Below, in pieces: positions 1 to 64,000 of a stretch of DNA of 64,000 nucleotides. The stretch is taken from positions 558,001 through 622,000 of the forward strand of contig NZ_JAAIVI010000017.1 of NCBI RefSeq assembly GCF_011008905.1, written 5' to 3'. The position numbers and the translations under genes were made by a program. A model generated the notes under the pieces. That model ran no database searches, was not told where the DNA came from, and was given only the letters and a program-made list of their open reading frames with translations. This DNA comes from Wenzhouxiangella sp. XN201 (GTDB lineage Bacteria > Pseudomonadota > Gammaproteobacteria > Xanthomonadales > Wenzhouxiangellaceae). Each line of letters starts with the position of its first letter. Position 1 is the stretch's first letter.

Positions 1-153
1 TACAGGTTACGGGAAGAGGGCTACCTGGCGCGGCGCGAGTACATAAGCTTTGCCCTGGCGTCGGAGTTCCTGCGGCCGCTGGGGACTGACCCGCGCTGGG
101 ACGAGTGGCTGGCGGTGGCAACTTCGCGCGGGACAACAACGACGGCCGACTGA
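1..153 (+). CDS. C-terminal fragment of an unidentified protein (5' end outside window)
   Basis: Frame 1 is open from the first base to a TGA at 151-153, giving 50 residues with no start codon, so this is the tail of a gene that begins upstream. The end reads like the last helix of a TPR protein, with a segment FLRPLGTDPRWDEWL similar to the 'L-R-x-DPRF-x-x-L' endings common in TPR-containing regulators and cyclases. That resemblance is the only clue; the function cannot be named from this piece. Confidence 0.5.
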   Translation, partial: YRLREEGYLARREYISFALASEFLRPLGTDPRWDEWLAVATSRGTTTTAD

Positions 154-471
154 TTATCGCGCGGCGCGGGGCAGTCTTCCACCACATCCGGTTCCTCTCC
201 AATTTCCCCGACCAGGCTTTGGTGGCCAGATTGATTGGCTGAAATCTTGTGATCTGGTGATAGTGCGATTCATGACGCTATGTATCCCGTTGCTTCTTGC
301 CACTTCGCCTTAGGCGGAGTAGGTCCAGCTGATCAGGGACTGAGATCATCTCCGGGATCGGCTGCTGTCTGAAAATGTATCCCCCGGCGAGGACGAACCC
401 GGGCCGGGCGACCACGCGATGTGCGTCAGCGACGCGGGTGCCATCCGCAGGGAAAACAGGAACGCTTCTTG
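154..471. other. Intergenic gap, no gene recognised
   Basis: This 318-base stretch separates the truncated first gene from the convergent NTF2-like gene. The short open frames crossing it have no recognisable domain and arginine-rich compositions typical of shadow frames. I see no clear hairpin with a T-tract. Confidence 0.4.
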
Positions 472-975
472 CTATTCGCTCGGACGATGGCCGTAGCTTA
501 GAACCCGCGTGACTCGCCAGCGGTGTCCATCATTGCGCCAGATGGTGGTAAATTCCGCCACGCCCGGACAATCGCCGGTGGCGAATTCGCAGAACCGGTG
601 CTTGCCGATCGCAATGGCGCCGAAGTTCGCGATCGGGTGGATCTCCAGACTGCCCTCGATGCGCTCGCGCCAGTAGTTTCCGCAGGCGTTTTTACGCGTT
701 GCTTCGATCATCTCGTCGCGTGAGAAGGTCGCTCCACCCTGATCATGATAGAACTCGACGTCCTCGGCGAAAAAGGCCTCATGCCGCGCCAACTCTTCCG
801 GATCTTCGCAATTGTTGAATGCTTCGAAAAGAGCCGTGTCGAGCGAGGCAATGGTCGTTTCCAGGCTGGCGGGCGCTTCGTCAGCCAAAATAGCCATCGA
901 GTAAATGAGTGCCGCCCCTGTCAGACTGAAACGAATGCATGCTGAGATGTTCAATGTACTGTTCCCGATCACCAA
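472..975 (-). CDS. Exported SnoaL/DUF4440-like (NTF2 fold) protein
   Basis: 167 residues. The N-terminus has a hydrophobic segment (about residues 10-30, ending near ILADEAPAS) that looks like a signal peptide, so the protein is probably periplasmic. The rest matches the NTF2-like/DUF4440 pattern: an N-terminal helix (TTIASLDTALFEAFNNC), 'FFAEDVEFYHDQGG' in the position where these folds carry a polar pocket residue, and a last strand ending WRVTRVLSYGHRP. Family members are small alpha+beta barrels used as isomerase-like enzymes or binding domains; no substrate can be inferred. It is transcribed away from the acyl-CoA dehydrogenase gene, so the two share a divergent upstream region. Confidence 0.7.
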   Translation of the reverse strand: MVIGNSTLNISACIRFSLTGAALIYSMAILADEAPASLETTIASLDTALFEAFNNCEDPEELARHEAFFAEDVEFYHDQGGATFSRDEMIEATRKNACGNYWRERIEGSLEIHPIANFGAIAIGKHRFCEFATGDCPGVAEFTTIWRNDGHRWRVTRVLSYGHRPSE

Positions 976-1072
976 TCGGTATTATCGAACAGTGTCATCC
1001 TGATGGCCTGTGCCGATAGTCATTGAGCTCTCCGGAGCTGTCCGGATCTATGCTTAACAAGGGAGATTGTTC

Positions 1073-2869
1073 ATGACCGAAGCGTTGCTCGATCGGCGGG
1101 ATCTCGAATTCCAGCTCTACGAGGTGCTGGATACGGCTGGGCTGTGCGAGCGGGAGCGGTTTCGCGAGCATGATCGTGACACCTTCGACGCGGTGATCGA
1201 TTCGGCCGATCGCATCGCCAGGGAGAAATTCGCGCCGCACAACGCTGTGGCCGACCGCGAGGAACCACGTTTCGTCGACGGGCGGGTCAAGATGCGGCCC
1301 GAGGTCAAGGAAGCGATCAACGCCTATGCCGAGGCCGGTTTCATTGCCGGGCGCTACGACGAGGCGCTCGGAGGCATGCAGCTGCCCGAGAGCGTCATGA
1401 CCGCCTGCAATGGCTTTTTCGTTGCGGCCAATCCCGGGACCGCCGGCTATCCCTTCCTGACCATGGCGGCGGCCAATGTGATCCGGCTGTTCGGGTCTCA
1501 GTTGCAGCGCTCGACCTACCTTCCGCCCATGCTCGACGGCCGGTTTACAGGCACCATGGCGCTGACCGAACCGCAGGCTGGTTCCTCACTGGCCGATCTG
1601 ACCACTTCGGCCACGCCCACTGAGGACGATCATTACCTGATCCGGGGCGCCAAGCTCTACATTTCAGGTGGCGAACACGAACTCGCCGACAACATCATTC
1701 ACCTGGTACTCGCCCGCATAAAGGGCGCACCCGCCGGCGTGAAGGGCATTTCCATGTTCATCGTGCCCAAGTACCGGCTGGACGCCGACGGCAGTCCGGC
1801 TGAACGCAATGGAATTTCGTTGGCCGGGCTGATCCACAAGCTGGGTTACCGCGGAACCACGTCCACCGCCCTGAGCTTCGGCGACGACGCGCCGTGCCAC
1901 GGCTACCTGGTGGGCGAGCCGCACCAGGGCCTGAAATATATGTTCCAGATGATGAACGAGGCCCGCCTGGGTGTCGGTTTCGGCGCAGCGGCCATCGGCT
2001 ATCGCGGTTACCTTCACAGTCTCGACTACGCCCGCGAACGGCTTCAGGGACGCCCCGCTTCGAACAAGGATCCGGCCAGCGCGCCGGTCCCCATCATCGA
2101 GCATGCCGATGTCCGGCGGATGCTTCTGGCACAGAAGGCCTGGGTGGAGGGTGCGCTCGCTTTGTGTCTCTACGGCGCGAGGCTGGTCGACGACAGCCAG
2201 ACCCATCCGGAACGGGACGAACGCGAACGGGCCCGGCAACTGCTTGACCTGCTCACGCCGGTCATCAAGGCCTGGCCGTCCGAATACGGCACCCGGGCCA
2301 ACGACCTGGCCATCCAGGTCTACGGCGGTGCCGGCTACACCCGCGAGTACCCGGTCGAGCAATGCTGGCGCGACAATCGCCTCAACCCAATCCACGAAGG
2401 CACCAACGGCATCCAGGCCCTGGACCTGCTGGGCCGCAAGGTCTGGCAGAAAAAGGGGCTCGAACTGCTGTTCGGCGCGATTCAGGCCGACATAAGGGCG
2501 GCCGCCGACACGCACTGTGAAGAGTGGGCGCAGTCACTGGGGGAAACCATCGAACGGGTCGGCGCGGTGACGCGCAGGCTCGGTCAAGCGCTGGGCGAGG
2601 TGGGGCCTGATAATGCCCTGGCCAACGCCTCGGTCTATCTGCATCTGTTCGGCCATGTCGTGGTGGCCTGGATGTGGCTCAGGCAGGCCAATGTTGCCGC
2701 CGCCCGGCTCGATGCCGATATCGGTCAGGCAGATCGCAATTTCTATCGCGGCAAGATGCAGGCGGCCCGCTATTTTTTCCACTGGGAATTGCCTGCTGTC
2801 GCCCGCGACCTCGAGATTCTAGAGCGCATGGACGACACCTGTCTTGCGATGAAGGATGAATGGTTCTGA
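1073..2869 (+). CDS. Acyl-CoA dehydrogenase
   Basis: 598 residues, within the size class of long-form acyl-CoA dehydrogenases carrying an extra C-terminal domain. These FAD enzymes oxidise an acyl-CoA to the trans-2-enoyl-CoA and pass electrons to ETF. The N-terminal helical part is followed by the flavin/substrate segment 'GTMALTEPQAGSSLADL' (about residues 160-177) and by 'IQVYGGAGYTREYPVEQCWRD' split features of the C-terminal helical domain, with 'IHEGTNGIQALDLLGRK' after it. The ATG at 1073 is preceded by AAGGGA at 1059-1064, good spacing; an in-frame TTG six bases earlier is less likely. It stands alone between a divergent NTF2-like gene and the MORN/C13 gene. Substrate chain length is not determinable from sequence. 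Confidence 0.93.
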   Translation: MTEALLDRRDLEFQLYEVLDTAGLCERERFREHDRDTFDAVIDSADRIAREKFAPHNAVADREEPRFVDGRVKMRPEVKEAINAYAEAGFIAGRYDEALGGMQLPESVMTACNGFFVAANPGTAGYPFLTMAAANVIRLFGSQLQRSTYLPPMLDGRFTGTMALTEPQAGSSLADLTTSATPTEDDHYLIRGAKLYISGGEHELADNIIHLVLARIKGAPAGVKGISMFIVPKYRLDADGSPAERNGISLAGLIHKLGYRGTTSTALSFGDDAPCHGYLVGEPHQGLKYMFQMMNEARLGVGFGAAAIGYRGYLHSLDYARERLQGRPASNKDPASAPVPIIEHADVRRMLLAQKAWVEGALALCLYGARLVDDSQTHPERDERERARQLLDLLTPVIKAWPSEYGTRANDLAIQVYGGAGYTREYPVEQCWRDNRLNPIHEGTNGIQALDLLGRKVWQKKGLELLFGAIQADIRAAADTHCEEWAQSLGETIERVGAVTRRLGQALGEVGPDNALANASVYLHLFGHVVVAWMWLRQANVAAARLDADIGQADRNFYRGKMQAARYFFHWELPAVARDLEILERMDDTCLAMKDEWF

Positions 2870-3005
2870 ATTGCTGCAAGGCGGCGAAATGGTGCTGGGT
2901 GGGTCTGAATGGAAGCAGGGCGACTGAGTTTGTGGAAGATGTCTCGCGTTTCTGACGAACGCCATTTCGGGTAGTCTGTAGCTTGAATGAATTCTGGGAT
3001 TTGAA

Positions 3006-4580
3006 ATGACCAATAGCTTCGTGCGCGCCAGCATCGCCAGCGTGATCTTGCTGCTGGTTGTGTCGGTTTCGCTGCTCGCGCTGTCCAATTCACCTGACGT
3101 CGTTCTGGCCGATGGGGGCCGCTATTTCGGGCCGCTGGTTGACGGACGCTTACATGGGGAGGGCGAAATTGAGTGGGAGAACGGCGCACGCTATGTCGGC
3201 GAGTTCGAAGATGGATTGATGTCGGGCGATGGGGAGCTTGAGGCCGCCAGCGGCGATGTATATGAGGGCCAATTCCAGGCGGGGATGATGCACGGTGACG
3301 GGCGTCTGGAGGCACCGGGGGGTGAGGCCTTTGAGGGGCGTTTCGAGCGAGATGTATTCGTTGAGGGTACCTACACCGACGGTAACGGCAACCGTTACGA
3401 AGGCGAGATGAAGAACTGGTATTTTCATGGCGACGGGCGTCTTGAAACGCGCTACGGCGAAGTCCGCGAGGGGTTGTTCGAGGAAGGGGATCAGGTTCAG
3501 GGCACCTATACCCACGCTGATGGTACGACCGACGAGGGCCGGTTCGTCAATGGCGGCTTGCAGGGCCAGGGTCGCCGCGTCGACACTCAGGGCAATGTCT
3601 ACACCGGCGAATTTCATCAGGGCGAGCCGAACGGGTCCGGACGTATGGAATACGCCGATGGCGGCGTGTATGAAGGCGAATTCGAATACGGTTTTCGTCA
3701 TGGTGAGGGAACGTTGACATCGGCCGACGGCGGTGAAGCCGAAACCGGCATATGGCGCTACGGCTCTCTCGTCGACGGGGGTTCCGAAACGGGCCGTCGT
3801 GGACAGGCAGTTGAGACGGTTCTCTACAACCAGGGGGAGCTACTCGATAGCGCACTTGCCGAGATCGACCCCGGCAATCCTGACAAAATCGATCTGTATT
3901 TACTCGCCGTAGGCGGTGACGGTAGTCAGGAAGTATTTCGGCGCGAGGTGGCATTTGCCGTTGACTTGTTCGATGCGCGGTTCGGCACTGAGAATCGTTC
4001 GGTCTCGTTGGTCAACAGCCGCACGAGTTATGAACGCATTCCCATGGCCACGCGCACCAGTCTCGAACAAACGCTCATTACGCTCGCCGACCGCATGGAC
4101 GACGAAGACATTCTGTTTGTCTACATGACCAGCCACGGTAGCCAGGACCATCGATTTGTGCTTGATTTCAACGACATGATGCTGCCTGACCTGGCCGCCG
4201 ATGAACTCGGCGAAATGCTGGTCGCCAGCGGCATTAAATGGAAGGTCGTCGTGGTTTCGGCCTGCTATGCCGGCGGCTTCATCGAGTCGATTCGAGATGA
4301 CACCACCATGATCATTGCGGCCGCCGCGTCAGACCGCACCTCGTTCGGCTGTTCCGACGAAGCCGATCTAACCTATTTCGGTCGCGCTTACCTGGCCGAT
4401 TCGCTGAGCGAGACAGATGATTTTCGGGCCGCGTTCGACGCTGCTGTAGAGCGGGTTCAGGAGCGCGAACAAGACGAAGGCATTTCGCCCCATTCCAATC
4501 CGCAGGTCGTGGCCCCGGAGCCGATCCAGGCGCAGCTTGAACGCTGGCGTGTGCAGCGCCAGCAAATGAAGCGCCCTTAA
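3006..4580 (+). CDS. Membrane-anchored MORN-repeat protein fused to a C13 (legumain/caspase-like) peptidase domain
   Basis: 524 residues. Residues 8-27 form one hydrophobic anchor or uncleaved signal. Residues about 35-250 are a run of roughly nine MORN repeats, each with a Y-x-G-x-F/M-x-x-G-x-x-x-G-x-G core (for example GRYFGPLVDGRLHGEGEIEW, then ARYVGEFEDGLMSGDG). After a linker, residues about 290-470 match the C13 peptidase fold of clan CD: a first strand 'IDLYLLAVGGDG', the catalytic His377 in TSHGSQD, and the catalytic Cys420 in VVSACYAGGF. Both dyad residues are present, so activity is plausible. Clan CD enzymes cleave after Asn/Asp or Arg/Lys. The gene is monocistronic. The repeat-plus-protease architecture suggests MORN repeats position the protease at a membrane or protein surface (inference). 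Confidence 0.85.
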   Translation: MTNSFVRASIASVILLLVVSVSLLALSNSPDVVLADGGRYFGPLVDGRLHGEGEIEWENGARYVGEFEDGLMSGDGELEAASGDVYEGQFQAGMMHGDGRLEAPGGEAFEGRFERDVFVEGTYTDGNGNRYEGEMKNWYFHGDGRLETRYGEVREGLFEEGDQVQGTYTHADGTTDEGRFVNGGLQGQGRRVDTQGNVYTGEFHQGEPNGSGRMEYADGGVYEGEFEYGFRHGEGTLTSADGGEAETGIWRYGSLVDGGSETGRRGQAVETVLYNQGELLDSALAEIDPGNPDKIDLYLLAVGGDGSQEVFRREVAFAVDLFDARFGTENRSVSLVNSRTSYERIPMATRTSLEQTLITLADRMDDEDILFVYMTSHGSQDHRFVLDFNDMMLPDLAADELGEMLVASGIKWKVVVVSACYAGGFIESIRDDTTMIIAAAASDRTSFGCSDEADLTYFGRAYLADSLSETDDFRAAFDAAVERVQEREQDEGISPHSNPQVVAPEPIQAQLERWRVQRQQMKRP

Positions 4581-4776
4581 TCCACCGTTGACAGGGATCG
4601 GCCACTTTGAGCATGAGTGCTTCTGTCTGAGCTGGTCGAACTGCGATGAAGCCTGTCAAGGCACACTGCCTGACTGCGCAATCGTGTCTTGTTCCGCTGA
4701 TTTTGCACGGTGCGCGTGGTAAGCGGTAGACTCCCGGTTCGACACATCTGCAATATCAGCGGACGGGAGATTCAGC

Positions 4777-5235
4777 ATGCCGAGTATCGACGTACAGCTT
4801 CGCCCGGCGTGGCGAAACTACTGGGCGGGATTGACATTGGCACTCTTGCTGTTGCTTGCATCCCTGGCTAGCGTTGTCATGGAATGGGTGGCCGAGAGTG
4901 TTGTCGTTGCCGGTGTGCTCCTTGTTCTTGCACTGCTAACGCTCGGTGTCGTGGTATTCAAGCGGTTTTCCTGGAAGTTCACGATCGAAGGTAATCGTGT
5001 TTCCAGGCACCAAGGAATCATTTCCAGAAACCAGCAAAGCATTCGAATCAACGATCTTCGCAGTGTCGAGCTCGACCAGAGTATATTCCAGCGGATTTTC
5101 GGGGTTGGTGATCTCTTATTCTATTCCTCGGGTTCCGACCATGCCGAGGTCAAATTCTTTGGCATCAAGGATCCGGTTGGCTGGCGTGACAATATCTACA
5201 ATGCGATGGATGAATTCAAGGCTTCGAGTGACTAG
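4777..5235 (+). CDS. Membrane protein with a bacterial PH (DUF304-like) domain
   Basis: 152 residues. Two adjacent transmembrane helices lie at about residues 16-62, followed by a bacterial pleckstrin-homology-like domain: 'WKFTIEGNRVSRHQGIISRN' then 'IRINDLRSVELDQSIFQRIFGVGDLLFYSSG', the usual order of b-PH2/YdbS-type proteins. These domains sit at the cytoplasmic membrane and mediate assembly or lipid interactions; no enzyme motif is visible. The ATG at 4777 follows GGGAGA at 4766-4771. No operon partner is evident. Confidence 0.8.
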   Translation: MPSIDVQLRPAWRNYWAGLTLALLLLLASLASVVMEWVAESVVVAGVLLVLALLTLGVVVFKRFSWKFTIEGNRVSRHQGIISRNQQSIRINDLRSVELDQSIFQRIFGVGDLLFYSSGSDHAEVKFFGIKDPVGWRDNIYNAMDEFKASSD

Positions 5236-5391
5236 TCGCAGGCCTGGGTGCCCCGCATCATAGAAATCGCCGAGCAATTCAGCCTTATCTTTACCGGACC
5301 GCCGTTGCCGGAAGAAGCCAGCCTAGATAGCGCGCGCGATGACGCGGATGAGCCTCACTGAACTGCAAGTGATGACAGGCCGCATCGAGCC

Positions 5392-5607
5392 TTAGCCGTT
5401 GTCGGTTTCATCGTCGATGTCGTCTCCTGCATCTTCGATCGCGTCGCCAGTGTCGTCGATAGCTTCATCGATTTCCTCGCCAGCCTCTTCAGCGGGACCC
5501 TGGTCTTCGCAACCGGTCAGCATGGCGCTGCCGCCGAGGGCGAACAGCAGTGCGAAAAGTGCGCTAAGAATCCGGGTGCCTTTTTTCGTCCCGTGAGTAT
5601 TGTTCAT
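5392..5607 (-). CDS. Small acidic lipoprotein
   Basis: 71 residues. A basic N-terminus and hydrophobic stretch lead to the lipobox LTGC with the acylated Cys at residue 33. The remaining 38 residues are almost entirely acidic (EEIDEAIDDTGDAIEDAGDD and onward) with a pseudo-repeat of about 7 residues (xxIDDxGD/AIEDAGD) that would form an amphipathic, strongly negative helix. Such tiny acidic lipoproteins are common in Xanthomonadales genomes without an assigned role. A function cannot be named. The next gene upstream on the same strand (DUF2062) ends about 105 bases away from its start. Confidence 0.75.
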   Translation of the reverse strand: MNNTHGTKKGTRILSALFALLFALGGSAMLTGCEDQGPAEEAGEEIDEAIDDTGDAIEDAGDDIDDETDNG

Positions 5608-5712
5608 CTGATCTTCTCCTTTGAAGCATTAGCGTGCCGATGTACTGGAATGGAATGTACGTGGCCTGCGGCCGCCAAGTCTGTTCGATACCGAACTGTG
5701 GTGACCAGGAAC

Positions 5713-6249
5713 TCAGGATTCACGCTCGTCTCGGGCGGCTTGGCGGCGTTTCTCCCGGGCCCGGTGGCGGCGGCGGTGCCAGACCTCCGATATGCCCAGC
5801 GAGGCGAAGTAGCCGATCAGCGCGATGGGGATGGCGATCAGGAGCGTGCCCAGGACCGTACTCAACACCGCAATCAGCGCATTGTCGATCGCATCGGAGC
5901 CCTTGAACAAGGTTTGCGCCCAGGACCCGAACAGCCATTCTCCCAGTTCATGGTAGGCGTAGATCATCGGGGGCAGGGTGACTGGGTTGCTGACCCAGGA
6001 GATGGCGAATGCGGCTGGAAAATTGCCGCGTATCAGCAGGCAGCCTGCCAGCATCAACATGGTCTGTAGCCCGACCGTCGGGGTCAGACCGACAAAAAGG
6101 CCGACGCCGATGCCGCGTGCAATGGGCTCGCGCTTGAAGGTCAGGCAGCCGGAACGTCGCAGCCACCGGCGCACGCGCTCACTGGTCCGGCCCTTGCCAT
6201 CGCCGGCAGCCATCTGGCGGCGGTGATTGAGAATGAATTTCTTGAACAC
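5713..6249 (-). CDS. DUF2062 family inner-membrane protein
   Basis: 178 residues. A basic N-terminus (MFKKFILNHRRQ, RRWLRRSGCLTFKREPIARG) is followed by the hallmark DUF2062 segment 'GLFVGLTPTVGLQTMLMLAGCLL' in two parts, then 'ISWVSNPVTLPPMIYAYHELG', and a C-terminal hydrophobic span (VLGTLLIAIPIALIGYFAS) before a basic tail. Two to three membrane helices are expected. The molecular role of the family is not established. It is followed on the same strand by the acidic lipoprotein gene. Confidence 0.85.
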   Translation of the reverse strand: MFKKFILNHRRQMAAGDGKGRTSERVRRWLRRSGCLTFKREPIARGIGVGLFVGLTPTVGLQTMLMLAGCLLIRGNFPAAFAISWVSNPVTLPPMIYAYHELGEWLFGSWAQTLFKGSDAIDNALIAVLSTVLGTLLIAIPIALIGYFASLGISEVWHRRRHRAREKRRQAARDERES

Positions 6250-6424
6250 TGGCTGTCAGATGCACGGTTCGCTGTGGCGCGAAAGGTCTAGTGTAAGCAA
6301 TTCCGAAAACGCCAGGAAATTCGTGATTCTTTGACTATGACGCGGAGCGTCTTGACCTGTGCCCGGTCCTGTGCTATTTGAAATGCAAGGGGTCTGCCGC
6401 TTTGTTGCGGTAAGGGAGAGAGCG

Positions 6425-7738
6425 ATGTCCGATCGTACCCGCGTGCTAACGCACTCCGCGCTGCTGGCCAGTCTGCTTGTACTGGCCGCCGCCGCGCCTC
6501 AGGCCCGAGCTGAACACCCTGGCGAACCCGATTCCGAACTCTGGGTTGATGGCCCGCTTGCGGTCAAGCCGGGCGGCGATCCGCGCTACCCGGATGCCGC
6601 AGTGGACTATCGCGGGCGCAAGATCTTCGTCTGGGACTCAAACGGAGGCGTGGCAGGCCAGGATGTTTTCATGCGGATTTTCGATGTCGGTGGCACGCCG
6701 CTGATCGATCCCGTCACGGTCAACACCTACACCGACTCCACACAGGACTTGGCGCGGATCGCGGTCGCGGCTGACAACTCGTTCCTGGTGATCTGGCAGA
6801 GCGGCGAGCCGCCCATGCCCGAGGATAACTTCGATCGCCGGGTGGTGCGCAGTCAGGCCTACGATGCCGACGGCCAAAAGGTCGGCAGCGAGCGAGTACT
6901 GAGTGCGCTGCTACCGGAAATTGCGATCGATATCAGTGCGAATGTCTCGGCCCTGGGTGGTGGCGGCTACGTGGCCTGCTGGGAGAGCGACAATACACAG
7001 ACTGCGGGCTTCAACAACATCACGATCCAGGCGCGTCTGGTTAACCCCGACGGCACGCCCAACGGTGATCAGTTTCAGGTCAACGCGCTGTATACCGGCT
7101 CCGTCCGCGATTGTGACGTGGCGCCGCTTGCGGATGGCGGGTTCGTCGTGGTCTGGGCCAATCCCGAGATTCATGCTCGTCGATTCGCCGCTAATGGCAC
7201 GCCCGTGGGTGACGAATTCCAGGTCAATACTATCGCCGTCAACGCTCCCCGTGACGAAAGCGCAGTGGCCTCGTCTGACGACGGTCGGGTGCTGATTGTC
7301 TGGACCGATTCCGAAGGAACCGACACCACTCCGGGAACTGTAGCCGAAGTCCGTGGGCGCCTCTTCGGTTCGACTTTGGCAGCGCTTGGGCCGGACTTCC
7401 GCATCAACTCTCTTGTTGACGGAAACCAGGACTGGCCGAAGGTGGCAGGGTATGGCGACAATTTCTTTGTCCTCTGGCAGAGCGAGTCAAGTGTCGGCCC
7501 GGACAACGAGCCCGATAGCATCGAGGGCCGGGTCGTCAATGGCGTTGATTCCTTCGCCGGTCCCCAGATGCTGATCAACACCTGGACTGTAAACAGTCAG
7601 GGATTCCCCGGAATCGGTGGCGTTGGCGATCGCGTGGCGATGGCCTGGCGCAGCCAGGACAACGCCGAAACCACTCAGAATGTCATTCAGGGTCTGGGTT
7701 GGCACGTCTGCGGTATCTTCTGCGACCGTTTCGAATAG
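6425..7738 (+). CDS. Exported repeat protein (propeller-like) ending in a C-terminal DRFE tail
   Basis: 437 residues from the ATG at 6425, which follows GGGAGAG; an upstream in-frame frame extension to 6359 lacks a ribosome site. The N-terminus (MSDRTRVLTHSALLASLLVL to AAAAPQARA) is a signal peptide. The mature part has six or so units, each with a strand ending in an aromatic-rich core: FLVIWQS, YVACWES, FVVVWAN, VLIVWTD, FFVLWQS, VAMAWRS, spaced 50-60 residues apart, which suggests a beta-propeller. The protein ends with GIFCDRFE, the same short tail seen on three other exported proteins of this window (see findings). No enzyme motif is visible; function unknown. Confidence 0.75.
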   Translation: MSDRTRVLTHSALLASLLVLAAAAPQARAEHPGEPDSELWVDGPLAVKPGGDPRYPDAAVDYRGRKIFVWDSNGGVAGQDVFMRIFDVGGTPLIDPVTVNTYTDSTQDLARIAVAADNSFLVIWQSGEPPMPEDNFDRRVVRSQAYDADGQKVGSERVLSALLPEIAIDISANVSALGGGGYVACWESDNTQTAGFNNITIQARLVNPDGTPNGDQFQVNALYTGSVRDCDVAPLADGGFVVVWANPEIHARRFAANGTPVGDEFQVNTIAVNAPRDESAVASSDDGRVLIVWTDSEGTDTTPGTVAEVRGRLFGSTLAALGPDFRINSLVDGNQDWPKVAGYGDNFFVLWQSESSVGPDNEPDSIEGRVVNGVDSFAGPQMLINTWTVNSQGFPGIGGVGDRVAMAWRSQDNAETTQNVIQGLGWHVCGIFCDRFE

Positions 7739-7817
7739 GGTGCGCAGCCAGAAATACTCGGGATTTTGACTTGCCGCGGGTGCGGGTGTAAGCTCGGGTA
7801 AGTCCCTGATGTGCGGT

Positions 7818-7833
7818 AAAAAGTATACTTTTT
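7818..7833. promoter_or_regulatory. Perfect 16-base AT-rich palindrome upstream of the subtilase gene
   Basis: The bases AAAAAGTATACTTTTT form a perfect palindrome 78 bases before the subtilase ATG. It could be a regulator-binding dyad or part of the promoter region; no T-rich terminator context follows on either strand beyond the palindrome itself. Function is inference. Confidence 0.4.
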
Positions 7834-7864
7834 GATTCATATTTTTAAATCGCCGGCAGGGCTT

Positions 7865-7875
7865 CCCCCCCCCCC
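7865..7875. repeat. Homopolymer of 11 C residues in the subtilase leader
   Basis: Eleven consecutive C residues lie 35 bases upstream of the subtilase start codon. Tracts of this length slip during replication and, when located in a promoter or leader, can switch expression. Length could also be a sequencing or assembly uncertainty. Confidence 0.6.
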
Positions 7876-7910
7876 AATGTAGCTTCAACATCCTTCTCGG
7901 GAGAGCGCAT

Positions 7911-10196
7911 ATGATTCGTTTCTTGATCACAACGGCCCTGGCGGCTGCTTTGATGCTCGCTATGGGCATATCGGAGGCGGCTGAAGACGGCCGCTATATC
8001 ATTACGGCCAAGAACGGAAATACCGCACAGGCACAGAGCGCCGTCATACAGAATCAGGGCAATGTTGTACGTACCCTTGATCGGCTTGGTGCCGTTGCAG
8101 CTTACTTGCCTGATCAGGCCGTTACTGCCCTTTCCAGTAATCCCAATTTCGATATCGAAGTTGACCAGCGCCGCTACCCATTCGGCGAAGTCTCACCTTA
8201 TGGCATTGCCATGGTCCAGGCGGACCAGGTCAGTGACAGCAATACCGCGAGTCGGACCGTCTGCATCATTGACTCTGGCATAGACGCCTCGCACGAAGAC
8301 CTGAGTGGAAATCTCAATCTTAGCGGAACCAACGATTCCGGCAGCGGGCAATGGTCAGTCGACGCTTGCGGTCACGGCACCCATGTGGCGGGGACCGTCG
8401 CAGCGATCGGGGGTAATGGCGTTGGCGTCGTGGGTGTGAACCCCAGCGGCCAGATTGGTCTGCATATCGTGAAGGTCTTCGGTGGTTCCGACTGCGCCTG
8501 GACTTATTCCTCGGACCTGGTCGACGCTGCCTATACCTGCGCTAACGCAGGTGCCAATATCATCAGCATGAGCCTGGGTTGTTCCGACAGCGGCCGTGGC
8601 GGACCTTTCAGCTGCGCCAGTTCGACCGAGGATGCAGCCTTTCAGGATCTGAACGACAACTATGGCATTCTCTCGATTGCAGCTGCTGGTAACGATGGCA
8701 CCACCAACAACAGCTATCCCGCCAGCTATGATTCAGTGGTTTCTGTGGCGGCTATTGACGACAACAAGGTCGTGGCCGATTTCTCGCAGAAAAATGCGGC
8801 GGTTGAACTGGCGGCGCCGGGTGTTGGCGTTCTGTCGACCGTCCCAATGGGCATGGGCTTCAATGTCAGCGTTACAGACAATTCCGACGGTGCCGGATTC
8901 GAAGCTGCAGCGATGCAGGGCACGACGACCGGTACAGCTTCAGGCGCGCTGGTCGATTGCGGTCTGGGCGAGAGTACCTGCCCCGGCGGCGGTGGTCAGG
9001 TCTGCCTGATTGAGCGCGGCAATATTTCCTTTGAAGACAAGACACTTGCCTGTGAAGCCGGTGGCGGTGTCGCCGCAGTTATCTACAACAATGTCAGCGG
9101 CATGCTGTTCGGCGCCCTGAGTGACCCCACGGCAACCACCATACCCTCGGTTGGGGTCTCAGACACCAGCGGAGCGCAACTGTCAGGTCGCACCGGCAAT
9201 ACCGTGGCGGTAACCGTGGAAAGCGGCAACTACGACTATTACAACGGCACCTCGATGGCAACGCCACACGTGTCAGCGGTTGCTGCGCTGGTCTGGAGTA
9301 CCGACACCACTTTGACCAACAACGATATCCGAAATGTTTTGCAGGTCACCGCGGAAGATCTGGGTGCTGCCGGGCGTGATGATTCTTACGGATACGGTCT
9401 CGTCCAGGCCAAGGCTGCGGTCGATTTAATCGGTGGTGGAACCACCAATACACCGCCAAGCGCCAGTTTCACGTTCAGCTGCACCGAGCTGACCTGCGAC
9501 TTCACCGATACTTCCAGCGACAGTGACGGCAGCATCAGCTCATGGAGCTGGGACTTCGGCGATGGCTCAAGCTCCACGGCGCAGAACCCGTCTCATACCT
9601 ACGGCGCGGACGGCACGTATACCGTCACGCTTACAGTGACTGACGATGATGGCGCCACTGACAGCGCCAGTTCCAGCGTAACCGTTTCAACCACCACCAC
9701 GGATGATCCGCCCACCGCGTCCTTCACATACGGCTGCACCGATCTCGGCTGTTCCTTCGACGGCACGAGTTCGTCGGACGACAACGGCATCTCCAGCTAC
9801 GCTTGGGCCTTCGGTGACGGCGCAACGGCTTCCGGCTCCACCGCCAGCCACACCTACGCGGCAGGCGGCACCTACACGGTGACCCTCACCGTCACCGACA
9901 GTGCCGGGCAGACGGACAGCTCGAGCCAGAGCGTTACGGTCAGCGAGCCGGTCAGCGATGGCATCACCCTGTCGGCCACGGGCTACAAGGTCAAGGGTCG
10001 TCACCACGCAGATCTCACCTGGGATGGCGCGTCGACGGATGTGGATGTCTACGTCAACGGTGCGTTCCACACCACCACCGCAAATGACGGCGCTTACACT
10101 TGGTCGAGTGAAAACCGCGGTGGCGGCAGCTATACTTTCGAAATCTGCGAGGCGGGCACCTCCACCTGCTCCAACACTGCCCAGGTCGTTTTCTGA
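7911..10196 (+). CDS. Secreted subtilisin-like serine protease (S8) with PA insert and two PKD domains
   Basis: 761 residues. Signal peptide at about 1-23 (cut after ISEAA), then an I9-type inhibitory propeptide (YIITAKNGNT onward) to about residue 85. The S8 catalytic domain carries the full triad: Asp121 in CIIDSGID, His155 in GHGTHVAG, Ser448 in NGTSMATPHVS. A PA (protease-associated) domain is inserted between His and Ser at about residues 310-430. Two PKD domains follow (about 507-590 and 602-680, each with W-x-FGDG and a final Y-x-V-T-L-T-V-x-D), then a fibronectin-like C-terminal domain with a cysteine pair. This is a typical exported, calcium-type degradative protease, likely leaving by the type II system. 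A strong terminator follows. Confidence 0.95.
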   Translation: MIRFLITTALAAALMLAMGISEAAEDGRYIITAKNGNTAQAQSAVIQNQGNVVRTLDRLGAVAAYLPDQAVTALSSNPNFDIEVDQRRYPFGEVSPYGIAMVQADQVSDSNTASRTVCIIDSGIDASHEDLSGNLNLSGTNDSGSGQWSVDACGHGTHVAGTVAAIGGNGVGVVGVNPSGQIGLHIVKVFGGSDCAWTYSSDLVDAAYTCANAGANIISMSLGCSDSGRGGPFSCASSTEDAAFQDLNDNYGILSIAAAGNDGTTNNSYPASYDSVVSVAAIDDNKVVADFSQKNAAVELAAPGVGVLSTVPMGMGFNVSVTDNSDGAGFEAAAMQGTTTGTASGALVDCGLGESTCPGGGGQVCLIERGNISFEDKTLACEAGGGVAAVIYNNVSGMLFGALSDPTATTIPSVGVSDTSGAQLSGRTGNTVAVTVESGNYDYYNGTSMATPHVSAVAALVWSTDTTLTNNDIRNVLQVTAEDLGAAGRDDSYGYGLVQAKAAVDLIGGGTTNTPPSASFTFSCTELTCDFTDTSSDSDGSISSWSWDFGDGSSSTAQNPSHTYGADGTYTVTLTVTDDDGATDSASSSVTVSTTTTDDPPTASFTYGCTDLGCSFDGTSSSDDNGISSYAWAFGDGATASGSTASHTYAAGGTYTVTLTVTDSAGQTDSSSQSVTVSEPVSDGITLSATGYKVKGRHHADLTWDGASTDVDVYVNGAFHTTTANDGAYTWSSENRGGGSYTFEICEAGTSTCSNTAQVVF

Positions 10197-10221
10197 TCTG
10201 AATCGCAGAAGGTAAGACTAC

Positions 10222-10250
10222 AAGGCGGCCCCCCGGGGCCGCCTTTTTTT
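10222..10250 (+). terminator. Rho-independent terminator after the subtilase gene
   Basis: Nine-base-pair stem AAGGCGGCC/GGCCGCCTT with a six-base loop (10222-10245), running into seven T residues (10244-10250), 25 bases after the stop codon. Confidence 0.9.
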
Positions 10251-10290
10251 AACTGCGCCGTTTCACGCCGGGTGGCTTCGCGATCTGACC

Positions 10291-11481
10291 CTATACGACC
10301 TGGCCGGCCGCATGGCCCGAAGCCCAGGCCCACTGGAAATTATGGCCACCGAGATGGCCGGTTACATCCACCACTTCGCCGATAAAGAAAAGGCCTGGGT
10401 GATCGCGGCATTCCATGGTTTTCGAAGACAGGGCATCGGTATCGATGCCCCCCAGCGTGACCTCGGCCGTGCGGTAGCCTTCGGTATCGGCCGGCCACAC
10501 GCGCCAGGGCTTGAGGTGGCCCGCGATATTGGCGATCTCCTCATCGCCGATCTCGGCCATCGGTCGGTCGCCGAGCCACAATTCGCACCACCGCTGAACC
10601 AGCCGGCGCGGCAGGTGCTCGACCAGCACGTTCTTGAGGTGAGTGCGCGGCCGCTGTCGACGCGCGTTGCGCAAGTGCTGGACCAGGTCGAGATCCGGCA
10701 GCAAGTCGATGGTTACCGGCTCGCCCGGCTGCCAGTACGACGACACCTGCAGCATGGCTGGGCCGCTCAGGCCCTTGTGAGTAAACAGGATGTTCTCCCG
10801 GAACGTGGCGCCACTGGCCTCGCTGGCGGTGTCGACCGATATCCCGGCGAGCCCTTCGATCTGGTCGAGCTTGCGGCCCTCCAGCACGAAGGGTACCAGG
10901 GCAGCCCGGGTCGGCTGGATGGCCAGTCCCAGCGAGCGGGCCAGGTCGAAACCGAATCCGGTTGCGCCCATGCGTGGAATCGAGTATCCGCCGGTGGCAA
11001 TCACCAGAGATTCGCAATGAATGGTTTCCGAGTCCACTTTCAGGCAATGCGGCGGGCCGAGCTGTTCAATCTCTGCCGGTGAGTGTGTACGAACCTCTAC
11101 TCCGACCGCTTCACATTCGGCCAGCAGCAGTGACACGATGTCTTTCGAGGATCGATCACAGAAGAGCTGCCCGAGTTTCTTTTCGTGGAAAGGCACGCCG
11201 TGCTTTTCAACCAGCGCAATGAAATCCCACGGCGTGTATCGGCTCAACGCCGACTTGCAGAAGTGCGGATTGGCCGAGAGAAAGTGCTCAGGCGTGGAGT
11301 GGATATTGGTGAAGTTGCAGCGCCCACCCCCGGACATCAGGATCTTCTTGCCAACCTTGTTGGCATGGTCGAGCACGAGCACGCCTCGCCCGCGTGCTCC
11401 GGCTTTCAGTGCACACATCAGTCCGGCAGCCCCGGCGCCGATGACGACGACGTCCCTGTCCGTGGTCGGGTTCCCTGTCAT
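10291..11481 (-). CDS. NAD(P)/FAD-dependent oxidoreductase, HI0933/YhiN (BaiN-like) family
   Basis: 396 residues, the usual size of the HI0933 flavoprotein family. The N-terminal Rossmann motif is VVIGAGAAGLMCALKAGARG (residues about 11-30), followed by 'KKILMSGGGRCNFTN', a family hallmark, and by 'LVIATGGYSIPRMGATGFGF'. The C-terminal FAD segment 'GLFFIGEVVDVTGHLGGHNF' and 'WAWASGHAAG' completes the fold. Physiological substrates of these proteins are mostly unknown; the related BaiN is a bile-acid flavoprotein. Convergent with the subtilase and divergent from the acetyltransferase gene. Confidence 0.92.
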   Translation of the reverse strand: MTGNPTTDRDVVVIGAGAAGLMCALKAGARGRGVLVLDHANKVGKKILMSGGGRCNFTNIHSTPEHFLSANPHFCKSALSRYTPWDFIALVEKHGVPFHEKKLGQLFCDRSSKDIVSLLLAECEAVGVEVRTHSPAEIEQLGPPHCLKVDSETIHCESLVIATGGYSIPRMGATGFGFDLARSLGLAIQPTRAALVPFVLEGRKLDQIEGLAGISVDTASEASGATFRENILFTHKGLSGPAMLQVSSYWQPGEPVTIDLLPDLDLVQHLRNARRQRPRTHLKNVLVEHLPRRLVQRWCELWLGDRPMAEIGDEEIANIAGHLKPWRVWPADTEGYRTAEVTLGGIDTDALSSKTMECRDHPGLFFIGEVVDVTGHLGGHNFQWAWASGHAAGQVV

Positions 11482-11556
11482 CTGACCAGAATGTTGTTTT
11501 GCTGTACATTAATCAAGCGGCAGGGCAAGATGTTGCTGGGAGTCTCAATAGCATTC

Positions 11557-12090
11557 ATGGCAGAGAAAAGAGCGCGAAAACAATCAGTTACGATCAGGAA
11601 GGCAGCCGAGGCCGACCTTCCGGTGCTTGTGGAGTTCCTCGCCAAACTTGCGCTCCACGTCGCTGGTTCTGGACCACGGAAGCTCAAGAAAAAAGAATCC
11701 CGGCGCCTTTTGGAAATTCTGCGCTCAGCGCTGGACGATGAGAACAAACGGTTGTTTGTTGCGGATAGCCCCGAGGCGGGTCTTGTCGGCATGGGATATG
11801 TCTATGTCTATCGCAGTCAGGGCATCTGGGAACAGGCAGAGCCGGAGGAGTATAGAACGGGCGTTATCGATGATGTGTGGGTTGAGCCCGATTTTCGCAG
11901 CCGCGGCGTTTTCAGCGCTCTGCTGAAGCATTTGGTGGCGTTTGCCGAAAGCCACAATGCGCATGAACTGGTCCTCGAATACTCGGCAACAAACAAGCAA
12001 GCCAAGGCGGTCTGGACGAAGTTGGGGTTCAAGACCACGGGCGTTCACGCCGCGGCACACACTTCGACCGTAAAAGCCGCCCTGGAGTAG
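11557..12090 (+). CDS. GNAT family N-acetyltransferase
   Basis: 177 residues from the ATG at 11557; an ATG at 11530 (nine codons earlier, preceded by AGGG) is an equally possible start. The first strand is SVTIRKAAEADLPVLVEFL, the central strand 'GVIDDVWVEPDFRSRGVFSALLKHL' includes the acetyl-CoA-binding R-x-x-G-x-F/A turn (FRSRGVFS), and the end 'YSATNKQAKAVWTKLGFKTTG' is the GNAT motif-B region. Acceptor substrate unknown. It sits about 70 bases upstream of the HDAC-like gene in the same direction, so an acetyl-transfer and a deacetylase function may be co-transcribed. Confidence 0.88.
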   Translation: MAEKRARKQSVTIRKAAEADLPVLVEFLAKLALHVAGSGPRKLKKKESRRLLEILRSALDDENKRLFVADSPEAGLVGMGYVYVYRSQGIWEQAEPEEYRTGVIDDVWVEPDFRSRGVFSALLKHLVAFAESHNAHELVLEYSATNKQAKAVWTKLGFKTTGVHAAAHTSTVKAALE

Positions 12091-12160
12091 CGATGGCATC
12101 GGCAACCTGTCACTCCAGAGGTTTCCCTGAATTACGATTTTTCGAAAGTGGGAGAGTCAC

Positions 12161-13279
12161 GTGATTGGCGATCGCAGCGTTCATGTGTTTTTTGACGAGA
12201 TCATGCTTGAGCACAACCCCGAAGTAGAGCTTCCCTTCCTGCCCAGTCGGGTGGAGAAGCGCGTCAGGACCGTTCTCGAGGGGCTGGATTTCAAATGGAG
12301 CTATCCCGAGCACCCGGGGCGCCTGTCCGAAATCAAAGCGCATCTGGATGAAAATCCCATTGCCGGGGTGCAGATTCGCACAGGTGCCAAACCGGCCAGC
12401 TATGACCAGCTTGCACGGGTGCATACAACCTCATACCTGGACCATATTTTCTCACTGGCGGGTCAACGCGCCTGGCTTGATCGGGATACAACAGCCGTTT
12501 CTCCCTCCAGTGTTGATGCAGCCACCGCGGCCGCCGGCAATGCAATTGCTGCTGTGGAAAGCGTTGTAAAGGGTGAGTCAGATAGTGCATTCGCGCTGGT
12601 TCGCCCGCCTGGCCACCATGCAGAGCCCGTGCGTGCGCGCGGTTTTTGTCTGCTCAACAATGTTGCCGTGGCTGCCGCGCATGCCCAGGCAAAGTTGGGC
12701 CTGGAGCGCGTCCTGATCATTGACTGGGACGCCCACCATGGCAATGGCACGCAGGATATTTTCTGGGCAGACCCGGATGTGCTGTTTTTCGACACGCACT
12801 GTGCCGCGCCGTTCTATCCCGGTTCGGGACACCTGGAAGAAGTGGGGGATGGCCTGGGGGAGGGCTACACCATCAACGTGCCCCTTCCGGAGTCCGCCGG
12901 GGACATTGCCTTCGAGAAGGTGTTTCGAGAAATTCTCGTGCCGGCGGCCGAATACTTCAAACCCGAGCTGGTGCTTGTTTCAGCCGGATTTGATCCGCAC
13001 CGAAACGATATGGCACTGAACCTGACCTACGATGGTTTCAAGGTGATCACGCGGATCGTGCAGGAGATTGCCGATCAGCACTGCCAGGGGCGTCTGGCCC
13101 TTGTTCTGGAAGGCGGTTATAACCTCACCTCGCTTTCTCATGGGGCGCATGCCGTTCTGGAAGTGCTGGCAGGCGGTGACGTCCCGAAACTGATGGAGCC
13201 CGGTGTCCGGGAGGTCGAAGAGGCCGTAGAGTTCCACCTTGCAGCGTTTAACGAAGAGGATGTTTCCGGTTCGGGCTGA
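12161..13279 (+). CDS. Histone-deacetylase family protein (acetylpolyamine amidohydrolase-like)
   Basis: 372 residues, starting at a GTG with GGGAG ahead of it. The zinc-dependent deacetylase active site is complete: the tandem His152-His153 in RPPGHHAEP, the metal ligands Asp190 and His192 in DWDAHHGNGTQ, Asp278 in SAGFDPH, and the transition-state Tyr320 in LEGGYN. Bacterial members remove acetyl groups from polyamines, acetoin-pathway compounds or small amides rather than histones. A 36-residue lead-in before the core (to EHPGRLSEI) is typical. It lies directly after a GNAT gene, compatible with an acetylation/deacetylation pair (inference). Confidence 0.93.
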   Translation: MIGDRSVHVFFDEIMLEHNPEVELPFLPSRVEKRVRTVLEGLDFKWSYPEHPGRLSEIKAHLDENPIAGVQIRTGAKPASYDQLARVHTTSYLDHIFSLAGQRAWLDRDTTAVSPSSVDAATAAAGNAIAAVESVVKGESDSAFALVRPPGHHAEPVRARGFCLLNNVAVAAAHAQAKLGLERVLIIDWDAHHGNGTQDIFWADPDVLFFDTHCAAPFYPGSGHLEEVGDGLGEGYTINVPLPESAGDIAFEKVFREILVPAAEYFKPELVLVSAGFDPHRNDMALNLTYDGFKVITRIVQEIADQHCQGRLALVLEGGYNLTSLSHGAHAVLEVLAGGDVPKLMEPGVREVEEAVEFHLAAFNEEDVSGSG

Positions 13280-13345
13280 CCCTTCCATGGCAGCTTCTCG
13301 AACCTGGGTGTTCTACTTAAGATACAGGATCCCGTGAGGACGCAA

Positions 13346-16300
13346 ATGAAGATCTATCGAACTCTTGCATCACTGGTTTTCATCGCCTTGCTGGGCGCCG
13401 GGCTTGCCGGCTCGCACGCGATGGCCCAAGACAATGGCAACGGCGAGGATGAACAGAAGTCGGCGCTGGAGAAGGCGCTGGCCGGACTGGAGTTGCGCAC
13501 CCTCGGCCCGGCGTTCATGTCCGGACGGATCGCCGACATCGCCATACATCCCGACAACCACAACGTCTGGTACGTCGCGGTAGGCTCCGGCGGCGTGTGG
13601 AAAACCACCAACTCGGGCACGACCTGGGAGTCGATCTTCGATGGGCAGGGCTCGTACTCGATCGGCGCGATCACGCTCGATCCGAAGAACCCCAGTACCG
13701 TGTGGGTGGGTACTGGCGAGAACGTCGGCGGCCGCCACGTCGGCTACGGCGACGGCGTCTACGTCAGCCACGACGGCGGCGCGAGCTGGAACAAGGTCGG
13801 GCTCGAGGGCTCCGAGCACATCGCCAAGATCATCATTCATCCCGAAGATTCCGACATCGTCTGGGTTGCCGCCGAGGGCCCGCTGTGGAGTTCCGGCGGT
13901 GAGCGCGGCTTGTACAAGACCACCGACGGCGGCGAGAACTGGACGCGGACGCTGGTCGGTGACGAAGGCGACGATGTCTGGACCGGTGCGACCGACCTGG
14001 TCATGGACCCGAGCGACCCGAACGTGCTGTACGCGGCCACCTGGCAGCGTCACCGGACCGTCGCGACCTACGTTGGCGGCGGACCGAACTCGGGCATTTA
14101 TCGTTCGAGTGACGGCGGCGAGACATGGACCGAGCTGAAAAAGGGATTGCCTGAAGGCAACTTGGGCAAGATCGGGCTGGCGATTTCGCCACAGAAGCCC
14201 GAGGTGCTGTATGCGGCGATCGAAACCAACCGCCGCGAAGGCGGGGTGTGGCGCTCCGACAACCGCGGTGCCTCGTGGAAGAAGATGTCCGACCGCATCG
14301 CCGGCGGCACCGGTCCGCACTATTACCAGGAGATCTACGCCAGCCCGCACCGCTTCGACCGGATCTATTTCATGGACGTGCGCGCTTCGGTGTCCGATGA
14401 CGGCGGCGCGACCTGGGAGTCGATTGCCGACGACTCCAAGCACGTCGACAACCACGCCCTGGCGTTCCGGAAAAACGATCCGAACTATCTGCTCATCGGC
14501 ACCGACGGTGGGCTCTACGAGACCTTCGACCATGCCGCGACCTGGCGCTTCATCGACAACCTGCCGGTGACCCAGTTCTACAAGGTCGCCGTCGATGACG
14601 ACAAGCCGTTCTACAACGTATACGGCGGCACGCAGGACAACAACACCCAGGGCGGGCCGGTGCGCACCGACAACATCTCGGGCATTCGCAATTCGGACTG
14701 GAAAGTCATCCTGTTCGGCGATGGCCACCAACCGGCGACCGAACCGGGAAACCCCGACATCGTCTACGCCCATTGGCAGCAGGGCAACCTGGTTCGCTAC
14801 GACCGCACCACCGGCGAAATCGTCTATATCCAGCCGCAGGTCGGGCAGGACGAGGCGCCGAACCGGTTCAACTGGGACGCCCCCATCCTGGTCAGCCCGC
14901 ACGAGCCGGCGCGGATCTACCATGCCTCGCAACGGGTCTGGCGCTCGGAGGATCGCGGTGACAGCTGGACCCGGATTTCGGGTGATCTCACGCGCGACCA
15001 GGAACGCATCGAGCTCGACGTCATGGGTCGCCAGTGGAGCTGGGATGCGCCATGGGATACCTTTGCGATGTCGAACTACAACACCATCACCTCCCTGGCC
15101 GAATCGCCGGTCGAGGAAGGCCTGCTGTACGCCGGTACCGACGACGGCCTGATCCAGGTCTCGGAAAACGGCGGCGAGAGCTGGCGCGAAATCGAGGTCG
15201 GCAAGCTGCCGGGTGTGCCCGACACCGCCTTCGTCAATGACATCAAGGCCGACCTGTTCGACGCCGACACGGTCTACGTTGCGCTCGACAACCACAAGTA
15301 CGGCGACTTCGCACCCTACCTGCTCAAGAGCACCAACCGCGGCCGCAGCTGGCAGTCCATCGCCGGCGATCTGCCCGAGCGCCATCTGGTCTGGCGTGTG
15401 ATCCAGGATCACGTCGATCCGAAGCTGATGTTCGCGGCCACCGAGTTCGGGATGTTCGTCACCCTCGACGGCGGCAGCGAGTGGAACAAGCTTGCTGGAA
15501 AAGCACCGACGATCTCGTTTCGCGACCTGGCCATACAGCGTCGTGAAGACGACCTCGTCGGCGCATCGTTCGGCCGGGGCTTCTGGGTGCTCGACGACTA
15601 CAGCGTGCTGCGCGAAATCGACGACGAGACACTGGAACGGGAAGCTGCGTTGTTCGACACACGCGATGCGTGGTGGTACATGCAGCGCACCCCGCTGGGC
15701 AACAACGAACGCGGCTCACAGGGCCAGAGCATGTACATCGCGCCCAACCCGCCTTTCGGCGCGGTGTTCACCTACCACCTGGCCGAAGGCTACAAGACCG
15801 AGGCCGAAATGCGGCAAGAGCGTGAAAAGCCGCTGATCGCGGAGCGCGGGGACGTACCGTTCCCCGGCTGGGAGAAAGTCGAGGCCGAACGCCGCCAGCC
15901 CGAACCGGCGGTGATCCTGACGGTGCGCGACAGCGACGGCAAGGTCGTGCGGCGTCTCGAAGGCCCGACCGAAGAAGGCATGCATCGCGTGGCCTGGGAT
16001 TTGCGCATGCCCGCGCCGAACGCGATCGGTGATACCGGCGGCTTCGGAGAACCCCAGGGTTTCATGGTCGCACCGGGCACGTATAGCGTCGAACTCGCCA
16101 GGCGTGTCGATGGCGAAGTCACCGCGCTGGCCGAGCCGCGTTCCTTCGAGGTCGTGCGGATGCGCGAAGGCGTGCTGGAAGGCGCCGAGCCGGAAGAGAC
16201 GGTTGCGTTCTGGAAGCGCCTGCAGGACATGCAGCGCAAGGTCTCGGCAGCCAACCGGATCATTGAAGAGGCCCGCTCGCGGGTCGAGGCGATGCAGACC

Positions 16301-16663
16301 GCGCTCGCGCGCAGCACCGCCGAAGTCGGTGAACTCGACCGTGAGCTCTACACGGTCTCGCAGCGGCTCTACGAAATCGCCGAAGAACTCGAGGGTAAGG
16401 AGTCGATGGAGCAAATGAACGAGCCGCAGGGACCGACCATCGGCCAGCGGATGTTCGTTGCGATGATCGGCACCGGCCGGTCGACCTACGGGCCGACGCC
16501 GACCCACAAGATGAGTCTGGATATCGTCGAGCGCGAATTTACCGACGTGCGCGCCGAACTTAATCAGCTGGTCGAAGAGCGGATTCCGGCCCTCGAAGAC
16601 GAGCTTGCCGAAGCCGGGGCGCCCTGGACGCCGGGCGCAGCCGTTCCGGCCTGGAATCGATAA
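13346..16663 (+). CDS. Exported sortilin/VPS10-like BNR-repeat propeller protein
   Basis: 1105 residues from the ATG at 13346 (GAGGA at 13336-13340); an upstream GTG at 13334 is in frame but less likely. Signal peptide at about 1-27 (cut near SHAMAQD). Residues about 40-760 hold many sialidase-type BNR/Asp-box units of the form S-x-D-G-G-x-x-W (NSGTTWES, SHDGGASWNK, TTDGGENWTR, SSDGGETWTE, SENGGESWRE), as in VPS10/sortilin propellers and proteins loosely named 'glycosyl hydrolase'. A beta-sandwich segment follows (about 840-960), then a long helical region that probably forms a coiled coil (about 965-1080). No glycosidase catalytic pair is recognisable; a binding or scaffolding role is as likely as an enzymatic one. 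Confidence 0.85.
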   Translation: MKIYRTLASLVFIALLGAGLAGSHAMAQDNGNGEDEQKSALEKALAGLELRTLGPAFMSGRIADIAIHPDNHNVWYVAVGSGGVWKTTNSGTTWESIFDGQGSYSIGAITLDPKNPSTVWVGTGENVGGRHVGYGDGVYVSHDGGASWNKVGLEGSEHIAKIIIHPEDSDIVWVAAEGPLWSSGGERGLYKTTDGGENWTRTLVGDEGDDVWTGATDLVMDPSDPNVLYAATWQRHRTVATYVGGGPNSGIYRSSDGGETWTELKKGLPEGNLGKIGLAISPQKPEVLYAAIETNRREGGVWRSDNRGASWKKMSDRIAGGTGPHYYQEIYASPHRFDRIYFMDVRASVSDDGGATWESIADDSKHVDNHALAFRKNDPNYLLIGTDGGLYETFDHAATWRFIDNLPVTQFYKVAVDDDKPFYNVYGGTQDNNTQGGPVRTDNISGIRNSDWKVILFGDGHQPATEPGNPDIVYAHWQQGNLVRYDRTTGEIVYIQPQVGQDEAPNRFNWDAPILVSPHEPARIYHASQRVWRSEDRGDSWTRISGDLTRDQERIELDVMGRQWSWDAPWDTFAMSNYNTITSLAESPVEEGLLYAGTDDGLIQVSENGGESWREIEVGKLPGVPDTAFVNDIKADLFDADTVYVALDNHKYGDFAPYLLKSTNRGRSWQSIAGDLPERHLVWRVIQDHVDPKLMFAATEFGMFVTLDGGSEWNKLAGKAPTISFRDLAIQRREDDLVGASFGRGFWVLDDYSVLREIDDETLEREAALFDTRDAWWYMQRTPLGNNERGSQGQSMYIAPNPPFGAVFTYHLAEGYKTEAEMRQEREKPLIAERGDVPFPGWEKVEAERRQPEPAVILTVRDSDGKVVRRLEGPTEEGMHRVAWDLRMPAPNAIGDTGGFGEPQGFMVAPGTYSVELARRVDGEVTALAEPRSFEVVRMREGVLEGAEPEETVAFWKRLQDMQRKVSAANRIIEEARSRVEAMQTALARSTAEVGELDRELYTVSQRLYEIAEELEGKESMEQMNEPQGPTIGQRMFVAMIGTGRSTYGPTPTHKMSLDIVEREFTDVRAELNQLVEERIPALEDELAEAGAPWTPGAAVPAWNR

Positions 16664-16730
16664 GCACCGCCCCGGCTCCGGAGCCGCTCCGCGGTTCCGG
16701 GACGCCAGCGGAGATTGAGGAGATTCAGCA

Positions 16731-16756
16731 CACCCACGATTTCGAAATCGTGGGTG
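16731..16756. repeat. Perfect 26-base palindrome between the propeller gene and the helicase
   Basis: The arms CACCCACGATTTC and GAAATCGTGGGTG are exact reverse complements with no loop. It lies about 70 bases after the propeller stop and about 100 bases before the helicase ATG. It has no T-tract, so it is a poor intrinsic terminator; it could be a protein-binding dyad, a transcript-stabilising hairpin or a mobile palindromic repeat. Confidence 0.6.
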
Positions 16757-16853
16757 CCGCCCATTGATCCGGTCTCGAATCAATTCGCGACCAGCGGGGG
16801 CGGCGGGGTCGGCTTGGGCGGTATCATGGAATATTCCGCTCGAGTCCCGAACC

Positions 16854-18776
16854 ATGTCCGATTCCAACGACTCCACTCCGGGCTTCGATGCCCTGGGTCT
16901 TCCTGCAGAGCTCCTCGCCACACTGCGAGAACTCGGCTACGAAGCGCCGTCACCGATCCAGGCCGCGACGATTCCGGCGCTGCTGGCCGGGCGCGACGTG
17001 CTCGGTCAGGCCCAGACCGGCACCGGCAAGACGGCTGCGTTCGCGCTGCCCATCCTGGCCCGGTTGAAGCCCGGTGAGTCCCGTCCGGCCGCGCTGGTAC
17101 TGGCGCCGACCCGCGAGCTGGCCATCCAGGTGGCTGAAGCCTTTCAAACCTATGCCAGCGGATTGCGGGGGTTCCACGTCCTGCCGATTTACGGCGGCCA
17201 GGCCTATGCGCCGCAACTGAATGGCCTCAAACGCGGGCCAGACGTGGTCGTCGGCACGCCGGGTCGCATCATCGACCACCTGGGCAAGGGCACGCTCAAG
17301 ATCGATCAGCTCCAGACCCTGGTCCTGGACGAGGCCGATGAAATGCTGCGCATGGGTTTCATCGATGACGTGCGCGACGTCATGGAGCGCATCCCGGCGA
17401 GCTGCCAGAAAGCGCTTTTCTCGGCGACCATGCCGAATCCGATCAGGCGCATTGCCGAGCGCCACATGAGCGAGGCGGAGCACATCACGATCCGCTCGAA
17501 GACCACCACGGCCGCCAATACGCGGCAGCGTTACTGGGTCGTTAGCGGCATGCACAAGCTCGACGCGCTGACGCGCATCCTGGAAGTCGAGGAATTCGAC
17601 GGCATGATCGTCTTTGCCCGTACCCGTATTGCAACGGAACAGCTCGCCCAGCGCCTGGAAGCGCGAGGCTTTTCGGCGGCTGCGTTGAACGGTGATGTGC
17701 CGCAGAAGCAGCGCGAGCAGATCGTTGACCGCCTGAAACGCGGCGAGATCGACATCCTGACAGCCACTGACGTAGCGGCCCGCGGTCTCGACGTGGACCG
17801 TATCAGCCACGTCGTCAACTACGACATTCCGCACGATACCGAAGCCTATGTCCACCGGATCGGGCGCACGGGCCGGGCTGGCCGGTCGGGCGAGGCCATT
17901 CTATTCGTCGCGCCGCGCGAGCGTGGCATGCTGCGTGCCATCGAGCGCGCGACGCGTCAGCCGATAGAAACCATGACCTTGCCGACCGTGGGCGACGTCA
18001 ACGCCCAGCGCCTGGTCCGCTTCCAGGCGAAGATCACGGCTGCGCTGGAAAGCGAAGAGATGGACGCGGGACGAGAAACCGTGCGGCAGACACTGGATGC
18101 GCTGGATACTTCCATCGAAGACCTCGCCGCGGCGCTCGCGCTGATTGCGCGTGGCAACACGCAGAGACTGAGCGACGACCGTGCGCCGGCGTCATTCGCG
18201 GATTCGGGTTCGCAAGCCGAGCGGGAGCCGCGCGACCAGCGGGGTCGGGGAGCACCGTCGCGCCGTGACGCCAGGTCTGGGTCAGAGCGCAACGACGATC
18301 TGGTCAGTTATCGCATCGAGGTCGGTGCAAGCCACGGGGTTAAGCCCGGGAATATCGTTGGCGCCATCGCCAACGAGGCCGGGCTGGATGCCAGCCAGAT
18401 TGGGCGGATCAATATCCAGCATGACTTCAGCACCGTCGATTTGCCCGCAAACCTGGCCGCAGACACTCTTGAGCACCTTCGCCGCGTGCGTGTTGCCAGC
18501 CAGCCTCTCTCGATCAGCATTGACTCCGGCGCGTCCAGCAAGCCCGCGTCTCGTCCGCCGGGTGGGCCGGGTCGGCACACTTCGAGTCCGGGGCGAGCAT
18601 TCGACAAGTCTGGGCCGAAACACAAGGCCCGGAAGTCTGACGAGCAGAAGCCCCGAGATGAGGCAGGGAAGGGCACGAGCAAAAAGCCCGATGAACCGGA
18701 CAAGCCGCGGCTGGTGCGTCCCGCCCGAACGCGAGCCGAACGCAAGGCTCAGTTGAAATCTCGTAAGAAAACCTGA
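16854..18776 (+). CDS. deaD: DEAD-box ATP-dependent RNA helicase, DeaD/CsdA type
   Basis: 640 residues from the ATG at 16854. The motifs appear in order: Q motif (GYEAPSPIQ), motif I AQTGTGKT, Ia PTRELAIQ, Ib GTPGR, II DEAD at LVLDEADEML, III SAT in LFSATMP, V ATDVAARGLD and VI HRIGRTGRAG. A DbpA-type RNA-binding domain follows (about residues 480-560, VSYRIEVGASHGVKPGNIVGA in part) and then a lysine/arginine-rich disordered tail of about 75 residues. This order is that of DeaD/CsdA, which unwinds structured RNA in ribosome assembly and cold adaptation. The tail would add nonspecific RNA affinity. The symbol is by architecture; the protein could be another member of the same subfamily. Confidence 0.93.
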   Translation: MSDSNDSTPGFDALGLPAELLATLRELGYEAPSPIQAATIPALLAGRDVLGQAQTGTGKTAAFALPILARLKPGESRPAALVLAPTRELAIQVAEAFQTYASGLRGFHVLPIYGGQAYAPQLNGLKRGPDVVVGTPGRIIDHLGKGTLKIDQLQTLVLDEADEMLRMGFIDDVRDVMERIPASCQKALFSATMPNPIRRIAERHMSEAEHITIRSKTTTAANTRQRYWVVSGMHKLDALTRILEVEEFDGMIVFARTRIATEQLAQRLEARGFSAAALNGDVPQKQREQIVDRLKRGEIDILTATDVAARGLDVDRISHVVNYDIPHDTEAYVHRIGRTGRAGRSGEAILFVAPRERGMLRAIERATRQPIETMTLPTVGDVNAQRLVRFQAKITAALESEEMDAGRETVRQTLDALDTSIEDLAAALALIARGNTQRLSDDRAPASFADSGSQAEREPRDQRGRGAPSRRDARSGSERNDDLVSYRIEVGASHGVKPGNIVGAIANEAGLDASQIGRINIQHDFSTVDLPANLAADTLEHLRRVRVASQPLSISIDSGASSKPASRPPGGPGRHTSSPGRAFDKSGPKHKARKSDEQKPRDEAGKGTSKKPDEPDKPRLVRPARTRAERKAQLKSRKKT

Positions 18777-18928
18777 AGAAAGAGCAAAATCGGCCTAGAT
18801 CCGCGGCAACCACGATCTTGACTACAAGTTGCGCTTGGATTGATTGGGTACGGCGCTGCTCGTGGCCAGATCAGAGGCCGGCTTGGTGCCGGGAAACCGG
18901 GAAGTTGCAAAACAGTGCTCTGTTGAAG

Positions 18929-18944
18929 TACGATTAGAATCGTA
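18929..18944. promoter_or_regulatory. Operator-like dyad TACGATT-AG-AATCGTA upstream of the first lipoprotein paralogue
   Basis: A perfect inverted repeat with seven-base half-sites. It sits in the spacer of a possible promoter (TTGAAG at 18923-18928, TATGTA at 18946-18951, 17-base spacing), where a bound repressor would block initiation. A 17-base block containing it (18928-18944) matches 13 of 17 bases of the dyad in front of the blaI-like gene at 25.7 kb, and TATCAACA recurs at a near-identical distance in both regions. Confidence 0.5.
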
Positions 18945-19006
18945 GTATGTATTATCAACATCTCACGAGCGATGTGCTCGCAGGGACGCCATAAACGAGG
19001 TGCGTG

Positions 19007-19495
19007 ATGCGTATCAATTTCATCCCCATGGTTCTGATGCTTCTGCTGATTGCCGGATGTGCCACCGTCGAACATCGCGTTGCCAGCGCGAAAGACCCCT
19101 TCGCCATGCCGATCGATGAGTTCCTGGAAGAAGTCGACAAACTGCGAGTCAGTATGGCGCAGGGCGAGCCGCGCGAATTCGAAGCGCAAGAAATCGAACA
19201 GTTTGATGAAATGAACGAACAGATCAGAGATCTCCTCGGAGATGCCACCGAACTCGAACAAATCACCATGTATAACCGTACGCGCCTGTACGAGTTACGC
19301 ACTCAGATGGTCAAGATGATGGTCGGGGATGCCGACCCCACGATGATCTGTTTCAAGCAGCACACTACGGGTACACGACTGAGAGGAAACACGCGGTGCT
19401 ATACGCTGCAAGAGGTGCAAGAAAACAAGTTCGAAGCGGAAAGGCTCACGCGATATATCCAGGATCTTCCTCAGGGTAGGCATCCTGACAGCTAG
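19007..19495 (+). CDS. Lipoprotein, paralogue of the one at 25970
   Basis: 162 residues from the ATG at 19007 (GAGGT at 18997-19001). A hydrophobic signal ends in the lipobox IAGC (acylated Cys at about residue 18). The mature protein is mostly helical and charged, with blocks shared almost exactly with the 25.9 kb protein: DPFAMPI-[DE]-EFL, GDATELEQI, RLYELRT, CF-x-QH-[TS]-TGTRLRG and RCYTL. The two cysteines in CF and RCYT could form a disulfide. No known domain recognised. An operator-like dyad shared with the BlaI-type regulator region lies 60-80 bases upstream, suggesting the same control as its paralogue. Confidence 0.75.
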   Translation: MRINFIPMVLMLLLIAGCATVEHRVASAKDPFAMPIDEFLEEVDKLRVSMAQGEPREFEAQEIEQFDEMNEQIRDLLGDATELEQITMYNRTRLYELRTQMVKMMVGDADPTMICFKQHTTGTRLRGNTRCYTLQEVQENKFEAERLTRYIQDLPQGRHPDS

Positions 19496-19611
19496 GATTC
19501 CGGCCATCGCTCCGTTTGCAGGGGCACTGTTCATTGCCATCTGAATAACTTAGGCAACATTCGGATGCTTGCCTTGGTGGCTCCATTCCCGCGCGTCCGG
19601 CAGGATCAGAG

Positions 19612-21201
19612 TCAGAGCGGTTGGTTCAGTGCCGTGGATCCGAGCCCACGCAAAAGCGGCTCCAGGTGCGCTTCGTAGTGGCGCCATCGGTTGATGGCGC
19701 GGCGGTAAAGCCCCTGGCGTACCTGCCAACTGCTCGCCGTGGTGACCACTTCCTGCCCCCGGGCATGGTCATCCGGGGCGGCTGCTGCGTCCAGACCACA
19801 GCAATCCAGCGCGGCGAGAATCGTGTCTTCGGGATCGGTCACCAGTTTCTCGTAGGACACGACATGGACCGGGTTCGGCAGCGCGGCGAGCCAGTGCTCT
19901 GCCAGGCGCTGTACTACTTGGATTTGTCGGCCACAGTGATACAGGTCATAGCTGAAACTCTGGCCTTTCTCGAAGCGGGTGAAATAGCAGGATAACCCCA
20001 CGTCACGCGGATCGCGCCAGGTGAACAGGATCGGCGCCCGGGGCATGAGCAGGCCCACGAGCCCCAGGCGCCAGATGTTGCCCGGGAGCTTGTCGGTCAG
20101 CATGGATGCGCCGGAAGGCGCCGCGAGGTGCCGGTCAAGAATTTTCGCGGCTTGCTCCAGGACCCCGGGTTCGGCTTCTGCCCATTGCCGGGGCTCTCGC
20201 AGCTCGAGAGCCTCGGCCGCCTCGGTAAGAGCCGCCTGGAGTTCCTCGCGCTCGCCGCCGGCCTCCACGTCCGGATGGCGGGCCAGCATGGCTTCCAGCA
20301 GGGTCGTGCCGGAGCGGGGCATGCCGACGATGAAGATGCGGTCGGTGCGGTCAAGGGCCGTACCGCTTTCCTTACCAAGGCGCTCGGCCGAAAACGCCTC
20401 GATCAGGCTCTGGGCCCATTTGTCCCGCATTTCCGGGTCATGCTTGACGGCTGCGAGTTGGTTGGCCCGGTGATAAGCCTCGAATGCCTGGTCATATCGC
20501 CCCAGATCGTCGTTGAGCTTGCCGAGCGCTGAGTACAGCCAACCCGCCTCGCGCGAAGATCCCTCCCATTGCGCCGTCAACGCCTCGATCTGAGCGAGTT
20601 GCGGGTCGTCGATCTGTTCCGCCCGGCGCGCATGGGCCAGGTGAAAATGGGCTTCAGGGTAGGCGGGCTGGATCTCCAGCGCTCGACGGAAGGCGCCCTG
20701 GGCCTCGTCGAGCCGGCCCAGTGCCTGCAGGACCAGGCCACGGGCATGGTGCGCCCCGGCCATTCCGGAATCGTGCTCGCAGGCGGCCTCATAGGCCGAC
20801 AGGGCCGCCCGGTAGTCGTCCAGCTCCTCGTGCACCAGCCCCAGATTGTAGTACGCGCCGGCGAAGCCTGACCGGAGGCGAATCGCCCGTTCCAGGGCTT
20901 TTCGTGCAGATTCCGCTTCCCCCAGTTCACGCAGCACCACACCCAGGCTGTTGTGGAAACGGGCCACCCGCGGCTGAATTTTTACGGTTTTGCGCAGCTT
21001 GGCCCTTGCGCCGGCGAGATCGCCCCGGCGATGGGCGATCAGGCCCGCCAGGTGCAAGGCTTCGGGTTCCCTGGGAGCAGCACGGAGTGCCTGGTCGCAG
21101 GCCCGCTCCGCCGCAGGCAGTTCCCCGCGTTGCAGCTGCCGTACGGCTTCGCGCAACTTCGTTCGCGGATCAACGGGATATGGCGGGGAGGTTCTGTTCA
21201 T
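19612..21201 (-). CDS. TPR-repeat sulfotransferase
   Basis: 529 residues. The N-terminal half (about 10-250) is a run of tetratricopeptide repeats (for example FHNSLGVVLRELGEAESARK, AYYNLGLVHEELDDYRAALS). The C-terminal half is a sulfotransferase: the PAPS 5'-phosphosulfate loop is FIVGMPRSGTTLLEAMLARH (about residue 290), with the 3'-phosphate-binding segment FTWRDPRDVGLSCYFTRFE further on. These proteins transfer sulfate from PAPS to a carbohydrate, lipid or peptide; the TPR half probably selects the acceptor. No signal peptide, so cytoplasmic. Convergent with the lipoprotein gene and divergent from the GGDEF gene. Confidence 0.9.
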   Translation of the reverse strand: MNRTSPPYPVDPRTKLREAVRQLQRGELPAAERACDQALRAAPREPEALHLAGLIAHRRGDLAGARAKLRKTVKIQPRVARFHNSLGVVLRELGEAESARKALERAIRLRSGFAGAYYNLGLVHEELDDYRAALSAYEAACEHDSGMAGAHHARGLVLQALGRLDEAQGAFRRALEIQPAYPEAHFHLAHARRAEQIDDPQLAQIEALTAQWEGSSREAGWLYSALGKLNDDLGRYDQAFEAYHRANQLAAVKHDPEMRDKWAQSLIEAFSAERLGKESGTALDRTDRIFIVGMPRSGTTLLEAMLARHPDVEAGGEREELQAALTEAAEALELREPRQWAEAEPGVLEQAAKILDRHLAAPSGASMLTDKLPGNIWRLGLVGLLMPRAPILFTWRDPRDVGLSCYFTRFEKGQSFSYDLYHCGRQIQVVQRLAEHWLAALPNPVHVVSYEKLVTDPEDTILAALDCCGLDAAAAPDDHARGQEVVTTASSWQVRQGLYRRAINRWRHYEAHLEPLLRGLGSTALNQPL

Positions 21202-21391
21202 TCAATTGGCCGACAAATGCCAGATGGAGAATTCTTGATGTGGCGTGCCAACATGGTGGTTGCTTTTGTCGTGAATGGATTGCCTGTTTGGATGAATACT
21301 ATTCTACCCACTCGGCTCGAGATGGTGAATTTCCCGGTCCGAGTCCCCGAAAGGAATACAATGGCCCATGTAAACTGGATTCACCTGGCCT

Positions 21392-22273
21392 ATGCCTGTC
21401 AATTTGAAAGGGCTTGCTCCCAAACTGATCAACCTGATGCTGGACACGGTTTTCGTGGTTGATGAGGAGAGCCGGATCATCTTTGTGAGCGATGCCTGTG
21501 AGTCGTTGCTCGGTTACCGTGCCGATGAACTCACCGGCACCCTGATCACTGACTATATGCATCCCGAGGATCTGGAGATCAGCCTGGCTTCAATCCGTCG
21601 AGTCATGAGCGGCCAGTCTCATACCGATTTCCGCAACCGCTATGTCCGCAAGGACGGTGAAGTCGTACACATCCTCTGGTCGGCCCGCTGGTCGGAAGAA
21701 GACCGGGTGCGTATCGGTGTCGCGCGGGATGTGACGGCCCTCAGGCAGGCCGAGGAGGACCTACGATTCCTCGCCCATCATGATTCACTAACGGGGCTGA
21801 CCAACCGATCGCTGTTCTATGATCGACTGAACACGGCTCTTAATATGGCGCGCCGCCACCAGAGCGGTCTGGCCTTGCTGTTTCTGGATTGTAATGACTT
21901 CAAGTTAATCAATGATGTCCATGGACATGCGGTCGGTGATCGTGTGCTGTGTTCGGTGGCACGACGGCTGGAAGGCTGTGTGCGTGCAACGGATACGGTG
22001 GCCCGAATGGGCGGTGACGAATTCACCGTTTTGTTGACTGACATCCAGTCGGCAAAGGACGTTTCCGCGAAGGTGGAGCAGATTCATGCGGCCGTTGCCG
22101 AGCCTTTGGACCCGGAGTTGGGCGAGATCACGCTGTCCTGCAGTATCGGCGTGGCCTGTTATCCCGCAGACGGAGAAGATGCAGATACGCTGCTGAGCCA
22201 TGCGGACAGTGATATGTACCGGCTAAAAAGGTTCTACTCGGCTGCGAGAAAAATCAGGGCATCCGGGGCGTAG
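21392..22273 (+). CDS. PAS-GGDEF diguanylate cyclase
   Basis: 293 residues. A PAS sensor domain occupies about 12-115 (VFVVDEESRIIFVSDACESL), followed by a short PAC segment and a GGDEF domain. The active loop MGGDEF is intact (residues 206-211), and RATD (198-201) sits exactly five residues before GGDEF, which is the RxxD inhibitory I-site; the enzyme should make cyclic-di-GMP from two GTP and be feedback-inhibited. There is no EAL domain, no membrane helix and no histidine kinase beside it, so the PAS domain is the likely input. No convincing ribosome site precedes the ATG at 21392. Confidence 0.93.
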   Translation: MPVNLKGLAPKLINLMLDTVFVVDEESRIIFVSDACESLLGYRADELTGTLITDYMHPEDLEISLASIRRVMSGQSHTDFRNRYVRKDGEVVHILWSARWSEEDRVRIGVARDVTALRQAEEDLRFLAHHDSLTGLTNRSLFYDRLNTALNMARRHQSGLALLFLDCNDFKLINDVHGHAVGDRVLCSVARRLEGCVRATDTVARMGGDEFTVLLTDIQSAKDVSAKVEQIHAAVAEPLDPELGEITLSCSIGVACYPADGEDADTLLSHADSDMYRLKRFYSAARKIRASGA

Positions 22274-22407
22274 CCCGTCGCAACTGCTCCTTTCCGGCTG
22301 GCAAAGGAAGGGCTTCGCTGAGAACGGGTTTCCACCGCGCAAAGAATCCGGATCTGGCAGTTTCCGAGTCCAGGCCGGAGCGTCAGGCAGTGGGGATTCT
22401 GAAACTG

Positions 22408-23331
22408 TCAGTTGGACGGTGGCTCACCGCGTTCCGTTTGCGCCTGCGTCGCCGCCCGCTCGCGTGCCTGTCGCGCGGCACGGCGCCGTTTCTCCGGCGG
22501 TTCGGCCATGGTCTGCAAGGTTTCGAGTACGTTGACTTCACCGTCGCGCAGTAATCGGCCGAAACTCCTTCGGCATGCCGTCCAGGTGCCGCCGATGATG
22601 GCGAGGTAGATCGTCGTCATCAGTGCAGCGTAGGTCAACTGGTCGGCGAACTCGCCCAGCCAATGGGGCAGGTCGATGCCCAGGAAGCTCTCGAGCAGCA
22701 CGCCGAGGATCGAACCGACGATTCCGATCTCCACGAACACCAGCACCATGACCCAGACCATGATCTTGAACACGATCAGCCGACGTACCAGCGCCTTGAA
22801 CGCTTCGCGCCAAGCCTTGCTGTAGCACAGCGCCGCGACCGCGATCGCCAGGCCGGCCGCGACGGCCAGGGAATCGGCCAGTGCATCAAGCAAGCCGCCG
22901 ATCGAGGTCCACGCCGGTGCCCCCGGCAGCGTCTCGAAGCCGTCGAGCCAGCGCCCCGCGAAGGACACGAATACGAGTGCGAGCGCTGGTGGGATCAGTG
23001 CCGCCGCCAGCCACGGAAAGTCATCTTCGCCCGCCGCCGGATCGTTGAACAGGTACTGGCGGTAGACCAACGCATAGCCCGCTCCGAACAGTACGGCCGC
23101 GACGTTGACGAACTCGAATATGGCGAAGCGCTCGAGCACTCCCTGCAGTCCGTATCCCAGGAGGATGCCGAGCAGGGTGACGGCGAGCACCGTCAGCCGT
23201 GGCCACGGGCCGAATACACGATCGAGACGATCGTCATCGTGGCGGTCATTGAACGCCTGCTGCAAGGCCGGCAGCATGTCGGTAAGGCCACGTCGGGCGA
23301 CGCGGAAAAGATGGTGTGGGCTGTACATCAA
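22408..23331 (-). CDS. Multi-pass inner-membrane protein of unknown function
   Basis: 307 residues with about five hydrophobic spans (around residues 48-70, 75-95, 108-128, 150-175, 190-225 and 245-265) and a basic, charged C-terminal tail (EKRRRAARQARERAATQ). The N-terminus MMYSPHHLFRVARRGLTDML is cytoplasmic in pattern. I recognise no family motif. It lies downstream of, and on the same strand as, the M56/TonB protein gene with a gap of about 113 bases and could be in its transcription unit. Confidence 0.65.
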   Translation of the reverse strand: MMYSPHHLFRVARRGLTDMLPALQQAFNDRHDDDRLDRVFGPWPRLTVLAVTLLGILLGYGLQGVLERFAIFEFVNVAAVLFGAGYALVYRQYLFNDPAAGEDDFPWLAAALIPPALALVFVSFAGRWLDGFETLPGAPAWTSIGGLLDALADSLAVAAGLAIAVAALCYSKAWREAFKALVRRLIVFKIMVWVMVLVFVEIGIVGSILGVLLESFLGIDLPHWLGEFADQLTYAALMTTIYLAIIGGTWTACRRSFGRLLRDGEVNVLETLQTMAEPPEKRRRAARQARERAATQAQTERGEPPSN

Positions 23332-23444
23332 CCGGGCTTCCGGATTGGATACCGAAAAGCATCGCCCCGGAGCGCCTCCCGGTCAATGGGTTGGAGGGTA
23401 GAAAGCTCGGCGTCAGGCGGTAGATCCTGGGTGTCGCGTTGCTG

Positions 23445-25244
23445 CTATCGGCAGCGGGCGATCCGGGTGCCGGTGACTCGTTCACACTCCGGGGGATCGG
23501 TGAAGTCGAAACCCGTCTGGATCTCGTGGCGAACGGGCTCTCCGTTGCGCGTAAATGGCTCGAATTGCCATTGTTCGGCAGCCTGTACGGCCGCATTGCC
23601 AAAACCATACCCGCGCGGCGATTCTTCAACGATAGCGGTTTCAACGACGCGTCCGTCCCGATCCACGGTCAGCCGGACTTCCGCCCAGCCTTCCTGGCGT
23701 TGACGCATCGCGCCGGCCGGGTACCTAGGTTCGGATTGCTTGAGCACCGTGCCGCCGCTAATCCTGGCTGCCGGCTTCGGTTCAAGTGTCGCGATCAGCA
23801 ACTCTTGGTCCACTGGCTCTTCGATTCTGGGTGTCGCTGTCACTGCAGCGAGTGTGACATCGGTCAGCCCGGGGACATTCGGTTCGGACGAGGACTTCAC
23901 GGTCGGCGAGGTGGCGGCCACCGGTTCTTCGGTGCTTGAGGTGGCCGTGATTGGTTCGGCATCGTCGGTGCTTGCAGGCGCCGCCGGCTCGGTCGGTTCG
24001 TCTGCGAGTGCCGGTTCGGGATCGAACCGCTCACTGGCGGGACCGGCTTCGTGCGGTTCAGGCTCGGTGGTGAAATTCGGCATGGTCACGAGCTCCGGAG
24101 CAGCGTCCAGTTCCGGCTCGGTACCGGTTGATTCAAGGCTTGTTTGTGACTCGAGGGCTACCTGGTCTTCATTGCGTGCAGGTGCGGCCGGAGCCGAATC
24201 CGCTTCGACAACCGGCGCCGATTCGGTCACAGCGACCGGATCCTGCTCGGACAGCGCGTTCAGGCCGGTTGAAACCAGTCCGGCCGCCAGGCTGATCAGG
24301 ACGACGGTCAACAAGGCTGTGCCGGAGATGATCGATCCGGGTTGTCGGGGTTTCGGAGCCAGCAGGTTCCGCACACGCGTCACCAGCTGGTGATCGGCCA
24401 TGCCAATGGCCAGCTGCGGACGGTTACCGCGTGCCTTTTCAAGCTTCAACAGGGTTTCGACATAACAGATGCGGTCGCCGGTCAGGCGCGCGGCCTGGTC
24501 ATCGCTGGCCAGTTCGCGCTCCGCTCGAATGACACTCGAAACCCAACGCACGACGGGATGATAGAAGAGCAGGGTCTCGACGATGTTCTGGAAAAAATTG
24601 ACCAGGTGATCCGCGCGTTGCAGATGGGCCAGTTCGTGCGCCAGGACCATTTCAAGCTCGCGTGACGACAGCCTGTTGACCAGCCCGACCGGCAGAAGAA
24701 TCAGGGGCCTGAGCACGCCAATCAGCATCGGCCCGGCGATCCGGTTCGAGAAAGCCAGGCCGACCTGCCGGGCCAAGTTGAGCTCGAAGGCCAGTTGCTC
24801 GAGCTGCGATTGAATACTCGCCGGAATTCGGAAATCGGCGTTTCGCCGCAACTGGCTGACATGCCACCAGCCTGCGCCCAACCGCACGCTCATCAACACC
24901 ACACCGCAAAGCCAAAGTCCAACGATAACTGGCAAGAATGCCGCGAGCGTCCATCCGGATGAACTTGCTATCGAACTTGCCGCACTGGATTGGAAGCTTT
25001 CCTGCATGATCGCCAGACCGGTGACCGCGTGACTGTCGGTGCCGGTCGACAGCCACGCAAATGTCAGTAGCGGCGCCAGAGCCAATAGGAGCAGGCACAC
25101 CACCGCCCAGTTATAGCGGGCCACGGCAGAGACTCCCTGCATTGCAAGTCGTCCGGCTGCGAACAGCAAGCCGATCAGCAGGCCCTGCCAGGCGAAGTGG
25201 ATCAGGACGAGTCCGATAGTTTGTATCAATTGGGAATCAATCAT
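23445..25244 (-). CDS. M56 (BlaR1-type) metallopeptidase with C-terminal TonB domain
   Basis: 599 residues. The first 300 hold four membrane helices and the cytoplasmic gluzincin site HELAH (His203-Glu204, His207) in VLAHELAHLQRADH, as in BlaR1/MecR1. After the last helix (about 310-330) comes a long Pro/Glu/Ser/Thr-rich periplasmic stretch (about 340-480), then a TonB C-terminal domain with RYPAGAMRQRQEGWAEVRLT and GFGNAAVQAAEQWQFEPF. BlaR1 instead has a penicillin-binding sensor here. The gene follows blaI with a 28-base gap, the standard repressor/sensor pair: on signal the protease would lead to loss of the repressor. Signal identity unknown. Confidence 0.9.
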   Translation of the reverse strand: MIDSQLIQTIGLVLIHFAWQGLLIGLLFAAGRLAMQGVSAVARYNWAVVCLLLLALAPLLTFAWLSTGTDSHAVTGLAIMQESFQSSAASSIASSSGWTLAAFLPVIVGLWLCGVVLMSVRLGAGWWHVSQLRRNADFRIPASIQSQLEQLAFELNLARQVGLAFSNRIAGPMLIGVLRPLILLPVGLVNRLSSRELEMVLAHELAHLQRADHLVNFFQNIVETLLFYHPVVRWVSSVIRAERELASDDQAARLTGDRICYVETLLKLEKARGNRPQLAIGMADHQLVTRVRNLLAPKPRQPGSIISGTALLTVVLISLAAGLVSTGLNALSEQDPVAVTESAPVVEADSAPAAPARNEDQVALESQTSLESTGTEPELDAAPELVTMPNFTTEPEPHEAGPASERFDPEPALADEPTEPAAPASTDDAEPITATSSTEEPVAATSPTVKSSSEPNVPGLTDVTLAAVTATPRIEEPVDQELLIATLEPKPAARISGGTVLKQSEPRYPAGAMRQRQEGWAEVRLTVDRDGRVVETAIVEESPRGYGFGNAAVQAAEQWQFEPFTRNGEPVRHEIQTGFDFTDPPECERVTGTRIARCR

Positions 25245-25272
25245 GCGTCCGCTTGCCTCACTGATTCCAGGG

Positions 25273-25674
25273 TCAGTCGCGCTCTGATGATTCGGGCGAT
25301 TTCATTTTCATTTCTTCGATCAGCCGTTCGATTTCTTCCAATTCCTCCAGGCTCGCCGGCCGCGACAAGCCGAGTGCCTGGATGACCAGTTCGGATGCCG
25401 AGCCCTGATAGACCCGTTGCATGAAGTCGTCGAGCATGCCCCGGCGGGTCTCCTCGCCATCAATGCAGGCTGCATAGCGGTGCGCACGGGTGCTGGTCTC
25501 ACGCTCGACCAGCCCCTTTTCATGCATGATCTGCAGCTGCTTGAGCGTGGTGGTGTAGCTGACGCCGGATTTGCTGGCCACCGAATCGTGAATTTCCCGC
25601 ACGGTGGACGGCCCCTTCTTCCAGAGTGCCTGCAGCAACTTGAGTTCGGACTTGGTTGGTGCGGGATTATTCAT
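25273..25674 (-). CDS. BlaI/MecI/CopY family transcriptional repressor
   Basis: 133 residues from the ATG at 25674 (an in-frame TTG lies two codons earlier). The winged-helix domain is typical: PTKSELKLLQALWKKGPSTV then 'REIHDSVASKSGVSYTTTLKQLQIMHEKGLVER'. The C-terminal dimerisation helix ends in EEIERLIEEMKMKS. It is predicted to bind the dyad GTACGA-N6-TCGTAC at 25739-25756 upstream of itself, controlling its own operon with the M56 gene and perhaps the divergent lipoprotein gene at 25970. Family members are cleaved or released when the partner M56 protein is activated. Confidence 0.92.
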   Translation of the reverse strand: MNNPAPTKSELKLLQALWKKGPSTVREIHDSVASKSGVSYTTTLKQLQIMHEKGLVERETSTRAHRYAACIDGEETRRGMLDDFMQRVYQGSASELVIQALGLSRPASLEELEEIERLIEEMKMKSPESSERD

Positions 25675-25738
25675 GGCCAAGTTGGTGACTGGTTTGGTGT
25701 TGTGATCTTGAATGGTTGCAACAGAGCATGCTCCTGAT

Positions 25739-25756
25739 GTACGATTGATTTCGTAC
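25739..25756. promoter_or_regulatory. Operator-like dyad GTACGA-N6-TCGTAC in the blaI/lipoprotein divergent region
   Basis: Six-base inverted half-sites around TTGATT. It lies 65 bases upstream of blaI (minus strand) and 214 bases upstream of the lipoprotein ATG at 25970. BlaI-type operators are TAC/GTA-centred dyads, so this is the best candidate repressor site in the region. It resembles the dyad at 18929-18944, and the flanking TATCAACA is shared. Confidence 0.55.
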
Positions 25757-25969
25757 GAGACGGTATCAACACGTTAGCTTGAGTATATCTCATCAACAAA
25801 GGCGGTGCAGAGAGCCTGAATTCGACAGTTTCGTATCGGCATCGCGGAATTTGTGTTTCCGGTGCCACGGGCCGAGAGCGTACTGGGTCGGTGGGCATGA
25901 TCGAACGCCCGATCCAGGCAAGTTGGTCCGGTCAGATGCTCGCGGCATTGCTATTTGGAGAGGTGCGCC

Positions 25970-26485
25970 ATGCGTTTTAAGGCCATTCTTGTTGTCTTGA
26001 TGATCCTTCTGGTCGCGGGCTGTGCTACCAACAGCAAACGGCTCGCCGGCCCGGAAGACCCCTTCGCCATGCCGATTGAAGAATTCCTGCAAGAGATTGA
26101 AAGATTGCGTTCCGGTCTGGCGGACGGCGAGTTCCGAGAAATCGAAGACGAAGCACTGGCACGGTTTGACGAGATCGATGAGAAGATCGCGGTGCTAATC
26201 GGTGATGCTACCGAGCTCGAACAGATCGCCATGTATGACCGTCAACGACTGTATGAGCTGCGTACCGAGATGGTTAACCTGGTGGTTGGTGAGAGAGAAC
26301 CCACGCTGGTCTGTTTCAACCAGCACTCTACGGGTACGCGCCTGCGCGGTTCCCGACGCTGTTATACGCTGGCCGAGCTGGAACGCAATCGGTTTGATGC
26401 GAGGCAGCTCATGCAGTACATCGAGAACCATCCCCGGGGACAACACCCCGATGGCATGGACCCTTTCGAACCCCTTGTTCAATAG
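25970..26485 (+). CDS. Lipoprotein, paralogue of the one at 19007
   Basis: 171 residues from the ATG at 25970, which has a strong GGAGAGG at 25957-25963. The lipobox is VAGC. The mature protein shares long conserved blocks with the 19.0 kb lipoprotein (DPFAMPI, GDATELEQIAMYDR, RLYELRTEMV, STGTRLRGSRRCYTL) and adds a C-terminal extension ending DPFEPLVQ. No known domain. It is divergent from the blaI-like repressor and shares its intergenic region, so it is a likely member of that regulon. Outer-membrane periplasmic face is the probable location, since residue +2 after the Cys is Ala. Confidence 0.78.
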   Translation: MRFKAILVVLMILLVAGCATNSKRLAGPEDPFAMPIEEFLQEIERLRSGLADGEFREIEDEALARFDEIDEKIAVLIGDATELEQIAMYDRQRLYELRTEMVNLVVGEREPTLVCFNQHSTGTRLRGSRRCYTLAELERNRFDARQLMQYIENHPRGQHPDGMDPFEPLVQ

Positions 26486-26816
26486 ATAGCTGCACGCTCG
26501 ACCAACTCCGTTGCGTGCACCGCAATCAGCTCATGTTCAGTGGCTGAGTACTCGACCTGCTCTGGGTAGCTGCCATACCAACGTGCTCTGAAAAGTGAAC
26601 GCCCGTTCGCTGTGTGCTAGGGTTACGCGGAAGACGATTGGAGAGGGAGCGGGAGAAATGGTCGGTGGCGTGGGGGCCGCCGACCGGGTTCACACAGGAA
26701 GCAAGGGGCTTCTTACGGGCCACCGACCGGTCACCGAAGTGGTGGTGGGCTCGGGTACAAGCACGTCTCGCATTTTCCGACCAATCGAAGTTACACAAGC
26801 TATAGGGAGAAACCTC
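26486..26816. other. Intergenic leader of the TonB-dependent receptor gene
   Basis: About 330 bases between the lipoprotein stop and the receptor ATG. The receptor frame stays open back to 26595 but the upstream part codes for nothing recognisable and lacks a start with a ribosome site, so I treat it as leader. No clear hairpin or palindrome seen. Confidence 0.4.
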
Positions 26817-29252
26817 ATGCCGCGAGCGAGTGAATGTACTGACCCATCGACCGAAGCACGCGCCCTGGTAGCGCCTGCCGCGACCGGGAGCAGATTCCGG
26901 ACATCGACATCCTGCCTGCTGGTAACACTCCTGGTCACCTGCCTTTCGATACCGGCATTGGCACAGTCGGACCAGAACGCGCAAGACGAAGAGGAGAAGG
27001 AAGAGGAAGCACAACGTACCTCGAGCTCCGTCACCGATACCGTGATCGTCACCGCGCAGAAGCGGGAACAGAGTGTGCAGGATGTGTCCGTGGCGGTCAC
27101 CGCCTTCAGCGGGGACGCCCTGGAAAAACTGGGCTATGAAGAGGGACTGGAAGTGTATCAACAGGTCCCCAATATGAACTTCTTCGCCATCTTCGGCGAA
27201 GCCTCGAGCCCGTCGATCAGCATGCGCGGGATCAGTCTGGTCAACTTTTCCGACTCCTGGGAATCCCCCGTTTCGATCTACGTGGACGAAATCTATCGAG
27301 GGAACCCCGCCGGCTCGGCGATCCAGCTGTTCGACCTGGAACGGGTGGAAGTGCTGCGCGGGCCCCAGGGCACCCTGTTCGGCCGCAACGCAACCGGCGG
27401 CCTGGTGCAGTACGTAACCGCCGCCCCGACCGAGGAATTCGAAGCCCACGGCAGTGTCCAGGTGGGCTCCTATTCCCAGAGAATTTTCGAGGGTGCCGTC
27501 AGCGGCGGACTCGGGGACGGTGTGCGCGGCCGCTTTGCCTTCAAGGTGAACCAGGACGACGGCTGGCAGGTCAACAATGGTGATCCGGTAAACGACTACG
27601 GAGTCGCGGTCAACACCTCCAAGAAGCTCAACGAGACGAATAACTACGGTTTTCGCGGCAAGCTCGCGTTCGATATCGGGCAGTCCTCAGAATTGCTGCT
27701 GGATGTACATGCCAGCTCCGCCGACCAGCAGTCCGTTGGTTTCGCCCATATGGGGTATCTGGACTTCAATGAGGACGGCTCCGTCTCTGACCAGCGCTGC
27801 TCTGTGGCCCGCATCCACCGGGGTGAATGCACCAGCAATACCTTTAACACCACGGGCATCATCCAGGCCGGTGGTGATTTCAATCCGGAAGACGTGTCCT
27901 CGAGCATCGGTGGTGCGGACGGCATCAAGACCGAGATCGACACCCTCGGCGCATACGCCCGCCTGATTGTCGATTTCGAGCACTTTACGCTGACCTCTGT
28001 AACCGCTTACGAGAGTCTGGAGAAACTTCTTCAGGATGACGGCGATGGCGTCAGCGCCGGGCCGAATCTCGATCCTGAAGGCAACACTTTCGACGTGTTC
28101 TTCGATGAGGAGTACACGGTAGATGCCGAGCAGATCACCCAGGAACTTCGCCTGAACGGCAACACGGACCGCATGCAATGGGTCACCGGCCTTTATCTCT
28201 ATGACGATGTCCGGGATATGACTACTCAGAACCCCGCCGAAGAAGAGTTCGATGCGGCGGCTGATATCGGTTTTGCACATTTCGAGGACGTCACCCTGGA
28301 TACCCAGTCCTGGGCGATATTCGGACAGGTCGACTACAACCTGAGCGACGCCCTGACTTTGGTTGCGGGCCTTCGGTACTCCGACGAGGAACGAGACTTC
28401 GACTATCTGCGCGATCCCACGTACTACGGCGAAAGCCTGACCGTGCAGGATTCGTTGTCGGAGGATGCGCTCACCGGCCGTCTGGGGCTCGATTACCGGC
28501 CCGACTACAGCACGTTGATCTACGGCAGTCTGTCGACAGGACATCGCACGGGCGGCTTTTCCGCCAGCTACAACAACCAGCCCGAGGCGTTCGAGCCGGT
28601 CAGCAAAGAGGAGATCACCAACTTCGAAGTGGGCTGGAAGAAGACCTTTGCCGACAACCGGGCGCGTTTCAATGCTGCTGCCTTCGTCTATGAGCTGGAA
28701 GGGTTCCAGGCGCAGCTGTTCGAGAATGTCTCCACCGGCCAGGTGATCCTTAACGCTGGCGACGTGACCGGCAAGGGCATTGAGGCGGAATTGAACTATC
28801 GCCTGACCGACAATTTCGAGGTGATTGGCGGACTCGGCTTGCTCGACACGGAACTCGATTCGGATCGTTCCACCATCGTCGCCGGAGATTCGCTGAGCCT
28901 CGATGGCAACGAGTTGCCTTCGGCCCCGGCATTCTCGTACAACCTGCTTGCGCGCTACTATCGTCCGCTCAGTGGTGGCAGCGAAATCGCCATTCAGGTT
29001 GACTACTCATGGCAGGACGATCATTACCTCCAGGTGGAGAACGATCCGTTCTCCCGTCACCCGGACTACGGCATCGGCAATGCCCGGGTCTCCTGGCATT
29101 CGGCCGATCGTCGCTGGACGGTGGCGGGCTTCGTCAAGAACCTGGCCGACGAGGAATATTTCACCTACCAGAACACCCTGGGTGACGACTGGGGCTACGG
29201 TGTCTGGGGCAAACCCCGCACCTGGGGCTTGCAGGTTAGCTGGAGTTACTAG
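26817..29252 (+). CDS. TonB-dependent outer-membrane receptor
   Basis: 811 residues from the ATG at 26817, preceded by AGGGAGA at 26804-26810. The signal peptide is unusually long (about 48 residues, ending SIPALAQS), followed by an acidic linker (DEEEKEEEAQ). The Ton box and plug begin at DTVIVTAQKREQSVQDVSVA (about 76-95); plug hallmarks include SISMRGIS and RVEVLRGPQGTLFGRNATGG. The rest is a 22-strand beta-barrel ending in the required C-terminal aromatic: LQVSWSY. This class (often from sphingomonads and related bacteria) imports bulky nutrients such as siderophores, cobalamin or glycans using TonB. No neighbouring gene reveals the ligand. Confidence 0.95.
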   Translation: MPRASECTDPSTEARALVAPAATGSRFRTSTSCLLVTLLVTCLSIPALAQSDQNAQDEEEKEEEAQRTSSSVTDTVIVTAQKREQSVQDVSVAVTAFSGDALEKLGYEEGLEVYQQVPNMNFFAIFGEASSPSISMRGISLVNFSDSWESPVSIYVDEIYRGNPAGSAIQLFDLERVEVLRGPQGTLFGRNATGGLVQYVTAAPTEEFEAHGSVQVGSYSQRIFEGAVSGGLGDGVRGRFAFKVNQDDGWQVNNGDPVNDYGVAVNTSKKLNETNNYGFRGKLAFDIGQSSELLLDVHASSADQQSVGFAHMGYLDFNEDGSVSDQRCSVARIHRGECTSNTFNTTGIIQAGGDFNPEDVSSSIGGADGIKTEIDTLGAYARLIVDFEHFTLTSVTAYESLEKLLQDDGDGVSAGPNLDPEGNTFDVFFDEEYTVDAEQITQELRLNGNTDRMQWVTGLYLYDDVRDMTTQNPAEEEFDAAADIGFAHFEDVTLDTQSWAIFGQVDYNLSDALTLVAGLRYSDEERDFDYLRDPTYYGESLTVQDSLSEDALTGRLGLDYRPDYSTLIYGSLSTGHRTGGFSASYNNQPEAFEPVSKEEITNFEVGWKKTFADNRARFNAAAFVYELEGFQAQLFENVSTGQVILNAGDVTGKGIEAELNYRLTDNFEVIGGLGLLDTELDSDRSTIVAGDSLSLDGNELPSAPAFSYNLLARYYRPLSGGSEIAIQVDYSWQDDHYLQVENDPFSRHPDYGIGNARVSWHSADRRWTVAGFVKNLADEEYFTYQNTLGDDWGYGVWGKPRTWGLQVSWSY

Positions 29253-29275
29253 CCCCGGCCCAGCGCGCCCCAGGT

Positions 29276-29303
29276 GGGCCTGCCTCCGTTCGGGGGCGGG
29301 CCC
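29276..29303 (+). terminator. Hairpin after the TonB receptor gene
   Basis: A GC-rich stem of about 12-13 pairs with two G-U wobbles and a four-base loop (GGGCCTGCCTCC/GGGGGCGGGCCC around GTTC), followed by a pyrimidine-rich but not pure T run. It lies between two convergent genes. Confidence 0.5.
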
Positions 29304-29343
29304 TTCCTTCGTCAGGGGGCGTAATCGTCCTAAATTGACGGGT

Positions 29344-29916
29344 TTACCCTGACCGTTTCGTCGACGCGCGCGGCATCAAGGCTTTCCAACCCTCCATGCC
29401 CAGCGCCTGGAGTGTCTTGATGTTGCGTTCGTAAATTGCATCGGGATTCGGCATGTTGACCGTGGCCGCCTCGATGCTTGCTTCGCGTAGCAGGTGCAGC
29501 ATGGGGTAGGGCGATCGGTTGGTGCAGTTGGCTGGATCGTCAGCTTGGCTGTCAGCAAACTGATAGTCGGGATGGAAACTGGCAATCTGTATCGTCCCGT
29601 CCAGCGTCAGGTCTTCCAGCAGCCGGTCCGCGAGTTCGAGAAAGTCGTTGTAATCGAAAAAGTCGACCAGCACGTGGGGATGAATCAGCAGCGTGGTCTC
29701 GCATTTGGCCGGATCGGAAGATTGCAGCGCCAGCAACTCGTCGGCCAGATCCTGGGCCAGCTGTTGTTGGCTGTTTGCCTCACTGACCCTGAATCGAACC
29801 CTTCCCTGACGCCACGGCGATGCGGCAAACGGGCACAGATTCAGCCCGATCACGACCTCTTCGAGCCACTGGCGAGTTGCCTCGACGACAAGTTGGTTCT
29901 CTGACGATTCTGACAT
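29344..29916 (-). CDS. DUF1415 family protein
   Basis: 190 residues. The family signature is clear: TRQWLEEVVIGLNLCPFA near the N-terminus, TTLLIHPHVLVDFFDYNDFL in the middle and ASFHPDYQFADS with 'NRSPYPMLHLLREASIE' toward the C-terminus. Cytoplasmic; DUF1415 proteins are conserved in Gammaproteobacteria without an established activity. It is convergent with the TonB receptor and stands alone. Confidence 0.92.
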   Translation of the reverse strand: MSESSENQLVVEATRQWLEEVVIGLNLCPFAASPWRQGRVRFRVSEANSQQQLAQDLADELLALQSSDPAKCETTLLIHPHVLVDFFDYNDFLELADRLLEDLTLDGTIQIASFHPDYQFADSQADDPANCTNRSPYPMLHLLREASIEAATVNMPNPDAIYERNIKTLQALGMEGWKALMPRASTKRSG

Positions 29917-30049
29917 GGCGGCATTCTAGCGAAAACGAGGGCACTCAGGATTCTCCCCAGTTCACCGATGGCCTGTCTGCGAGCCGGTGGAGTTTCCCAG
30001 GCTGAACGCCCGACCACAAGAAAAGAAGAAACTGCCTGCCTCGCTGCTG

Positions 30050-30080
30050 GATAAGAAACGGGGCGGAAGTCCGCCCCGTT
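30050..30080 (-). terminator. Rho-independent terminator for the exported protein gene at 30127
   Basis: Ten-pair stem AACGGGGCGG/CCGCCCCGTT with a four-base loop at 30057-30080. On the minus strand it is followed by TTTCTTAT, and it lies 47 bases past the stop codon. Confidence 0.75.
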
Positions 30081-30126
30081 CATCACGTCACAGTAACCGC
30101 GGGCCGTCACCCGCGGATACGAGGGT

Positions 30127-31167
30127 TCAGGAGATGTCCTCACCGATGTTGCCACCTTCTTCTGCAACTTCGGCTTCCGGCGCATCGATCTCAACGTTGC
30201 CGCGGTCGATGCAGGCTTCGCTGCCCGTCTCGCCGAATTCGCCGGCTATGTCGAGATCAGCGTCATCGGATGTCACGGCGATGCTGCCGCGGTCCTTGTT
30301 GGCGTGCGCCGTGCAGCCGGATGCGTTTCGGGCGGTCAGATCGATCATCGCGAGACCGGACTGCCCGTCCTTTTCACCGCCGGAGCACAGGTATTCGGCT
30401 TCTATAGTGGCACTCGTTTCGGAGGTGTAGGCGATCTGCAGGGCGGAGTATTCGCAAACGCTGCCGAACTCACGATAGTTGATTTCGATCGTGCTTGCCG
30501 CGAGCGTGCCGTCTTCGAGGGTGCCCACTGCACCGCCAAAGGTCCATTGCGGTGACTTGCCCCGGCCTCGTGGATCCTGGCCGATTCGTCCGCTGACCTT
30601 GGCGAAGTCGGCGACACAGTTGAGCGTGAATTGCAGCTCGTCGTAGGCGACCTGAATGGCTGTTTCCAATTCACCTTCATCGACCTTGGAGCCCGAAACC
30701 TGGTAGACGGCCGATTCCACATTGGGCACCAATCCGGTGACCGGCCCGAACGCACTCCATTCTGCAGCGCTGGGGCTTTGCAGTAGATCAAGCATGACCA
30801 GCTCGCCTTCGCCGAAGTCAACCGTCAACGTGCCCCAGTGTTCGCCTTCGGTGGCGATCGATCCTGCCGCGGTGAATTCGCCATTGAGGTGTTCGTTGCT
30901 GCATTCGGTCACGTCGACGGACTGTGCCAGGTTGGCGGTGTGTTCGCCAAAGGGGTGGCCGTCGCCGATCAGAAAGAACCACTCGCCGGCCAACGGATTG
31001 AATAGATCCGTTCCGGTCGAAGCGATCACTCCGTCATCAGCCAACCAGCCCGAGAGGTCGCCGGTCTCCGCGCCGGGGTTTTCCAGTTCATTGGCCGTAA
31101 CGGATCCGGCCATGGCAAGGCCGCTTGCCAAAAGGGTCATCGTGCTGAACGTAGATAGTCTGGTCAT
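30127..31167 (-). CDS. Exported protein of unknown function with a jelly-roll-like N-terminal domain
   Basis: 346 residues from the ATG at 31167, with GGAGG eleven bases upstream. Signal peptide about 1-25 (cut after VTANE). The mature start ELENPGAETGDLSGWLADDG is the pattern of PEP-CTERM-type carbohydrate-binding-like domains (N-P-G-A/F-E-T-G-D-L-S-G-W), with 'LAQSVDVT' at its end (about residue 80). The remaining 200 residues have five or six cysteines and no domain I recognise. Unlike many proteins with this N-terminal domain it shows no PEP-CTERM or other sorting tail. Role unknown; possibly surface or periplasmic binding. Confidence 0.7.
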   Translation of the reverse strand: MTRLSTFSTMTLLASGLAMAGSVTANELENPGAETGDLSGWLADDGVIASTGTDLFNPLAGEWFFLIGDGHPFGEHTANLAQSVDVTECSNEHLNGEFTAAGSIATEGEHWGTLTVDFGEGELVMLDLLQSPSAAEWSAFGPVTGLVPNVESAVYQVSGSKVDEGELETAIQVAYDELQFTLNCVADFAKVSGRIGQDPRGRGKSPQWTFGGAVGTLEDGTLAASTIEINYREFGSVCEYSALQIAYTSETSATIEAEYLCSGGEKDGQSGLAMIDLTARNASGCTAHANKDRGSIAVTSDDADLDIAGEFGETGSEACIDRGNVEIDAPEAEVAEEGGNIGEDIS

Positions 31168-31590
31168 TGTTTCAATCCTCCAGTTGGCCCCTTGCATTAC
31201 AACGGTGACTACTGATTGCCGTAGGTCGGCTATTCGCCATTGCAAAGGCCGTGCCAGAGTTTCTGGAATTCAGTCCCCATGGGATGTGAGGGTGAGAGTA
31301 GATAGTCCCGGACGAGATTGCCCGCGAGGGAACCGTCGCCGTCGGGCGACAGCTCGACCGATCAATCGATTCCGCATCCAGCCAAGAACCGGAAGAAGAA
31401 CGTCGCGAGAAGGCTGGACCGGGAAAAAGCCTTGCAGAAACGTTCGGCGTTTTCAGGTGTCGCCCCGGAACGACAGTCGGAGGCAATCTCGGTGTTCTCG
31501 AACATTGAGCGCCTGGCGCTAGCAGATTCCCGGGTCCCCGGAAAGGCGATTCCGGAATTGGAGATCGCCGGAGCCCGGCCGGCGTGTCGG
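31168..31590. other. Intergenic gap, no gene recognised
   Basis: 423 bases between two same-strand exported-protein genes. Open frames on both strands (for example 104 residues on the minus strand at 31172-31486) have low-complexity Arg/Ser/Pro composition, no ribosome site and no domain, so I do not call them. It presumably holds the promoter of the downstream gene at 31167. Confidence 0.45.
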
Positions 31591-32481
31591 TCAGGGACGG
31601 TCCGGAAGCTCCCAGATATCGACGCGATCGAGCGCAATGTAGGGCACGGCGAGCCGGCGTCCGGAGGCATCAAGGCCGATATCGGCGGGCCGGCCCGGGG
31701 TCCGGATCAGGATCTCGGCCTCACCGTCGCGGACGAACCAGATCGCCTGGTCGTGCTGGGAGGCGATCAGGAGACCGCCTTGCCAGGCCTCCAGTCCGTC
31801 CATGTTGCCGCCGGCCGGTAATGTCTCCCCGTCGATCAGGTCATCCTGACCTGGCCGATAGCCGATGAGCGTTCGGCCACCGCCCCAGGGCGCGAGCATG
31901 AGCGCTTCGTGCCCTGCATCCCAGACAACGCCGTTCGGCGGTGAAACCAGCCCCTCGTCGGCAACGACTGATATCTCTCCGTCGACAATCCGGAACAGTC
32001 GTGCATTGCCGGTATCGGTCAGGTAGATCGCCCCTTCCGGCCCGATCTCGACATCGTTGAGGAACCCCGGCTCGAATGCGGAAAAATCGATGAACTCCAG
32101 ATGCGCGCCCGATCGACGGTCGAAGGCGTGCAAGCCTTCCGCATCGGCGACCCATAAACGCTCGCCGTCAATCCGCATCCCGCGCGGACCGTGCAGGGGG
32201 TGGCCATCGGTTCCAATCATGAATTCGCGCTCGAGAATCTCCCCATCGGAGGCGATCTTGGAGACGAAGCCGTTCGCATCGCCGGCTGCATCGCCGTTGA
32301 AGTTCGAAACGAACCAGATCTCCTGCTCCGCGTCCCAGTGGACGGCTTCCGGGCCGGACAGGCCTTCGACGGTGGCAATGCGGTCGTCGACGTCCTGAAT
32401 GTTATCGGCCCCGCCCGCAATAACGGCCGACCCCGTGATCAGCATCAGCGGTATGACTGAAAAAAGATTGACTCGCTTCAT
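31591..32481 (-). CDS. Exported SMP-30/NHL-type beta-propeller protein
   Basis: 296 residues from the ATG at 32481 with GGGAGGAG eight bases upstream. Signal peptide about 1-23 (MKRVNLFSVIPLMLITGSAV to IAGGA). The body has blades typical of SMP-30/gluconolactonase and NHL proteins: PEAVHWDAEQEIWFVSNFNG, GPRGMRIDGERLWVADAEG, LNDVEIGPEGAIYLTDTGNA, PPNGVVWDAGHEALMLA, and a final PADIGLDASGRRLAVPYIAL. The acidic residues at blade starts could bind a divalent metal as in SMP-30 lactonases. Substrate unknown; periplasmic. Confidence 0.82.
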   Translation of the reverse strand: MKRVNLFSVIPLMLITGSAVIAGGADNIQDVDDRIATVEGLSGPEAVHWDAEQEIWFVSNFNGDAAGDANGFVSKIASDGEILEREFMIGTDGHPLHGPRGMRIDGERLWVADAEGLHAFDRRSGAHLEFIDFSAFEPGFLNDVEIGPEGAIYLTDTGNARLFRIVDGEISVVADEGLVSPPNGVVWDAGHEALMLAPWGGGRTLIGYRPGQDDLIDGETLPAGGNMDGLEAWQGGLLIASQHDQAIWFVRDGEAEILIRTPGRPADIGLDASGRRLAVPYIALDRVDIWELPDRP

Positions 32482-32706
32482 GATGACTCCTCCCGCACGC
32501 GCAGCATCGGTGGCCAGAGCATCCAATCTACCGCCGGCGCAATCTGGCAGCAACTCGAACCTTGAATCGATTGCTGTCGAAATCATGCAGATCCCGTTGT
32601 GGATACGGTTGGAAATCGGGAGAGAGGGCGTTTATGCTTCCTGCTGTCAACGCCGGTGCGCCGGGTCAGCCCGGGGCCAGGCGATCAGCTCAACCGGGGA
32701 CTCCCA

Positions 32707-33513
32707 ATGAAAGACATTGACAAGCGCTCCGAGCTCATCGAACGCGAGGCCTTGCTCTCGCTGCACCGCCACTGCCCACCAGAGACGCGCGAGACACTCG
32801 GCCTGTTCCTCGAGGAGGTCGACGACGCACTCGTTGCCGGCGCCTCCAACGATCCGAGTATTTTGCTCAACCGCGCTCTCGGCCTGGGAAGTCGAAAACC
32901 GCCGAGTGCCGATGCGATCGCTCGCATCGACTCGATCTACCGTGAGCGCGGAGTCGAACGTTATTTCCTGCATGTCTATCCCGACACCCTCGAGCACGGC
33001 GCTGCCACGTTCGAAGACACTCGTCTGGAGCCGGCACGCGGCTGGATGAAGTTTGTCCGCGACGACTCTCCGCGCCCTGACGGTTCAACCGAGCTTGAGG
33101 TGCGGCGTGTTGGCAGGGAGGGCGCGCAAGATTTTGGCTGCATCGTCGCCGGTGCTTTCGGCATGACGCCGGCCGCTGGGCCCCTCCTCGCCGGACTGGT
33201 CACCGATGAGCGCTGGCACCTGTTCGTGAGCTACGCCGGCGATGAGGCCGCCGGCGCTGGCTCGATGCTGATCGACGGTGACGTCGCCTGGTTCGAATGG
33301 GGCGCCACCGAGCCGCAATACCGCCGGCGCGGCAGCCAGGGCGCGATCATGCGCGCCCGCATCGACGCCGCCCGTGACGCTGGCTGCAAGTTCATGTTCA
33401 CAGAAACCGGCGAAGCCTCCGGTGACGATCCGCAGCACTCCTACGGCAACATCCAACGCTACGGCTTCCGCGAGAGCGTGCTGCGGCAGAACTGGGCGCC
33501 GCCTGCGTCCTGA
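32707..33513 (+). CDS. GNAT family N-acetyltransferase
   Basis: 268 residues from the ATG at 32707, preceded by GGGGA. The N-terminal 120 residues are a divergent helical part; the GNAT core follows, with VGREGAQDFGCIVAGAFGM, a strand GAGSMLIDGDVAWFEWGATE and the acetyl-CoA loop QYRRRGSQGAIMRARIDAAR (the R-R-x-G-x-x-G/A motif), ending in the family's ETGEASGDDPQHSYGNIQRYGF-type strand. Acceptor unknown. Divergent from the SMP-30-like gene and followed by a terminator. Confidence 0.88.
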   Translation: MKDIDKRSELIEREALLSLHRHCPPETRETLGLFLEEVDDALVAGASNDPSILLNRALGLGSRKPPSADAIARIDSIYRERGVERYFLHVYPDTLEHGAATFEDTRLEPARGWMKFVRDDSPRPDGSTELEVRRVGREGAQDFGCIVAGAFGMTPAAGPLLAGLVTDERWHLFVSYAGDEAAGAGSMLIDGDVAWFEWGATEPQYRRRGSQGAIMRARIDAARDAGCKFMFTETGEASGDDPQHSYGNIQRYGFRESVLRQNWAPPAS

Positions 33514-33542
33514 GCTCGGTACGTCGACCACGCCTCTCGAAG

Positions 33543-33584
33543 GCCGCCTCCGCGAGTCTCGGCGGCGTCCGGTTTTGTTCTTTT
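33543..33584 (+). terminator. Rho-independent terminator after the acetyltransferase gene
   Basis: Stem GCCGCC/GGCGGC (33543-33548 with 33561-33566) and a T-rich run (TTTTGTTCTTTT at 33573-33584). It touches the last codons of the convergent amidohydrolase gene. Confidence 0.6.
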
Positions 33585-34911
33585 ATTGAGCTTCTTCCAT
33601 ACCTCCCCCGAACAAGTGGGTCGCGGCGCGGACCATGGTTTCGGTGGCCATGGTGATCGCCGGTTCCGGTTCGATACGGAAGAACGGTGAGTGGTGCGAG
33701 GGCGCATCGTCGAGGTCTTCCGGGGGCGTTCCGCCGACGTTGAAGTACACGCCCTTGACCCCGCTATCGGGGGTGACGAAATACGCGAAGTCCTCCGCGC
33801 CCATGCCATCACGCGGCTCGTCCCAGAGCACGTCCTCGCCGAACGCTTCGGCGACCACGTTGCGCACGCGTTCGGCGGTGGCGCTGTCGTTGATCGTCGG
33901 CGGCGTGGTTTCGGTCTCCGAGCGGGTGACTTCGGGCAGCAAGTCGTCGGGCACGCCCAGGGAAATGGCTACACCGCGTGCGACCCGGTCGATGGCGTCG
34001 AGCAGGGTATCGCGCACTTCAAAATCGTTGGAGCGAACGGTCAACTGCATTTCGACCCGGTCACCGATGATGTTGTGCTTGCTGCCGCCGTGAATTGCAC
34101 CGACCGTGATGACGCCAGCCTGCTGCGGTGCGATCGTGCGCGAGACCACCGATTGCAACGAAACGACGATCTGTGAGGCGACCAGCACCGGGTCGATGCC
34201 CTTATGCGGCGAGGCGCCGTGTGCACCGACGCCGTGGACGACGATGTCGACCGAGTCCGCACTCGATGCACGCAGCGCCAGCGGCACTTCGATCCTGCCC
34301 GTCGGGATGCCGGCGGATACGTGGAAAGCCAGCGCGTAGTCGGGTTTGGGGAAGCGCTCGTACAAACCATCTTCGAGCATCCTGCGCGCACCGGAGATTC
34401 TCTCCTCGGCCGGTTGGCCGATTAGTACAAGCGTGCCCGACCATTCGCTCTTGCGCGCGGCCATCTGGCGCGCCGTGCCGACCAGCGACGTAATGTGCGT
34501 ATCGTGGCCGCAGGCGTGCATGACCGGCTTGACCTCGCCGTCGATATCTTCCTGGGTAGCGGTCGATGCATACTCCAGTCCGGATTGCTCGCGTATCGGC
34601 AGGCCGTCCATATCGGCGCGGATCATTACCGTGGGGCCGTCGCCGTTTTGCATGACCGCGACCACGCCGGTGCCGCCGACGCCTTCGGTGACCTCATAAC
34701 CCAGCTCGCGGATTTCAGCCGCCAGCCGTTCCGAGGTCTCGAACTCGCGGTGCGAGAGCTCCGGGTTCTCGTGGAAGTGCTTGAACAGGGCTTCCAGATT
34801 CCGTTGGTAGTCGGTAGCGATGGATTCGCGCAGTTCGTCCTGCGCGCCGGCCTGCATGGAGACGGCGAAGCAGATCGAAAGTACCAGCATTGTCAGTCGG
34901 GTTGAACGCAT
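33583..34911 (-). CDS. Exported M20D family amidohydrolase (hippurate-hydrolase-like)
   Basis: 442 residues from the ATG at 34911. Signal peptide about 1-24 (cut after MQAGAQ). M20D metal-binding features are present: MHACGHDTHIT (about residue 120-130), the catalytic GQPAEER, AFHVSAG for the second metal His, and DGMGAEDFAYF near the C-terminus. The dimerisation insert begins VPLALRASSADSVDIVVHG. Cytoplasmic relatives cleave N-acyl amino acids and IAA conjugates; this one is exported, so it probably acts on periplasmic N-acyl amino acids or peptides. Divergent from the small membrane protein gene. Confidence 0.92.
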   Translation of the reverse strand: MRSTRLTMLVLSICFAVSMQAGAQDELRESIATDYQRNLEALFKHFHENPELSHREFETSERLAAEIRELGYEVTEGVGGTGVVAVMQNGDGPTVMIRADMDGLPIREQSGLEYASTATQEDIDGEVKPVMHACGHDTHITSLVGTARQMAARKSEWSGTLVLIGQPAEERISGARRMLEDGLYERFPKPDYALAFHVSAGIPTGRIEVPLALRASSADSVDIVVHGVGAHGASPHKGIDPVLVASQIVVSLQSVVSRTIAPQQAGVITVGAIHGGSKHNIIGDRVEMQLTVRSNDFEVRDTLLDAIDRVARGVAISLGVPDDLLPEVTRSETETTPPTINDSATAERVRNVVAEAFGEDVLWDEPRDGMGAEDFAYFVTPDSGVKGVYFNVGGTPPEDLDDAPSHHSPFFRIEPEPAITMATETMVRAATHLFGGGMEEAQ

Positions 34912-35073
34912 GATGGGGTGTCCTTCAGGTTTCGTGCCTTCATGATACTCGCTGCAGCCAATGTACCTGCTGTGACTCCCGGGAATGCATTCCATTGCGG
35001 TTGTGGCGGTTAGCTTGACGCTGCTGGACGAACAGCCAATAATCGATTGGCCCTCTTTCAACGGGAGCTCCTC

Positions 35074-35625
35074 ATGTCTGCCTTGATTGGTCTATGGCTG
35101 CCCATTGTGATCACCACGGTGGTACTGTTCTTTGCCAGCTTCCTGGCCTGGGCGATCTCGCCGCATCACAAACCAGATGTCAGAAAATGGCCTGACGAAG
35201 ATCGGCTCCTGGAATTCATTCGTGCCAGCGACGCACCACCGGGTGAGTACCTGTTTCCGATGATCGATGAAAAGGATATGAAGGAGGACTGGGCCAAACA
35301 GCGATATGCCGCCGGTCCATGGGGCATGGTCAACGTCTGGCCGGCCCAGCCGAACATGGGAGCCAACATGGTCAAGACCGTGTTGTTCTTCCTGATCGTC
35401 ACAATCGTCATCGCACACCTGGGGACACTGACACTCCCCGCCGGTGCCTCCTTTGAACGGGTCTTCCATATCGTTGGCCTGATTGCAGTTCTGGCCCATA
35501 CCACCGGCGGAATCTGTCGTGAAATCTGGTTTACCCGCCCACTGCGAGCCAAGGTCATGGATGTCGTCGACGGTGTGGTCTATGGCCTGATCACCGGCCT
35601 GACATTCGCACTAATGTGGCCATGA
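35074..35625 (+). CDS. Small membrane protein, function unknown
   Basis: 183 residues from the ATG at 35074 (GGGAG upstream). Hydrophobic spans at about 8-30, 105-125, 135-155 and 165-182. A conserved-looking segment between the first and second spans, YAAGPWGMVNVWPAQPNMGA, has a tryptophan pattern, and the charged loop ASDAPPGEYLFPMIDEKDM faces one side. I recognise no family with confidence. The gene stands alone between divergent and same-strand neighbours. Confidence 0.6.
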   Translation: MSALIGLWLPIVITTVVLFFASFLAWAISPHHKPDVRKWPDEDRLLEFIRASDAPPGEYLFPMIDEKDMKEDWAKQRYAAGPWGMVNVWPAQPNMGANMVKTVLFFLIVTIVIAHLGTLTLPAGASFERVFHIVGLIAVLAHTTGGICREIWFTRPLRAKVMDVVDGVVYGLITGLTFALMWP

Positions 35626-35705
35626 ATCCTCAAGGCAAGGGATTCGCGGTAGTCATAATGCAGGTCGCTGGCGGACGCTCTGCAGGTTCTGGGTGTGGTG
35701 GCGTA

Positions 35706-35720
35706 CAGACCACCGGGTGA
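35706..35720. repeat. 15-base repeat, copy 1
   Basis: CAGACCACCGGGTGA recurs exactly at 39156-39170. In both places it follows GGYTGGCG/GGTGGCG-like bases, so the shared block is about 25 bases. The preceding GGTGG can pair with CCACC. Confidence 0.5.
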
Positions 35721-35773
35721 TCGGACTTTAGCTTGGTATGGGTTCACCGGAGGTCGTACAGACGTAAGCAGTA

Positions 35774-36631
35774 ATGAAATGGGAACGCGCACGCAAGAGC
35801 CGTAATGTCGAGGATCGTCGCGGCCGTCGAGTGGCGGCCGGCGGTGGGCTTGGACTCGGTGGCATCGCAATCGTGGTCGTGATCAGCCTGCTTTTCGGCC
35901 AGAATCCCCTGGAACTGCTCGGCCTGGTATCCGAGACTCGGACGACGGTCGATGATTCACCAGGCGCGTCTGCGCCCGATCCGACCGACGAGGACAGCCA
36001 GTTTGTTGCCGCCATCCTTGGCGAGACTGAAGACGTCTGGCGCGTCCTCTTCGAATCACGCGGCGCGATCTACCCGGCGCCTACGCTGGTGCTTTTCACG
36101 GGACAGGTGCGTTCGGCTTGCGGCAGCGCAAGCAGCGCGATGGGTCCCTTCTACTGCCCCGGCGATCGCAAGGTCTACATCGACCTGTCGTTTTTCGACG
36201 AGATGGAGCGGCGTCTTGGCGGCGGTGGCGACTTTGCCGAAGCCTATGTGATTGCCCATGAAGTCGGACATCACGTGCAGGGGGTCACGGGGTCGGCGGA
36301 TGCCGTTAACGACGCGCGACGTGCTGGTCGCGAGATCGACGGCGACGGTGGACTGCTGGTGCGCCAGGAACTCCAGGCGGATTGCTATGCCGGGGTCTGG
36401 GCCCATCATGCCCAGAATCGTCATCAATGGCTGGAGGCCGGTGACGTTGAAGAAGCGCTGGCAACCGCCAGCGCCATCGGAGACGATCGGCTTCAGCGGC
36501 AATCTCGCGGCGTGGTGGTGCCAGACGCCTTTACGCACGGCTCGGCCAGACAGCGCGTGCGCTGGTTCCGAACCGGTTTCGAGCACGGCGAACCCACGCG
36601 CTGCGACACCTTCGAAGCCACCGCCCTTTGA
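35774..36631 (+). CDS. Neutral zinc metallopeptidase, YpfJ family
   Basis: 285 residues. One membrane helix near the N-terminus (GGIAIVVVISLLFGQNP, about 29-45) followed by a periplasmic or cytosolic-facing catalytic part. The zinc site is HEVGHH (His162, His166/167) and the partner segment 'QELQADCYAGVWAHHAQ' carries the third ligand, as in YpfJ/KPN_02809. The family's 'GPFYCPGDRKVYIDLSFF' is also present. Physiological substrate unknown. It is single-gene, on the same strand as the DedA-like gene downstream. Confidence 0.9.
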   Translation: MKWERARKSRNVEDRRGRRVAAGGGLGLGGIAIVVVISLLFGQNPLELLGLVSETRTTVDDSPGASAPDPTDEDSQFVAAILGETEDVWRVLFESRGAIYPAPTLVLFTGQVRSACGSASSAMGPFYCPGDRKVYIDLSFFDEMERRLGGGGDFAEAYVIAHEVGHHVQGVTGSADAVNDARRAGREIDGDGGLLVRQELQADCYAGVWAHHAQNRHQWLEAGDVEEALATASAIGDDRLQRQSRGVVVPDAFTHGSARQRVRWFRTGFEHGEPTRCDTFEATAL

Positions 36632-36825
36632 CCAGCCGGCAGGCGAACACCCGCGATTCTGGCTTTTCTCGGTCGAGCCTGATTTCAGCTACAGGGTGCT
36701 GCCCCGGGTCAGAATAGTTTGTTTATACTCGGCAATGGGGGGTGGCGCTGAACGATCGTGCTGGTGATCGGGGCACCTCGTCCGATGGTTCGACCTATAC
36801 GACATCATCCGACAGACCTGGATTC

Positions 36826-38217
36826 ATGGACAAACTCCTCCAGCCGCTACTCGAGCTTCCCCCTTTCACGGTCTACCTGCTGATCGGGCTGCTTTGCTGG
36901 TCCGAGGGTGCATTCTTCCTCGGATTCGTGACGCCGGGGGAACTCGCCGTCGTGACCGGTGGGATCCTCGCATCGCGCGGTCATGTCGAGATGGATATTC
37001 TGCTGGGGGTCGTGGTGTTCGCGACCATTGCGGGCAACGCCACCGGTTTCTACGTGGGTCGCCGCTGGGGAGCCGGAATGTTGGGGTGGGCTCCGCTGCA
37101 GAGATTTTTTGGTCCTTCGATTCGGAGAACGCAGGACTTCATGTACCGACGGGGGGAGTGGGCCATTGCGCTGAGCCGGGTATCCACGCCGACTCGAATC
37201 GTCGTGCCGTTTCTCGCAGGCGCGTCCGAGGTTCGCTATCGTCGGTTCGTGCTGCTCGATGTGCCGGCGAGCCTGGTCTGGGCCCTCGTGTATGCCACGC
37301 TCGGATACGTTCTGGGTGCGTCCTGGGACGTCATCAAGGAGGTGAGCGGAACCGCTGCCCTGCTGGTTCTGATTCTGTTCCTTCTGGCCGTAGTCATTCG
37401 GTGGGTGGCCGCCCGCGTCGCCGCACACCGGCGTCGGGTTGAGGCTTTGTTCCGGCTGACGCTGCGGGTAACCGGTACCCGGGGCATCGCACGTACGCTC
37501 GCTCCCGGTTTCCGCTGGCTAAACCGACGATTCGACCCACGGTTGGCTCAGGGGCTGAGCCTGACGCTGGGCTTTCTCGCCCTCGTGGGGGCGATCGGGG
37601 GTGTCGGCCTGGTGTTCAGTCAGACTCAGGCGGTTCGGGGTCTGGCATTGATCGATTTTCCCGTGCTCGAGTGGATGGGCAACACCCGAACCGAAGAGGC
37701 GGTTTCGATTGCACGGAGCGTGCTGCTGGCATTTCACTGGCCCGGAGTCGTCGGCCTGGCCGTGCCGCTGATGGCCTTCGCGTTGTGGCGGGCAGGATGG
37801 GTCGCGTCGATCCGAATCGGCGTCGGAGTTGTTGGCGCGGCGGGAGGCGCCTATTTCCTCGATCGTTTCGTGCTCGAAGGGCACGTTCCGGGTGCGGAGT
37901 TTCCCTCGGTGCCGGTTGCCGTTTCAGCAGTGCTGCTCGTTCATATGACCGCGCTGACGGCCAGAATCCTGGATTGGGGCGGTGCAGTGGCAAGTGCGGC
38001 GGTCGGCACGTTCGTCCTGTTCACAATAGGGTTGGGAACGGTCGTGGCCGGGTGGGCAGCGCCTTCGGGAATCGCTCTGGGGCTGGCCCTGGGGATGGCC
38101 TGGGCGACGGCGCTGGAACTGCCCGGGACTGCCTTGCGATCCGAGCCTTCTTCCCCGGAGGAGGCGGAGCCAGGCAATCCGCCATCGCGTGGGAGGAACG
38201 AGCCTCCGCTTGGGTGA
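36826..38217 (+). CDS. DedA family membrane protein with a degenerate PAP2-like C-terminal half
   Basis: 463 residues from the ATG at 36826; a GTG at 36742 in the same frame would add 28 residues but has no separated ribosome site. The first half is a DedA/SNARE-associated domain: SEGAFFLGFVTPGELAVVTG, NATGFYVGRRWG, RGEWAIALSRVSTPTRIVVP and FLAGASEVRYRRF. The second half (about 240-430) has six helices aligned with PAP2 phosphatases, but the motifs are altered: PSGH reads PSVP, and the S-R-x5-H-x3-D region reads GLGTVVAGWAAPSGIALG. Known DedA-PAP2 fusions are lipid phosphatases coupled to transport. Here the phosphatase half is likely inactive. Confidence 0.85.
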   Translation: MDKLLQPLLELPPFTVYLLIGLLCWSEGAFFLGFVTPGELAVVTGGILASRGHVEMDILLGVVVFATIAGNATGFYVGRRWGAGMLGWAPLQRFFGPSIRRTQDFMYRRGEWAIALSRVSTPTRIVVPFLAGASEVRYRRFVLLDVPASLVWALVYATLGYVLGASWDVIKEVSGTAALLVLILFLLAVVIRWVAARVAAHRRRVEALFRLTLRVTGTRGIARTLAPGFRWLNRRFDPRLAQGLSLTLGFLALVGAIGGVGLVFSQTQAVRGLALIDFPVLEWMGNTRTEEAVSIARSVLLAFHWPGVVGLAVPLMAFALWRAGWVASIRIGVGVVGAAGGAYFLDRFVLEGHVPGAEFPSVPVAVSAVLLVHMTALTARILDWGGAVASAAVGTFVLFTIGLGTVVAGWAAPSGIALGLALGMAWATALELPGTALRSEPSSPEEAEPGNPPSRGRNEPPLG

Positions 38218-38227
38218 TGCGAGCGCT

Positions 38228-38704
38228 TCAGCGTTGGCGCTGCGACCGACGCAGGGACTCGGACTCTGAATAGCGCGTATACAGGTCCATCAGCACGTGG
38301 CGGAAACGGTCGCTGTAACCGGCCGCAATGCCCAGCGCCAGCGTCGTAAGCGCTGCCCGGTCCGGATGATTTCGGATCCACTCGCTCAGCACCGGATCGG
38401 CGTGTTCGCGCAGGAATTGCTCAAGATCTTCGCGAAGATCGAGGTCCTCCGAATCCGACCGAGCGCCTGATTTCGGTGAAACGTCGCGGCTGGCGTTGGC
38501 AATCCGCGCGATCACCAGAATCAGAGCGATCAGTACGATGCCGCAGGCGGCCGTTACCAACGCGGCCAGTTTCGGCGGCAAGATCTCGCTGAAGGCGAAA
38601 TAGCCGGCGAGGCCAAGAAACGCGAACACGCACAACGCCAAGGGTACGACCAACGCCGTCACCAACGCGCCGGTTTCAACGCGCTTCTTAAGCTTCTTCA
38701 GCAT
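38228..38704 (-). CDS. Membrane protein with holin-III/DUF-type two-helix pattern
   Basis: 158 residues. A basic N-terminus (MLKKLKKRVE) precedes two adjacent helices (about 12-35 and 45-66), followed by a polar acidic region (SDSEDLDLREDLEQFLREHAD) and a weak amphipathic segment (ALTTLALGIAAGYSDRFRH). The two-helix pattern resembles the phage-holin III / YqjE-like proteins usually found next to ElaB/YqjD-type genes. The gene upstream on the same strand (38733-39008) is of that type, so the pair is probably one operon. No role assigned. Confidence 0.65.
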   Translation of the reverse strand: MLKKLKKRVETGALVTALVVPLALCVFAFLGLAGYFAFSEILPPKLAALVTAACGIVLIALILVIARIANASRDVSPKSGARSDSEDLDLREDLEQFLREHADPVLSEWIRNHPDRAALTTLALGIAAGYSDRFRHVLMDLYTRYSESESLRRSQRQR

Positions 38705-38732
38705 TGCACTTTCCGGAAATCAGCAATCGGCT

Positions 38733-39008
38733 TCAGCGGCTGAGCAGCTTGCCGAGGATGATGCCGAGACCGAGCGCCGCTGCCATGCTGGTCATCGGGC
38801 GTTCTTCGACTTCCTTTTCGAACGCGCTCCAACTCTGGCGGGCCTGTTCGCGCGACTGATCGGCCGCGGCGCGAATTCGGTCGCGGCCTTCGTCGGTAGC
38901 CGACCGTGCCAGCTTGGAAACCGTCTTTCTCATTTCCGAGAGCTCACTCTTCAGGGACGAATACTCTTCCTTCAGCTCCTTGAGTTCCTTGTCCATTGCA
39001 GTGGCCAT
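38733..39008 (-). CDS. DUF883/ElaB-YqjD family protein
   Basis: 91 residues from the ATG at 39008, with GGAGGG five bases upstream. It starts with a long charged coiled-coil helix (KELKELKEEYSSLKSELSEM and onward), followed by 'RDRIRAAADQSREQARQSW' and a C-terminal hydrophobic anchor MTSMAAALGLGIILGKLLSR. This is the DUF883 pattern of membrane-tethered ribosome-associated proteins ElaB/YqjD/YgaM, which affect growth arrest in stationary phase. It is followed 28 bases later by a two-helix membrane gene (operon inferred). Confidence 0.85.
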   Translation of the reverse strand: MATAMDKELKELKEEYSSLKSELSEMRKTVSKLARSATDEGRDRIRAAADQSREQARQSWSAFEKEVEERPMTSMAAALGLGIILGKLLSR

Positions 39009-39155
39009 GGGCCCTCCTGTGACGCGTAATTTGACAAAGAATCGTTCGAATAGAATAACACCGGACGAGAATCTGGGCGACAAACGGGGCAGAACCGGGT
39101 ATACCTGCTACTTTGGCTGGTGCTGCGTCTTCGCATGGTTCGGTGGGCTGGCGAG

Positions 39156-39170
39156 CAGACCACCGGGTGA
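39156..39170. repeat. 15-base repeat, copy 2
   Basis: Exact second copy of CAGACCACCGGGTGA seen at 35706-35720, in the intergenic region between the DUF883 gene and the DUF305 gene. Confidence 0.5.
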
Positions 39171-39268
39171 GCGGGGTGCTACCCGCGCGCTGTGGTCGGT
39201 GAGAAGCCTGATTGACCAGTGCCTGATTGAGCGCGTGGCCGGGTCTTATGCACGACGGAGGAACTAGT

Positions 39269-39826
39269 ATGGATCAACAAAAGGAAATGGCGGGGATGGG
39301 ATGGGGCCGTTTTGCGGCGATGATTGCAACATCAACGATCATCATGGTCTTTCTGATGTATCAGCTTGTCTACTCACTCGACCATGCATACGTGAGCCTG
39401 AACCGCCTGATTGCTTCATTGGTAATGGGGTGCGTCATGGCTGTAGTGATGTTGTCCTTCATGTGGTCTATGTACAAAGGGCTGGGAACCAAAATTGGAG
39501 TTCTCGTATTAGCCGCGCTGTTGGCGACAGGGTTTCTATACATTAATAGAAGCCAATCTTTGATCGGGGATGTCGAATTCATGAAATCCATGATTCCGCA
39601 TCATTCGATTGCCATAAACAACTCGCGCAAGGCGAGCATCAGCGATCCACGCGTCCGCGAGCTGGCTGATGAAATCATTGCAGCTCAGGTCCGCGAGATC
39701 GCAGTGATGAAGTTGCTCCTGGAGGATATTGAGCAGAATGGAGAGCGTCAGGAAAAGGCGCTTGCCCCGCGATCCACCGAAGTGACGCCGGAGATGCAGC
39801 GCGAGATCGAGAAGGCGGTGCAGTGA
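39269..39826 (+). CDS. DUF305 domain membrane protein
   Basis: 185 residues from the ATG at 39269, with GGAGGA at 39257-39262. Three hydrophobic spans (about 14-34, 44-66, 72-92) precede the DUF305 core: [19 protein letters not shown] (about 105-123), then [20 protein letters not shown]. The M-I-P-H-H motif marks the four-helix DUF305 family, often found near copper or metal-handling genes, though none is adjacent here. Membrane-bound variants have this N-terminal helix block. Confidence 0.9.
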
Positions 39827-39961
39827 AGCGGTGGAACTTCTTGAGCGAGTGGCGCGCTGGATAGGGGTCAGCGGCGTTACGGCAACTGACTGGTATGGTG
39901 AACTGAAACCAAGCGAGTAGGTAGTCGAGCAAAGTACTTTTGCTTGCCTGGCGGAGGCAAC

Positions 39962-41236
39962 ATGAGGTCACTTTCAAGCACAGGGTTCGCGCTGTTCGGT
40001 GCAGCGCTGGTCGCGATCAGCTATGGGCTCGCGCGCTTTGCCTTCGGGCTGTTCGTGCCTCCAATCCGCGCCGACCTGGCGCTGACGCCGGATGTGATCG
40101 GCATCATCGGCGCGCTGCCACTGATCAGTTTCTTGCTGGCCACGCTGGTCGCGCCGCTCGCCGCCGATCGCCTCGGTGCCCGCTACACGGCGGTACTGTC
40201 GGGTGGTTTCGGTGTCGTCGGCCTCGTGCTGATCAGCCTGGCCTCCGGTGCCCTGTCGCTTGGCCTGGGGGTGTTCGCTTGCGGCGTCTGCACCGGCCTG
40301 ATGATGCCGGCGCTCACGGCTGCCATGCAGGCGCTGGTGAAACGTTCATTGCACGGGCGCGTCAGCTCGGTCATGAATGCAGGTACCAGCATCGGTGTGG
40401 CCGTTGCCGTCCCGGCGGTCCTGTTCCTGTCCGGTGCCTGGCGTTTCGCGTACGTATCCTTTGCGGTCCTGGCGGGTGTCGGTGTGATTGCTGCGTGGTA
40501 CTTCATTCCCTCGGTGTCGCGGATCATGCCGGCCAATGCCGCGCCGCCGCCGCCGATCAGCGCCCTGCAATGGTCGCGGCTGTTCCGGTTGTCGCTGTTT
40601 GCATTCGTGATGGGTTTCGTCTCTGCGGCGTACTGGATCTTCGCGCCCGATCTGGTGGTCAGTCTCGGCGGTTTGCCGCCTGGCGCAACCGGGTGGCTGT
40701 GGCTGGCGGTCGGCATTGCAGGTCTTGGTGGCGCCGTGGCAGCCGACCTGGCCGATCGCAACAATCCGCCCATTACGCACGCGCTGATGCTGATGATGAT
40801 GTCCGCGAGCCTGGCACTGCTCGCCGCCAGCCCCGGTCAGCTGGTGCTCGCGGCGTTTTCCGCGCTGGTCTTCGGCCTGGCTTACATGAGCCTGACGGGG
40901 CTCTACCTGTTGACCGGAATTCGCCTGTTGCCGGGCCGACTTTCGATGGGGCCAGTGCTGCCATTCATGGCCTGTGCGCTCGGGCAGGCGGTCGGTTCCC
41001 CCGTGGTCGGTGTGCTGGTCAATGAATTCGGTTATGCCGATGCGTTTGCCATGTTCTCCACGATTGGCATCGTGGTGGCGCTTTTGTCACCGCTTTACCC
41101 GCGCTACATTGAGCACGAGCCTGAGGAGGAACAGGAAGAGGACGAAACCGGTCTCCAGGCGGCATACGATCACCAGCTCCAGGGCGAGGATGGCGAGCCA
41201 CTCAGGCCTGCCACCGGAAATGCCCGGAGTCCGTAA
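39962..41236 (+). CDS. Major facilitator superfamily transporter
   Basis: 424 residues from the ATG at 39962 with GGAGG at 39953-39957. Twelve hydrophobic spans in two halves separated by a loop near residue 200. The first half has GLARFAFGLFVPPIRADL, LAADRLGARYTAV (loop 2-3, the D-R-x-G-x-R motif of MFS) and 'GVCTGLMMPALTAAMQALV'. Pattern resembles the CynX/YbfB-type MFS subgroup. The C-terminal tail (EHEPEEEQEEDETG) is acidic and cytoplasmic. Substrate unknown. A SDR oxidoreductase gene follows 22 bases after the stop, so a two-gene unit is likely. Confidence 0.88.
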   Translation: MRSLSSTGFALFGAALVAISYGLARFAFGLFVPPIRADLALTPDVIGIIGALPLISFLLATLVAPLAADRLGARYTAVLSGGFGVVGLVLISLASGALSLGLGVFACGVCTGLMMPALTAAMQALVKRSLHGRVSSVMNAGTSIGVAVAVPAVLFLSGAWRFAYVSFAVLAGVGVIAAWYFIPSVSRIMPANAAPPPPISALQWSRLFRLSLFAFVMGFVSAAYWIFAPDLVVSLGGLPPGATGWLWLAVGIAGLGGAVAADLADRNNPPITHALMLMMMSASLALLAASPGQLVLAAFSALVFGLAYMSLTGLYLLTGIRLLPGRLSMGPVLPFMACALGQAVGSPVVGVLVNEFGYADAFAMFSTIGIVVALLSPLYPRYIEHEPEEEQEEDETGLQAAYDHQLQGEDGEPLRPATGNARSP

Positions 41237-41258
41237 TCAGCAATCATAGGGAGCGGTC

Positions 41259-42089
41259 ATGACGGACGTCGTCGTAGTCATCGGATCGGGAGCGATCGGT
41301 CAAGCCATCGCGCGCCGCGTCAGCGCAGGCAATAAGGTGTTGCTCGCCGACTTGCATCGCGAAAATGCCGAGGCTGTCGCGAAAGTGATGGGTGATGCCG
41401 GGTTCGATGTGCGTCCGACAACCGTGGATGTCACTTCTCGAGAATCTGTTGCAGGTCTGGTCGAGGAGGCTGCGGGACTTGGAGATATCACCGGGGTCAT
41501 ACACTCTGCCGGCGTCTCTCCCTCGAATGCGCCACCGGCCGTCATTTTCAAGGTTGACCTGTATGGTACGGCCGTCGTACTGGAAGCCTTCGGCAACGTG
41601 ATTGCCCGCAATGGATCGGGTCTGGTCGTCTCCTCACAAGCGGGGCACAGGCTGGGGACGTTGACGCCCGAACAGACCAGTGCCTTGGCGACAACACCGG
41701 CCGACGAGCTGCTCGATCTCGCCATGCTGCAGCCCGACCGGGTAACGGATTCGCTACGGGCCTACCAGATTGCCAAGCGCGGGGCCTCGCTTCGGGTGCA
41801 GGCCGAGGCGGTCCGGTGGGCCAGGCGTGGGGCGCGGGTCAACGCCGTCAGCCCCGGCATTGTCGTTACGCCGCTGTCCAGGAAGGAGTTGAGCGGCCCG
41901 AACAGCCAGGGCTACAAGCGCATGATCGAGGTTTGCGCAGCCGGTCGCGCCGGTACACCTGATGAAGTCGGGGCTGTCGGGGCGCTGCTGATGGGGCCGG
42001 AGGGCGCCTTCATCTCCGGCAGTGATTTCCTGATGGATGGCGGGGTTACGGCCGCTTACTGGTATGGCGATCTGGCTCTTCAGGAGTAA
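41259..42089 (+). CDS. Short-chain dehydrogenase/reductase (SDR) family oxidoreductase
   Basis: 276 residues. The nucleotide loop VVIGSGAIGQAIARRV (a G-x-G-x-x-G variant of T-G-x3-G-x-G) is at residues 6-21, the second-strand acidic residue LADLHREN favours NAD, and the active site Y-x3-K reads YQIAKRG (about 168). The N-A-G motif is replaced by HSAGVS. The C-terminal end GAFISGSDFLMDGGVTAAY is the standard SDR substrate-lid end. Substrate unknown; co-directional with the preceding transporter, with which it could share a pathway (inference). Confidence 0.88.
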   Translation: MTDVVVVIGSGAIGQAIARRVSAGNKVLLADLHRENAEAVAKVMGDAGFDVRPTTVDVTSRESVAGLVEEAAGLGDITGVIHSAGVSPSNAPPAVIFKVDLYGTAVVLEAFGNVIARNGSGLVVSSQAGHRLGTLTPEQTSALATTPADELLDLAMLQPDRVTDSLRAYQIAKRGASLRVQAEAVRWARRGARVNAVSPGIVVTPLSRKELSGPNSQGYKRMIEVCAAGRAGTPDEVGAVGALLMGPEGAFISGSDFLMDGGVTAAYWYGDLALQE

Positions 42090-42128
42090 GGAGTCGGAGA
42101 TTCTTGATCGACACAACGGGCCTGCATT

Positions 42129-43427
42129 TCAGTCTCGTCTTGCCAGCCAGTAAATAACCGTGCCGACGGCCAGCACGAGCGCCGTGGCCAGTACCGATTG
42201 CAGGCTGATCTGGATCAGTAGCAGGCTACAGGCGGCGAAGGCAATGACGGGAATGAGCCAGCCGCCGGGCAAACGGAAGCTGGCGGAGTTGTTGTCGGCA
42301 GCTTGGGCGCGAAGCCGCGGCATGGCGCCGATGCAGGCCATGTAAATCAGGACGCGCACCAGCGCGCTCATGGCTGCCAGCCAGACGAATGATCCAAACA
42401 CCGAAAGCAGCAGGGTCAGTGCCGTAAAGAAAATTATGGAATTGGCTGGCGTGTGATACTCGGCATGAACGCGCCCGAACCAGGCCGGGAAGTTGCCGTC
42501 TCGCGCCAGCGCATAGGTCAAGCGGGGTGCGGAGATCATGGTGCCGGCGACATTGCCGCCCACCGATACCACCACGCCGATGGTCAGCAAGAGCGCGCCG
42601 GCCGGTCCCATCAAGACTTCGGCCACATCGACCAGCGCGCGCTCGGATTCGGCCAGGTCGGGTAGGGCGGCCACGCTGATGGCCTGGATCAGTACGTAGA
42701 AAACGGTCGCCACGCCGAGCGCGCCGAACAACGCCATCGGCATCGCGCGCGACGGATTTCTGACTTCGCCCGCTGGCACCAGGGCCGACTCCCAGCCGAC
42801 AAAGGCATAGATGACCAGCAATGCAGCGGTGGCGAAATCGCCGATCGCCGGTGGTGCCTGGCCGGCAAGGGAACTGCCGGCCGGCGCCAGCCAGGCCAGG
42901 CCGAAGATGACCAGGCTGATCAGCGGAATCAATTTCAGTACGGTAAGCACGCCGAGCGATCCCACGGCGCGCTTGATGCCGGTGACATTGATCCAGCACA
43001 GGCTGCCGAGAATACCGGCCATCAGTGCGACCCGGATCCAGCCTTCTTCGGCGGCCGGCCACAGGTAGCCCAGCGAGACGATGAGCAGGTTCAGGTTGGC
43101 CGCATACGCGGTCAGCCGCGCGATGTAGAAGGCCCAGCCGGTCTGGAACCCGGCAAAGCGTCCGAAAGCCGTGTCGATGTAGAGGATGGGTCCGCCGGTG
43201 CGATCGAAGCGCGAGGCGATCTCGGCAAAGCACAGCATGATCACGCCCAGCAGCAAGGCGCAGGCAACAAAGACCAACGGGCTCCAGGCCCCGGTCAGGG
43301 CCGCGGCCCCGGCCGGTACTCCGAAAATGCCGGCTCCGATCATGCCGTTCAAGGCCAGCAGGCCGATGCCGAGCGCTCCGAGTCGGCGTACCAGGCCCTC
43401 ATCTACTGGACGGTGGGATGATTCCAT
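42129..43427 (-). CDS. APC family amino-acid permease
   Basis: 432 residues with twelve hydrophobic spans. The first helix region is the APC signature: GLLALNGMIGAGIFGVPAGA (G-x-G-I/V-F-G), with ITGVKRAVG-like sequence 'VTGIKRAVGSLGVLTVLKLI' mid-protein and 'SAPRLTYALARDGNFPAWFG' near helix 8. This is the APC pattern for amino-acid import or exchange in the inner membrane. It is convergent with the SDR gene and not in an operon. Confidence 0.9.
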   Translation of the reverse strand: MESSHRPVDEGLVRRLGALGIGLLALNGMIGAGIFGVPAGAAALTGAWSPLVFVACALLLGVIMLCFAEIASRFDRTGGPILYIDTAFGRFAGFQTGWAFYIARLTAYAANLNLLIVSLGYLWPAAEEGWIRVALMAGILGSLCWINVTGIKRAVGSLGVLTVLKLIPLISLVIFGLAWLAPAGSSLAGQAPPAIGDFATAALLVIYAFVGWESALVPAGEVRNPSRAMPMALFGALGVATVFYVLIQAISVAALPDLAESERALVDVAEVLMGPAGALLLTIGVVVSVGGNVAGTMISAPRLTYALARDGNFPAWFGRVHAEYHTPANSIIFFTALTLLLSVFGSFVWLAAMSALVRVLIYMACIGAMPRLRAQAADNNSASFRLPGGWLIPVIAFAACSLLLIQISLQSVLATALVLAVGTVIYWLARRD

Positions 43428-43587
43428 GCAGTGGATTCTGACACGAAACCCGAAGCCAGCTCAGGAGGTCGCGAGACATGCTGAAAGAGGATGGGCGTAT
43501 TAGTCTCACGGTCTTGGTTTTCACGCATGGTGATTTCAGTGTGGCGGGTTTCGACGGTGTTTGGCGTAAGTAACGGTAGTGCGGTTC

Positions 43588-43606
43588 AATCGAGGTAAAC
43601 TCGATT
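43588..43606. promoter_or_regulatory. Inverted repeat AATCGAG-GTAAA-CTCGATT upstream of the amidase-like gene
   Basis: Seven-base perfect half-sites separated by five bases, ending 25 bases before the ATG at 43632. Candidate regulator site or leader hairpin; no direct evidence of function. Confidence 0.35.
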
Positions 43607-43631
43607 TGACTATGGGCGGAATCGTCGAAGA

Positions 43632-46214
43632 ATGAACAACCGACTACAGCCAGTTCGGCGCCGGACATCGTTGACGGTGAGGATTTTATTGGCCGCTGTG
43701 GTCTTCAGTCTTACATTTACATCGCTGGCAATGAACCTTCCGGGCCCGAATGCTTCGAGCCATGGAGAGCCGGTCCACGCAAGGTCGCTCGATAGCACCT
43801 TTCGAACGGTGGCAGGTTCCGCTGGGAGTCTCTCCGGGAAGTTTGTGTATCTGTCACCGGGACTCGGATGGATTGATGACTCTTCGACTGATATCTGGCG
43901 GACCCAACGAGGCAATACCCACAACATTGTTGAAGACTTTCTCCACGCCGAGATGGTGAACCAGTACCTGATCGAGTACCTGACCCGCGCTGGCGCCTAT
44001 GTCTTTCCTGTGCGAGAGCGGGACCTCCAGACTGCCATGGTGATCGTTGACGATGGAGATCTCGATGATGTTCCCTCCAATGGACTGTACGCGGAGTCAG
44101 GGGATCTCAGCCTTTTTACCGGTTCAGGTTTGGGGGGGTTCGACAACTTTCAGGCCCCTTACAGCCCCACCACCAACCCTTTCGAAGCACCGGAAGGAAC
44201 CTCTCGTCTCCTGACGACGGCAGCATCCGAAACTGCGCGAGCGACCTGGACGCCGGTTCTCCCCCAGTCGGGCCATTACGAGGTCTACGTCTCCTATCTC
44301 TCCGACGGATCCCGTGCGAGCGACGTACATTACGTCGTCACACACTCCGGCGGCGAGGCCCACGTCCGGATCGACCAGCAGCGTCATGGATCGACCTGGA
44401 TCTCCCTGGGACGCTATCACTTCGAAGCCTGGTTCGATTCCGACGTTTCCGACCGGGCATCGGTCGCATTGCTCAATGACTCGACGGAGCCCGGCTCCAA
44501 CGTGAGTCTTGATGCGGTCCGCTTCGGCGGTGGAATGGGGGACGTTGTGGGCCAAAATTTCTTTGAAGTGTCCGGAGAACCGCGGTGGGAAGAAGCCGCC
44601 CGAACCTACGTGCAGTTCATGGGGGCGCCGTCGTCTGTCTACGACTTCAGCCCCGTGAATGACGTGACCCCTCGTTCTCGCTACGCCGCCTGGCAGAATC
44701 AGGATGGTGAGGACGCGGTCTACGTGTCGATCAGATCGCACGGGTATGAGGGTGCTCGGGGGACCGAGAGTTTCGTCTACAGCGCCAATCCACCGGACGG
44801 CAGCACCTACGATCCTACCCAATCCTCGCCGGGTTCCGTGGAGCTGATGACCGCCATTCACAACGAGGTCATCGCGGACCTCCGCTCCGGTTGGGACTCG
44901 ACATGGGCCGACCGTGGGATCTCCTCAGCTTACTTTGGTGAATTGAATCCCGCCAACAACGATGAGATGCCTTCGTCAATGATCTACCTGGGATTCCATG
45001 GCAACGTGCAGGACGCCGAGGCGATGTCGGATCCACGATTTCGCCGACTGGTCGCCCGGAGCATTTACCAGGGGATCGTGAAATACTTTGCGAACCGTGA
45101 TGGAGCTCCCTTTGTACTTCTTCCCGAGCCCCCGGAAGCGCTCTCGGCCAGAGGGCTCCCCGACGGCACGATTAGGGTGGATTGGTCGTCCTCGCCCACG
45201 GACGACCTGGACCTGCTCGGCGATCCAGCTACGAGCTACCGAGTCCACATCAGTGACGACGGCCAGGGGTTTCGGCTTGCGGGCGAGACGTCCGGCAACC
45301 AGTTCGATCTCACGCCTCCCGAGCCGGGTGAGATTGTGTACCTTAGGCTGACCGCAGTGAACGCCGGCGGGGAATCGCTACCCACCGAGGTTCTCAGCGT
45401 GCGGAGCGCCCATGCGGCCGACGCGAAGATCCTTCTTGTGCAAGGGTTCGATCGTCTCGAGCGGAGCCTCATGCCCTTGGAGGATATGAACTACGCGGCT
45501 CTGGGAATGGTCTTTCGAATGGACCTCGACCGGATGAATCGGGGCGACTACCTTCTCCAGTACGCGGAGGCCCTGAAAACGTGGAATGTCTCATTCGACT
45601 CCTCCTCCAACGAGGCGGTGACCAATGGTCGCGTTGGACTGGACCCTGAAACCTACAATGCGATTTTCTGGAGCCTCGGTCGAGAGTCGACGGCCGACGA
45701 GACTTTCGACACGACGGAGCAGACTTTCGTGACCTCCTATCTTAACGAAGGTGGTTCGTTCTTTGCGTCGGGAAGTAACCTTGGATGGGACCTTGATTTT
45801 AAGGGCTCGGCTGCTGACCGGGCCTTCTTCGAGGACGTGTTGGGCGCGAACTACGTAGCTGATGATGCGGGAGTTTACGAAATATTCGGGGCACCTGGCA
45901 CCCGATTCCACGCCCTTGAGCTTACATTCGACGATGGAAGTCACGGGATTTACGATGTCCGCTACCCCGACGTCCTCTCCCCCGCCCTGGATGGTGCCCA
46001 AATCTGCTTATCGTATCCCTTGGATATTGGCGATGCCTGCGTTCAGTACGACGCAGGGGACTATCGGGTTCTTACGCTCGGGGTGCCTTTCGAATCCATC
46101 GTGAGTGGTACAAAACGAGCCGACCTCATGGAACGGATTCTCCTGACCCTCAGAGTTGTCGACAAGCCCATCTTCCAGGACAGGTTTGAAGACGGGGCGC
46201 TGATTAGCCCGTAA
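43632..46214 (+). CDS. Exported amidase_3-like/golvesin-domain protein with Fn3 domain and a C-terminal DRFE tail
   Basis: 860 residues with a signal peptide at about 1-36. Residues about 70-500 resemble N-acetylmuramoyl-L-alanine amidases (amidase_3) split by a golvesin-type insert (YEVYVSYLSDGSRASDVHY, about 215-290). Around the insert are SPGLGW (residues 75-80), NIVEDFLHAEMVNQYLIEYL, VYVSIRSHGYEG and SSMIYLGFHGN. The first zinc ligand of the family is the His of SPGHGW; here it is Leu78 (codon CTC, one base from CAC), so catalysis is doubtful. A fibronectin type III domain (about 495-590) and a C-terminal alpha/beta region with LLVQGFDRLER follow. The protein ends IFQDRFEDGALISP. Confidence 0.75.
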   Translation: MNNRLQPVRRRTSLTVRILLAAVVFSLTFTSLAMNLPGPNASSHGEPVHARSLDSTFRTVAGSAGSLSGKFVYLSPGLGWIDDSSTDIWRTQRGNTHNIVEDFLHAEMVNQYLIEYLTRAGAYVFPVRERDLQTAMVIVDDGDLDDVPSNGLYAESGDLSLFTGSGLGGFDNFQAPYSPTTNPFEAPEGTSRLLTTAASETARATWTPVLPQSGHYEVYVSYLSDGSRASDVHYVVTHSGGEAHVRIDQQRHGSTWISLGRYHFEAWFDSDVSDRASVALLNDSTEPGSNVSLDAVRFGGGMGDVVGQNFFEVSGEPRWEEAARTYVQFMGAPSSVYDFSPVNDVTPRSRYAAWQNQDGEDAVYVSIRSHGYEGARGTESFVYSANPPDGSTYDPTQSSPGSVELMTAIHNEVIADLRSGWDSTWADRGISSAYFGELNPANNDEMPSSMIYLGFHGNVQDAEAMSDPRFRRLVARSIYQGIVKYFANRDGAPFVLLPEPPEALSARGLPDGTIRVDWSSSPTDDLDLLGDPATSYRVHISDDGQGFRLAGETSGNQFDLTPPEPGEIVYLRLTAVNAGGESLPTEVLSVRSAHAADAKILLVQGFDRLERSLMPLEDMNYAALGMVFRMDLDRMNRGDYLLQYAEALKTWNVSFDSSSNEAVTNGRVGLDPETYNAIFWSLGRESTADETFDTTEQTFVTSYLNEGGSFFASGSNLGWDLDFKGSAADRAFFEDVLGANYVADDAGVYEIFGAPGTRFHALELTFDDGSHGIYDVRYPDVLSPALDGAQICLSYPLDIGDACVQYDAGDYRVLTLGVPFESIVSGTKRADLMERILLTLRVVDKPIFQDRFEDGALISP

Positions 46215-46356
46215 CCGGTGGCATCTAGCGCGACGACAACTATTAGTGATGGAGTGGTGGTGCTGCTTGAATGAAGTCGGCTTTTCCTTTTCCTGACTGT
46301 TCTGATCGGGGAATCGCTAGTGCGCCAGCGCGACCCAAAAAAGTCGTTGAACCTGC

Positions 46357-49161
46357 CTAATTCTGAGTGATTCGCGAATTATGTTTCACTTGCTCCAGGA
46401 GCGCCTGGGCGCGATCAATACGATCGGTGTGCAGGGGGTACTTTTCCGTAAGACCTTCGAGTGCCCGGCCGGCCAGTTCAGCGGCACGTTGGTCATTGCC
46501 CTCATGACTCCAGTACTCTGCCTCGACGATCTGCACGAAATATGCCCAGGGGTGGGTGGGTGATAATTCGGCGCCTTGGGCGGCCCAGTCCAGCGCCTGG
46601 CGTGCGCAGGGCATATCGTCTTGTTGCATGCAGATCGAGGCGAGCGTTGCTAGCTGTTCGGCCCAGTAGATTACACCAATATCGCCGCGCTCAACCTTCC
46701 CCTGGATGGATTGCTCGAGCTTCTTCCGGGCTGCATCCAGATTACCTTCCAATAGGTCAAATTCCCAACCGTTCCACTGCCAGGACTTGTAAAATTCGCT
46801 ATCGATCCCTCTCGACTCACCGTATAACCTGAGGTTTTCGATGAACTTCGACCGGGCTGCTTCGATGCGCCCCGCGCGAAGCAGTCCCAGGCTCATATTC
46901 TGCTGCCATTCGAAAAGTTGGAATGCGTCGGGCTCGTAGATCTCACGGGCTATGTCAAGTGCCGTTTCGTAACTCTCGACTGAGGCATCGTAATCACCTA
47001 TGGCAAACAGCCGACGAGCTTCATTGCTCAATGTCGAGGCTCTGTAGAGGCGGCTTTCGGGCTTCTCCGGGTCCACGGATTCCAGTACAAGTCGGTTGTA
47101 GCGAGCGGCCTGATCCATCTGGCCGATGTCAGCGTGCATGACTCCCAGGCTGGCATATGAAGTCAAAAGATTCGCCGAGTCTGCCCCCTCCACTTCGGAA
47201 GTGATCCGAACGTGTTCATTGAAGTTATGGATGGCATCTTCGAACTGCCGATTCCGATATGAGAGCGTGGCCAAGGTGGCGTAGGCCGCAGCGACATCGC
47301 TGTGCAGCTCTCCGAAATTGGCGCGGGCGATGAACAGGGCGCGCTCGATCGGTTCACGTGCTTCGTCGATTTTGTGGAGTGCGAGTCGAGACCAGCCGAT
47401 CTGGCGCAGTGGATGGATCAACAGGTGAGTGGCCGGACTGATGTGCTCCTCCAAGATCGCCACGGCACGACTCGCATGCTCGATCGCTTCTTCGTGTCTG
47501 TGCGAATTGCTGTAAGTAAAGGCAATCTCGCGGTGGGTGTCGGCGATTGTCCGATAGTCGCGGGGTTGTGATTGTTCGAGCAATGCAAGAGCTTCGTTGA
47601 AGCGAGCGATGGCATCATCGTGCTCTTGCTCGGCCTGGAGGATGTTCCCGCGCTCGATATGGTAGCGCGCCAGAAGGCCCACATCGAAGTCATGGCGCTC
47701 GACGAGTGCTGATGCGTCGTCGAGCAACTCGCGCATTGCATCCACTTCGATGCCGCGACTGGCCAGGTCAAGCCGGTCCAGTAGAATTTGGAATGCAGTT
47801 TCAGGCGATTCGGAGTGGTCGACCAGTTGGGCGGCCTCTTCCAGGGTCGCCCTGGCCGCGTGTAGATCGCCGAGCACCATTTCAATAGTGCCTTGAACGC
47901 GGAGCAGCTCCGCGCGAGCGCCGGATTCCGTGGAAAGCTCGCGGCGCACGACCGCGACAGCCTCCTCCAGGAGGGCATGAACATGGGCGGCGCCGCCGGA
48001 TTGACGTTCGGCATTGGCGTCGATGAGGCCCGTGAAAGTCTCCGAGACCAGGTCCGACATGGCCTGAAGGACGCGGTTGGATGTCTCCGCACGTTGTTCG
48101 GCAAGCATTCGTGCTTCGGATAATGAGTGGGTGTACCACAGTCCGCTGACCAGAATGATTGCCACCGATAGTGCGGAGACCAGGCTAGCCGCCTTGTTTC
48201 TGGCCGCGAGCTTGCGTAGTCGATATCCGGTTCCCGGTCTGGCGGCGCTGATCGGGAAACCGCCCAGCCAGGCTTCCAGGTCGCCTTTCAGTGCGTTTGC
48301 GTCCCGGTATCGCTCATTCGGGGACGCCCGGAGACATTTTTCGATGATCAGAAGCAACTCATCGGGAAGCTTCGTCCTTACCGACTCCGGAAGTGTCACC
48401 TCCTGCCGATTGGCAGCCCGCGTAATCGCATCCGAAAGATCGTCATACAGCTTTTGAGATTCTCCGGTGAGCAACTCCAGAAGCAGAAAGCCCAGCTGAT
48501 AGATATCGGAACCGACCGTGATTTCCTTCCCTAGCAGCTGTTCCGGACTGGCATAGCGCGGCGTCATTGGGGTGATCTGGCCAGCGTCGGTGAAATCTGA
48601 TTGCAGATCCTTCGCGATTCCGAAGTCCAGCAGTTTTGGCTGCCCCTCGGAATTGACAAGTACATTGGAAGGTTTGATGTCCCGGTGTACGATCAGTCGG
48701 GCATGGGCGTAGGCCAGTGCTTCCACAACGCCAATCATCATCCGGACGATTGTTTTCGGGCTCGCGCGATTAGTTTGACACCACTCATCGACTGGTACGC
48801 CATCGATCAGTTCCATCACGATGTATGGCCAGCCTTCCTCGGTGACCTGGGCATCATAGAGTTGGCCGATATTCGGGTGGTTGAGCGAGGCGAGCACACT
48901 TTGTTCGCGCAGGAAGCGTTCCCGGTATTCCGGATTCATCGAGCTGGCAGGCGATAACTTGATCGCCACGTCGCGGCTGAAGCTTCCGTCGATGCGCTCG
49001 GCCCGATAGACTCGGCTCATTCCGCCCTCAGCGATCAGTGCCGTGATGCGGTAGTTCCCCAGTGTTCGGTCTATCAGGGCCTGGCCATCCGATCCGGCCA
49101 TCTCGAGAAAGAGGCGAAGGCCGCCACCCGTTTCAAAATCCCCGTTGCCCTGCTTGCTCAT
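46357..49161 (-). CDS. Transmembrane Ser/Thr protein kinase with TPR repeats
   Basis: 934 residues from the ATG at 49161. The Hanks-type kinase domain covers about 30-300: glycine loop LIAEGGMSRVYRAE, the lysine in DVAIKL, catalytic HRDIKPSNVLV and DFG in KLLDFGIAKDL, so all key residues are intact. One membrane helix lies at about 330-350 (LVSALSVAIILVSGLWY), then a long helical TPR region to the end. The upstream sigma gene ends TGA and this gene begins ATG one base later (TGA-A-ATG), so translation is coupled. In related ECF sigma/kinase pairs the kinase phosphorylates and activates the sigma factor (established for ECF43-type systems such as EcfP in Vibrio). Confidence 0.93.
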   Translation of the reverse strand: MSKQGNGDFETGGGLRLFLEMAGSDGQALIDRTLGNYRITALIAEGGMSRVYRAERIDGSFSRDVAIKLSPASSMNPEYRERFLREQSVLASLNHPNIGQLYDAQVTEEGWPYIVMELIDGVPVDEWCQTNRASPKTIVRMMIGVVEALAYAHARLIVHRDIKPSNVLVNSEGQPKLLDFGIAKDLQSDFTDAGQITPMTPRYASPEQLLGKEITVGSDIYQLGFLLLELLTGESQKLYDDLSDAITRAANRQEVTLPESVRTKLPDELLLIIEKCLRASPNERYRDANALKGDLEAWLGGFPISAARPGTGYRLRKLAARNKAASLVSALSVAIILVSGLWYTHSLSEARMLAEQRAETSNRVLQAMSDLVSETFTGLIDANAERQSGGAAHVHALLEEAVAVVRRELSTESGARAELLRVQGTIEMVLGDLHAARATLEEAAQLVDHSESPETAFQILLDRLDLASRGIEVDAMRELLDDASALVERHDFDVGLLARYHIERGNILQAEQEHDDAIARFNEALALLEQSQPRDYRTIADTHREIAFTYSNSHRHEEAIEHASRAVAILEEHISPATHLLIHPLRQIGWSRLALHKIDEAREPIERALFIARANFGELHSDVAAAYATLATLSYRNRQFEDAIHNFNEHVRITSEVEGADSANLLTSYASLGVMHADIGQMDQAARYNRLVLESVDPEKPESRLYRASTLSNEARRLFAIGDYDASVESYETALDIAREIYEPDAFQLFEWQQNMSLGLLRAGRIEAARSKFIENLRLYGESRGIDSEFYKSWQWNGWEFDLLEGNLDAARKKLEQSIQGKVERGDIGVIYWAEQLATLASICMQQDDMPCARQALDWAAQGAELSPTHPWAYFVQIVEAEYWSHEGNDQRAAELAGRALEGLTEKYPLHTDRIDRAQALLEQVKHNSRITQN

Positions 49162-49162
49162 T

Positions 49163-49819
49163 TCACAATCCCTTGCCAGACGTCTCGGCATTTCCGTCTT
49201 TGCTTGCTCCTAAGAGTGCCTGCTTTAACCAGGCGCGAGAACGTGCCCAGTCGCGCTCTATAGTGCGTTCGGAAAGGCCCAGGATTCCAGCCGTTTCCCG
49301 ATTCGTGAACCCTCCGAAATACCGGCACTCGAACACTGCAACCAATCGCCGATCGTGCTTGGCCAGTTGGTCCATCAAACGATCGAGCTCGATCAGCCAT
49401 TCCGGATCGCCCTCAGCCGACAGTTCGTTTTCCTCCAGCGTCAGGGCGCGCATGCCGCGGCCCCGTTTGTCCCTGAGCCGGCGCCGAGCGTTGTCCACCA
49501 GGAGATGCCGCATCGTGGTCGCACAGGCTGCGTAGAAGTGATTGCGGTCCTTCCAGTGATGCACGCCGCCTTCGGCAAGCTTGCAGTAGGCCTCGTTGAC
49601 AAGTCCGGTGGTGTTCAGGGTTTCGCTGGGGTGGCGCTGGCGGAGTTGGATGTGGGCTAATTCGCGAAGCTGCGGGTAGATGAGCTCGACCAGCCGATCG
49701 AACGAATCCACCTGTCCTGACCGGTAGGCGGCAAGTAGCTCGGTAACGCTGCGTGTGTCCTCGGACAAGGCCTGCTCCGGCTCCCTGGTCCCGGAAACGA
49801 GTATAGCAATCGACCGCAT
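49163..49819 (-). CDS. ECF-type RNA polymerase sigma factor (kinase-linked class)
   Basis: 218 residues. Region 2 begins TELLAAYRSGQVDSFDRLVE and includes the typical LTT/LVNEAYCKLAE of the TIGR02999-like (acidobacterial-type) ECF class; region 4 is the helix-turn-helix ending 'FTNRETAGILGLSERTIERD'. The absence of an anti-sigma factor and the coupled Ser/Thr kinase gene fit the phosphorylation-activated ECF group. Its start codon overlaps a promoter-like block (49818-49848) that is repeated at 50755-50785, in front of the FG-GAP gene. Confidence 0.92.
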   Translation of the reverse strand: MRSIAILVSGTREPEQALSEDTRSVTELLAAYRSGQVDSFDRLVELIYPQLRELAHIQLRQRHPSETLNTTGLVNEAYCKLAEGGVHHWKDRNHFYAACATTMRHLLVDNARRRLRDKRGRGMRALTLEENELSAEGDPEWLIELDRLMDQLAKHDRRLVAVFECRYFGGFTNRETAGILGLSERTIERDWARSRAWLKQALLGASKDGNAETSGKGL

Positions 49820-49848
49820 GGCGGCTCCAGAGCGCCGATGTCGTGAGT
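49818..49848. promoter_or_regulatory. Promoter-like block, copy A (divergent sigma/secreted-protein region)
   Basis: The 13 bases ATGGCGGCTCCAG at 49818-49830 and the 10 bases TGTCGTGAGT at 49839-49848 recur exactly, with the same 8-base gap, at 50755-50767 and 50776-50785. Flanking bases upstream are also similar. Oriented to the plus strand, the second block lies about 92 bases before the ATG at 49940. This has the layout of an ECF promoter but no experimental support. Confidence 0.5.
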
Positions 49849-49939
49849 CTTATTTGAGGCGGAGTGCTGCCAAGTTCTGCTGATCAGGCTTGTGCGGGTG
49901 CCGGTGAACGTGGGATGCGCTGGGAGTCTCTGGAATCTA

Positions 49940-50674
49940 ATGAAATGCCTATCTTACAAAGTGCTTTTGTTGATCTTGGTATGCCCTTGCGTTTCCAGCC
50001 TGGCGCAGGCCCCTCATGCCGGTACGATCATCTACTTCAATCCTTGCTCTGGAGGTTGTAGCTTCAACCAGGGCCTTGAAGACAACTCCATCACCAATAT
50101 CTCCTCGATCATTGGGAGTTCAGCGACTTTCACTGAGTTTCAACATGGTTCCGAACTCTGGGCGGAAGTCTTGCAGTGCCTGAGTCAAAAGTTCTCTCCT
50201 TTCGACGTAGTTGTGACCGACAAGGATCCGGGTTCCGTTGCGCACAGTGAAGTCGTGGTGGCAGGCTCGCCCGACGAAGGTGGATTTCCTAACAGTATCG
50301 GCGCCGTGGCGCCCTTCGACTGCAGTTTCATCGAGAATGCGCCAGCGTTTACCTTCGCCAACACCTACGGAAGTTCCGAGCCGATCTGTGAAGCTGCCGC
50401 AGCTATGGCTGCCCACATGTTCAGTCTCGACACTCATTACCATTGCGAAGACCTGATGACCTATCTCACTGAGGACTGTGGGCCCAAACGGTTTGTTGAC
50501 CAGGAAATGCAGTGTGGTGAGCACGAACCCAGGGCTTGCCAGTGTGGTGGGAGCACAGAGAATTCATTCGCGGTGCTTCTCGAAAAGCTTGGTCCCGCCC
50601 TGCCGCTGATTTTCGCAGATAGATTCGAAACCCGGTCGGAAGAGACGTGGAGGCAGGCTGTTCCGAAGAATTGA
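49940..50674 (+). CDS. Exported protein, degenerate zincin-like, with a C-terminal DRFE motif
   Basis: 244 residues from the ATG at 49940. Signal peptide about 1-23 (LLLILVCPCVSSLAQA). The mature part, cysteine-rich, resembles a family of exported zinc peptidases seen in myxobacteria, whose site is H-E-x-x-H-x-x-G-L-D-H followed by D-P-M-T-Y and a CGE/RxC region. Here the corresponding segment reads EAAAAMAAHMFSLDTHYHCEDLMTYL split as AAAMAAHMFSLDTHYH and EDLMTYL: the first His-Glu pair is absent and the spacing is shifted by one. A binding or structural role is more likely than proteolysis. The protein ends LIFADRFETRSEETWRQAVPKN with an extra 14 residues after the DRFE motif. Confidence 0.65.
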   Translation: MKCLSYKVLLLILVCPCVSSLAQAPHAGTIIYFNPCSGGCSFNQGLEDNSITNISSIIGSSATFTEFQHGSELWAEVLQCLSQKFSPFDVVVTDKDPGSVAHSEVVVAGSPDEGGFPNSIGAVAPFDCSFIENAPAFTFANTYGSSEPICEAAAAMAAHMFSLDTHYHCEDLMTYLTEDCGPKRFVDQEMQCGEHEPRACQCGGSTENSFAVLLEKLGPALPLIFADRFETRSEETWRQAVPKN

Positions 50675-50754
50675 CCGTGAAGAGGGAATTGGCTTCAGGA
50701 GGCACGGCCCCACTTCTGCTCCCCGGTCCTGGAAGCGAGTTCTCAATGGATCGG

Positions 50755-50785
50755 ATGGCGGCTCCAGTGGGATTGTGTCGTGAGT
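50755..50785. promoter_or_regulatory. Promoter-like block, copy B, upstream of the FG-GAP gene
   Basis: Second exact copy of the ATGGCGGCTCCAG / N8 / TGTCGTGAGT pattern at 49818-49848. It ends only 8 bases before the ATG at 50793, so either the transcript is nearly leaderless or the real start codon lies further in, for example GTG at 50865. Confidence 0.5.
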
Positions 50786-50792
50786 ATGGAAT

Positions 50793-52505
50793 ATGGAGAA
50801 AACATGTGAGGGGGCCAATAGCGCTTGCTGCAAGACTCGGTGGTGTCGGCCCGCTTGGTCGCATGTGTTTTCTATCGGGCTGCTTCGGACCTGCCTGGCC
50901 ACGACGGCTTCATGTGTGCTGTTTCTTGGACTGAGTCCCGCCGTCCTCGCCGAAGTCTTCCCGCCCCATTTCTATATCGGAGGCGTCGACGGCAGCAACG
51001 GTTTTCAACTCATAGGCGAGAACGAAGGCGATAGGTCGGGCTATTCTGTCAGTCGTGCTGGTGACGTCAATGGGGACGGCAGGGGCGACGTGATAATCGG
51101 AGCCTTTCTTGCCGATGTGGATGGCCACTCGACCGCAGGCCGTGTCTATGTCGTATTTGGAGGTGATGGATCTTTCCCGGATACGCTTGAACTCGATGCA
51201 TTGGATGGATTCAATGGTTTTCGTTTGGAAGGTGTTGCGGTAGGCGACCATGCAGGCAATTCAGTCAGCGCGGCTGGCGATGTCAATGGCGACGGTTTTG
51301 ATGACCTGATCGTCGGGGCTAATCTGGCGGACCCCAATGGAAAGTCGCGAGCGGGCAGCAGCTACGTGGTATTCGGTCGGGACTCGGGCTTCCCGGCGAC
51401 GTTCAGCCTGGATAGTCTTGATGGCGCCAGTGGTTTTCGCCTTGATGGTGAGGCACCCCTGGACGGTTCCGGGGGTTCGGTAAGCGCTGCTGGTGATATC
51501 AATGGTGACGGCATCGATGATCTCATCATTGGAGCACACGGTGCCGATCACAACGGTGACGGCTCTGGCAGCAGCTATGTCGTGTTTGGTCGTACCGCGT
51601 TCGCGGCCGTTGAGGCTCTGGGTAATCTGAATGGGACCAACGGCTTTCGCGTGGACGGCGCAGCCGCGGGCGATCGCTCCGGTAAATCCGTCAGCGCCGC
51701 CGGCGATGTCAATGGCGATGGCATTGACGATTTGATCATCGGTGCGTTTCGAGCGGCACCCAATGGCAAAGCGGATGCCGGAAGCGCTTTCTTGGTATTT
51801 GGCCGAGAGACGCCATTTCCGGCTACGCTCAACCTGGGAGACCTGGATGGCACGGACGGTTTTCGTATCGACGGCGTGGCAACTGGTGACTTTACCGGAA
51901 ATAGCGTCAGTGGCGCGGGCGACGTCAACGGTGACGGGATAGACGAAGTGATCATCGGAGCAGATCGTTCAGATCCCGGGGGTTTGGAGGATGCGGGAAG
52001 TGCTTACGTGGTTTTCGGGCGAGAGGGATCGTTTCCGGCGACAATCTTGTTAAGCGGGTTGAACGGACTCAATGGATTTCGCCTGGCCGGTATGGCTGCA
52101 GGCGATCGAACCGGCAATTCGGTCAGCGCGGCCGGTGATGTCAATGACGACGGAGTCGACGACTTAATCGTGGGGGCGTTTGATGCCGATGATCCCAGTA
52201 TCAGTGCCACTGATTGTGGCCTCAGCTATCTGGTGTTCGGTCATCGAAATGAGTTCCCTGCATCAGTCGATCTCGGAACTCTGGACGGCAAAAACGGCCT
52301 TCGGCTGATTGGGGGATATCCCGGTGACTTTTCCGGTCGCTCGGTCAGTGGTGCCGGCGATGTTAACAACGATGGTATCGATGACATCATCATCGGGGCG
52401 GACCTCTTTGAACTCGACGACTGGATTGCCAGCGACATCGGCAGCAGCTATGTCGTGTTCGGCCGCTCGGACAAATTGTTCACGGACCGCTTCGAGTCGA
52501 AGTGA
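50793..52505 (+). CDS. Secreted FG-GAP (integrin-alpha-like) repeat protein with a C-terminal DRFE motif
   Basis: 570 residues from the ATG at 50793; a GTG at 50865 would give a more compact signal peptide (VFSIGLLRTCLATTAS to SPAVLA). From about residue 70 to 560 there are seven FG-GAP units, each with NGDG/NDDG calcium loops (GDVNGDGRGDVIIGA, GDVNGDGFDDLIVGA, GDINGDGIDDLIIGA, and so on) and a final 'SYVVFG'. They fold as a calcium-binding beta-propeller like the integrin alpha head. The protein ends KLFTDRFESK. Location extracellular or surface; ligand unknown. It lies next to the ECF/kinase module and behind the duplicated promoter-like block. Confidence 0.88.
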   Translation: MEKTCEGANSACCKTRWCRPAWSHVFSIGLLRTCLATTASCVLFLGLSPAVLAEVFPPHFYIGGVDGSNGFQLIGENEGDRSGYSVSRAGDVNGDGRGDVIIGAFLADVDGHSTAGRVYVVFGGDGSFPDTLELDALDGFNGFRLEGVAVGDHAGNSVSAAGDVNGDGFDDLIVGANLADPNGKSRAGSSYVVFGRDSGFPATFSLDSLDGASGFRLDGEAPLDGSGGSVSAAGDINGDGIDDLIIGAHGADHNGDGSGSSYVVFGRTAFAAVEALGNLNGTNGFRVDGAAAGDRSGKSVSAAGDVNGDGIDDLIIGAFRAAPNGKADAGSAFLVFGRETPFPATLNLGDLDGTDGFRIDGVATGDFTGNSVSGAGDVNGDGIDEVIIGADRSDPGGLEDAGSAYVVFGREGSFPATILLSGLNGLNGFRLAGMAAGDRTGNSVSAAGDVNDDGVDDLIVGAFDADDPSISATDCGLSYLVFGHRNEFPASVDLGTLDGKNGLRLIGGYPGDFSGRSVSGAGDVNNDGIDDIIIGADLFELDDWIASDIGSSYVVFGRSDKLFTDRFESK

Positions 52506-52513
52506 TCTAGCGC

Positions 52514-53551
52514 CTATCCCGCCGCCGGCGGCACATCCGGCGCAAAGTCGAAGGAATCGTAGAACAGTCGATCTTCCGGCACGCCGGCCTTGAGGAAAGC
52601 GGGCCGGGCGGCATGGATCATGGCCGGGGGGCCGGACATGTAGACGTCCCAGCCGGAGAGGTCGGGGTGGTGGCGCAGGACCGCATCGTGGACGAAGCCG
52701 GTTTCGCCCTCCCACTTGTCGTCGGGTTCGCTGACGACGGGTATGAAACTCAGGGCCGGGTGTTCGGCCTGCCAGCGCCGGATCAGTTCGGCGGCGTAGA
52801 GGTCGTCGGCCGTGCGCGTACCCCAGAACAGTTCCAGCGGGCGTTCGTCGCCGGCGTGGATCAACTCCTCGATCATGGCCTTCAACGGCGCGAAGCCGGT
52901 GCCGCCGCCGGCAAGGACGGCGGGGCGATCGGAGTTGCGGCGGAAGAAGAAGGTGCCCAACGGACCTTCGAATCTGAGGATCTCCTTTTCGTGCATGTCC
53001 TCGAAGACGTGGCCGGTAAAGCCACCGCCGTCGACGTGTTTGACGTGCAGCTCGACGAATTCACTTTCCGACGGCGGCGATGCGATCGAGAATGCGCGGC
53101 GCTTGCCGTCGGGCAGCAGGATGTCGATGTACTGGCCGGCCAGGAATTGCAGCCTGGCGGCCGCGGGCAGCTTCAGGCGCAGGCGCATGGTGTCCTGGGT
53201 AAACCGGTCCATGGTTTCCACGCGTGCCGGCAGCAGGCGCACCGGGATGTCCTCGACCTGTTCGATCTCGCGCGACTCGATGATCACATCGCCTTCGGCC
53301 ACGGCCTGGCAGCTCAGCATCTGACCGTCATGGAGCTCGGTCTGCTCCAGTGCAGTCGGGGGGTTGTAGGGGTAGGTAATCCGGCCTTCGATCAGGCGGC
53401 ACTTGCAGCTGGCGCAGGTGCCGTTGCGGCAGGAATAGGGCAGCACAATGCCCTGGCGCAGGGCTGCGGTCAGGATGGTTTCGTCCGGGCGGGCGCTGAA
53501 CTCGCGGCCGGTGGAGGCGATCCGGATGTGGGCGTGGTCGGAAGTGGACAC
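52514..53551 (-). CDS. Ferredoxin-NAD(P)H reductase, CDP-6-deoxy-delta-3,4-glucoseen reductase-like
   Basis: 345 residues. An N-terminal plant-type [2Fe-2S] domain carries C-x4-C-x2-C in SCRNGTCASCKC, with a fourth Cys in 'MLSCQAVAEG'. The FAD-binding part follows (RLRLKLPAAARLQFLAGQYI, RAFSIASPPSE), then the NAD-binding domain ('VLAGGGTGFAPLKAMIEELI', C-terminal GVPEDRLFYDSF). This is the AscD/RfbI/phenol-hydroxylase-reductase layout used for radical deoxygenation or oxygenase electron supply. No sugar-deoxygenation partner is adjacent, so the electron acceptor is unknown. Confidence 0.9.
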   Translation of the reverse strand: MSTSDHAHIRIASTGREFSARPDETILTAALRQGIVLPYSCRNGTCASCKCRLIEGRITYPYNPPTALEQTELHDGQMLSCQAVAEGDVIIESREIEQVEDIPVRLLPARVETMDRFTQDTMRLRLKLPAAARLQFLAGQYIDILLPDGKRRAFSIASPPSESEFVELHVKHVDGGGFTGHVFEDMHEKEILRFEGPLGTFFFRRNSDRPAVLAGGGTGFAPLKAMIEELIHAGDERPLELFWGTRTADDLYAAELIRRWQAEHPALSFIPVVSEPDDKWEGETGFVHDAVLRHHPDLSGWDVYMSGPPAMIHAARPAFLKAGVPEDRLFYDSFDFAPDVPPAAG

Positions 53552-53670
53552 TCGAATATGCGGCTGGATTGCGACAAGCGCTACATGATGCCAGATTGCG
53601 GAGGTTGGGTCGCCCCGGCCCTGTGCTAACCTTCGCCCGCACCGATCCCGAGCCGCGGAGGGTATCCGAA

Positions 53671-53994
53671 TTGAGCGACTGGACCAAGCTGACCACGGCC
53701 GAGAACCCGATCGAGGCGGGGTTCCTGCGCGGCCTGCTAGAGGCCGATGGCATCGAGGTCCAGGTGCGCAGCATGGAATTGTGGACCGCCGCGGTCGAAA
53801 TCTATTTTTCGGAAGGGGCGCGCCCGTCGTTGTGGGTACACGAGCGCAACCTCGAGGCCGCCCGGCGCGTCCTGCAGCGGCGCGACGACACCACCGGGGA
53901 AGCAGCCTGGACCTGTCCGGCCTGCGGCGAACGGCTGGAGGGGCAGTTCACCGCCTGCTGGCATTGCGCCACCGAGCACGAGGCGAACGAGTGA
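53671..53994 (+). CDS. DUF2007 protein with C-terminal zinc ribbon
   Basis: 107 residues from a TTG at 53671, chosen because GGAGGG (53657-53662) sits eight bases before it; there is no in-frame ATG in the conserved part. The DUF2007 domain is TAENPIEAGFLRGLLEADGI followed by EVQVRSMELWTAAVEIYFSE, and a C-terminal C-x2-C / C-x2-C ribbon reads CPACGERLEGQFTACWHC. The small conserved domain is thought to bind a partner, function unestablished. Its stop overlaps the GTG of the acyltransferase gene (GTGA), so the two are coupled. Confidence 0.82.
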   Translation: MSDWTKLTTAENPIEAGFLRGLLEADGIEVQVRSMELWTAAVEIYFSEGARPSLWVHERNLEAARRVLQRRDDTTGEAAWTCPACGERLEGQFTACWHCATEHEANE

Positions 53995-54776
53995 ACGAGT
54001 CCGGACACCGCGTACCGGCGTTTCGCACGCCCTGGCGCCTGGCCTGGCGCGTGCCCCTGTTTGTCTTGCACGTGTTCGTCGGCCTGCCGCTGGCGCTGTT
54101 GTGCTTCCTGCCTGGCGTCAATCGAATTCCGGTTGCCGGCATGCCACTGAGAACGCGGGCCCACCGCGCCTGGCAGCGCATTAACCTGCGCCTGTTCGGC
54201 GTGCGATTGGATGTCTCGGGCCGCTTGCCGGAGGGTGGGTGCCTGATTGTGGCCAATCACATCAGCTGGCTCGACATCGTGCTGCTGCAGTCGCTGTGGC
54301 CAATGTGGCTGGTGGCGAAGGCCGAGATTCGTGCCTGGCCGTTGATCGGCTGGATGGCCGAGGTGGGCGGTACCCTGTTCATCGTACGCGGCAGACTTGA
54401 GTCGCGCCAGCAGATCTCGCGGCGCATGGCTGCGCTGCTACGCCGCGGCGATCGAGTCGGCATCTTTCCCGAGGGCGGCATTCGTCCCGACCGCGGGGTC
54501 AACCGGTTTCACGCGCCACTGTTTGCCCCGGCGATCCGAACCCGCAAGCCCGTGGTGCCGGTCGCCATCCGCTACGAACGCGAACGGGACCTGCACGAGG
54601 AGTTCGTCTTCGGTCCCGGTGAGAGCTTCCTGCGCAATTTCTTCCGGTTGATGGCCGAACCGCCGCTGACTGGCCGCATCATGATCGGCGAGCCGATTAT
54701 GGAATACGATAGCGGCCGGCGCCATCTGGCCGAGAAAGCCGGCGCGGTGGTCAAGGACTTCTATGACAATGCCTGA
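53991..54776 (+). CDS. 1-acyl-sn-glycerol-3-phosphate acyltransferase (PlsC family)
   Basis: 261 residues starting at GTG 53991, four bases into the previous stop. One membrane helix (about 15-40, VPLFVLHVFVGLPLALLCFL) precedes the PlsC core: the catalytic block I reads NHISWLD (H-x4-D), block II 'GGTLFIVRG', block III FPEGGIRPDRG, and a proline-rich block IV near VVPVAIRY. The enzyme transfers an acyl chain to lysophosphatidic acid or an analogous lysolipid at the inner membrane. Co-transcribed with the YheT-like hydrolase and perhaps the phn transporter genes. Confidence 0.93.
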   Translation: MNESGHRVPAFRTPWRLAWRVPLFVLHVFVGLPLALLCFLPGVNRIPVAGMPLRTRAHRAWQRINLRLFGVRLDVSGRLPEGGCLIVANHISWLDIVLLQSLWPMWLVAKAEIRAWPLIGWMAEVGGTLFIVRGRLESRQQISRRMAALLRRGDRVGIFPEGGIRPDRGVNRFHAPLFAPAIRTRKPVVPVAIRYERERDLHEEFVFGPGESFLRNFFRLMAEPPLTGRIMIGEPIMEYDSGRRHLAEKAGAVVKDFYDNA

Positions 54777-55800
54777 ATCATCCCCGCCCGAATTCGCGCC
54801 GCGCGGGCTGCTGGCCAGCCCGCACGTGCAGTCGATCCTGACCTCCGGCCCCTGGCGCCGGCGGCGGGTCCAAAAGCGCGCAGTCGACTACCGGGCGCGC
54901 AGCGAAGAGCGGATTCTCACGGCCCGTGACGGCACGCGCCTGCTCGGATTCGGCAACCGGGCGCAGTCGGAACGGCGCGACGCGATGGTGATCCTGCTGC
55001 ACGGCTGGGAGGGCAGTGCCGATTCCAATTATCTGTTGTCGACGGCGGTGACGCTCGACCGGGCCGGTTTCGACACGTTCAGGCTCAATTTCCGCGACCA
55101 TGGCGATTCGCACCATCTCAACGAGGGCCTGTTCCATTCCTGCCTGCTCGACGAGGTGCTCGATGCGGTTGCCATCGTGGCTGGCGAATTCGATGGGCCG
55201 GTTTTCATGGCCGGCTTTTCGCTGGGCGGCAACTTCACCTTGCGCATTGCCCGCCAGGCCCCCTCGAGGGGCCTCGAGATCGAGCGGGCGGTGGCCGTCA
55301 GCCCGGTCATCCGGCCGCATCACGTGCTCGACGCCATGGAGCAGGGCCTGCCGATCTACGAGCGCTACTTCGTGCACAAATGGCGTCGTTCGCTCAAGTA
55401 CAAGCAGTCGCTCTACCCCGAGCGCTACGATCTGAAGGAATGGTTCCGGATCGGAAAGGTCCGTCGGCAGACCGAGTGGCTGATCGAGCGCTTGACCGAT
55501 TTTCCGGATCTCAATGCCTACCTCGAAGGTTACTCGGTGGCCGGCGACTACTTGGCCGAGCTGGAAACGTCGACCCTGATCATTGCCGCCGCCGATGACC
55601 CGATCATTCCGATCGGCGATATCGAGGCGCTGCCGCGATCGGCAGCGCTCGACATCGAAGTGTTGCGGCACGGCGGTCATTGCGGCTTTCTGGCCAACTG
55701 GCGCCTGGAGAGCTGGATCGAGAACAGGCTCACGCATGAGTTCTGCAGCCTGGCGGATACGCCGGCCGAAGTGACTGTCGCGGCAGGGGAAATCCGATAG
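54763..55800 (+). CDS. YheT-family alpha/beta hydrolase
   Basis: 345 residues; the ATG at 54763 overlaps the previous gene by 14 bases (a second ATG lies at 54769). The fold shows the family pattern: LASPHVQSILTSGPWRRR at the start, the oxyanion strand VILLHGWEGSADSNYLLS, 'RLNFRDHGDSHHLNEGLFHS' and the nucleophile elbow GFSLGGN (Ser around residue 150). The catalytic acid DDP (AAADDPIIP) and His (HGGHCGF) are in place. YheT relatives are esterases of unclear substrate. Translational overlap with PlsC suggests lipid-related coupling. Confidence 0.92.
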   Translation: MTMPESSPPEFAPRGLLASPHVQSILTSGPWRRRRVQKRAVDYRARSEERILTARDGTRLLGFGNRAQSERRDAMVILLHGWEGSADSNYLLSTAVTLDRAGFDTFRLNFRDHGDSHHLNEGLFHSCLLDEVLDAVAIVAGEFDGPVFMAGFSLGGNFTLRIARQAPSRGLEIERAVAVSPVIRPHHVLDAMEQGLPIYERYFVHKWRRSLKYKQSLYPERYDLKEWFRIGKVRRQTEWLIERLTDFPDLNAYLEGYSVAGDYLAELETSTLIIAAADDPIIPIGDIEALPRSAALDIEVLRHGGHCGFLANWRLESWIENRLTHEFCSLADTPAEVTVAAGEIR

Positions 55801-55801
55801 C

Positions 55802-56749
55802 ATGGCGGATGAATTCCCCATGGCGATTGCCGTGCGAATCCTTGGTGCCGTTCTGGCCGGGCTGATCCTGGCCGCCTGCTGCCCGCGCGATCAGGTCGAC
55901 GAGCGCGGCTGGCCGAATGAGTTGGTGCTCGGCCTGGTGCCGTCACTCGAGGCCGAGGCCATGGTCGATAACCTCGATCCGCTGGCCGATTTCCTCAGCG
56001 AGGAACTGGGCATGCCGGTGACCAGCTTCGTGCCGCAGGACTACACCGGCCTGGTCGAGGCCCTGGGTACGGGCCGGGCCGATATCGGCATGCTGCCACC
56101 GTTTGCCGCCATGCTCGGCCAGCGCCGCTACGACATCAAGACCGTCCTGATCTCCGTGCGCGAGGGCGAGACCGGCTATCGCTCGCAGTTCATGACCAAC
56201 GATCCATCGGTCTGTGATTCACCCGTGGTCGAGGACGAGCGCGGCTACCTGACCTGCGAGGGCGACGTGCAGGAGATGCGCGGCGAGACCGTGGCCTTCA
56301 CCGACCCCAACAGCACCTCCGGATTTCTGTTTCCTTCACTGCACCTGATGGACCACGGCATCGACCCCAGTTCCGACGTCGACGGGATTTTTGTCGGCGG
56401 CCACGATTCGGCGGCATTGGCGGTGTACGCCGGCGACGTGCGTTTCGCAGTGGCCTACGACGATGTGCGCATGTTCATCGACGAGCAGTATCCCGACATC
56501 GGCCAGAAGGTGATCACCTTCGACCATACCGTGATGATCCCCAATGACGGCGTGCAACTGCGGCCGGGCTTGCCGGAGGACCTGCAGAGGGCCATCGCCG
56601 AGGCCTTCGTCAAGCTGGCCGAATCGCAGGCTCACCTGCCGCGGGAAGAGAAGGTGCTTTGGATACTCTATGAAATCGACGATTTCGTGCCGGCCACCGA
56701 AGGGCTCTACGACCCGGTGCGCGACGCCTATGAGCTGCTGCGAGAATGA
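55802..56749 (+). CDS. phnD: Phosphate/phosphonate ABC transporter substrate-binding lipoprotein (PhnD-like)
   Basis: 315 residues; a second ATG at 55820 would give a tidier signal (MAIAVRILGAVLAGLILAAC). Lipobox LAAC, so it is a membrane-anchored binding protein. Family features: LVLGLVPSLEAEAMVDNLDP, 'DYTGLVEALGTGRADIGMLP' and DPNSTSGFLFPSLHLMDHGI. An insertion of about 25 residues with two cysteines (CDSPVVEDERGYLTC) sits between the two lobes, which is unusual. Ligand could be phosphonate, phosphite or another oxyanion; no C-P lyase or phosphonatase gene is visible. Followed by phnC and two phnE genes. Confidence 0.88.
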   Translation: MADEFPMAIAVRILGAVLAGLILAACCPRDQVDERGWPNELVLGLVPSLEAEAMVDNLDPLADFLSEELGMPVTSFVPQDYTGLVEALGTGRADIGMLPPFAAMLGQRRYDIKTVLISVREGETGYRSQFMTNDPSVCDSPVVEDERGYLTCEGDVQEMRGETVAFTDPNSTSGFLFPSLHLMDHGIDPSSDVDGIFVGGHDSAALAVYAGDVRFAVAYDDVRMFIDEQYPDIGQKVITFDHTVMIPNDGVQLRPGLPEDLQRAIAEAFVKLAESQAHLPREEKVLWILYEIDDFVPATEGLYDPVRDAYELLRE

Positions 56750-56782
56750 TTACATGCGAGGAGCTGAGCAAGGGGATGAGAC

Positions 56783-57571
56783 ATGACTGACCAGCGCGGC
56801 AGTATCCGTTTCACCGATGCCGGCGTGACCTACCCCGGCGGCACGGTGGGAATGAAGAACCTGAACCTGGAGATCGAGCCGGGCGAGTTCGTCGTCATCG
56901 TCGGTTCCTCGGGGGCGGGCAAATCGACCCTGTTGCGCGCCATCAACGGGCTCAACCGACTCACCTCCGGTACGGTCGAGATCGACGGCGAGTCGGTTTC
57001 CCAGTACGAGGGCCGCGAGCTGCGGCGCTTGAGAAAGCGCATCGGCATGATTTTCCAGGACTTTCGCCTGATCAAGCGCCTGAGCGTGATCAACAACGTG
57101 CTGATCGGCCGGCTGGCGCACGTGCCGGGCTGGCGCGCCATGCTCAATCTCTGGCCACAGTACGATCGCGACATCGCGCTAAAAGCACTCGAGCGTGTCG
57201 GCATTCCCGAAAAAGCCTGGGCGCGTGCCAGCACATTGTCGGGCGGTCAGCAGCAGCGCGTCGGTATTGCCCGCGCCCTGGCCCAGGAACCGGCCATCAT
57301 CCTGGCCGACGAACCGGTCGCTTCGCTCGACCCGGTGACCACCCACCAGATCATGCGCGACCTTGTTCGCATCAACCGCGATCTGGGCATTACCACCCTG
57401 GTCAACCTGCACTTCCTCGACCTGGCGCGCGAATATGGCCAGCGCATCATCGGGCTGAAGGCTGGTGAGCTGGTATACGACGGATCGGCGAAAACCGTGA
57501 CGGATGAGGATTTCCGGGAAATCTATGGGAGGGAGTTTACGGAAGACGATCTATTGGAAGAGAAGGAATGA
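56783..57571 (+). CDS. phnC: Phosphonate-type ABC transporter ATP-binding protein (PhnC-like)
   Basis: 262 residues with AGGGGATGAG just before the ATG. Walker A is VGSSGAGKSTLLRA, the Q-loop IGMIFQDFRL, the signature TLSGGQQQRVGIARALA, and Walker B IILADEPVASLDP, followed by the switch His in LHFLD. This is the standard PhnC ATPase powering uptake through the PhnE permeases. The stop is followed by a repeat-rich spacer of about 140-160 bases before the first permease gene. Confidence 0.95.
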   Translation: MTDQRGSIRFTDAGVTYPGGTVGMKNLNLEIEPGEFVVIVGSSGAGKSTLLRAINGLNRLTSGTVEIDGESVSQYEGRELRRLRKRIGMIFQDFRLIKRLSVINNVLIGRLAHVPGWRAMLNLWPQYDRDIALKALERVGIPEKAWARASTLSGGQQQRVGIARALAQEPAIILADEPVASLDPVTTHQIMRDLVRINRDLGITTLVNLHFLDLAREYGQRIIGLKAGELVYDGSAKTVTDEDFREIYGREFTEDDLLEEKE

Positions 57572-57573
57572 AA

Positions 57574-57712
57574 TCTGAAATCCGAAATTCGAAATCCGAA
57601 ACAAGCACGAAATCCGAAGCACGAAACGGGTGCTTCTCGCGTTTCGAATTTGGGTTTTCGAATTTCGAATTTGTTTCGGATTTGGTGCTTCGAATTTCGA
57701 ATTTGAAGGTTG
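57574..57712. repeat. Dense TTCGAA/GAAATCCGAA inverted-repeat element inside the phn operon
   Basis: The spacer is built almost entirely of short units: AATCCGAA and ATTCGAA in the left half and their complements TTCGGATT and TTCGAATT in the right half. A central hairpin is GAAGCAC-GAAACGG-GTGCTTC. The whole can fold as one long imperfect hairpin. Similar AT-rich TTCGAA arrays occur scattered in other bacterial genomes (recall, not searched). It interrupts an otherwise tightly spaced operon. Confidence 0.75.
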
Positions 57713-57731
57713 ATTGGTCTCGGAGCTCGTG

Positions 57732-58508
57732 GTGATCCCCAGCCGACCCACTCGCAACTGGCCTCTCATCATCGGCACGGCCAGCTTCCTCACCGCCATG
57801 ACCTGGTGGTCGGCAAATGGCATCGGTTTTTCACTGATCGAACTGCTGTGCAATATCGGCGGGGGCGGTCGGCTGCTGGCTGAATCCTGGCCGCCGGACT
57901 TCAGCTACCTGCCACGCCTGGCCGAGCCGTTCATGGAAACGCTCAATATCGCCATTATCGGTACGGTGATCGGCGGCATCCTGTCGGTGCCGGTGGCGGT
58001 GCTGGCCGCACGCAATCTCACGCTCGGGCGGATCATCTGGTTCACCGACCGCAATTTCATGAATGTGCTGCGCACCCTGCCGGACCTGTTCTGGGCGATG
58101 CTGTTCGCCACCGCGGTCGGTTTCGGGCCGGTGGCGGGCGCCCTGGCGCTGTCGGTATTTACCATCGCGGTCATCTCCAAGCTGTGGTCGGAGTCGCTGG
58201 AATCGATCGACATGGGCTTGCCCGAGGTGGTGCGCGCGGTCGGTGGTACCTGGCTGCAGATGATCAAGTTCGGCGCCATCCCGCAGGCCCTGCAGCACTA
58301 TGTCTCCTATGCGCTTTATGCCTTTGAGCTGAACGTGCGCGCCTCGATGGTGCTCGGCCTGGTCGGGGCCGGCGGCATTGGCATGATCCTCGAGACCCAG
58401 CGCGCCAACTTCGAGTACGAGCGGGTGGCCATGATCGTGCTGGTGGTGCTGGTGGCCGTGCTGATCATCGAGGAGATCTCCGAGGCCATCCGGAGGCGGC
58501 TGGCATGA
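57732..58508 (+). CDS. phnE: Phosphonate-type ABC transporter permease (first PhnE)
   Basis: 258 residues from GTG 57732, behind GGAG at 57722-57725; TTG 57714 (GAAGG ahead) in the same frame is an alternative that adds six residues. Six hydrophobic spans; the permease EAA-type loop is near residue 180 (GLPEVVRAVGGTWLQMIKFG) and 'NIAIIGTVIGGILSVPVAVL' marks the first conserved span. It overlaps the next permease gene by four bases (ATGA). Together the two permeases form the heterodimeric channel for the PhnC/PhnD system. Confidence 0.92.
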   Translation: MIPSRPTRNWPLIIGTASFLTAMTWWSANGIGFSLIELLCNIGGGGRLLAESWPPDFSYLPRLAEPFMETLNIAIIGTVIGGILSVPVAVLAARNLTLGRIIWFTDRNFMNVLRTLPDLFWAMLFATAVGFGPVAGALALSVFTIAVISKLWSESLESIDMGLPEVVRAVGGTWLQMIKFGAIPQALQHYVSYALYAFELNVRASMVLGLVGAGGIGMILETQRANFEYERVAMIVLVVLVAVLIIEEISEAIRRRLA

Positions 58509-59290
58509 GCCAAACGACGCTCCAGGGCCGGAATCGCGTCGGCGGGGCGACCTGGGCGACATTCATCATCGCCGCGCTGTTTTTCTGGTCGATGTGGGCG
58601 ATCGGATTCTCGCCTGATCGCCTTGGCAAGCTGCCGGCCCAGATGGTCGAGGTGCTGGGATTCTTCTGGCCGGCCGACATGGCCTACGGCTGGGACCGGG
58701 TCATGCCGGCCATAGCCGAGTCAATCCAGATTGCCTGGATCGGGACGATCATCGGCGCACTGTTTTCGTTGCCGCTGGCGCTTTTGGGCGCCCGGACGCT
58801 GTTTCCGAAGCTGGCTCGCGGGGTCAAGCTGATTTCGGCCATCACGCGCGCCTTTCCAGAGATCCTGCTGGCGATCTATTTTGTGCCGATCGTCGGGCTG
58901 GGGCCCTTTGGCGGGGCACTGGCCATCGGCATCTCCTCCATTGGCATGCTAACCAAGCTGGGCGCGGAGGTCGTGGACTCCCTCGACCACGGCCCGATCG
59001 AAGCGGTCGAGGCCGCCGGGGGTTCGCGCATCCTGGCGCTGCGCTTTGCCGTGCTGCCGCAGGTGCTGCCCGAAATCATCGCGCACTGGCTGTTCCGCTT
59101 CGAGCTCAATATCCGGGCTTCGGCCGTGCTGGGCGTGGTCGGTGCCGGCGGGGTGGGCGGCGTGCTGCTCAATACGCTCCGCTATCGTCACTTCGACAAG
59201 GCCGCGGCGGTGCTGGTGCTGACCATCCTGATCGTGCTGGTGATCGATATGGTCTCCGGGGAGATCCGGCGAAGGATTATCCGCGGGTAG
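58505..59290 (+). CDS. phnE: Phosphonate-type ABC transporter permease (second PhnE)
   Basis: 261 residues, ATG overlapping the end of the first permease. Similar organisation: 'IAESIQIAWIGTIIGALFSL' at the first conserved span and an EAA-type loop GPIEAVEAAGGSRILALRFA, then 'LFRFELNIRASAVLGVVGAG'. Six spans. The duplication of phnE is common in this transporter class (PhnE1/PhnE2). Followed by an inverted-repeat region and the convergent coq7 gene. Confidence 0.92.
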   Translation: MSQTTLQGRNRVGGATWATFIIAALFFWSMWAIGFSPDRLGKLPAQMVEVLGFFWPADMAYGWDRVMPAIAESIQIAWIGTIIGALFSLPLALLGARTLFPKLARGVKLISAITRAFPEILLAIYFVPIVGLGPFGGALAIGISSIGMLTKLGAEVVDSLDHGPIEAVEAAGGSRILALRFAVLPQVLPEIIAHWLFRFELNIRASAVLGVVGAGGVGGVLLNTLRYRHFDKAAAVLVLTILIVLVIDMVSGEIRRRIIRG

Positions 59291-59356
59291 GCGCTCTTCA
59301 GAAGTGGGTGGCCTGCCGGGCTCGCCCCGGGGGGAATCGAGTTCCTAGCTACGGAA

Positions 59357-59497
59357 TCACGCCAAGGCGCAAAGGAGCCAAGGCCGCCAAGATAAAGAAT
59401 TTCTAGTTTGAATCTACGAAAAGGCCACCAGGAAGTTCTTTTAAGGTCTTCTTTCCTGTTCTCTTAGCGAACTTGGCGCCTTAGCGCCTTGGCGTGA
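59357..59497. repeat. Inverted repeat with CGCCAAGG-type units after the phn operon
   Basis: Left arm 59357-59393 (TCACGCCAAGGCGCAAAGG and onward) matches the reverse complement of right arm 59461-59497 (TCACGCCAAGGCGCTAAGG and onward) at most positions over about 37 bases. Within each arm a unit of about 8-9 bases, CGC-C/A-AAGG, repeats. Spacer about 65 bases contains nothing recognised. Similar CGCAAAGGCGC repeats are scattered in many bacteria (recall). Confidence 0.7.
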
Positions 59498-59528
59498 ACC
59501 CGACAACGCCGGATTCCTCCCCAAACGG

Positions 59529-60167
59529 TCAGATTCGGTACGCCACCGCTTTCATGATGCCGGCCGTGAAGGCCATGAGCTTTTGCACCGGCGCCGGCAG
59601 AATGGTCGCCCCGTGGTCGCGGGCCATCTGGGCGTGGCGGGCCTCGTCTTCCTTCATCTGCGCGACGATGGCGCGTGAGCGCTGGTCTTGTGGCGGCAGG
59701 CGCTCGAGGTGTTCATCCAGGTGGGACTCGACCTGGCGTTCGGTTGCTTCCACGAAGCCCAGGCTCCACGGGTCGCCGGCCAGGCCGGCGGCGGCGCCGA
59801 AGGAGAACGATCCGGCGTACCACAGGGGATTGAACAGGCTCGGGCGACTGCCCAGTTCTTCGAGTCTCTCGGCGCACCAGGCCAGGTGGTCTTCCTCTTC
59901 GCGCGCGGCCTCGGCCATGCGGTCGCGGACGTCGCCGCTGCGGGCCGTGGCTGCCTGGCCGGCGTAGAGTGCCTGGGCGCAGACCTCGCCGGTGTGGTTG
60001 ATGCGCATCAGCCCGGCGGTCAGGCGGCGTTCGGCCGCATCCAGTTCGGCGATTTCCAGATTCTCGGCCGGCGAGGGACGCGTGCCGCTGGGCGGTGGTC
60101 CGAAGGCGGCCCGCAGGCCGCCGTCGAGCTGGCTGAAGAGTCGGTCAATGGCGGAGATCTGTTGCAT
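59529..60167 (-). CDS. coq7: Ubiquinone biosynthesis 2-polyprenyl-3-methyl-6-methoxy-1,4-benzoquinone monooxygenase
   Basis: 212 residues. The diiron carboxylate site is clear: GLMRINHTGEVCAQALYAGQ, the tandem REEEDHLAWCAERL, then EHLERLPPQDQRSRAIVAQM and the last pair EDEARHAQMA. This is Coq7/UbiF-type hydroxylase, which adds the last ring hydroxyl in ubiquinone synthesis. It fits a respiring gammaproteobacterium. Monocistronic, divergent from the DUF481 gene and convergent with the phn operon. Confidence 0.96.
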   Translation of the reverse strand: MQQISAIDRLFSQLDGGLRAAFGPPPSGTRPSPAENLEIAELDAAERRLTAGLMRINHTGEVCAQALYAGQAATARSGDVRDRMAEAAREEEDHLAWCAERLEELGSRPSLFNPLWYAGSFSFGAAAGLAGDPWSLGFVEATERQVESHLDEHLERLPPQDQRSRAIVAQMKEDEARHAQMARDHGATILPAPVQKLMAFTAGIMKAVAYRI

Positions 60168-60268
60168 GTGGTGGGTTCTGACAGGAGGATTGATTTCCTG
60201 GGGATGCTACACCGTCTATACTCTTGCGCGCATCAAAAACGGATTCTTGAATTCAAAGGAACTCTGAC

Positions 60269-61036
60269 ATGGTAAGGCTGTCACTGGTTGTCGGGCGCAA
60301 TGACAACAAGAATAAAGCTTCCTTCATGCAATCTTTCGCGATGATTCTGTTGTGCGGTTGGTTCGTCTGCCCGGCGGATGCCGCCGAGTGGTCCGGCAAG
60401 GGCGAATTCGGGCTGGTGGTTGCCCGTGGCAATTCCGAGACCGAAACCCTGAACCTCGGGCTGCAGTTCGAGCGGATGTCGGAAAAATGGCGCAATGACC
60501 TCAAACTGACGGCGCTGCGGTCTTCCGATGATGGCGACCTCAATGCCGAGCGCTACACCCTGGGCTACAAATCCGGCTACAACTTCAATGAGAAGTCTTA
60601 CCTCTACGGCGCGCTGCGCTATGATCAGGACGAATTCTCCAGCAATGACTACCAGACCAGCCTGTCCGTCGGTTACGGCAGGCAACTGCTCGATTCCGAG
60701 ACCCACCAGTTGACCATGGAGGTCGGCCCCGGTGTGCGCCGCACGGCGCCGAGCGACCCGCTCGAACCCACCGAGACCAATGTGATCGGCCGTTTGTCGA
60801 CTGACTATGCCTGGACCATTTCGGAGACGGCCGACCTGACCAACGTGCTGCTGGTCGAGGCCGGCAGCAACAATACCTTCGCCGAGAACGAGCTGTCGCT
60901 GAATGTCGCGATCAACTCGCGTTTCGCCCTGAAGCTGTCCGGTGCCGTGCGCCACAATACCGACGTGGACCCCGATGTGAAGAAGACCGACACCCTGACC
61001 ACGGCCAACCTGGTCTACAAGTTCGGCGAACATTGA
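60269..61036 (+). CDS. DUF481 family (YdiY-like) outer-membrane protein
   Basis: 255 residues, with AAGGA well placed before the ATG. A signal peptide reaches about residue 39 (CGWFVCPADAA), preceded by an extra 19-residue lead. The mature part is a beta-barrel-type sequence of alternating strands (SGKGEFGLVVARGNSETETL, SVGYGRQLLDSETHQLTMEV) ending LVYKFGEH, the DUF481 or 'salt-induced outer membrane protein' pattern. Its stop overlaps the TTG of the following gene (TTGA), so the two are co-translated. Confidence 0.88.
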   Translation: MVRLSLVVGRNDNKNKASFMQSFAMILLCGWFVCPADAAEWSGKGEFGLVVARGNSETETLNLGLQFERMSEKWRNDLKLTALRSSDDGDLNAERYTLGYKSGYNFNEKSYLYGALRYDQDEFSSNDYQTSLSVGYGRQLLDSETHQLTMEVGPGVRRTAPSDPLEPTETNVIGRLSTDYAWTISETADLTNVLLVEAGSNNTFAENELSLNVAINSRFALKLSGAVRHNTDVDPDVKKTDTLTTANLVYKFGEH

Positions 61037-61371
61037 GTTACTACCGCCGACATCTGTTTTTCTGCACCAACGTGCGTCCCGAGGGCGCCGAGCGGCCGTC
61101 CTGCGGCCGCTGTGACTCGGCCCGACTGCGCGCTTACGCCAAGTCGCAGCTCAAGGAGCTGGGTCTGGCCGGCCCGGGCGCCGTGCGCGCCAATACGTCC
61201 GGCTGCCTGGATCGCTGCGAGGAGGGTCCCTGCCTGGTGGTCTACCCGGACGGGATCTGGTACACCTACATCGACGAATCCGACATCGATGAGATCATCG
61301 AATCCCACCTGATCGAGGGGCGTCCGGTCGAACGCCTGAGGCTGCCTTCGGATCCGCCCGATTCGGTCTGA
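61033..61371 (+). CDS. Thioredoxin-fold [2Fe-2S] ferredoxin
   Basis: 112 residues from a TTG at 61033 overlapping the previous stop. The pattern is that of the NuoE/24-kDa-like thioredoxin-fold ferredoxin: [20 protein letters not shown], with the cluster cysteines completed by [14 protein letters not shown]. It could serve electron transfer to an oxygenase or a cluster-assembly step. Coupling with the DUF481 gene suggests only shared transcription. Confidence 0.85.
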
Positions 61372-61378
61372 ATGCCTG

Positions 61379-61407
61379 TTGCAGGGCGATTGCGCTTCCT
61401 GTAAAAT
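61379..61407 (+). promoter_or_regulatory. Sigma-70-type promoter for rplM-rpsI
   Basis: A -35 TTGCAG (61379-61384), 17-base spacer and -10 TAAAAT (61402-61407). The transcript would start near 61414 and give a leader of about 40 bases to the rplM ATG at 61455. Confidence 0.75.
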
Positions 61408-61454
61408 TCCCGCTCTTTACTGCAACGTTCTCAATTCAAGCGAGCAACGGAATC

Positions 61455-61883
61455 ATGAAAACCTACAGCGCCAGGGCAGAAGACGTGCGCCGCCAGTGGC
61501 ATCTGATCGACGCCGACGGCAAGACGCTGGGCCGTCTGGCCACGGAAGTGGCCCGTCGCCTGCGCGGCAAGCACAAGCCGGAATACACCCCGAATGTGGA
61601 CACCGGGGACTACGTGGTCATCATCAACGCCGACAAGGTCCATGTGACCGGGCGCAAGATGGCCGACAAGGTCTATTACCATCACACCGGCTACATCGGC
61701 AACTTGAAGTCGATCACCCTGGAAAAGCAGCTGGTCAAGCGGCCGGAGACGGTCATCGAAATGGCGGTCAAGGGCATGATGCCGCGTGGGCCGCTGGGTC
61801 GGGCCATGTTTAAGAAGCTCAAGGTCTACGCCGGTGCCGAGCACCCGCATGCCGCCCAGCAGCCGCAGCCGCTGGAACTGTAA
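61455..61883 (+). CDS. rplM: 50S ribosomal protein L13
   Basis: 142 residues, the normal length. Hallmarks: [20 protein letters not shown] at the start, '[20 protein letters not shown]', [10 protein letters not shown] and [20 protein letters not shown]. Part of the conserved rplM-rpsI operon, 22 bases before rpsI. Driven by the promoter at 61379-61407. Confidence 0.99.
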
Positions 61884-61905
61884 CGAATTAGGATCACGGA
61901 ACGAA

Positions 61906-62298
61906 ATGGCTACTGAACAGTATTACGGCACCGGCCGACGCAAATCCTCCAGCGCGCGCGTTTATCTGCGTCGCGGCAACGGTCAGATCACCGTCAACCG
62001 CAAGCCGCTGGCAGAATTCTTCGGCCGCAAGACCGCCCAGATGATCGTGCGCCAGCCGCTCGAACTGGTCGAGTTGAGTGATCGCTTTGACGTCAACGTC
62101 ACCGTCAGCGGTGGCGGCACGACCGGCCAGGCCGGTGCGATCCGCCTGGGATTGGCCCGCGCTCTGATGGAGTACGACGAGGAGCTTCGCGGTCAGCTGC
62201 GCAAGGCCGGCTTTGTGACCCGTGACGCCCGTGAAGTCGAGCGCAAGAAGGTCGGTCTGCACAAAGCCAGAAAGGCGACGCAGTACTCCAAGAGATAA
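61906..62298 (+). CDS. rpsI: 30S ribosomal protein S9
   Basis: 130 residues from the ATG at 61906. Hallmarks: [40 protein letters not shown] and the C-terminal [20 protein letters not shown] ending YSKR, whose tail reaches the P-site tRNA in the ribosome. Normal length; follows rplM. Confidence 0.99.
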
Positions 62299-62307
62299 GG
62301 TCCCAAT

Positions 62308-62381
62308 TGGGGGATCGTCTAGTGGTAGGACTACGGACTCTGACTCCGTCAGCGGGGGTTCGAATCCCTCTCCCCCAGCCA
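62308..62381 (+). tRNA. tRNA-Gln, anticodon CTG
   Basis: 74 bases with an encoded CCA (62379-62381). Acceptor TGGGGGA/TCCCCCA with U1-A72 and discriminator G73, both expected for glutaminyl-tRNA identity. D stem GTC/GAC, anticodon stem ACGGA/TCCGT with loop CTCTGAC (anticodon CTG), T-loop TTCGAAT. It sits 9 bases after rpsI. Confidence 0.97.
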
Positions 62382-62443
62382 GATACGGAAAGCCCGGCCT
62401 CGCGCCGGGTTTTCCGTATCTGGGGGAGAGATTAGATTCGAAC
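62358..62443. repeat. Inverted duplication of the tRNA-Gln 3' part
   Basis: From GTTCGAAT in the T-loop (62358-62365) through the acceptor strand to the hairpin apex, the sequence is matched in reverse complement on the other side up to ATTCGAAC (62436-62443), with small insertions. The tRNA's T-arm and 3' acceptor are thus present twice, head to head. Confidence 0.7.
62381..62421 (+). terminator. Long hairpin, likely terminator of the ribosomal/tRNA unit
   Basis: Arms of 18 bases (62381-62398 and 62404-62421) pair fully except for one G-U, loop of five bases. The right arm contains TTTT at 62410-62413 but no long T-tract after it, so termination would rely on the strong stem. Confidence 0.6.
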
Positions 62444-62548
62444 CCCGTGTTCGAACCGAGCGAAGCGAGCTCGATGCGAGCCCGCGCCAGCGGGCGCAGT
62501 CAATCCCGTGAAATCAAAAGCTTACGGGGCTTTGATCGAGGCCAGCAC

Positions 62549-62580
62549 CCCGCCTTGAGCGGGTTTTTCCGTATCTGGCT
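62549..62580 (+). terminator. Second hairpin plus T-tract and repeated flank
   Basis: Stem CCCGC/GCGGG (62549-62553 with 62559-62563) and TTTTT at 62564-62568. The flank CGGGTTTTTCCGTATCTGG copies the segment at 62407-62423 (CGGGTTTTCCGTATCTGG), so the two terminators share origin or are a dispersed repeat. Confidence 0.6.
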
Positions 62581-62756
62581 GAGGGATCGTACGGATCTGG
62601 GCCCCTTTTTCGGAAAAAGCTGACACCGTTTGAGCGGGGATCGCGTATTAGTAGGGTAAGGGACGCAATACTCCGGAGCCGTTTTTCAGGTTGCAGGCCC
62701 AGTTCCCATGGGCTACACTCGCTTGAAGTAGTTCTGAAGTAGGGTCGTCTAACTGT

Positions 62757-62771
62757 CTGCTGCGCCAGCAG
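62757..62771. promoter_or_regulatory. Hairpin CTGCTG-CGC-CAGCAG in the leader of the dockerin gene
   Basis: Perfect six-base stem, three-base loop, ending about 65 bases before the ATG at 62837. Candidate operator or leader structure. Confidence 0.35.
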
Positions 62772-62836
62772 AAAGTGTAGTGGCGCAAGGCCGAAACAGA
62801 GATTTTGCTTCAGAAACAATCGATTGAGAGGAACAC

Positions 62837-63667
62837 ATGATCATGAAATGGATGACAAACAGCCGGAAGCTGCTCTTCGCCGGCGCGGCCCTGGCAGCCA
62901 GTTTCGGTCTGGTCCTGAGCGCCCAGGCGCAGACTTGCACCACGACTAATTGGCTGGGTGGCCAAACTGGTTCACCCACCGTGGGCAAACAGGACGGCGA
63001 CAACCGGCGCTACGGTGGCCCCTGCGGCATGCGTGTGGCGCTGAACGGCACGGCTCACTATGTCACCGATGATACGCCGAACGCAGAAGAGACCTACATC
63101 GCCCGTTTCTATGTCTTCCTCGAGAACCCGGGCACTGGGCCTATCAATTTGTTCGCAGCCGATGACGGAGCGGGCAATGATGTTATAGAAGTCGTCTTCG
63201 AAAACGGTGCAATCACCCTTTATGTCGAAGATCAAAGCGGTACACCGCACGCAATCCCGGCAGGGGGTGTTGCGGTCGGTAACGGCTGGCACTCGGTCGA
63301 ATTTGCCTGGGAACAACTTGGCAGCGCCCAGATTTCGCTGAATGTTGACGGCGCCGGCGAGCAGACAGCGACTGTCGACACGACCGGAATTACGATCGCG
63401 AATGCCCATCTCGGCAACCTCAATGGTGCTGCCGGCGGTGGTCTGGTCGACTTTGATGATTTCGACTCGCGCCGCTCCTCGAAGCCTGGACGGCTTACGG
63501 TCGGGGATGCTAATGCTGACGCAGCAATGGGTGTTGGCGACCTTGTCGCAATACTCAGTGAAATGAATGAACAATCGTTCGCTGCCGGTCAGCCAGACTG
63601 CAATGAGGATGGCAACGTTGCAGTGGGTGACTTGGTTTGTGTACTCGACATTCTCAATAGTCTGTAA
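62837..63667 (+). CDS. Exported lectin-like protein with C-terminal dockerin-like domain
   Basis: 276 residues; a second ATG at 62843 is possible. Signal peptide about 1-31 (FGLVLSAQAQ). Residues about 35-215 have concanavalin-type beta-sandwich features (ETYIARFYVFLENPGTGPIN, NGWHSVEFAWEQLGSAQISL, GLVDFDDFDSR). The C-terminal 50 residues contain two EF-hand-like dockerin repeats: GDANADAAMGVGDLVAILSE and DCNEDGNVAVGDLVCVLDIL, each with the D-x-N-x-D loop and following helix. Dockerins bind cohesins; the next gene codes for a cohesin-like protein. Bacterial, non-cellulosomal use is known in other phyla; in this lineage it is little described. Confidence 0.8.
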   Translation: MIMKWMTNSRKLLFAGAALAASFGLVLSAQAQTCTTTNWLGGQTGSPTVGKQDGDNRRYGGPCGMRVALNGTAHYVTDDTPNAEETYIARFYVFLENPGTGPINLFAADDGAGNDVIEVVFENGAITLYVEDQSGTPHAIPAGGVAVGNGWHSVEFAWEQLGSAQISLNVDGAGEQTATVDTTGITIANAHLGNLNGAAGGGLVDFDDFDSRRSSKPGRLTVGDANADAAMGVGDLVAILSEMNEQSFAAGQPDCNEDGNVAVGDLVCVLDILNSL

Positions 63668-63702
63668 AGTTTCTCAAGAAACATCTATTAAGGTTGTAAC
63701 AA

Positions 63703-64000
63703 ATGAAGAAATTACATCTAAAAGTAGTCGGGGTTGTCGCGAGCTTTTTCCTGGCATCGTGGGCATGGGCTCAGGACCCGGTCGCCGTCAGCCTTTCGGA
63801 CGAGTCCGGTAATCCTGGCGATACGGTCGAGGTTGCTTTCACCTTTCAAGGCAACGGGGAGTCCTCCGGCTTTGAGGGCGATATTACCTATGACGACACT
63901 GACTTCTCGGCCATCGACCTCAGCGACTGCCTTCAAGGTAGTACTGCCAGTATCGATAGTTGTACGCATCCGGGCGGAGATACCACAATAATCCGGATCG
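63703..64000 (+). CDS. Exported cohesin-like protein, truncated by the window end
   Basis: Open to the last base, 99 residues visible. Starts ATG 63703 with a short signal peptide (MKKLHLKVVGVVASFFLASW, cut after AWAQ). The mature start, VAVSLSDESGNPGDTVEVAF then FEGDITYDDTDFSAIDL, follows the cohesin pattern: a first strand, the N/K-P-G-D-T/Q-V motif, and a F-x-x-x-I/L-T-Y-D-x-x-x-F/L segment. Two cysteines (CLQGSTASIDSC) are seen at about residues 77-88. It lies 35 bases after the dockerin gene, in the same direction, so they are probably co-transcribed. The C-terminal part and any anchor are outside the window. Confidence 0.7.
   Translation, partial: MKKLHLKVVGVVASFFLASWAWAQDPVAVSLSDESGNPGDTVEVAFTFQGNGESSGFEGDITYDDTDFSAIDLSDCLQGSTASIDSCTHPGGDTTIIRI

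Follow-up and report, generated by a model that had tools for sequence, protein, structure and literature searches.

Sorting tags that serve many cargoes through one reader are known from the PEP-CTERM/exosortase and LPXTG/sortase systems. In PEP-CTERM, GlyGly-CTERM and MYXO-CTERM tags, a signature precedes a transmembrane helix and a cluster of basic residues at the C-terminus. GlyGly-CTERM and its rhombosortase have been described as connected to type II secretion in Vibrio (PMC13393428), and the GlyGly-CTERM tag is mentioned as containing a transmembrane helix and being processed (PMC12369372). For type IX secretion (T9SS), the signal is described as an Ig-like domain (PMC11285876). It is not settled how the type II secretion system (T2SS) selects its cargo: a linear signal is excluded in the words of one review (PMC9251779), and a recent study states that a universal linear signal is lacking (PMC12369372). 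There are precedents for a role of the GspC PDZ domain: secretion of VesB is reported to require the PDZ domain of EpsC (PMC12369372), and a disordered loop of PelI is reported to be bound by the PDZ domain of OutC (PMC12369372, PMC7949064). Among nearly two dozen Vibrio T2SS substrates, the same study gives significant PDZ dependence for VesB only (PMC12369372). Here, we describe a short peptide, termed the tag, that recurs on unrelated exported proteins and might be a linear signal of this kind. In the open literature on sorting tags, linear T2SS signals, GspC PDZ domains and the Lysobacter T2SS, represented mostly by titles and the openings of abstracts, a DGFE/DRFE tag was not found.

A recurrent hexapeptide on exported proteins

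The window, i.e., the whole stretch of DNA analyzed, comprises 64,000 nucleotides of Wenzhouxiangella sp. XN201 (NZ_JAAIVI010000017.1, positions 558,001-622,000, forward strand). Its tagged proteins and their tags, in window coordinates, are:

6359..7738, + strand: P0001, exported protein of 459 aa, no Pfam match; terminates exactly at the tag
7715..7735, + strand: tag I-F-C-D-R-F-E of P0001 (core 7718-7735), stop codon immediately 3'
43632..46214, + strand: P0002, exported protein of 860 aa with Golvesin_C and Amidase_3; fn3 match below the curated Pfam cut-off
46170..46190, + strand: tag I-F-Q-D-R-F-E of P0002 (core 46173-46190; R codon AGG), 7 residues upstream of the stop
49892..50674, + strand: P0003, exported protein of 260 aa, no Pfam match
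50609..50629, + strand: tag I-F-A-D-R-F-E of P0003 (core 50612-50629; R codon AGA), 14 residues upstream of the stop
50793..52505, + strand: P0004, exported protein of 570 aa with FG-GAP repeats
52476..52496, + strand: tag L-F-T-D-R-F-E of P0004 (core 52479-52496), 2 residues upstream of the stop

In six-frame translation, the window has exactly four matches to the pattern F-x-[DN]-[GR]-F-[ED], all of them in the ORFs of P0001-P0004, and the distance from tag to stop is 0, 7, 14 and 2 residues, respectively. A first-pass annotation had proposed a common core near the end of four exported proteins, all with signal peptides; indeed, F-x-D-R-F-E lies at most 14 residues from the stop in all four, and a signal peptide is visible by eye in each. 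Its labels for the protein bodies held for the amidase P0002 and the FG-GAP protein P0004, while "propeller-like" for P0001 and "zincin-like" for P0003 are unconfirmed. P0004, predicted alone by AlphaFold, reached a mean pLDDT of 34, and its comparison with plasmids returned 10 records, none covering more than 80% of the query; neither result enters the argument below. The four tails had no match in NCBIfam release 20.0 at E <= 1, a search in which the HMMER filters may lose very short matches.

In a 464-kb region that contains the window and its surroundings, F-x-D-[GR]-F-E occurs within the last 30 residues of 7 of 373 genes (372 predicted by a simple gene caller, and P0003, missed by it). 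The enrichment over shuffled ends that the first-pass annotation had proposed to look for is thus present: 1000 shuffles of the 373 C-terminal ends never gave more than one match (mean 0.014), and there is no match in the 124,199 residues that precede these ends in the same predicted proteins. In six frames, these 464 kb contain 11 sites, namely the seven tails, one mature N-terminal tag, whose gene is absent from the 373-gene set, and three sites in apparently non-coding frames. The whole genome has 32 sites at the DNA level (30 with CGN/GGN and two with AGR codons) and none for the reversed pattern. Given this control and the shuffles, a chance origin was rejected.

The genomic sites comprise 23 within 25 residues of a stop, one directly after a signal peptide and eight elsewhere. 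By our own count, 19 of the 23 near-stop sites belong to clean exported proteins, all 19 with a signal peptide visible by eye; the 23 also include three short or doubtful ORFs (L006, L024, L025) and one site that we take to be the end of a cytoplasmic aspartokinase (L021). A simple export heuristic classified five of six tagged proteins as exported and one as cytoplasmic, owing to the choice of start; its signal peptide is visible. The features of T2SS substrates, a signal peptide and no further transmembrane anchor, were found, with anchors scanned in these six proteins only. Within the tags, arginine is encoded by all four CGN and both AGR codons, glycine by all four of its codons, and phenylalanine, aspartate and glutamate by both codons of each. 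Since this usage is broadly like that of the genome sample, it is the peptide that is conserved.

Across the order Lysobacterales, [ILV]-F-x-D-[GR]-F-E is common, including the F-x-D-G-F-E variant that the first-pass annotation had correctly mentioned for relatives. Culturable environmental species with the tag include Dokdonella fugitiva and Chiayiivirga flava. In a set of 398 genomes of the phylum, those outside the order show no comparable excess: counts are low (highest 11, with a control of 2), if often slightly above the reversed control in a table that was inspected and not summed, and just two of 30 sites sampled there are 25 residues or less from a stop. On these two grounds, a general bacterial motif was rejected.

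Of 91 sites sampled in the order, 69 are at most 25 residues away from the C-terminus. Downstream of these 69 tags follow at most 21 residues, at most five in 56 cases and none in 15, where the protein ends at E; most thus leave no room for the transmembrane helix and basic cluster of PEP-CTERM, GlyGly-CTERM and MYXO-CTERM tags, which bears out the earlier distinction from PEP-CTERM and LPXTG. In three sampled proteins (L005, L098, L280), the tag lies at the mature N-terminus, where the signal peptide ends, a placement that speaks against a cleaved tag of the CTERM type, and in four others (L036, L083, L103, L109) it is located between domains. The earlier reading of a short signal recurring on unrelated exported proteins was right, and a restriction to a single paralogue family was rejected. 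As a "sorting or processing signal" at the C-terminus, the tag withstood scrutiny as a recurring signal, but not as one that is strictly C-terminal or processed, given the N-terminal and inter-domain placements.

A second type II secretion system in tag-rich genomes

The search for a co-occurring machine, also suggested at the outset, led to a second type II secretion system in tag-rich genomes, here termed T2SS-A. Its secretin, GspD-A, forms a clade apart from the other, near-universal GspD, here named Xps-type. In this genome, T2SS-A is encoded at two loci, one with gspC-D-E-F together and one with gspG-H-I-J-K-L plus M-like and N-like genes. GspD, E, F, G, I, J, K and L exceed the NCBIfam cut-offs. 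GspC, with 85.3 bits for a cut-off of 101.6, and GspH, with 78.6 for one of 80, fall just under them, and the N-like gene has no NCBIfam match. The M-like gene (C17:437766-438260), a putative gspM, follows L. T2SS-A thereby comprises the components of a complete T2SS (C, D, E, F, the pseudopilins G-K, L and the putative M). GspC-A consists of HR and PDZ domains, and its best solved matches are OutC, PulC and EpsC; profile A1 matches OutC over the HR and the PDZ domain (7.2e-42), as well as the EpsC PDZ structure 2i4s. Of 20 T2SS-A loci, 19 contain GspC-A, and the remaining one is broken by a contig end; T2SS-A was also seen in G091, which is probably C. flava. For the Xps-type GspC of the same genome as above, no PDZ match was obtained, and Xanthomonas XpsC is likewise described as being without a PDZ domain (PMC11981180). 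A second GspG above the cut-off is present in 7/7 genomes with GspC-A and 0/5 without, while two GspD above the cut-off are not diagnostic, occurring also in 6 of 24 tag-poor genomes.

Tags were counted as abundant at an excess of 8 or more over the control. Among the 139 genomes with a completeness of 95% or higher, this applies to 55 of 60 genomes with GspC-A versus 3 of 79 without (Fisher 6e-29, for genomes that are not phylogenetically independent). For all 200 genomes, the numbers are 84 of 101 versus 11 of 99. The association recurs in otherwise tag-poor families: in f2, tags are abundant in the single genome with GspC-A versus 0/34 without, and in f12, the excess is 4, 17, 36 and 50 with GspC-A versus a median of 1 without (n=29). 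G012 is statistically discordant (10 sites, control 6), yet all four sampled sites are C-terminal tags; its cargo, which is presumably cupredoxin-like, was found in only 4 of 38 genomes searched, all with T2SS-A. Exceptions occur in family f8, where G063, G097 and G171 are tagged (3, 3 and 2 of 4 sampled sites C-terminal) without GspC-A or a full GspD-A, and 5 of 6 genomes with GspC-A have few tags. GspC-A is also present with 0-3 tag sites in G064, G143 and G167 (genus g43) and in G084. Seven tagged genomes without GspC-A (G163, G183, G173, G048, G059, G118, G182) are all drafts of 77-94% completeness, with an apparent GspD-A fragment only in G118. The partner screen covered T2SS parts only, and any other gene with an identical distribution would fit the co-occurrence equally.

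Position 4 of the tag and candidate reader residues

In genus g1, position 4 of the tag is arginine at 521 of 559 sites (16 genomes), and in g6 at 40 of 45. Other genera of the same family have it at 15 of 196 sites (eight genomes), and other families at 63 of 1109 (33 genomes). Outside the tags, by contrast, this genome has D-G and D-R in front of a hydrophobic residue at similar frequencies (245 and 267). A clade-wide difference across so many sites is as expected of one shared reader. An acidic residue stands at position 279 of the GspC-A PDZ domain (numbered in the GspC ORF of G000) in 16 of 17 genomes with R-type tags (R-genomes), 1 of 22 with G-type tags (G-genomes) and one of the two mixed genomes. 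This pattern comes mostly from one clade; G178 has R-type tags, yet arginine rather than an acid at this position, and G084, which has kept T2SS-A with a single tag site, also has arginine. In GspD-A, 14 of 489 columns separate R- from G-genomes as well, several of them acidic, so that position 279 does not single out GspC. A coupling of tag and reader at the level of residues is suggestive only.

Possible function of the tag and comparison with known systems

Because tag and T2SS-A largely travel together, the tag is probably an address label for that machine, a conclusion based on co-occurrence. The explanation that we favor and consider fairly probable is a linear recruitment signal for T2SS-A, with the GspC PDZ domain as the candidate receptor. 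Cargo would cross the inner membrane via its signal peptide and display the tag as an end extension, mostly at the C-terminus and sometimes at the start of the mature protein or between two domains. A single, shared periplasmic receptor of the lineage-specific T2SS-A might then read the tag, most likely the GspC-A PDZ domain, perhaps together with the periplasmic N-domains of GspD-A, and GspD-A, the secretin, would let the folded cargo pass to the cell surface or into the medium. We infer all four elements of this scheme: T2SS-A as the reader, binding of the tag by the PDZ domain, flexibility of the tag and the resulting secretion. Tags followed by up to 21 residues fit poorly with a strict C-terminal-carboxylate PDZ ligand. 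The broader proposition, that a whole order possesses a T2SS using a linear, portable, end-placed tag, [ILV]-F-x-D-[G/R]-F-E, read by its own GspC PDZ domain, and that tag and reader co-changed from D-G-F-E to D-R-F-E, is put forward tentatively.

The co-occurrence data would fit equally if cargo left by the T2SS or otherwise through features of its body, and the tag docked non-covalently on an outer membrane or matrix receptor inherited together with T2SS-A. A docking peptide, too, could sit at either end, and for the concerted G/R difference a single reader of any kind would suffice; however, the GspC of T2SS-A already supplies a peptide-binding type of domain, and we regard such surface retention as unlikely. 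Cutting at the tag by a dedicated protease or transpeptidase, which then anchors the protein, would agree with the predominance of C-terminal sites (69/91), but most tags leave no space for a downstream transmembrane segment or basic cluster, 15 of the 69 end exactly at E, and cutting at a mature N-terminal tag could not anchor the body, which makes this CTERM-type processing improbable.

Without any dedicated reader, a hydrophobic residue plus F-x-D-[GR]-F-E could form a last β-strand or cap that stabilizes many exported folds, or the tag might mark mislocalized proteins for degradation; against this stand the unrelated bodies, the concentration in one order, the clade-wide change at one tag position and the co-occurrence with T2SS-A, and we consider it very improbable. 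A short motif with many copies per genome might also be a DNA-level repeat, similar to an uptake signal and translated by accident, but synonymous sites vary and the sites lie mostly in one frame at protein ends; a repeat of the DNA uptake type was rejected on its varied, broadly genome-like codons, and its probability is close to nil.

If recruitment to T2SS-A is the function of the tag, type II secretion would have an address label, something it is thought not to have. One hexapeptide on dozens of unrelated proteins would make cargo choice testable, T2SS cargo lists could be read straight from sequence across the order, and a portable secretion tag could be supplied. The clade-wide G to R change would then offer an example from nature of a reader that changes along with its many ligands.

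The nearest relatives of such a mechanism are OutC-PelI and EpsC-VesB, which share folded, exported cargo with signal peptides and a PDZ-bearing GspC, including the short disordered loop bound in PelI (PMC7949064, PMC12369372). The signals known so far reside in one or few proteins and are described as structural or composite, whereas the tag described here is one linear consensus on dozens of unrelated proteins, with GspC-A as its putative reader. GlyGly-CTERM/rhombosortase shares the recurrent C-terminal tag on exported proteins and one reader for many cargoes, but the present tag is free of a helix and of a basic tail, and it may also be N-terminal. Unlike PEP-CTERM and LPXTG signals, it lacks a transmembrane segment, a basic cluster and LPXTG, and may constitute the very last residues of the protein. 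The C-terminal domain of type IX secretion is likewise a C-terminal signal for an outer membrane secretion machine; the tag, however, is a hexapeptide rather than an Ig-like domain, and its putative partner is a T2SS.

A recurrent terminal tag on exported proteins

The first-pass annotation had singled out four exported proteins of the window (P0001-P0004) that share a short motif near the C-terminus, written here as [ILV]-F-x-D-[GR]-F-E. All four were confirmed, with the motif 0, 7, 14, and 2 residues from the stop, and no other ORF in the window carries it. The C-terminal enrichment over shuffled ends, for which a check had been proposed, was also found: of 373 genes predicted (as a rough set) in 464 kb that surround and include the window, 7 have F-x-D-[GR]-F-E within the last 30 residues, compared to 0.014 expected, and the upstream 124,199 residues of the same predicted proteins contain no match to this pattern. 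Six-frame translation of the same 464 kb yields 11 sites: the 7 tails, the mature N-terminal tag of L005, and three in seemingly non-coding frames.

The complete genome (3.13 Mb, 22 contigs) contains 30 sites with CGN or GGN codons and 2 with AGR codons; a reversed-pattern control yields 0. Of these 32 sites, 23 are C-terminal (at most 25 residues to the stop), one lies just past a signal peptide, and 8 are found elsewhere. Four of the 23 are doubtful, namely one aspartokinase-like end and three short ORFs; the remaining 19 proteins all have signal peptides, as judged by eye. The bodies of the tagged proteins include subtilase, amidase, FG-GAP, and beta-helix types, many are without family, and one has a weak matrixin match below the cut-off. 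Two sites, the doubtful L021, which we take to be the aspartokinase end, and L018, presumably lysyl-tRNA synthetase and one of the 8 located elsewhere, are look-alikes within cytoplasmic proteins, and such look-alikes may contribute part of the background in tagless genomes. The last residues of an exported-looking protein at G000:C17:535244-536269 are R-I-F-G-S-S-F-D-G-S-N, which may be a variant or degenerate tag that escapes the strict pattern.

Within the order Lysobacterales, 69 of 91 sampled sites (32 from this genome, 59 from others) are C-terminal, compared to 2 of 30 outside the order. In these 69 tags the final E is followed by no residue in 15 cases and by at most five in 56, and I, L or V precedes F in 64. 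Synonymous codon usage at the tag broadly matches that of the genome sample, and the conserved unit is therefore the peptide. The tag can also stand at the mature N-terminus, a few residues past the signal peptide, as it does in L005 (G000:C17:520741), L098 (G005), and L280 (G152), the first two of which resemble repeat or propeller proteins by eye; four other sites automatically labelled N-terminal (L052, L264, L267, and L130, the last from outside the order) were excluded by eye. Internal tags at domain junctions of multidomain exported proteins (L036, L083, L103, L109; by eye) look as if a domain had been appended behind an older end. Of the initial proposal of a sorting or processing signal, the recurring signal on exported proteins stands, whereas C-terminal cutting is hard to square with tags at either end. 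Small ORFs with a G-G-F-W stretch ahead of the tag (L297, L296:4723-5145, L092, L271, L278) recur across families, with a variable linker and a constant tag.

The number of sites per genome ranges from 0 to 84 among 200 genomes of the order. In a phylum survey of 398 genomes (ten of the order, including this one), no genome outside the order exceeds 11 sites, and counts there are often slightly above the reversed control, as read from the table rather than summed. A strict DNA pattern for I-F-A-D-G-F-E-stop retrieved 27 stretches from a collection of 84,980 genomes: those with a genus name belong to Dokdonella, Pseudofulvimonas, Chiayiivirga, Tahibacter, Marinicella, and Wenzhouxiangella, and the remainder are MAGs under the titles Lysobacterales, Xanthomonadales, Lysobacteraceae or Rhodanobacteraceae, apart from two genomes designated no further than Gammaproteobacteria or Pseudomonadota.

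Co-occurrence with a second type II secretion system

A search among type II secretion components, in line with the co-occurring transporter proposed at the outset, led to a second type II secretion system (T2SS-A). Two GspD secretins over the cut-off are present in all 18 selected tag-rich genomes, and also in 6 of 24 selected tag-poor ones (G023, G047, G061, G131, G064, G084). In a tree of 60 GspD sequences from 37 of these 42 genomes (G047 not among them), built by a quick method without bootstrapping and with some long branches, a separate clade A of 20 sequences comprises one copy from each tag-rich genome together with those of G084 and G064. The near-universal copy makes up the other clade, and we take its system from gene order to be Xps-type. 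The second copies of G023 (L210), G131 (L216), and G061 (L213) fall beside clade A, not within it; these tag-poor genomes of family f2 have another second T2SS, and the GspC homologue of G061 has a PDZ-like end. In the genome under study (G000), T2SS-A is encoded at two loci:

G000:C20:484.9-490.7 kb, gspC-D-E-F
G000:C17:433.8-439.0 kb, gspG-H-I-J-K-L with an M-like and an N-like gene

A 19-row profile of the GspC of this system (GspC-A) splits the 200 genomes cleanly: the best match has E < 1e-40 in 101 of them and is no stronger than 3.6e-24, mostly through the PDZ alone, in the other 99. All 7 GspC-A genomes examined have a second GspG that passes the cut-off; none of the 5 lacking GspC-A does. 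Abundant tags, taken as 8 or more sites above the count of the reversed control (a threshold set after the counts were seen), occur in 84 of 101 genomes with GspC-A versus 11 of 99 without. For genomes at least 95% complete the figures are 55 of 60 versus 3 of 79 (54 of 58 versus 1 of 64 without family f8), with a median excess of 22 versus 1; those without GspC-A still hold 194 sites versus 88 in the control. Since the genomes are related, P values overstate the significance of this co-occurrence. Within f2, GspC-A and tags are both present in one genus, and neither is found in 34 genomes. Within f12, GspC-A is present in genera g18, g28, g57, and g65, all tagged, and absent in 29 genomes, with a top excess of 8 in G189, where one site lies at most 25 residues from the stop and none of four sampled sites resembles an exported tail.

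The pairing is not strict. Three f8 genomes (G063, G097, G171) are clearly tagged without GspC-A and without a full GspD-A, and tags are few in 5 of the 6 f8 genomes that do have GspC-A. Genus g43 (G064, G143, G167) and G084 have GspC-A with almost no tags. GspC-A is also missing from seven other tagged genomes, all drafts at 77-94% completeness; one of them (G118) has an apparent GspD-A fragment, and none was found in the other six. On present data, T2SS-A is therefore neither strictly necessary nor sufficient for tags; recent losses, gaps or takeover by another T2SS could explain the exceptions.

A lineage-wide exchange within the tag

Position 4 of F-x-D-[GR]-F-E is G nearly everywhere. In counts that take in background sites, R occupies it at 521 of 559 sites in the own genus g1 (16 genomes, among them the one under study), 40 of 45 in g6 and 10 of 45 in g7 (one genome each), 15 of 196 in other genera of the family (8 genomes), and 63 of 1109 in other families (33 genomes). 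Elsewhere in the own genome, D-G and D-R ahead of a hydrophobic residue are about equal (245 versus 267), and the R of the tag is therefore not a general bias. The same change across dozens of unrelated proteins in one lineage is what would be expected of one trans-acting reader. The GspC-A tree places g6 with the G-type g3 (support 92/77) and nests the mixed g7 in g1, so that the switch may have occurred more than once; in the GspD tree, by contrast, g6 and g7 stand together among g1.

An acidic residue occupies position 279, within the PDZ domain of GspC-A, in 16 of 17 genomes with R-type tags, in 1 of 22 with G-type tags, and in 1 of 2 mixed genomes, mostly within one clade; as a lead, the pattern would be compatible with a salt bridge to the arginine of the tag. 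Position 279 is R in the tag-poor G084 (L187) and G178 (L331), the latter being the sole R-type exception. Both are own-genus genomes that have few tags, have kept T2SS-A, and share a long-branched GspC. Columns that fully separate R from G genomes number 6 in GspC-A (3 in the PDZ) and 14 of 489 in GspD-A, several of them acidic as well.

A putative recruitment signal

The motif is a genuine terminal tag of exported proteins, is conserved at the protein level and specific to the order, and has been inherited largely together with a second T2SS that has a PDZ-type GspC. It is best read as a linear T2SS recruitment signal, which we consider fairly probable. That the PDZ domain is its receptor goes one step beyond recruitment and is put forward tentatively. 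The Xps-type GspC of the own genome gives a partial GspC match only and no PDZ match. For Xanthomonas XpsC, one helix is reported where the PDZ would be (PMC11981180). According to PMC9251779, PMC5003817, PMC7949064, and PMC12369372, a linear T2SS signal of such kind is not known. GspC-A itself has HR and PDZ domains as in OutC and EpsC.
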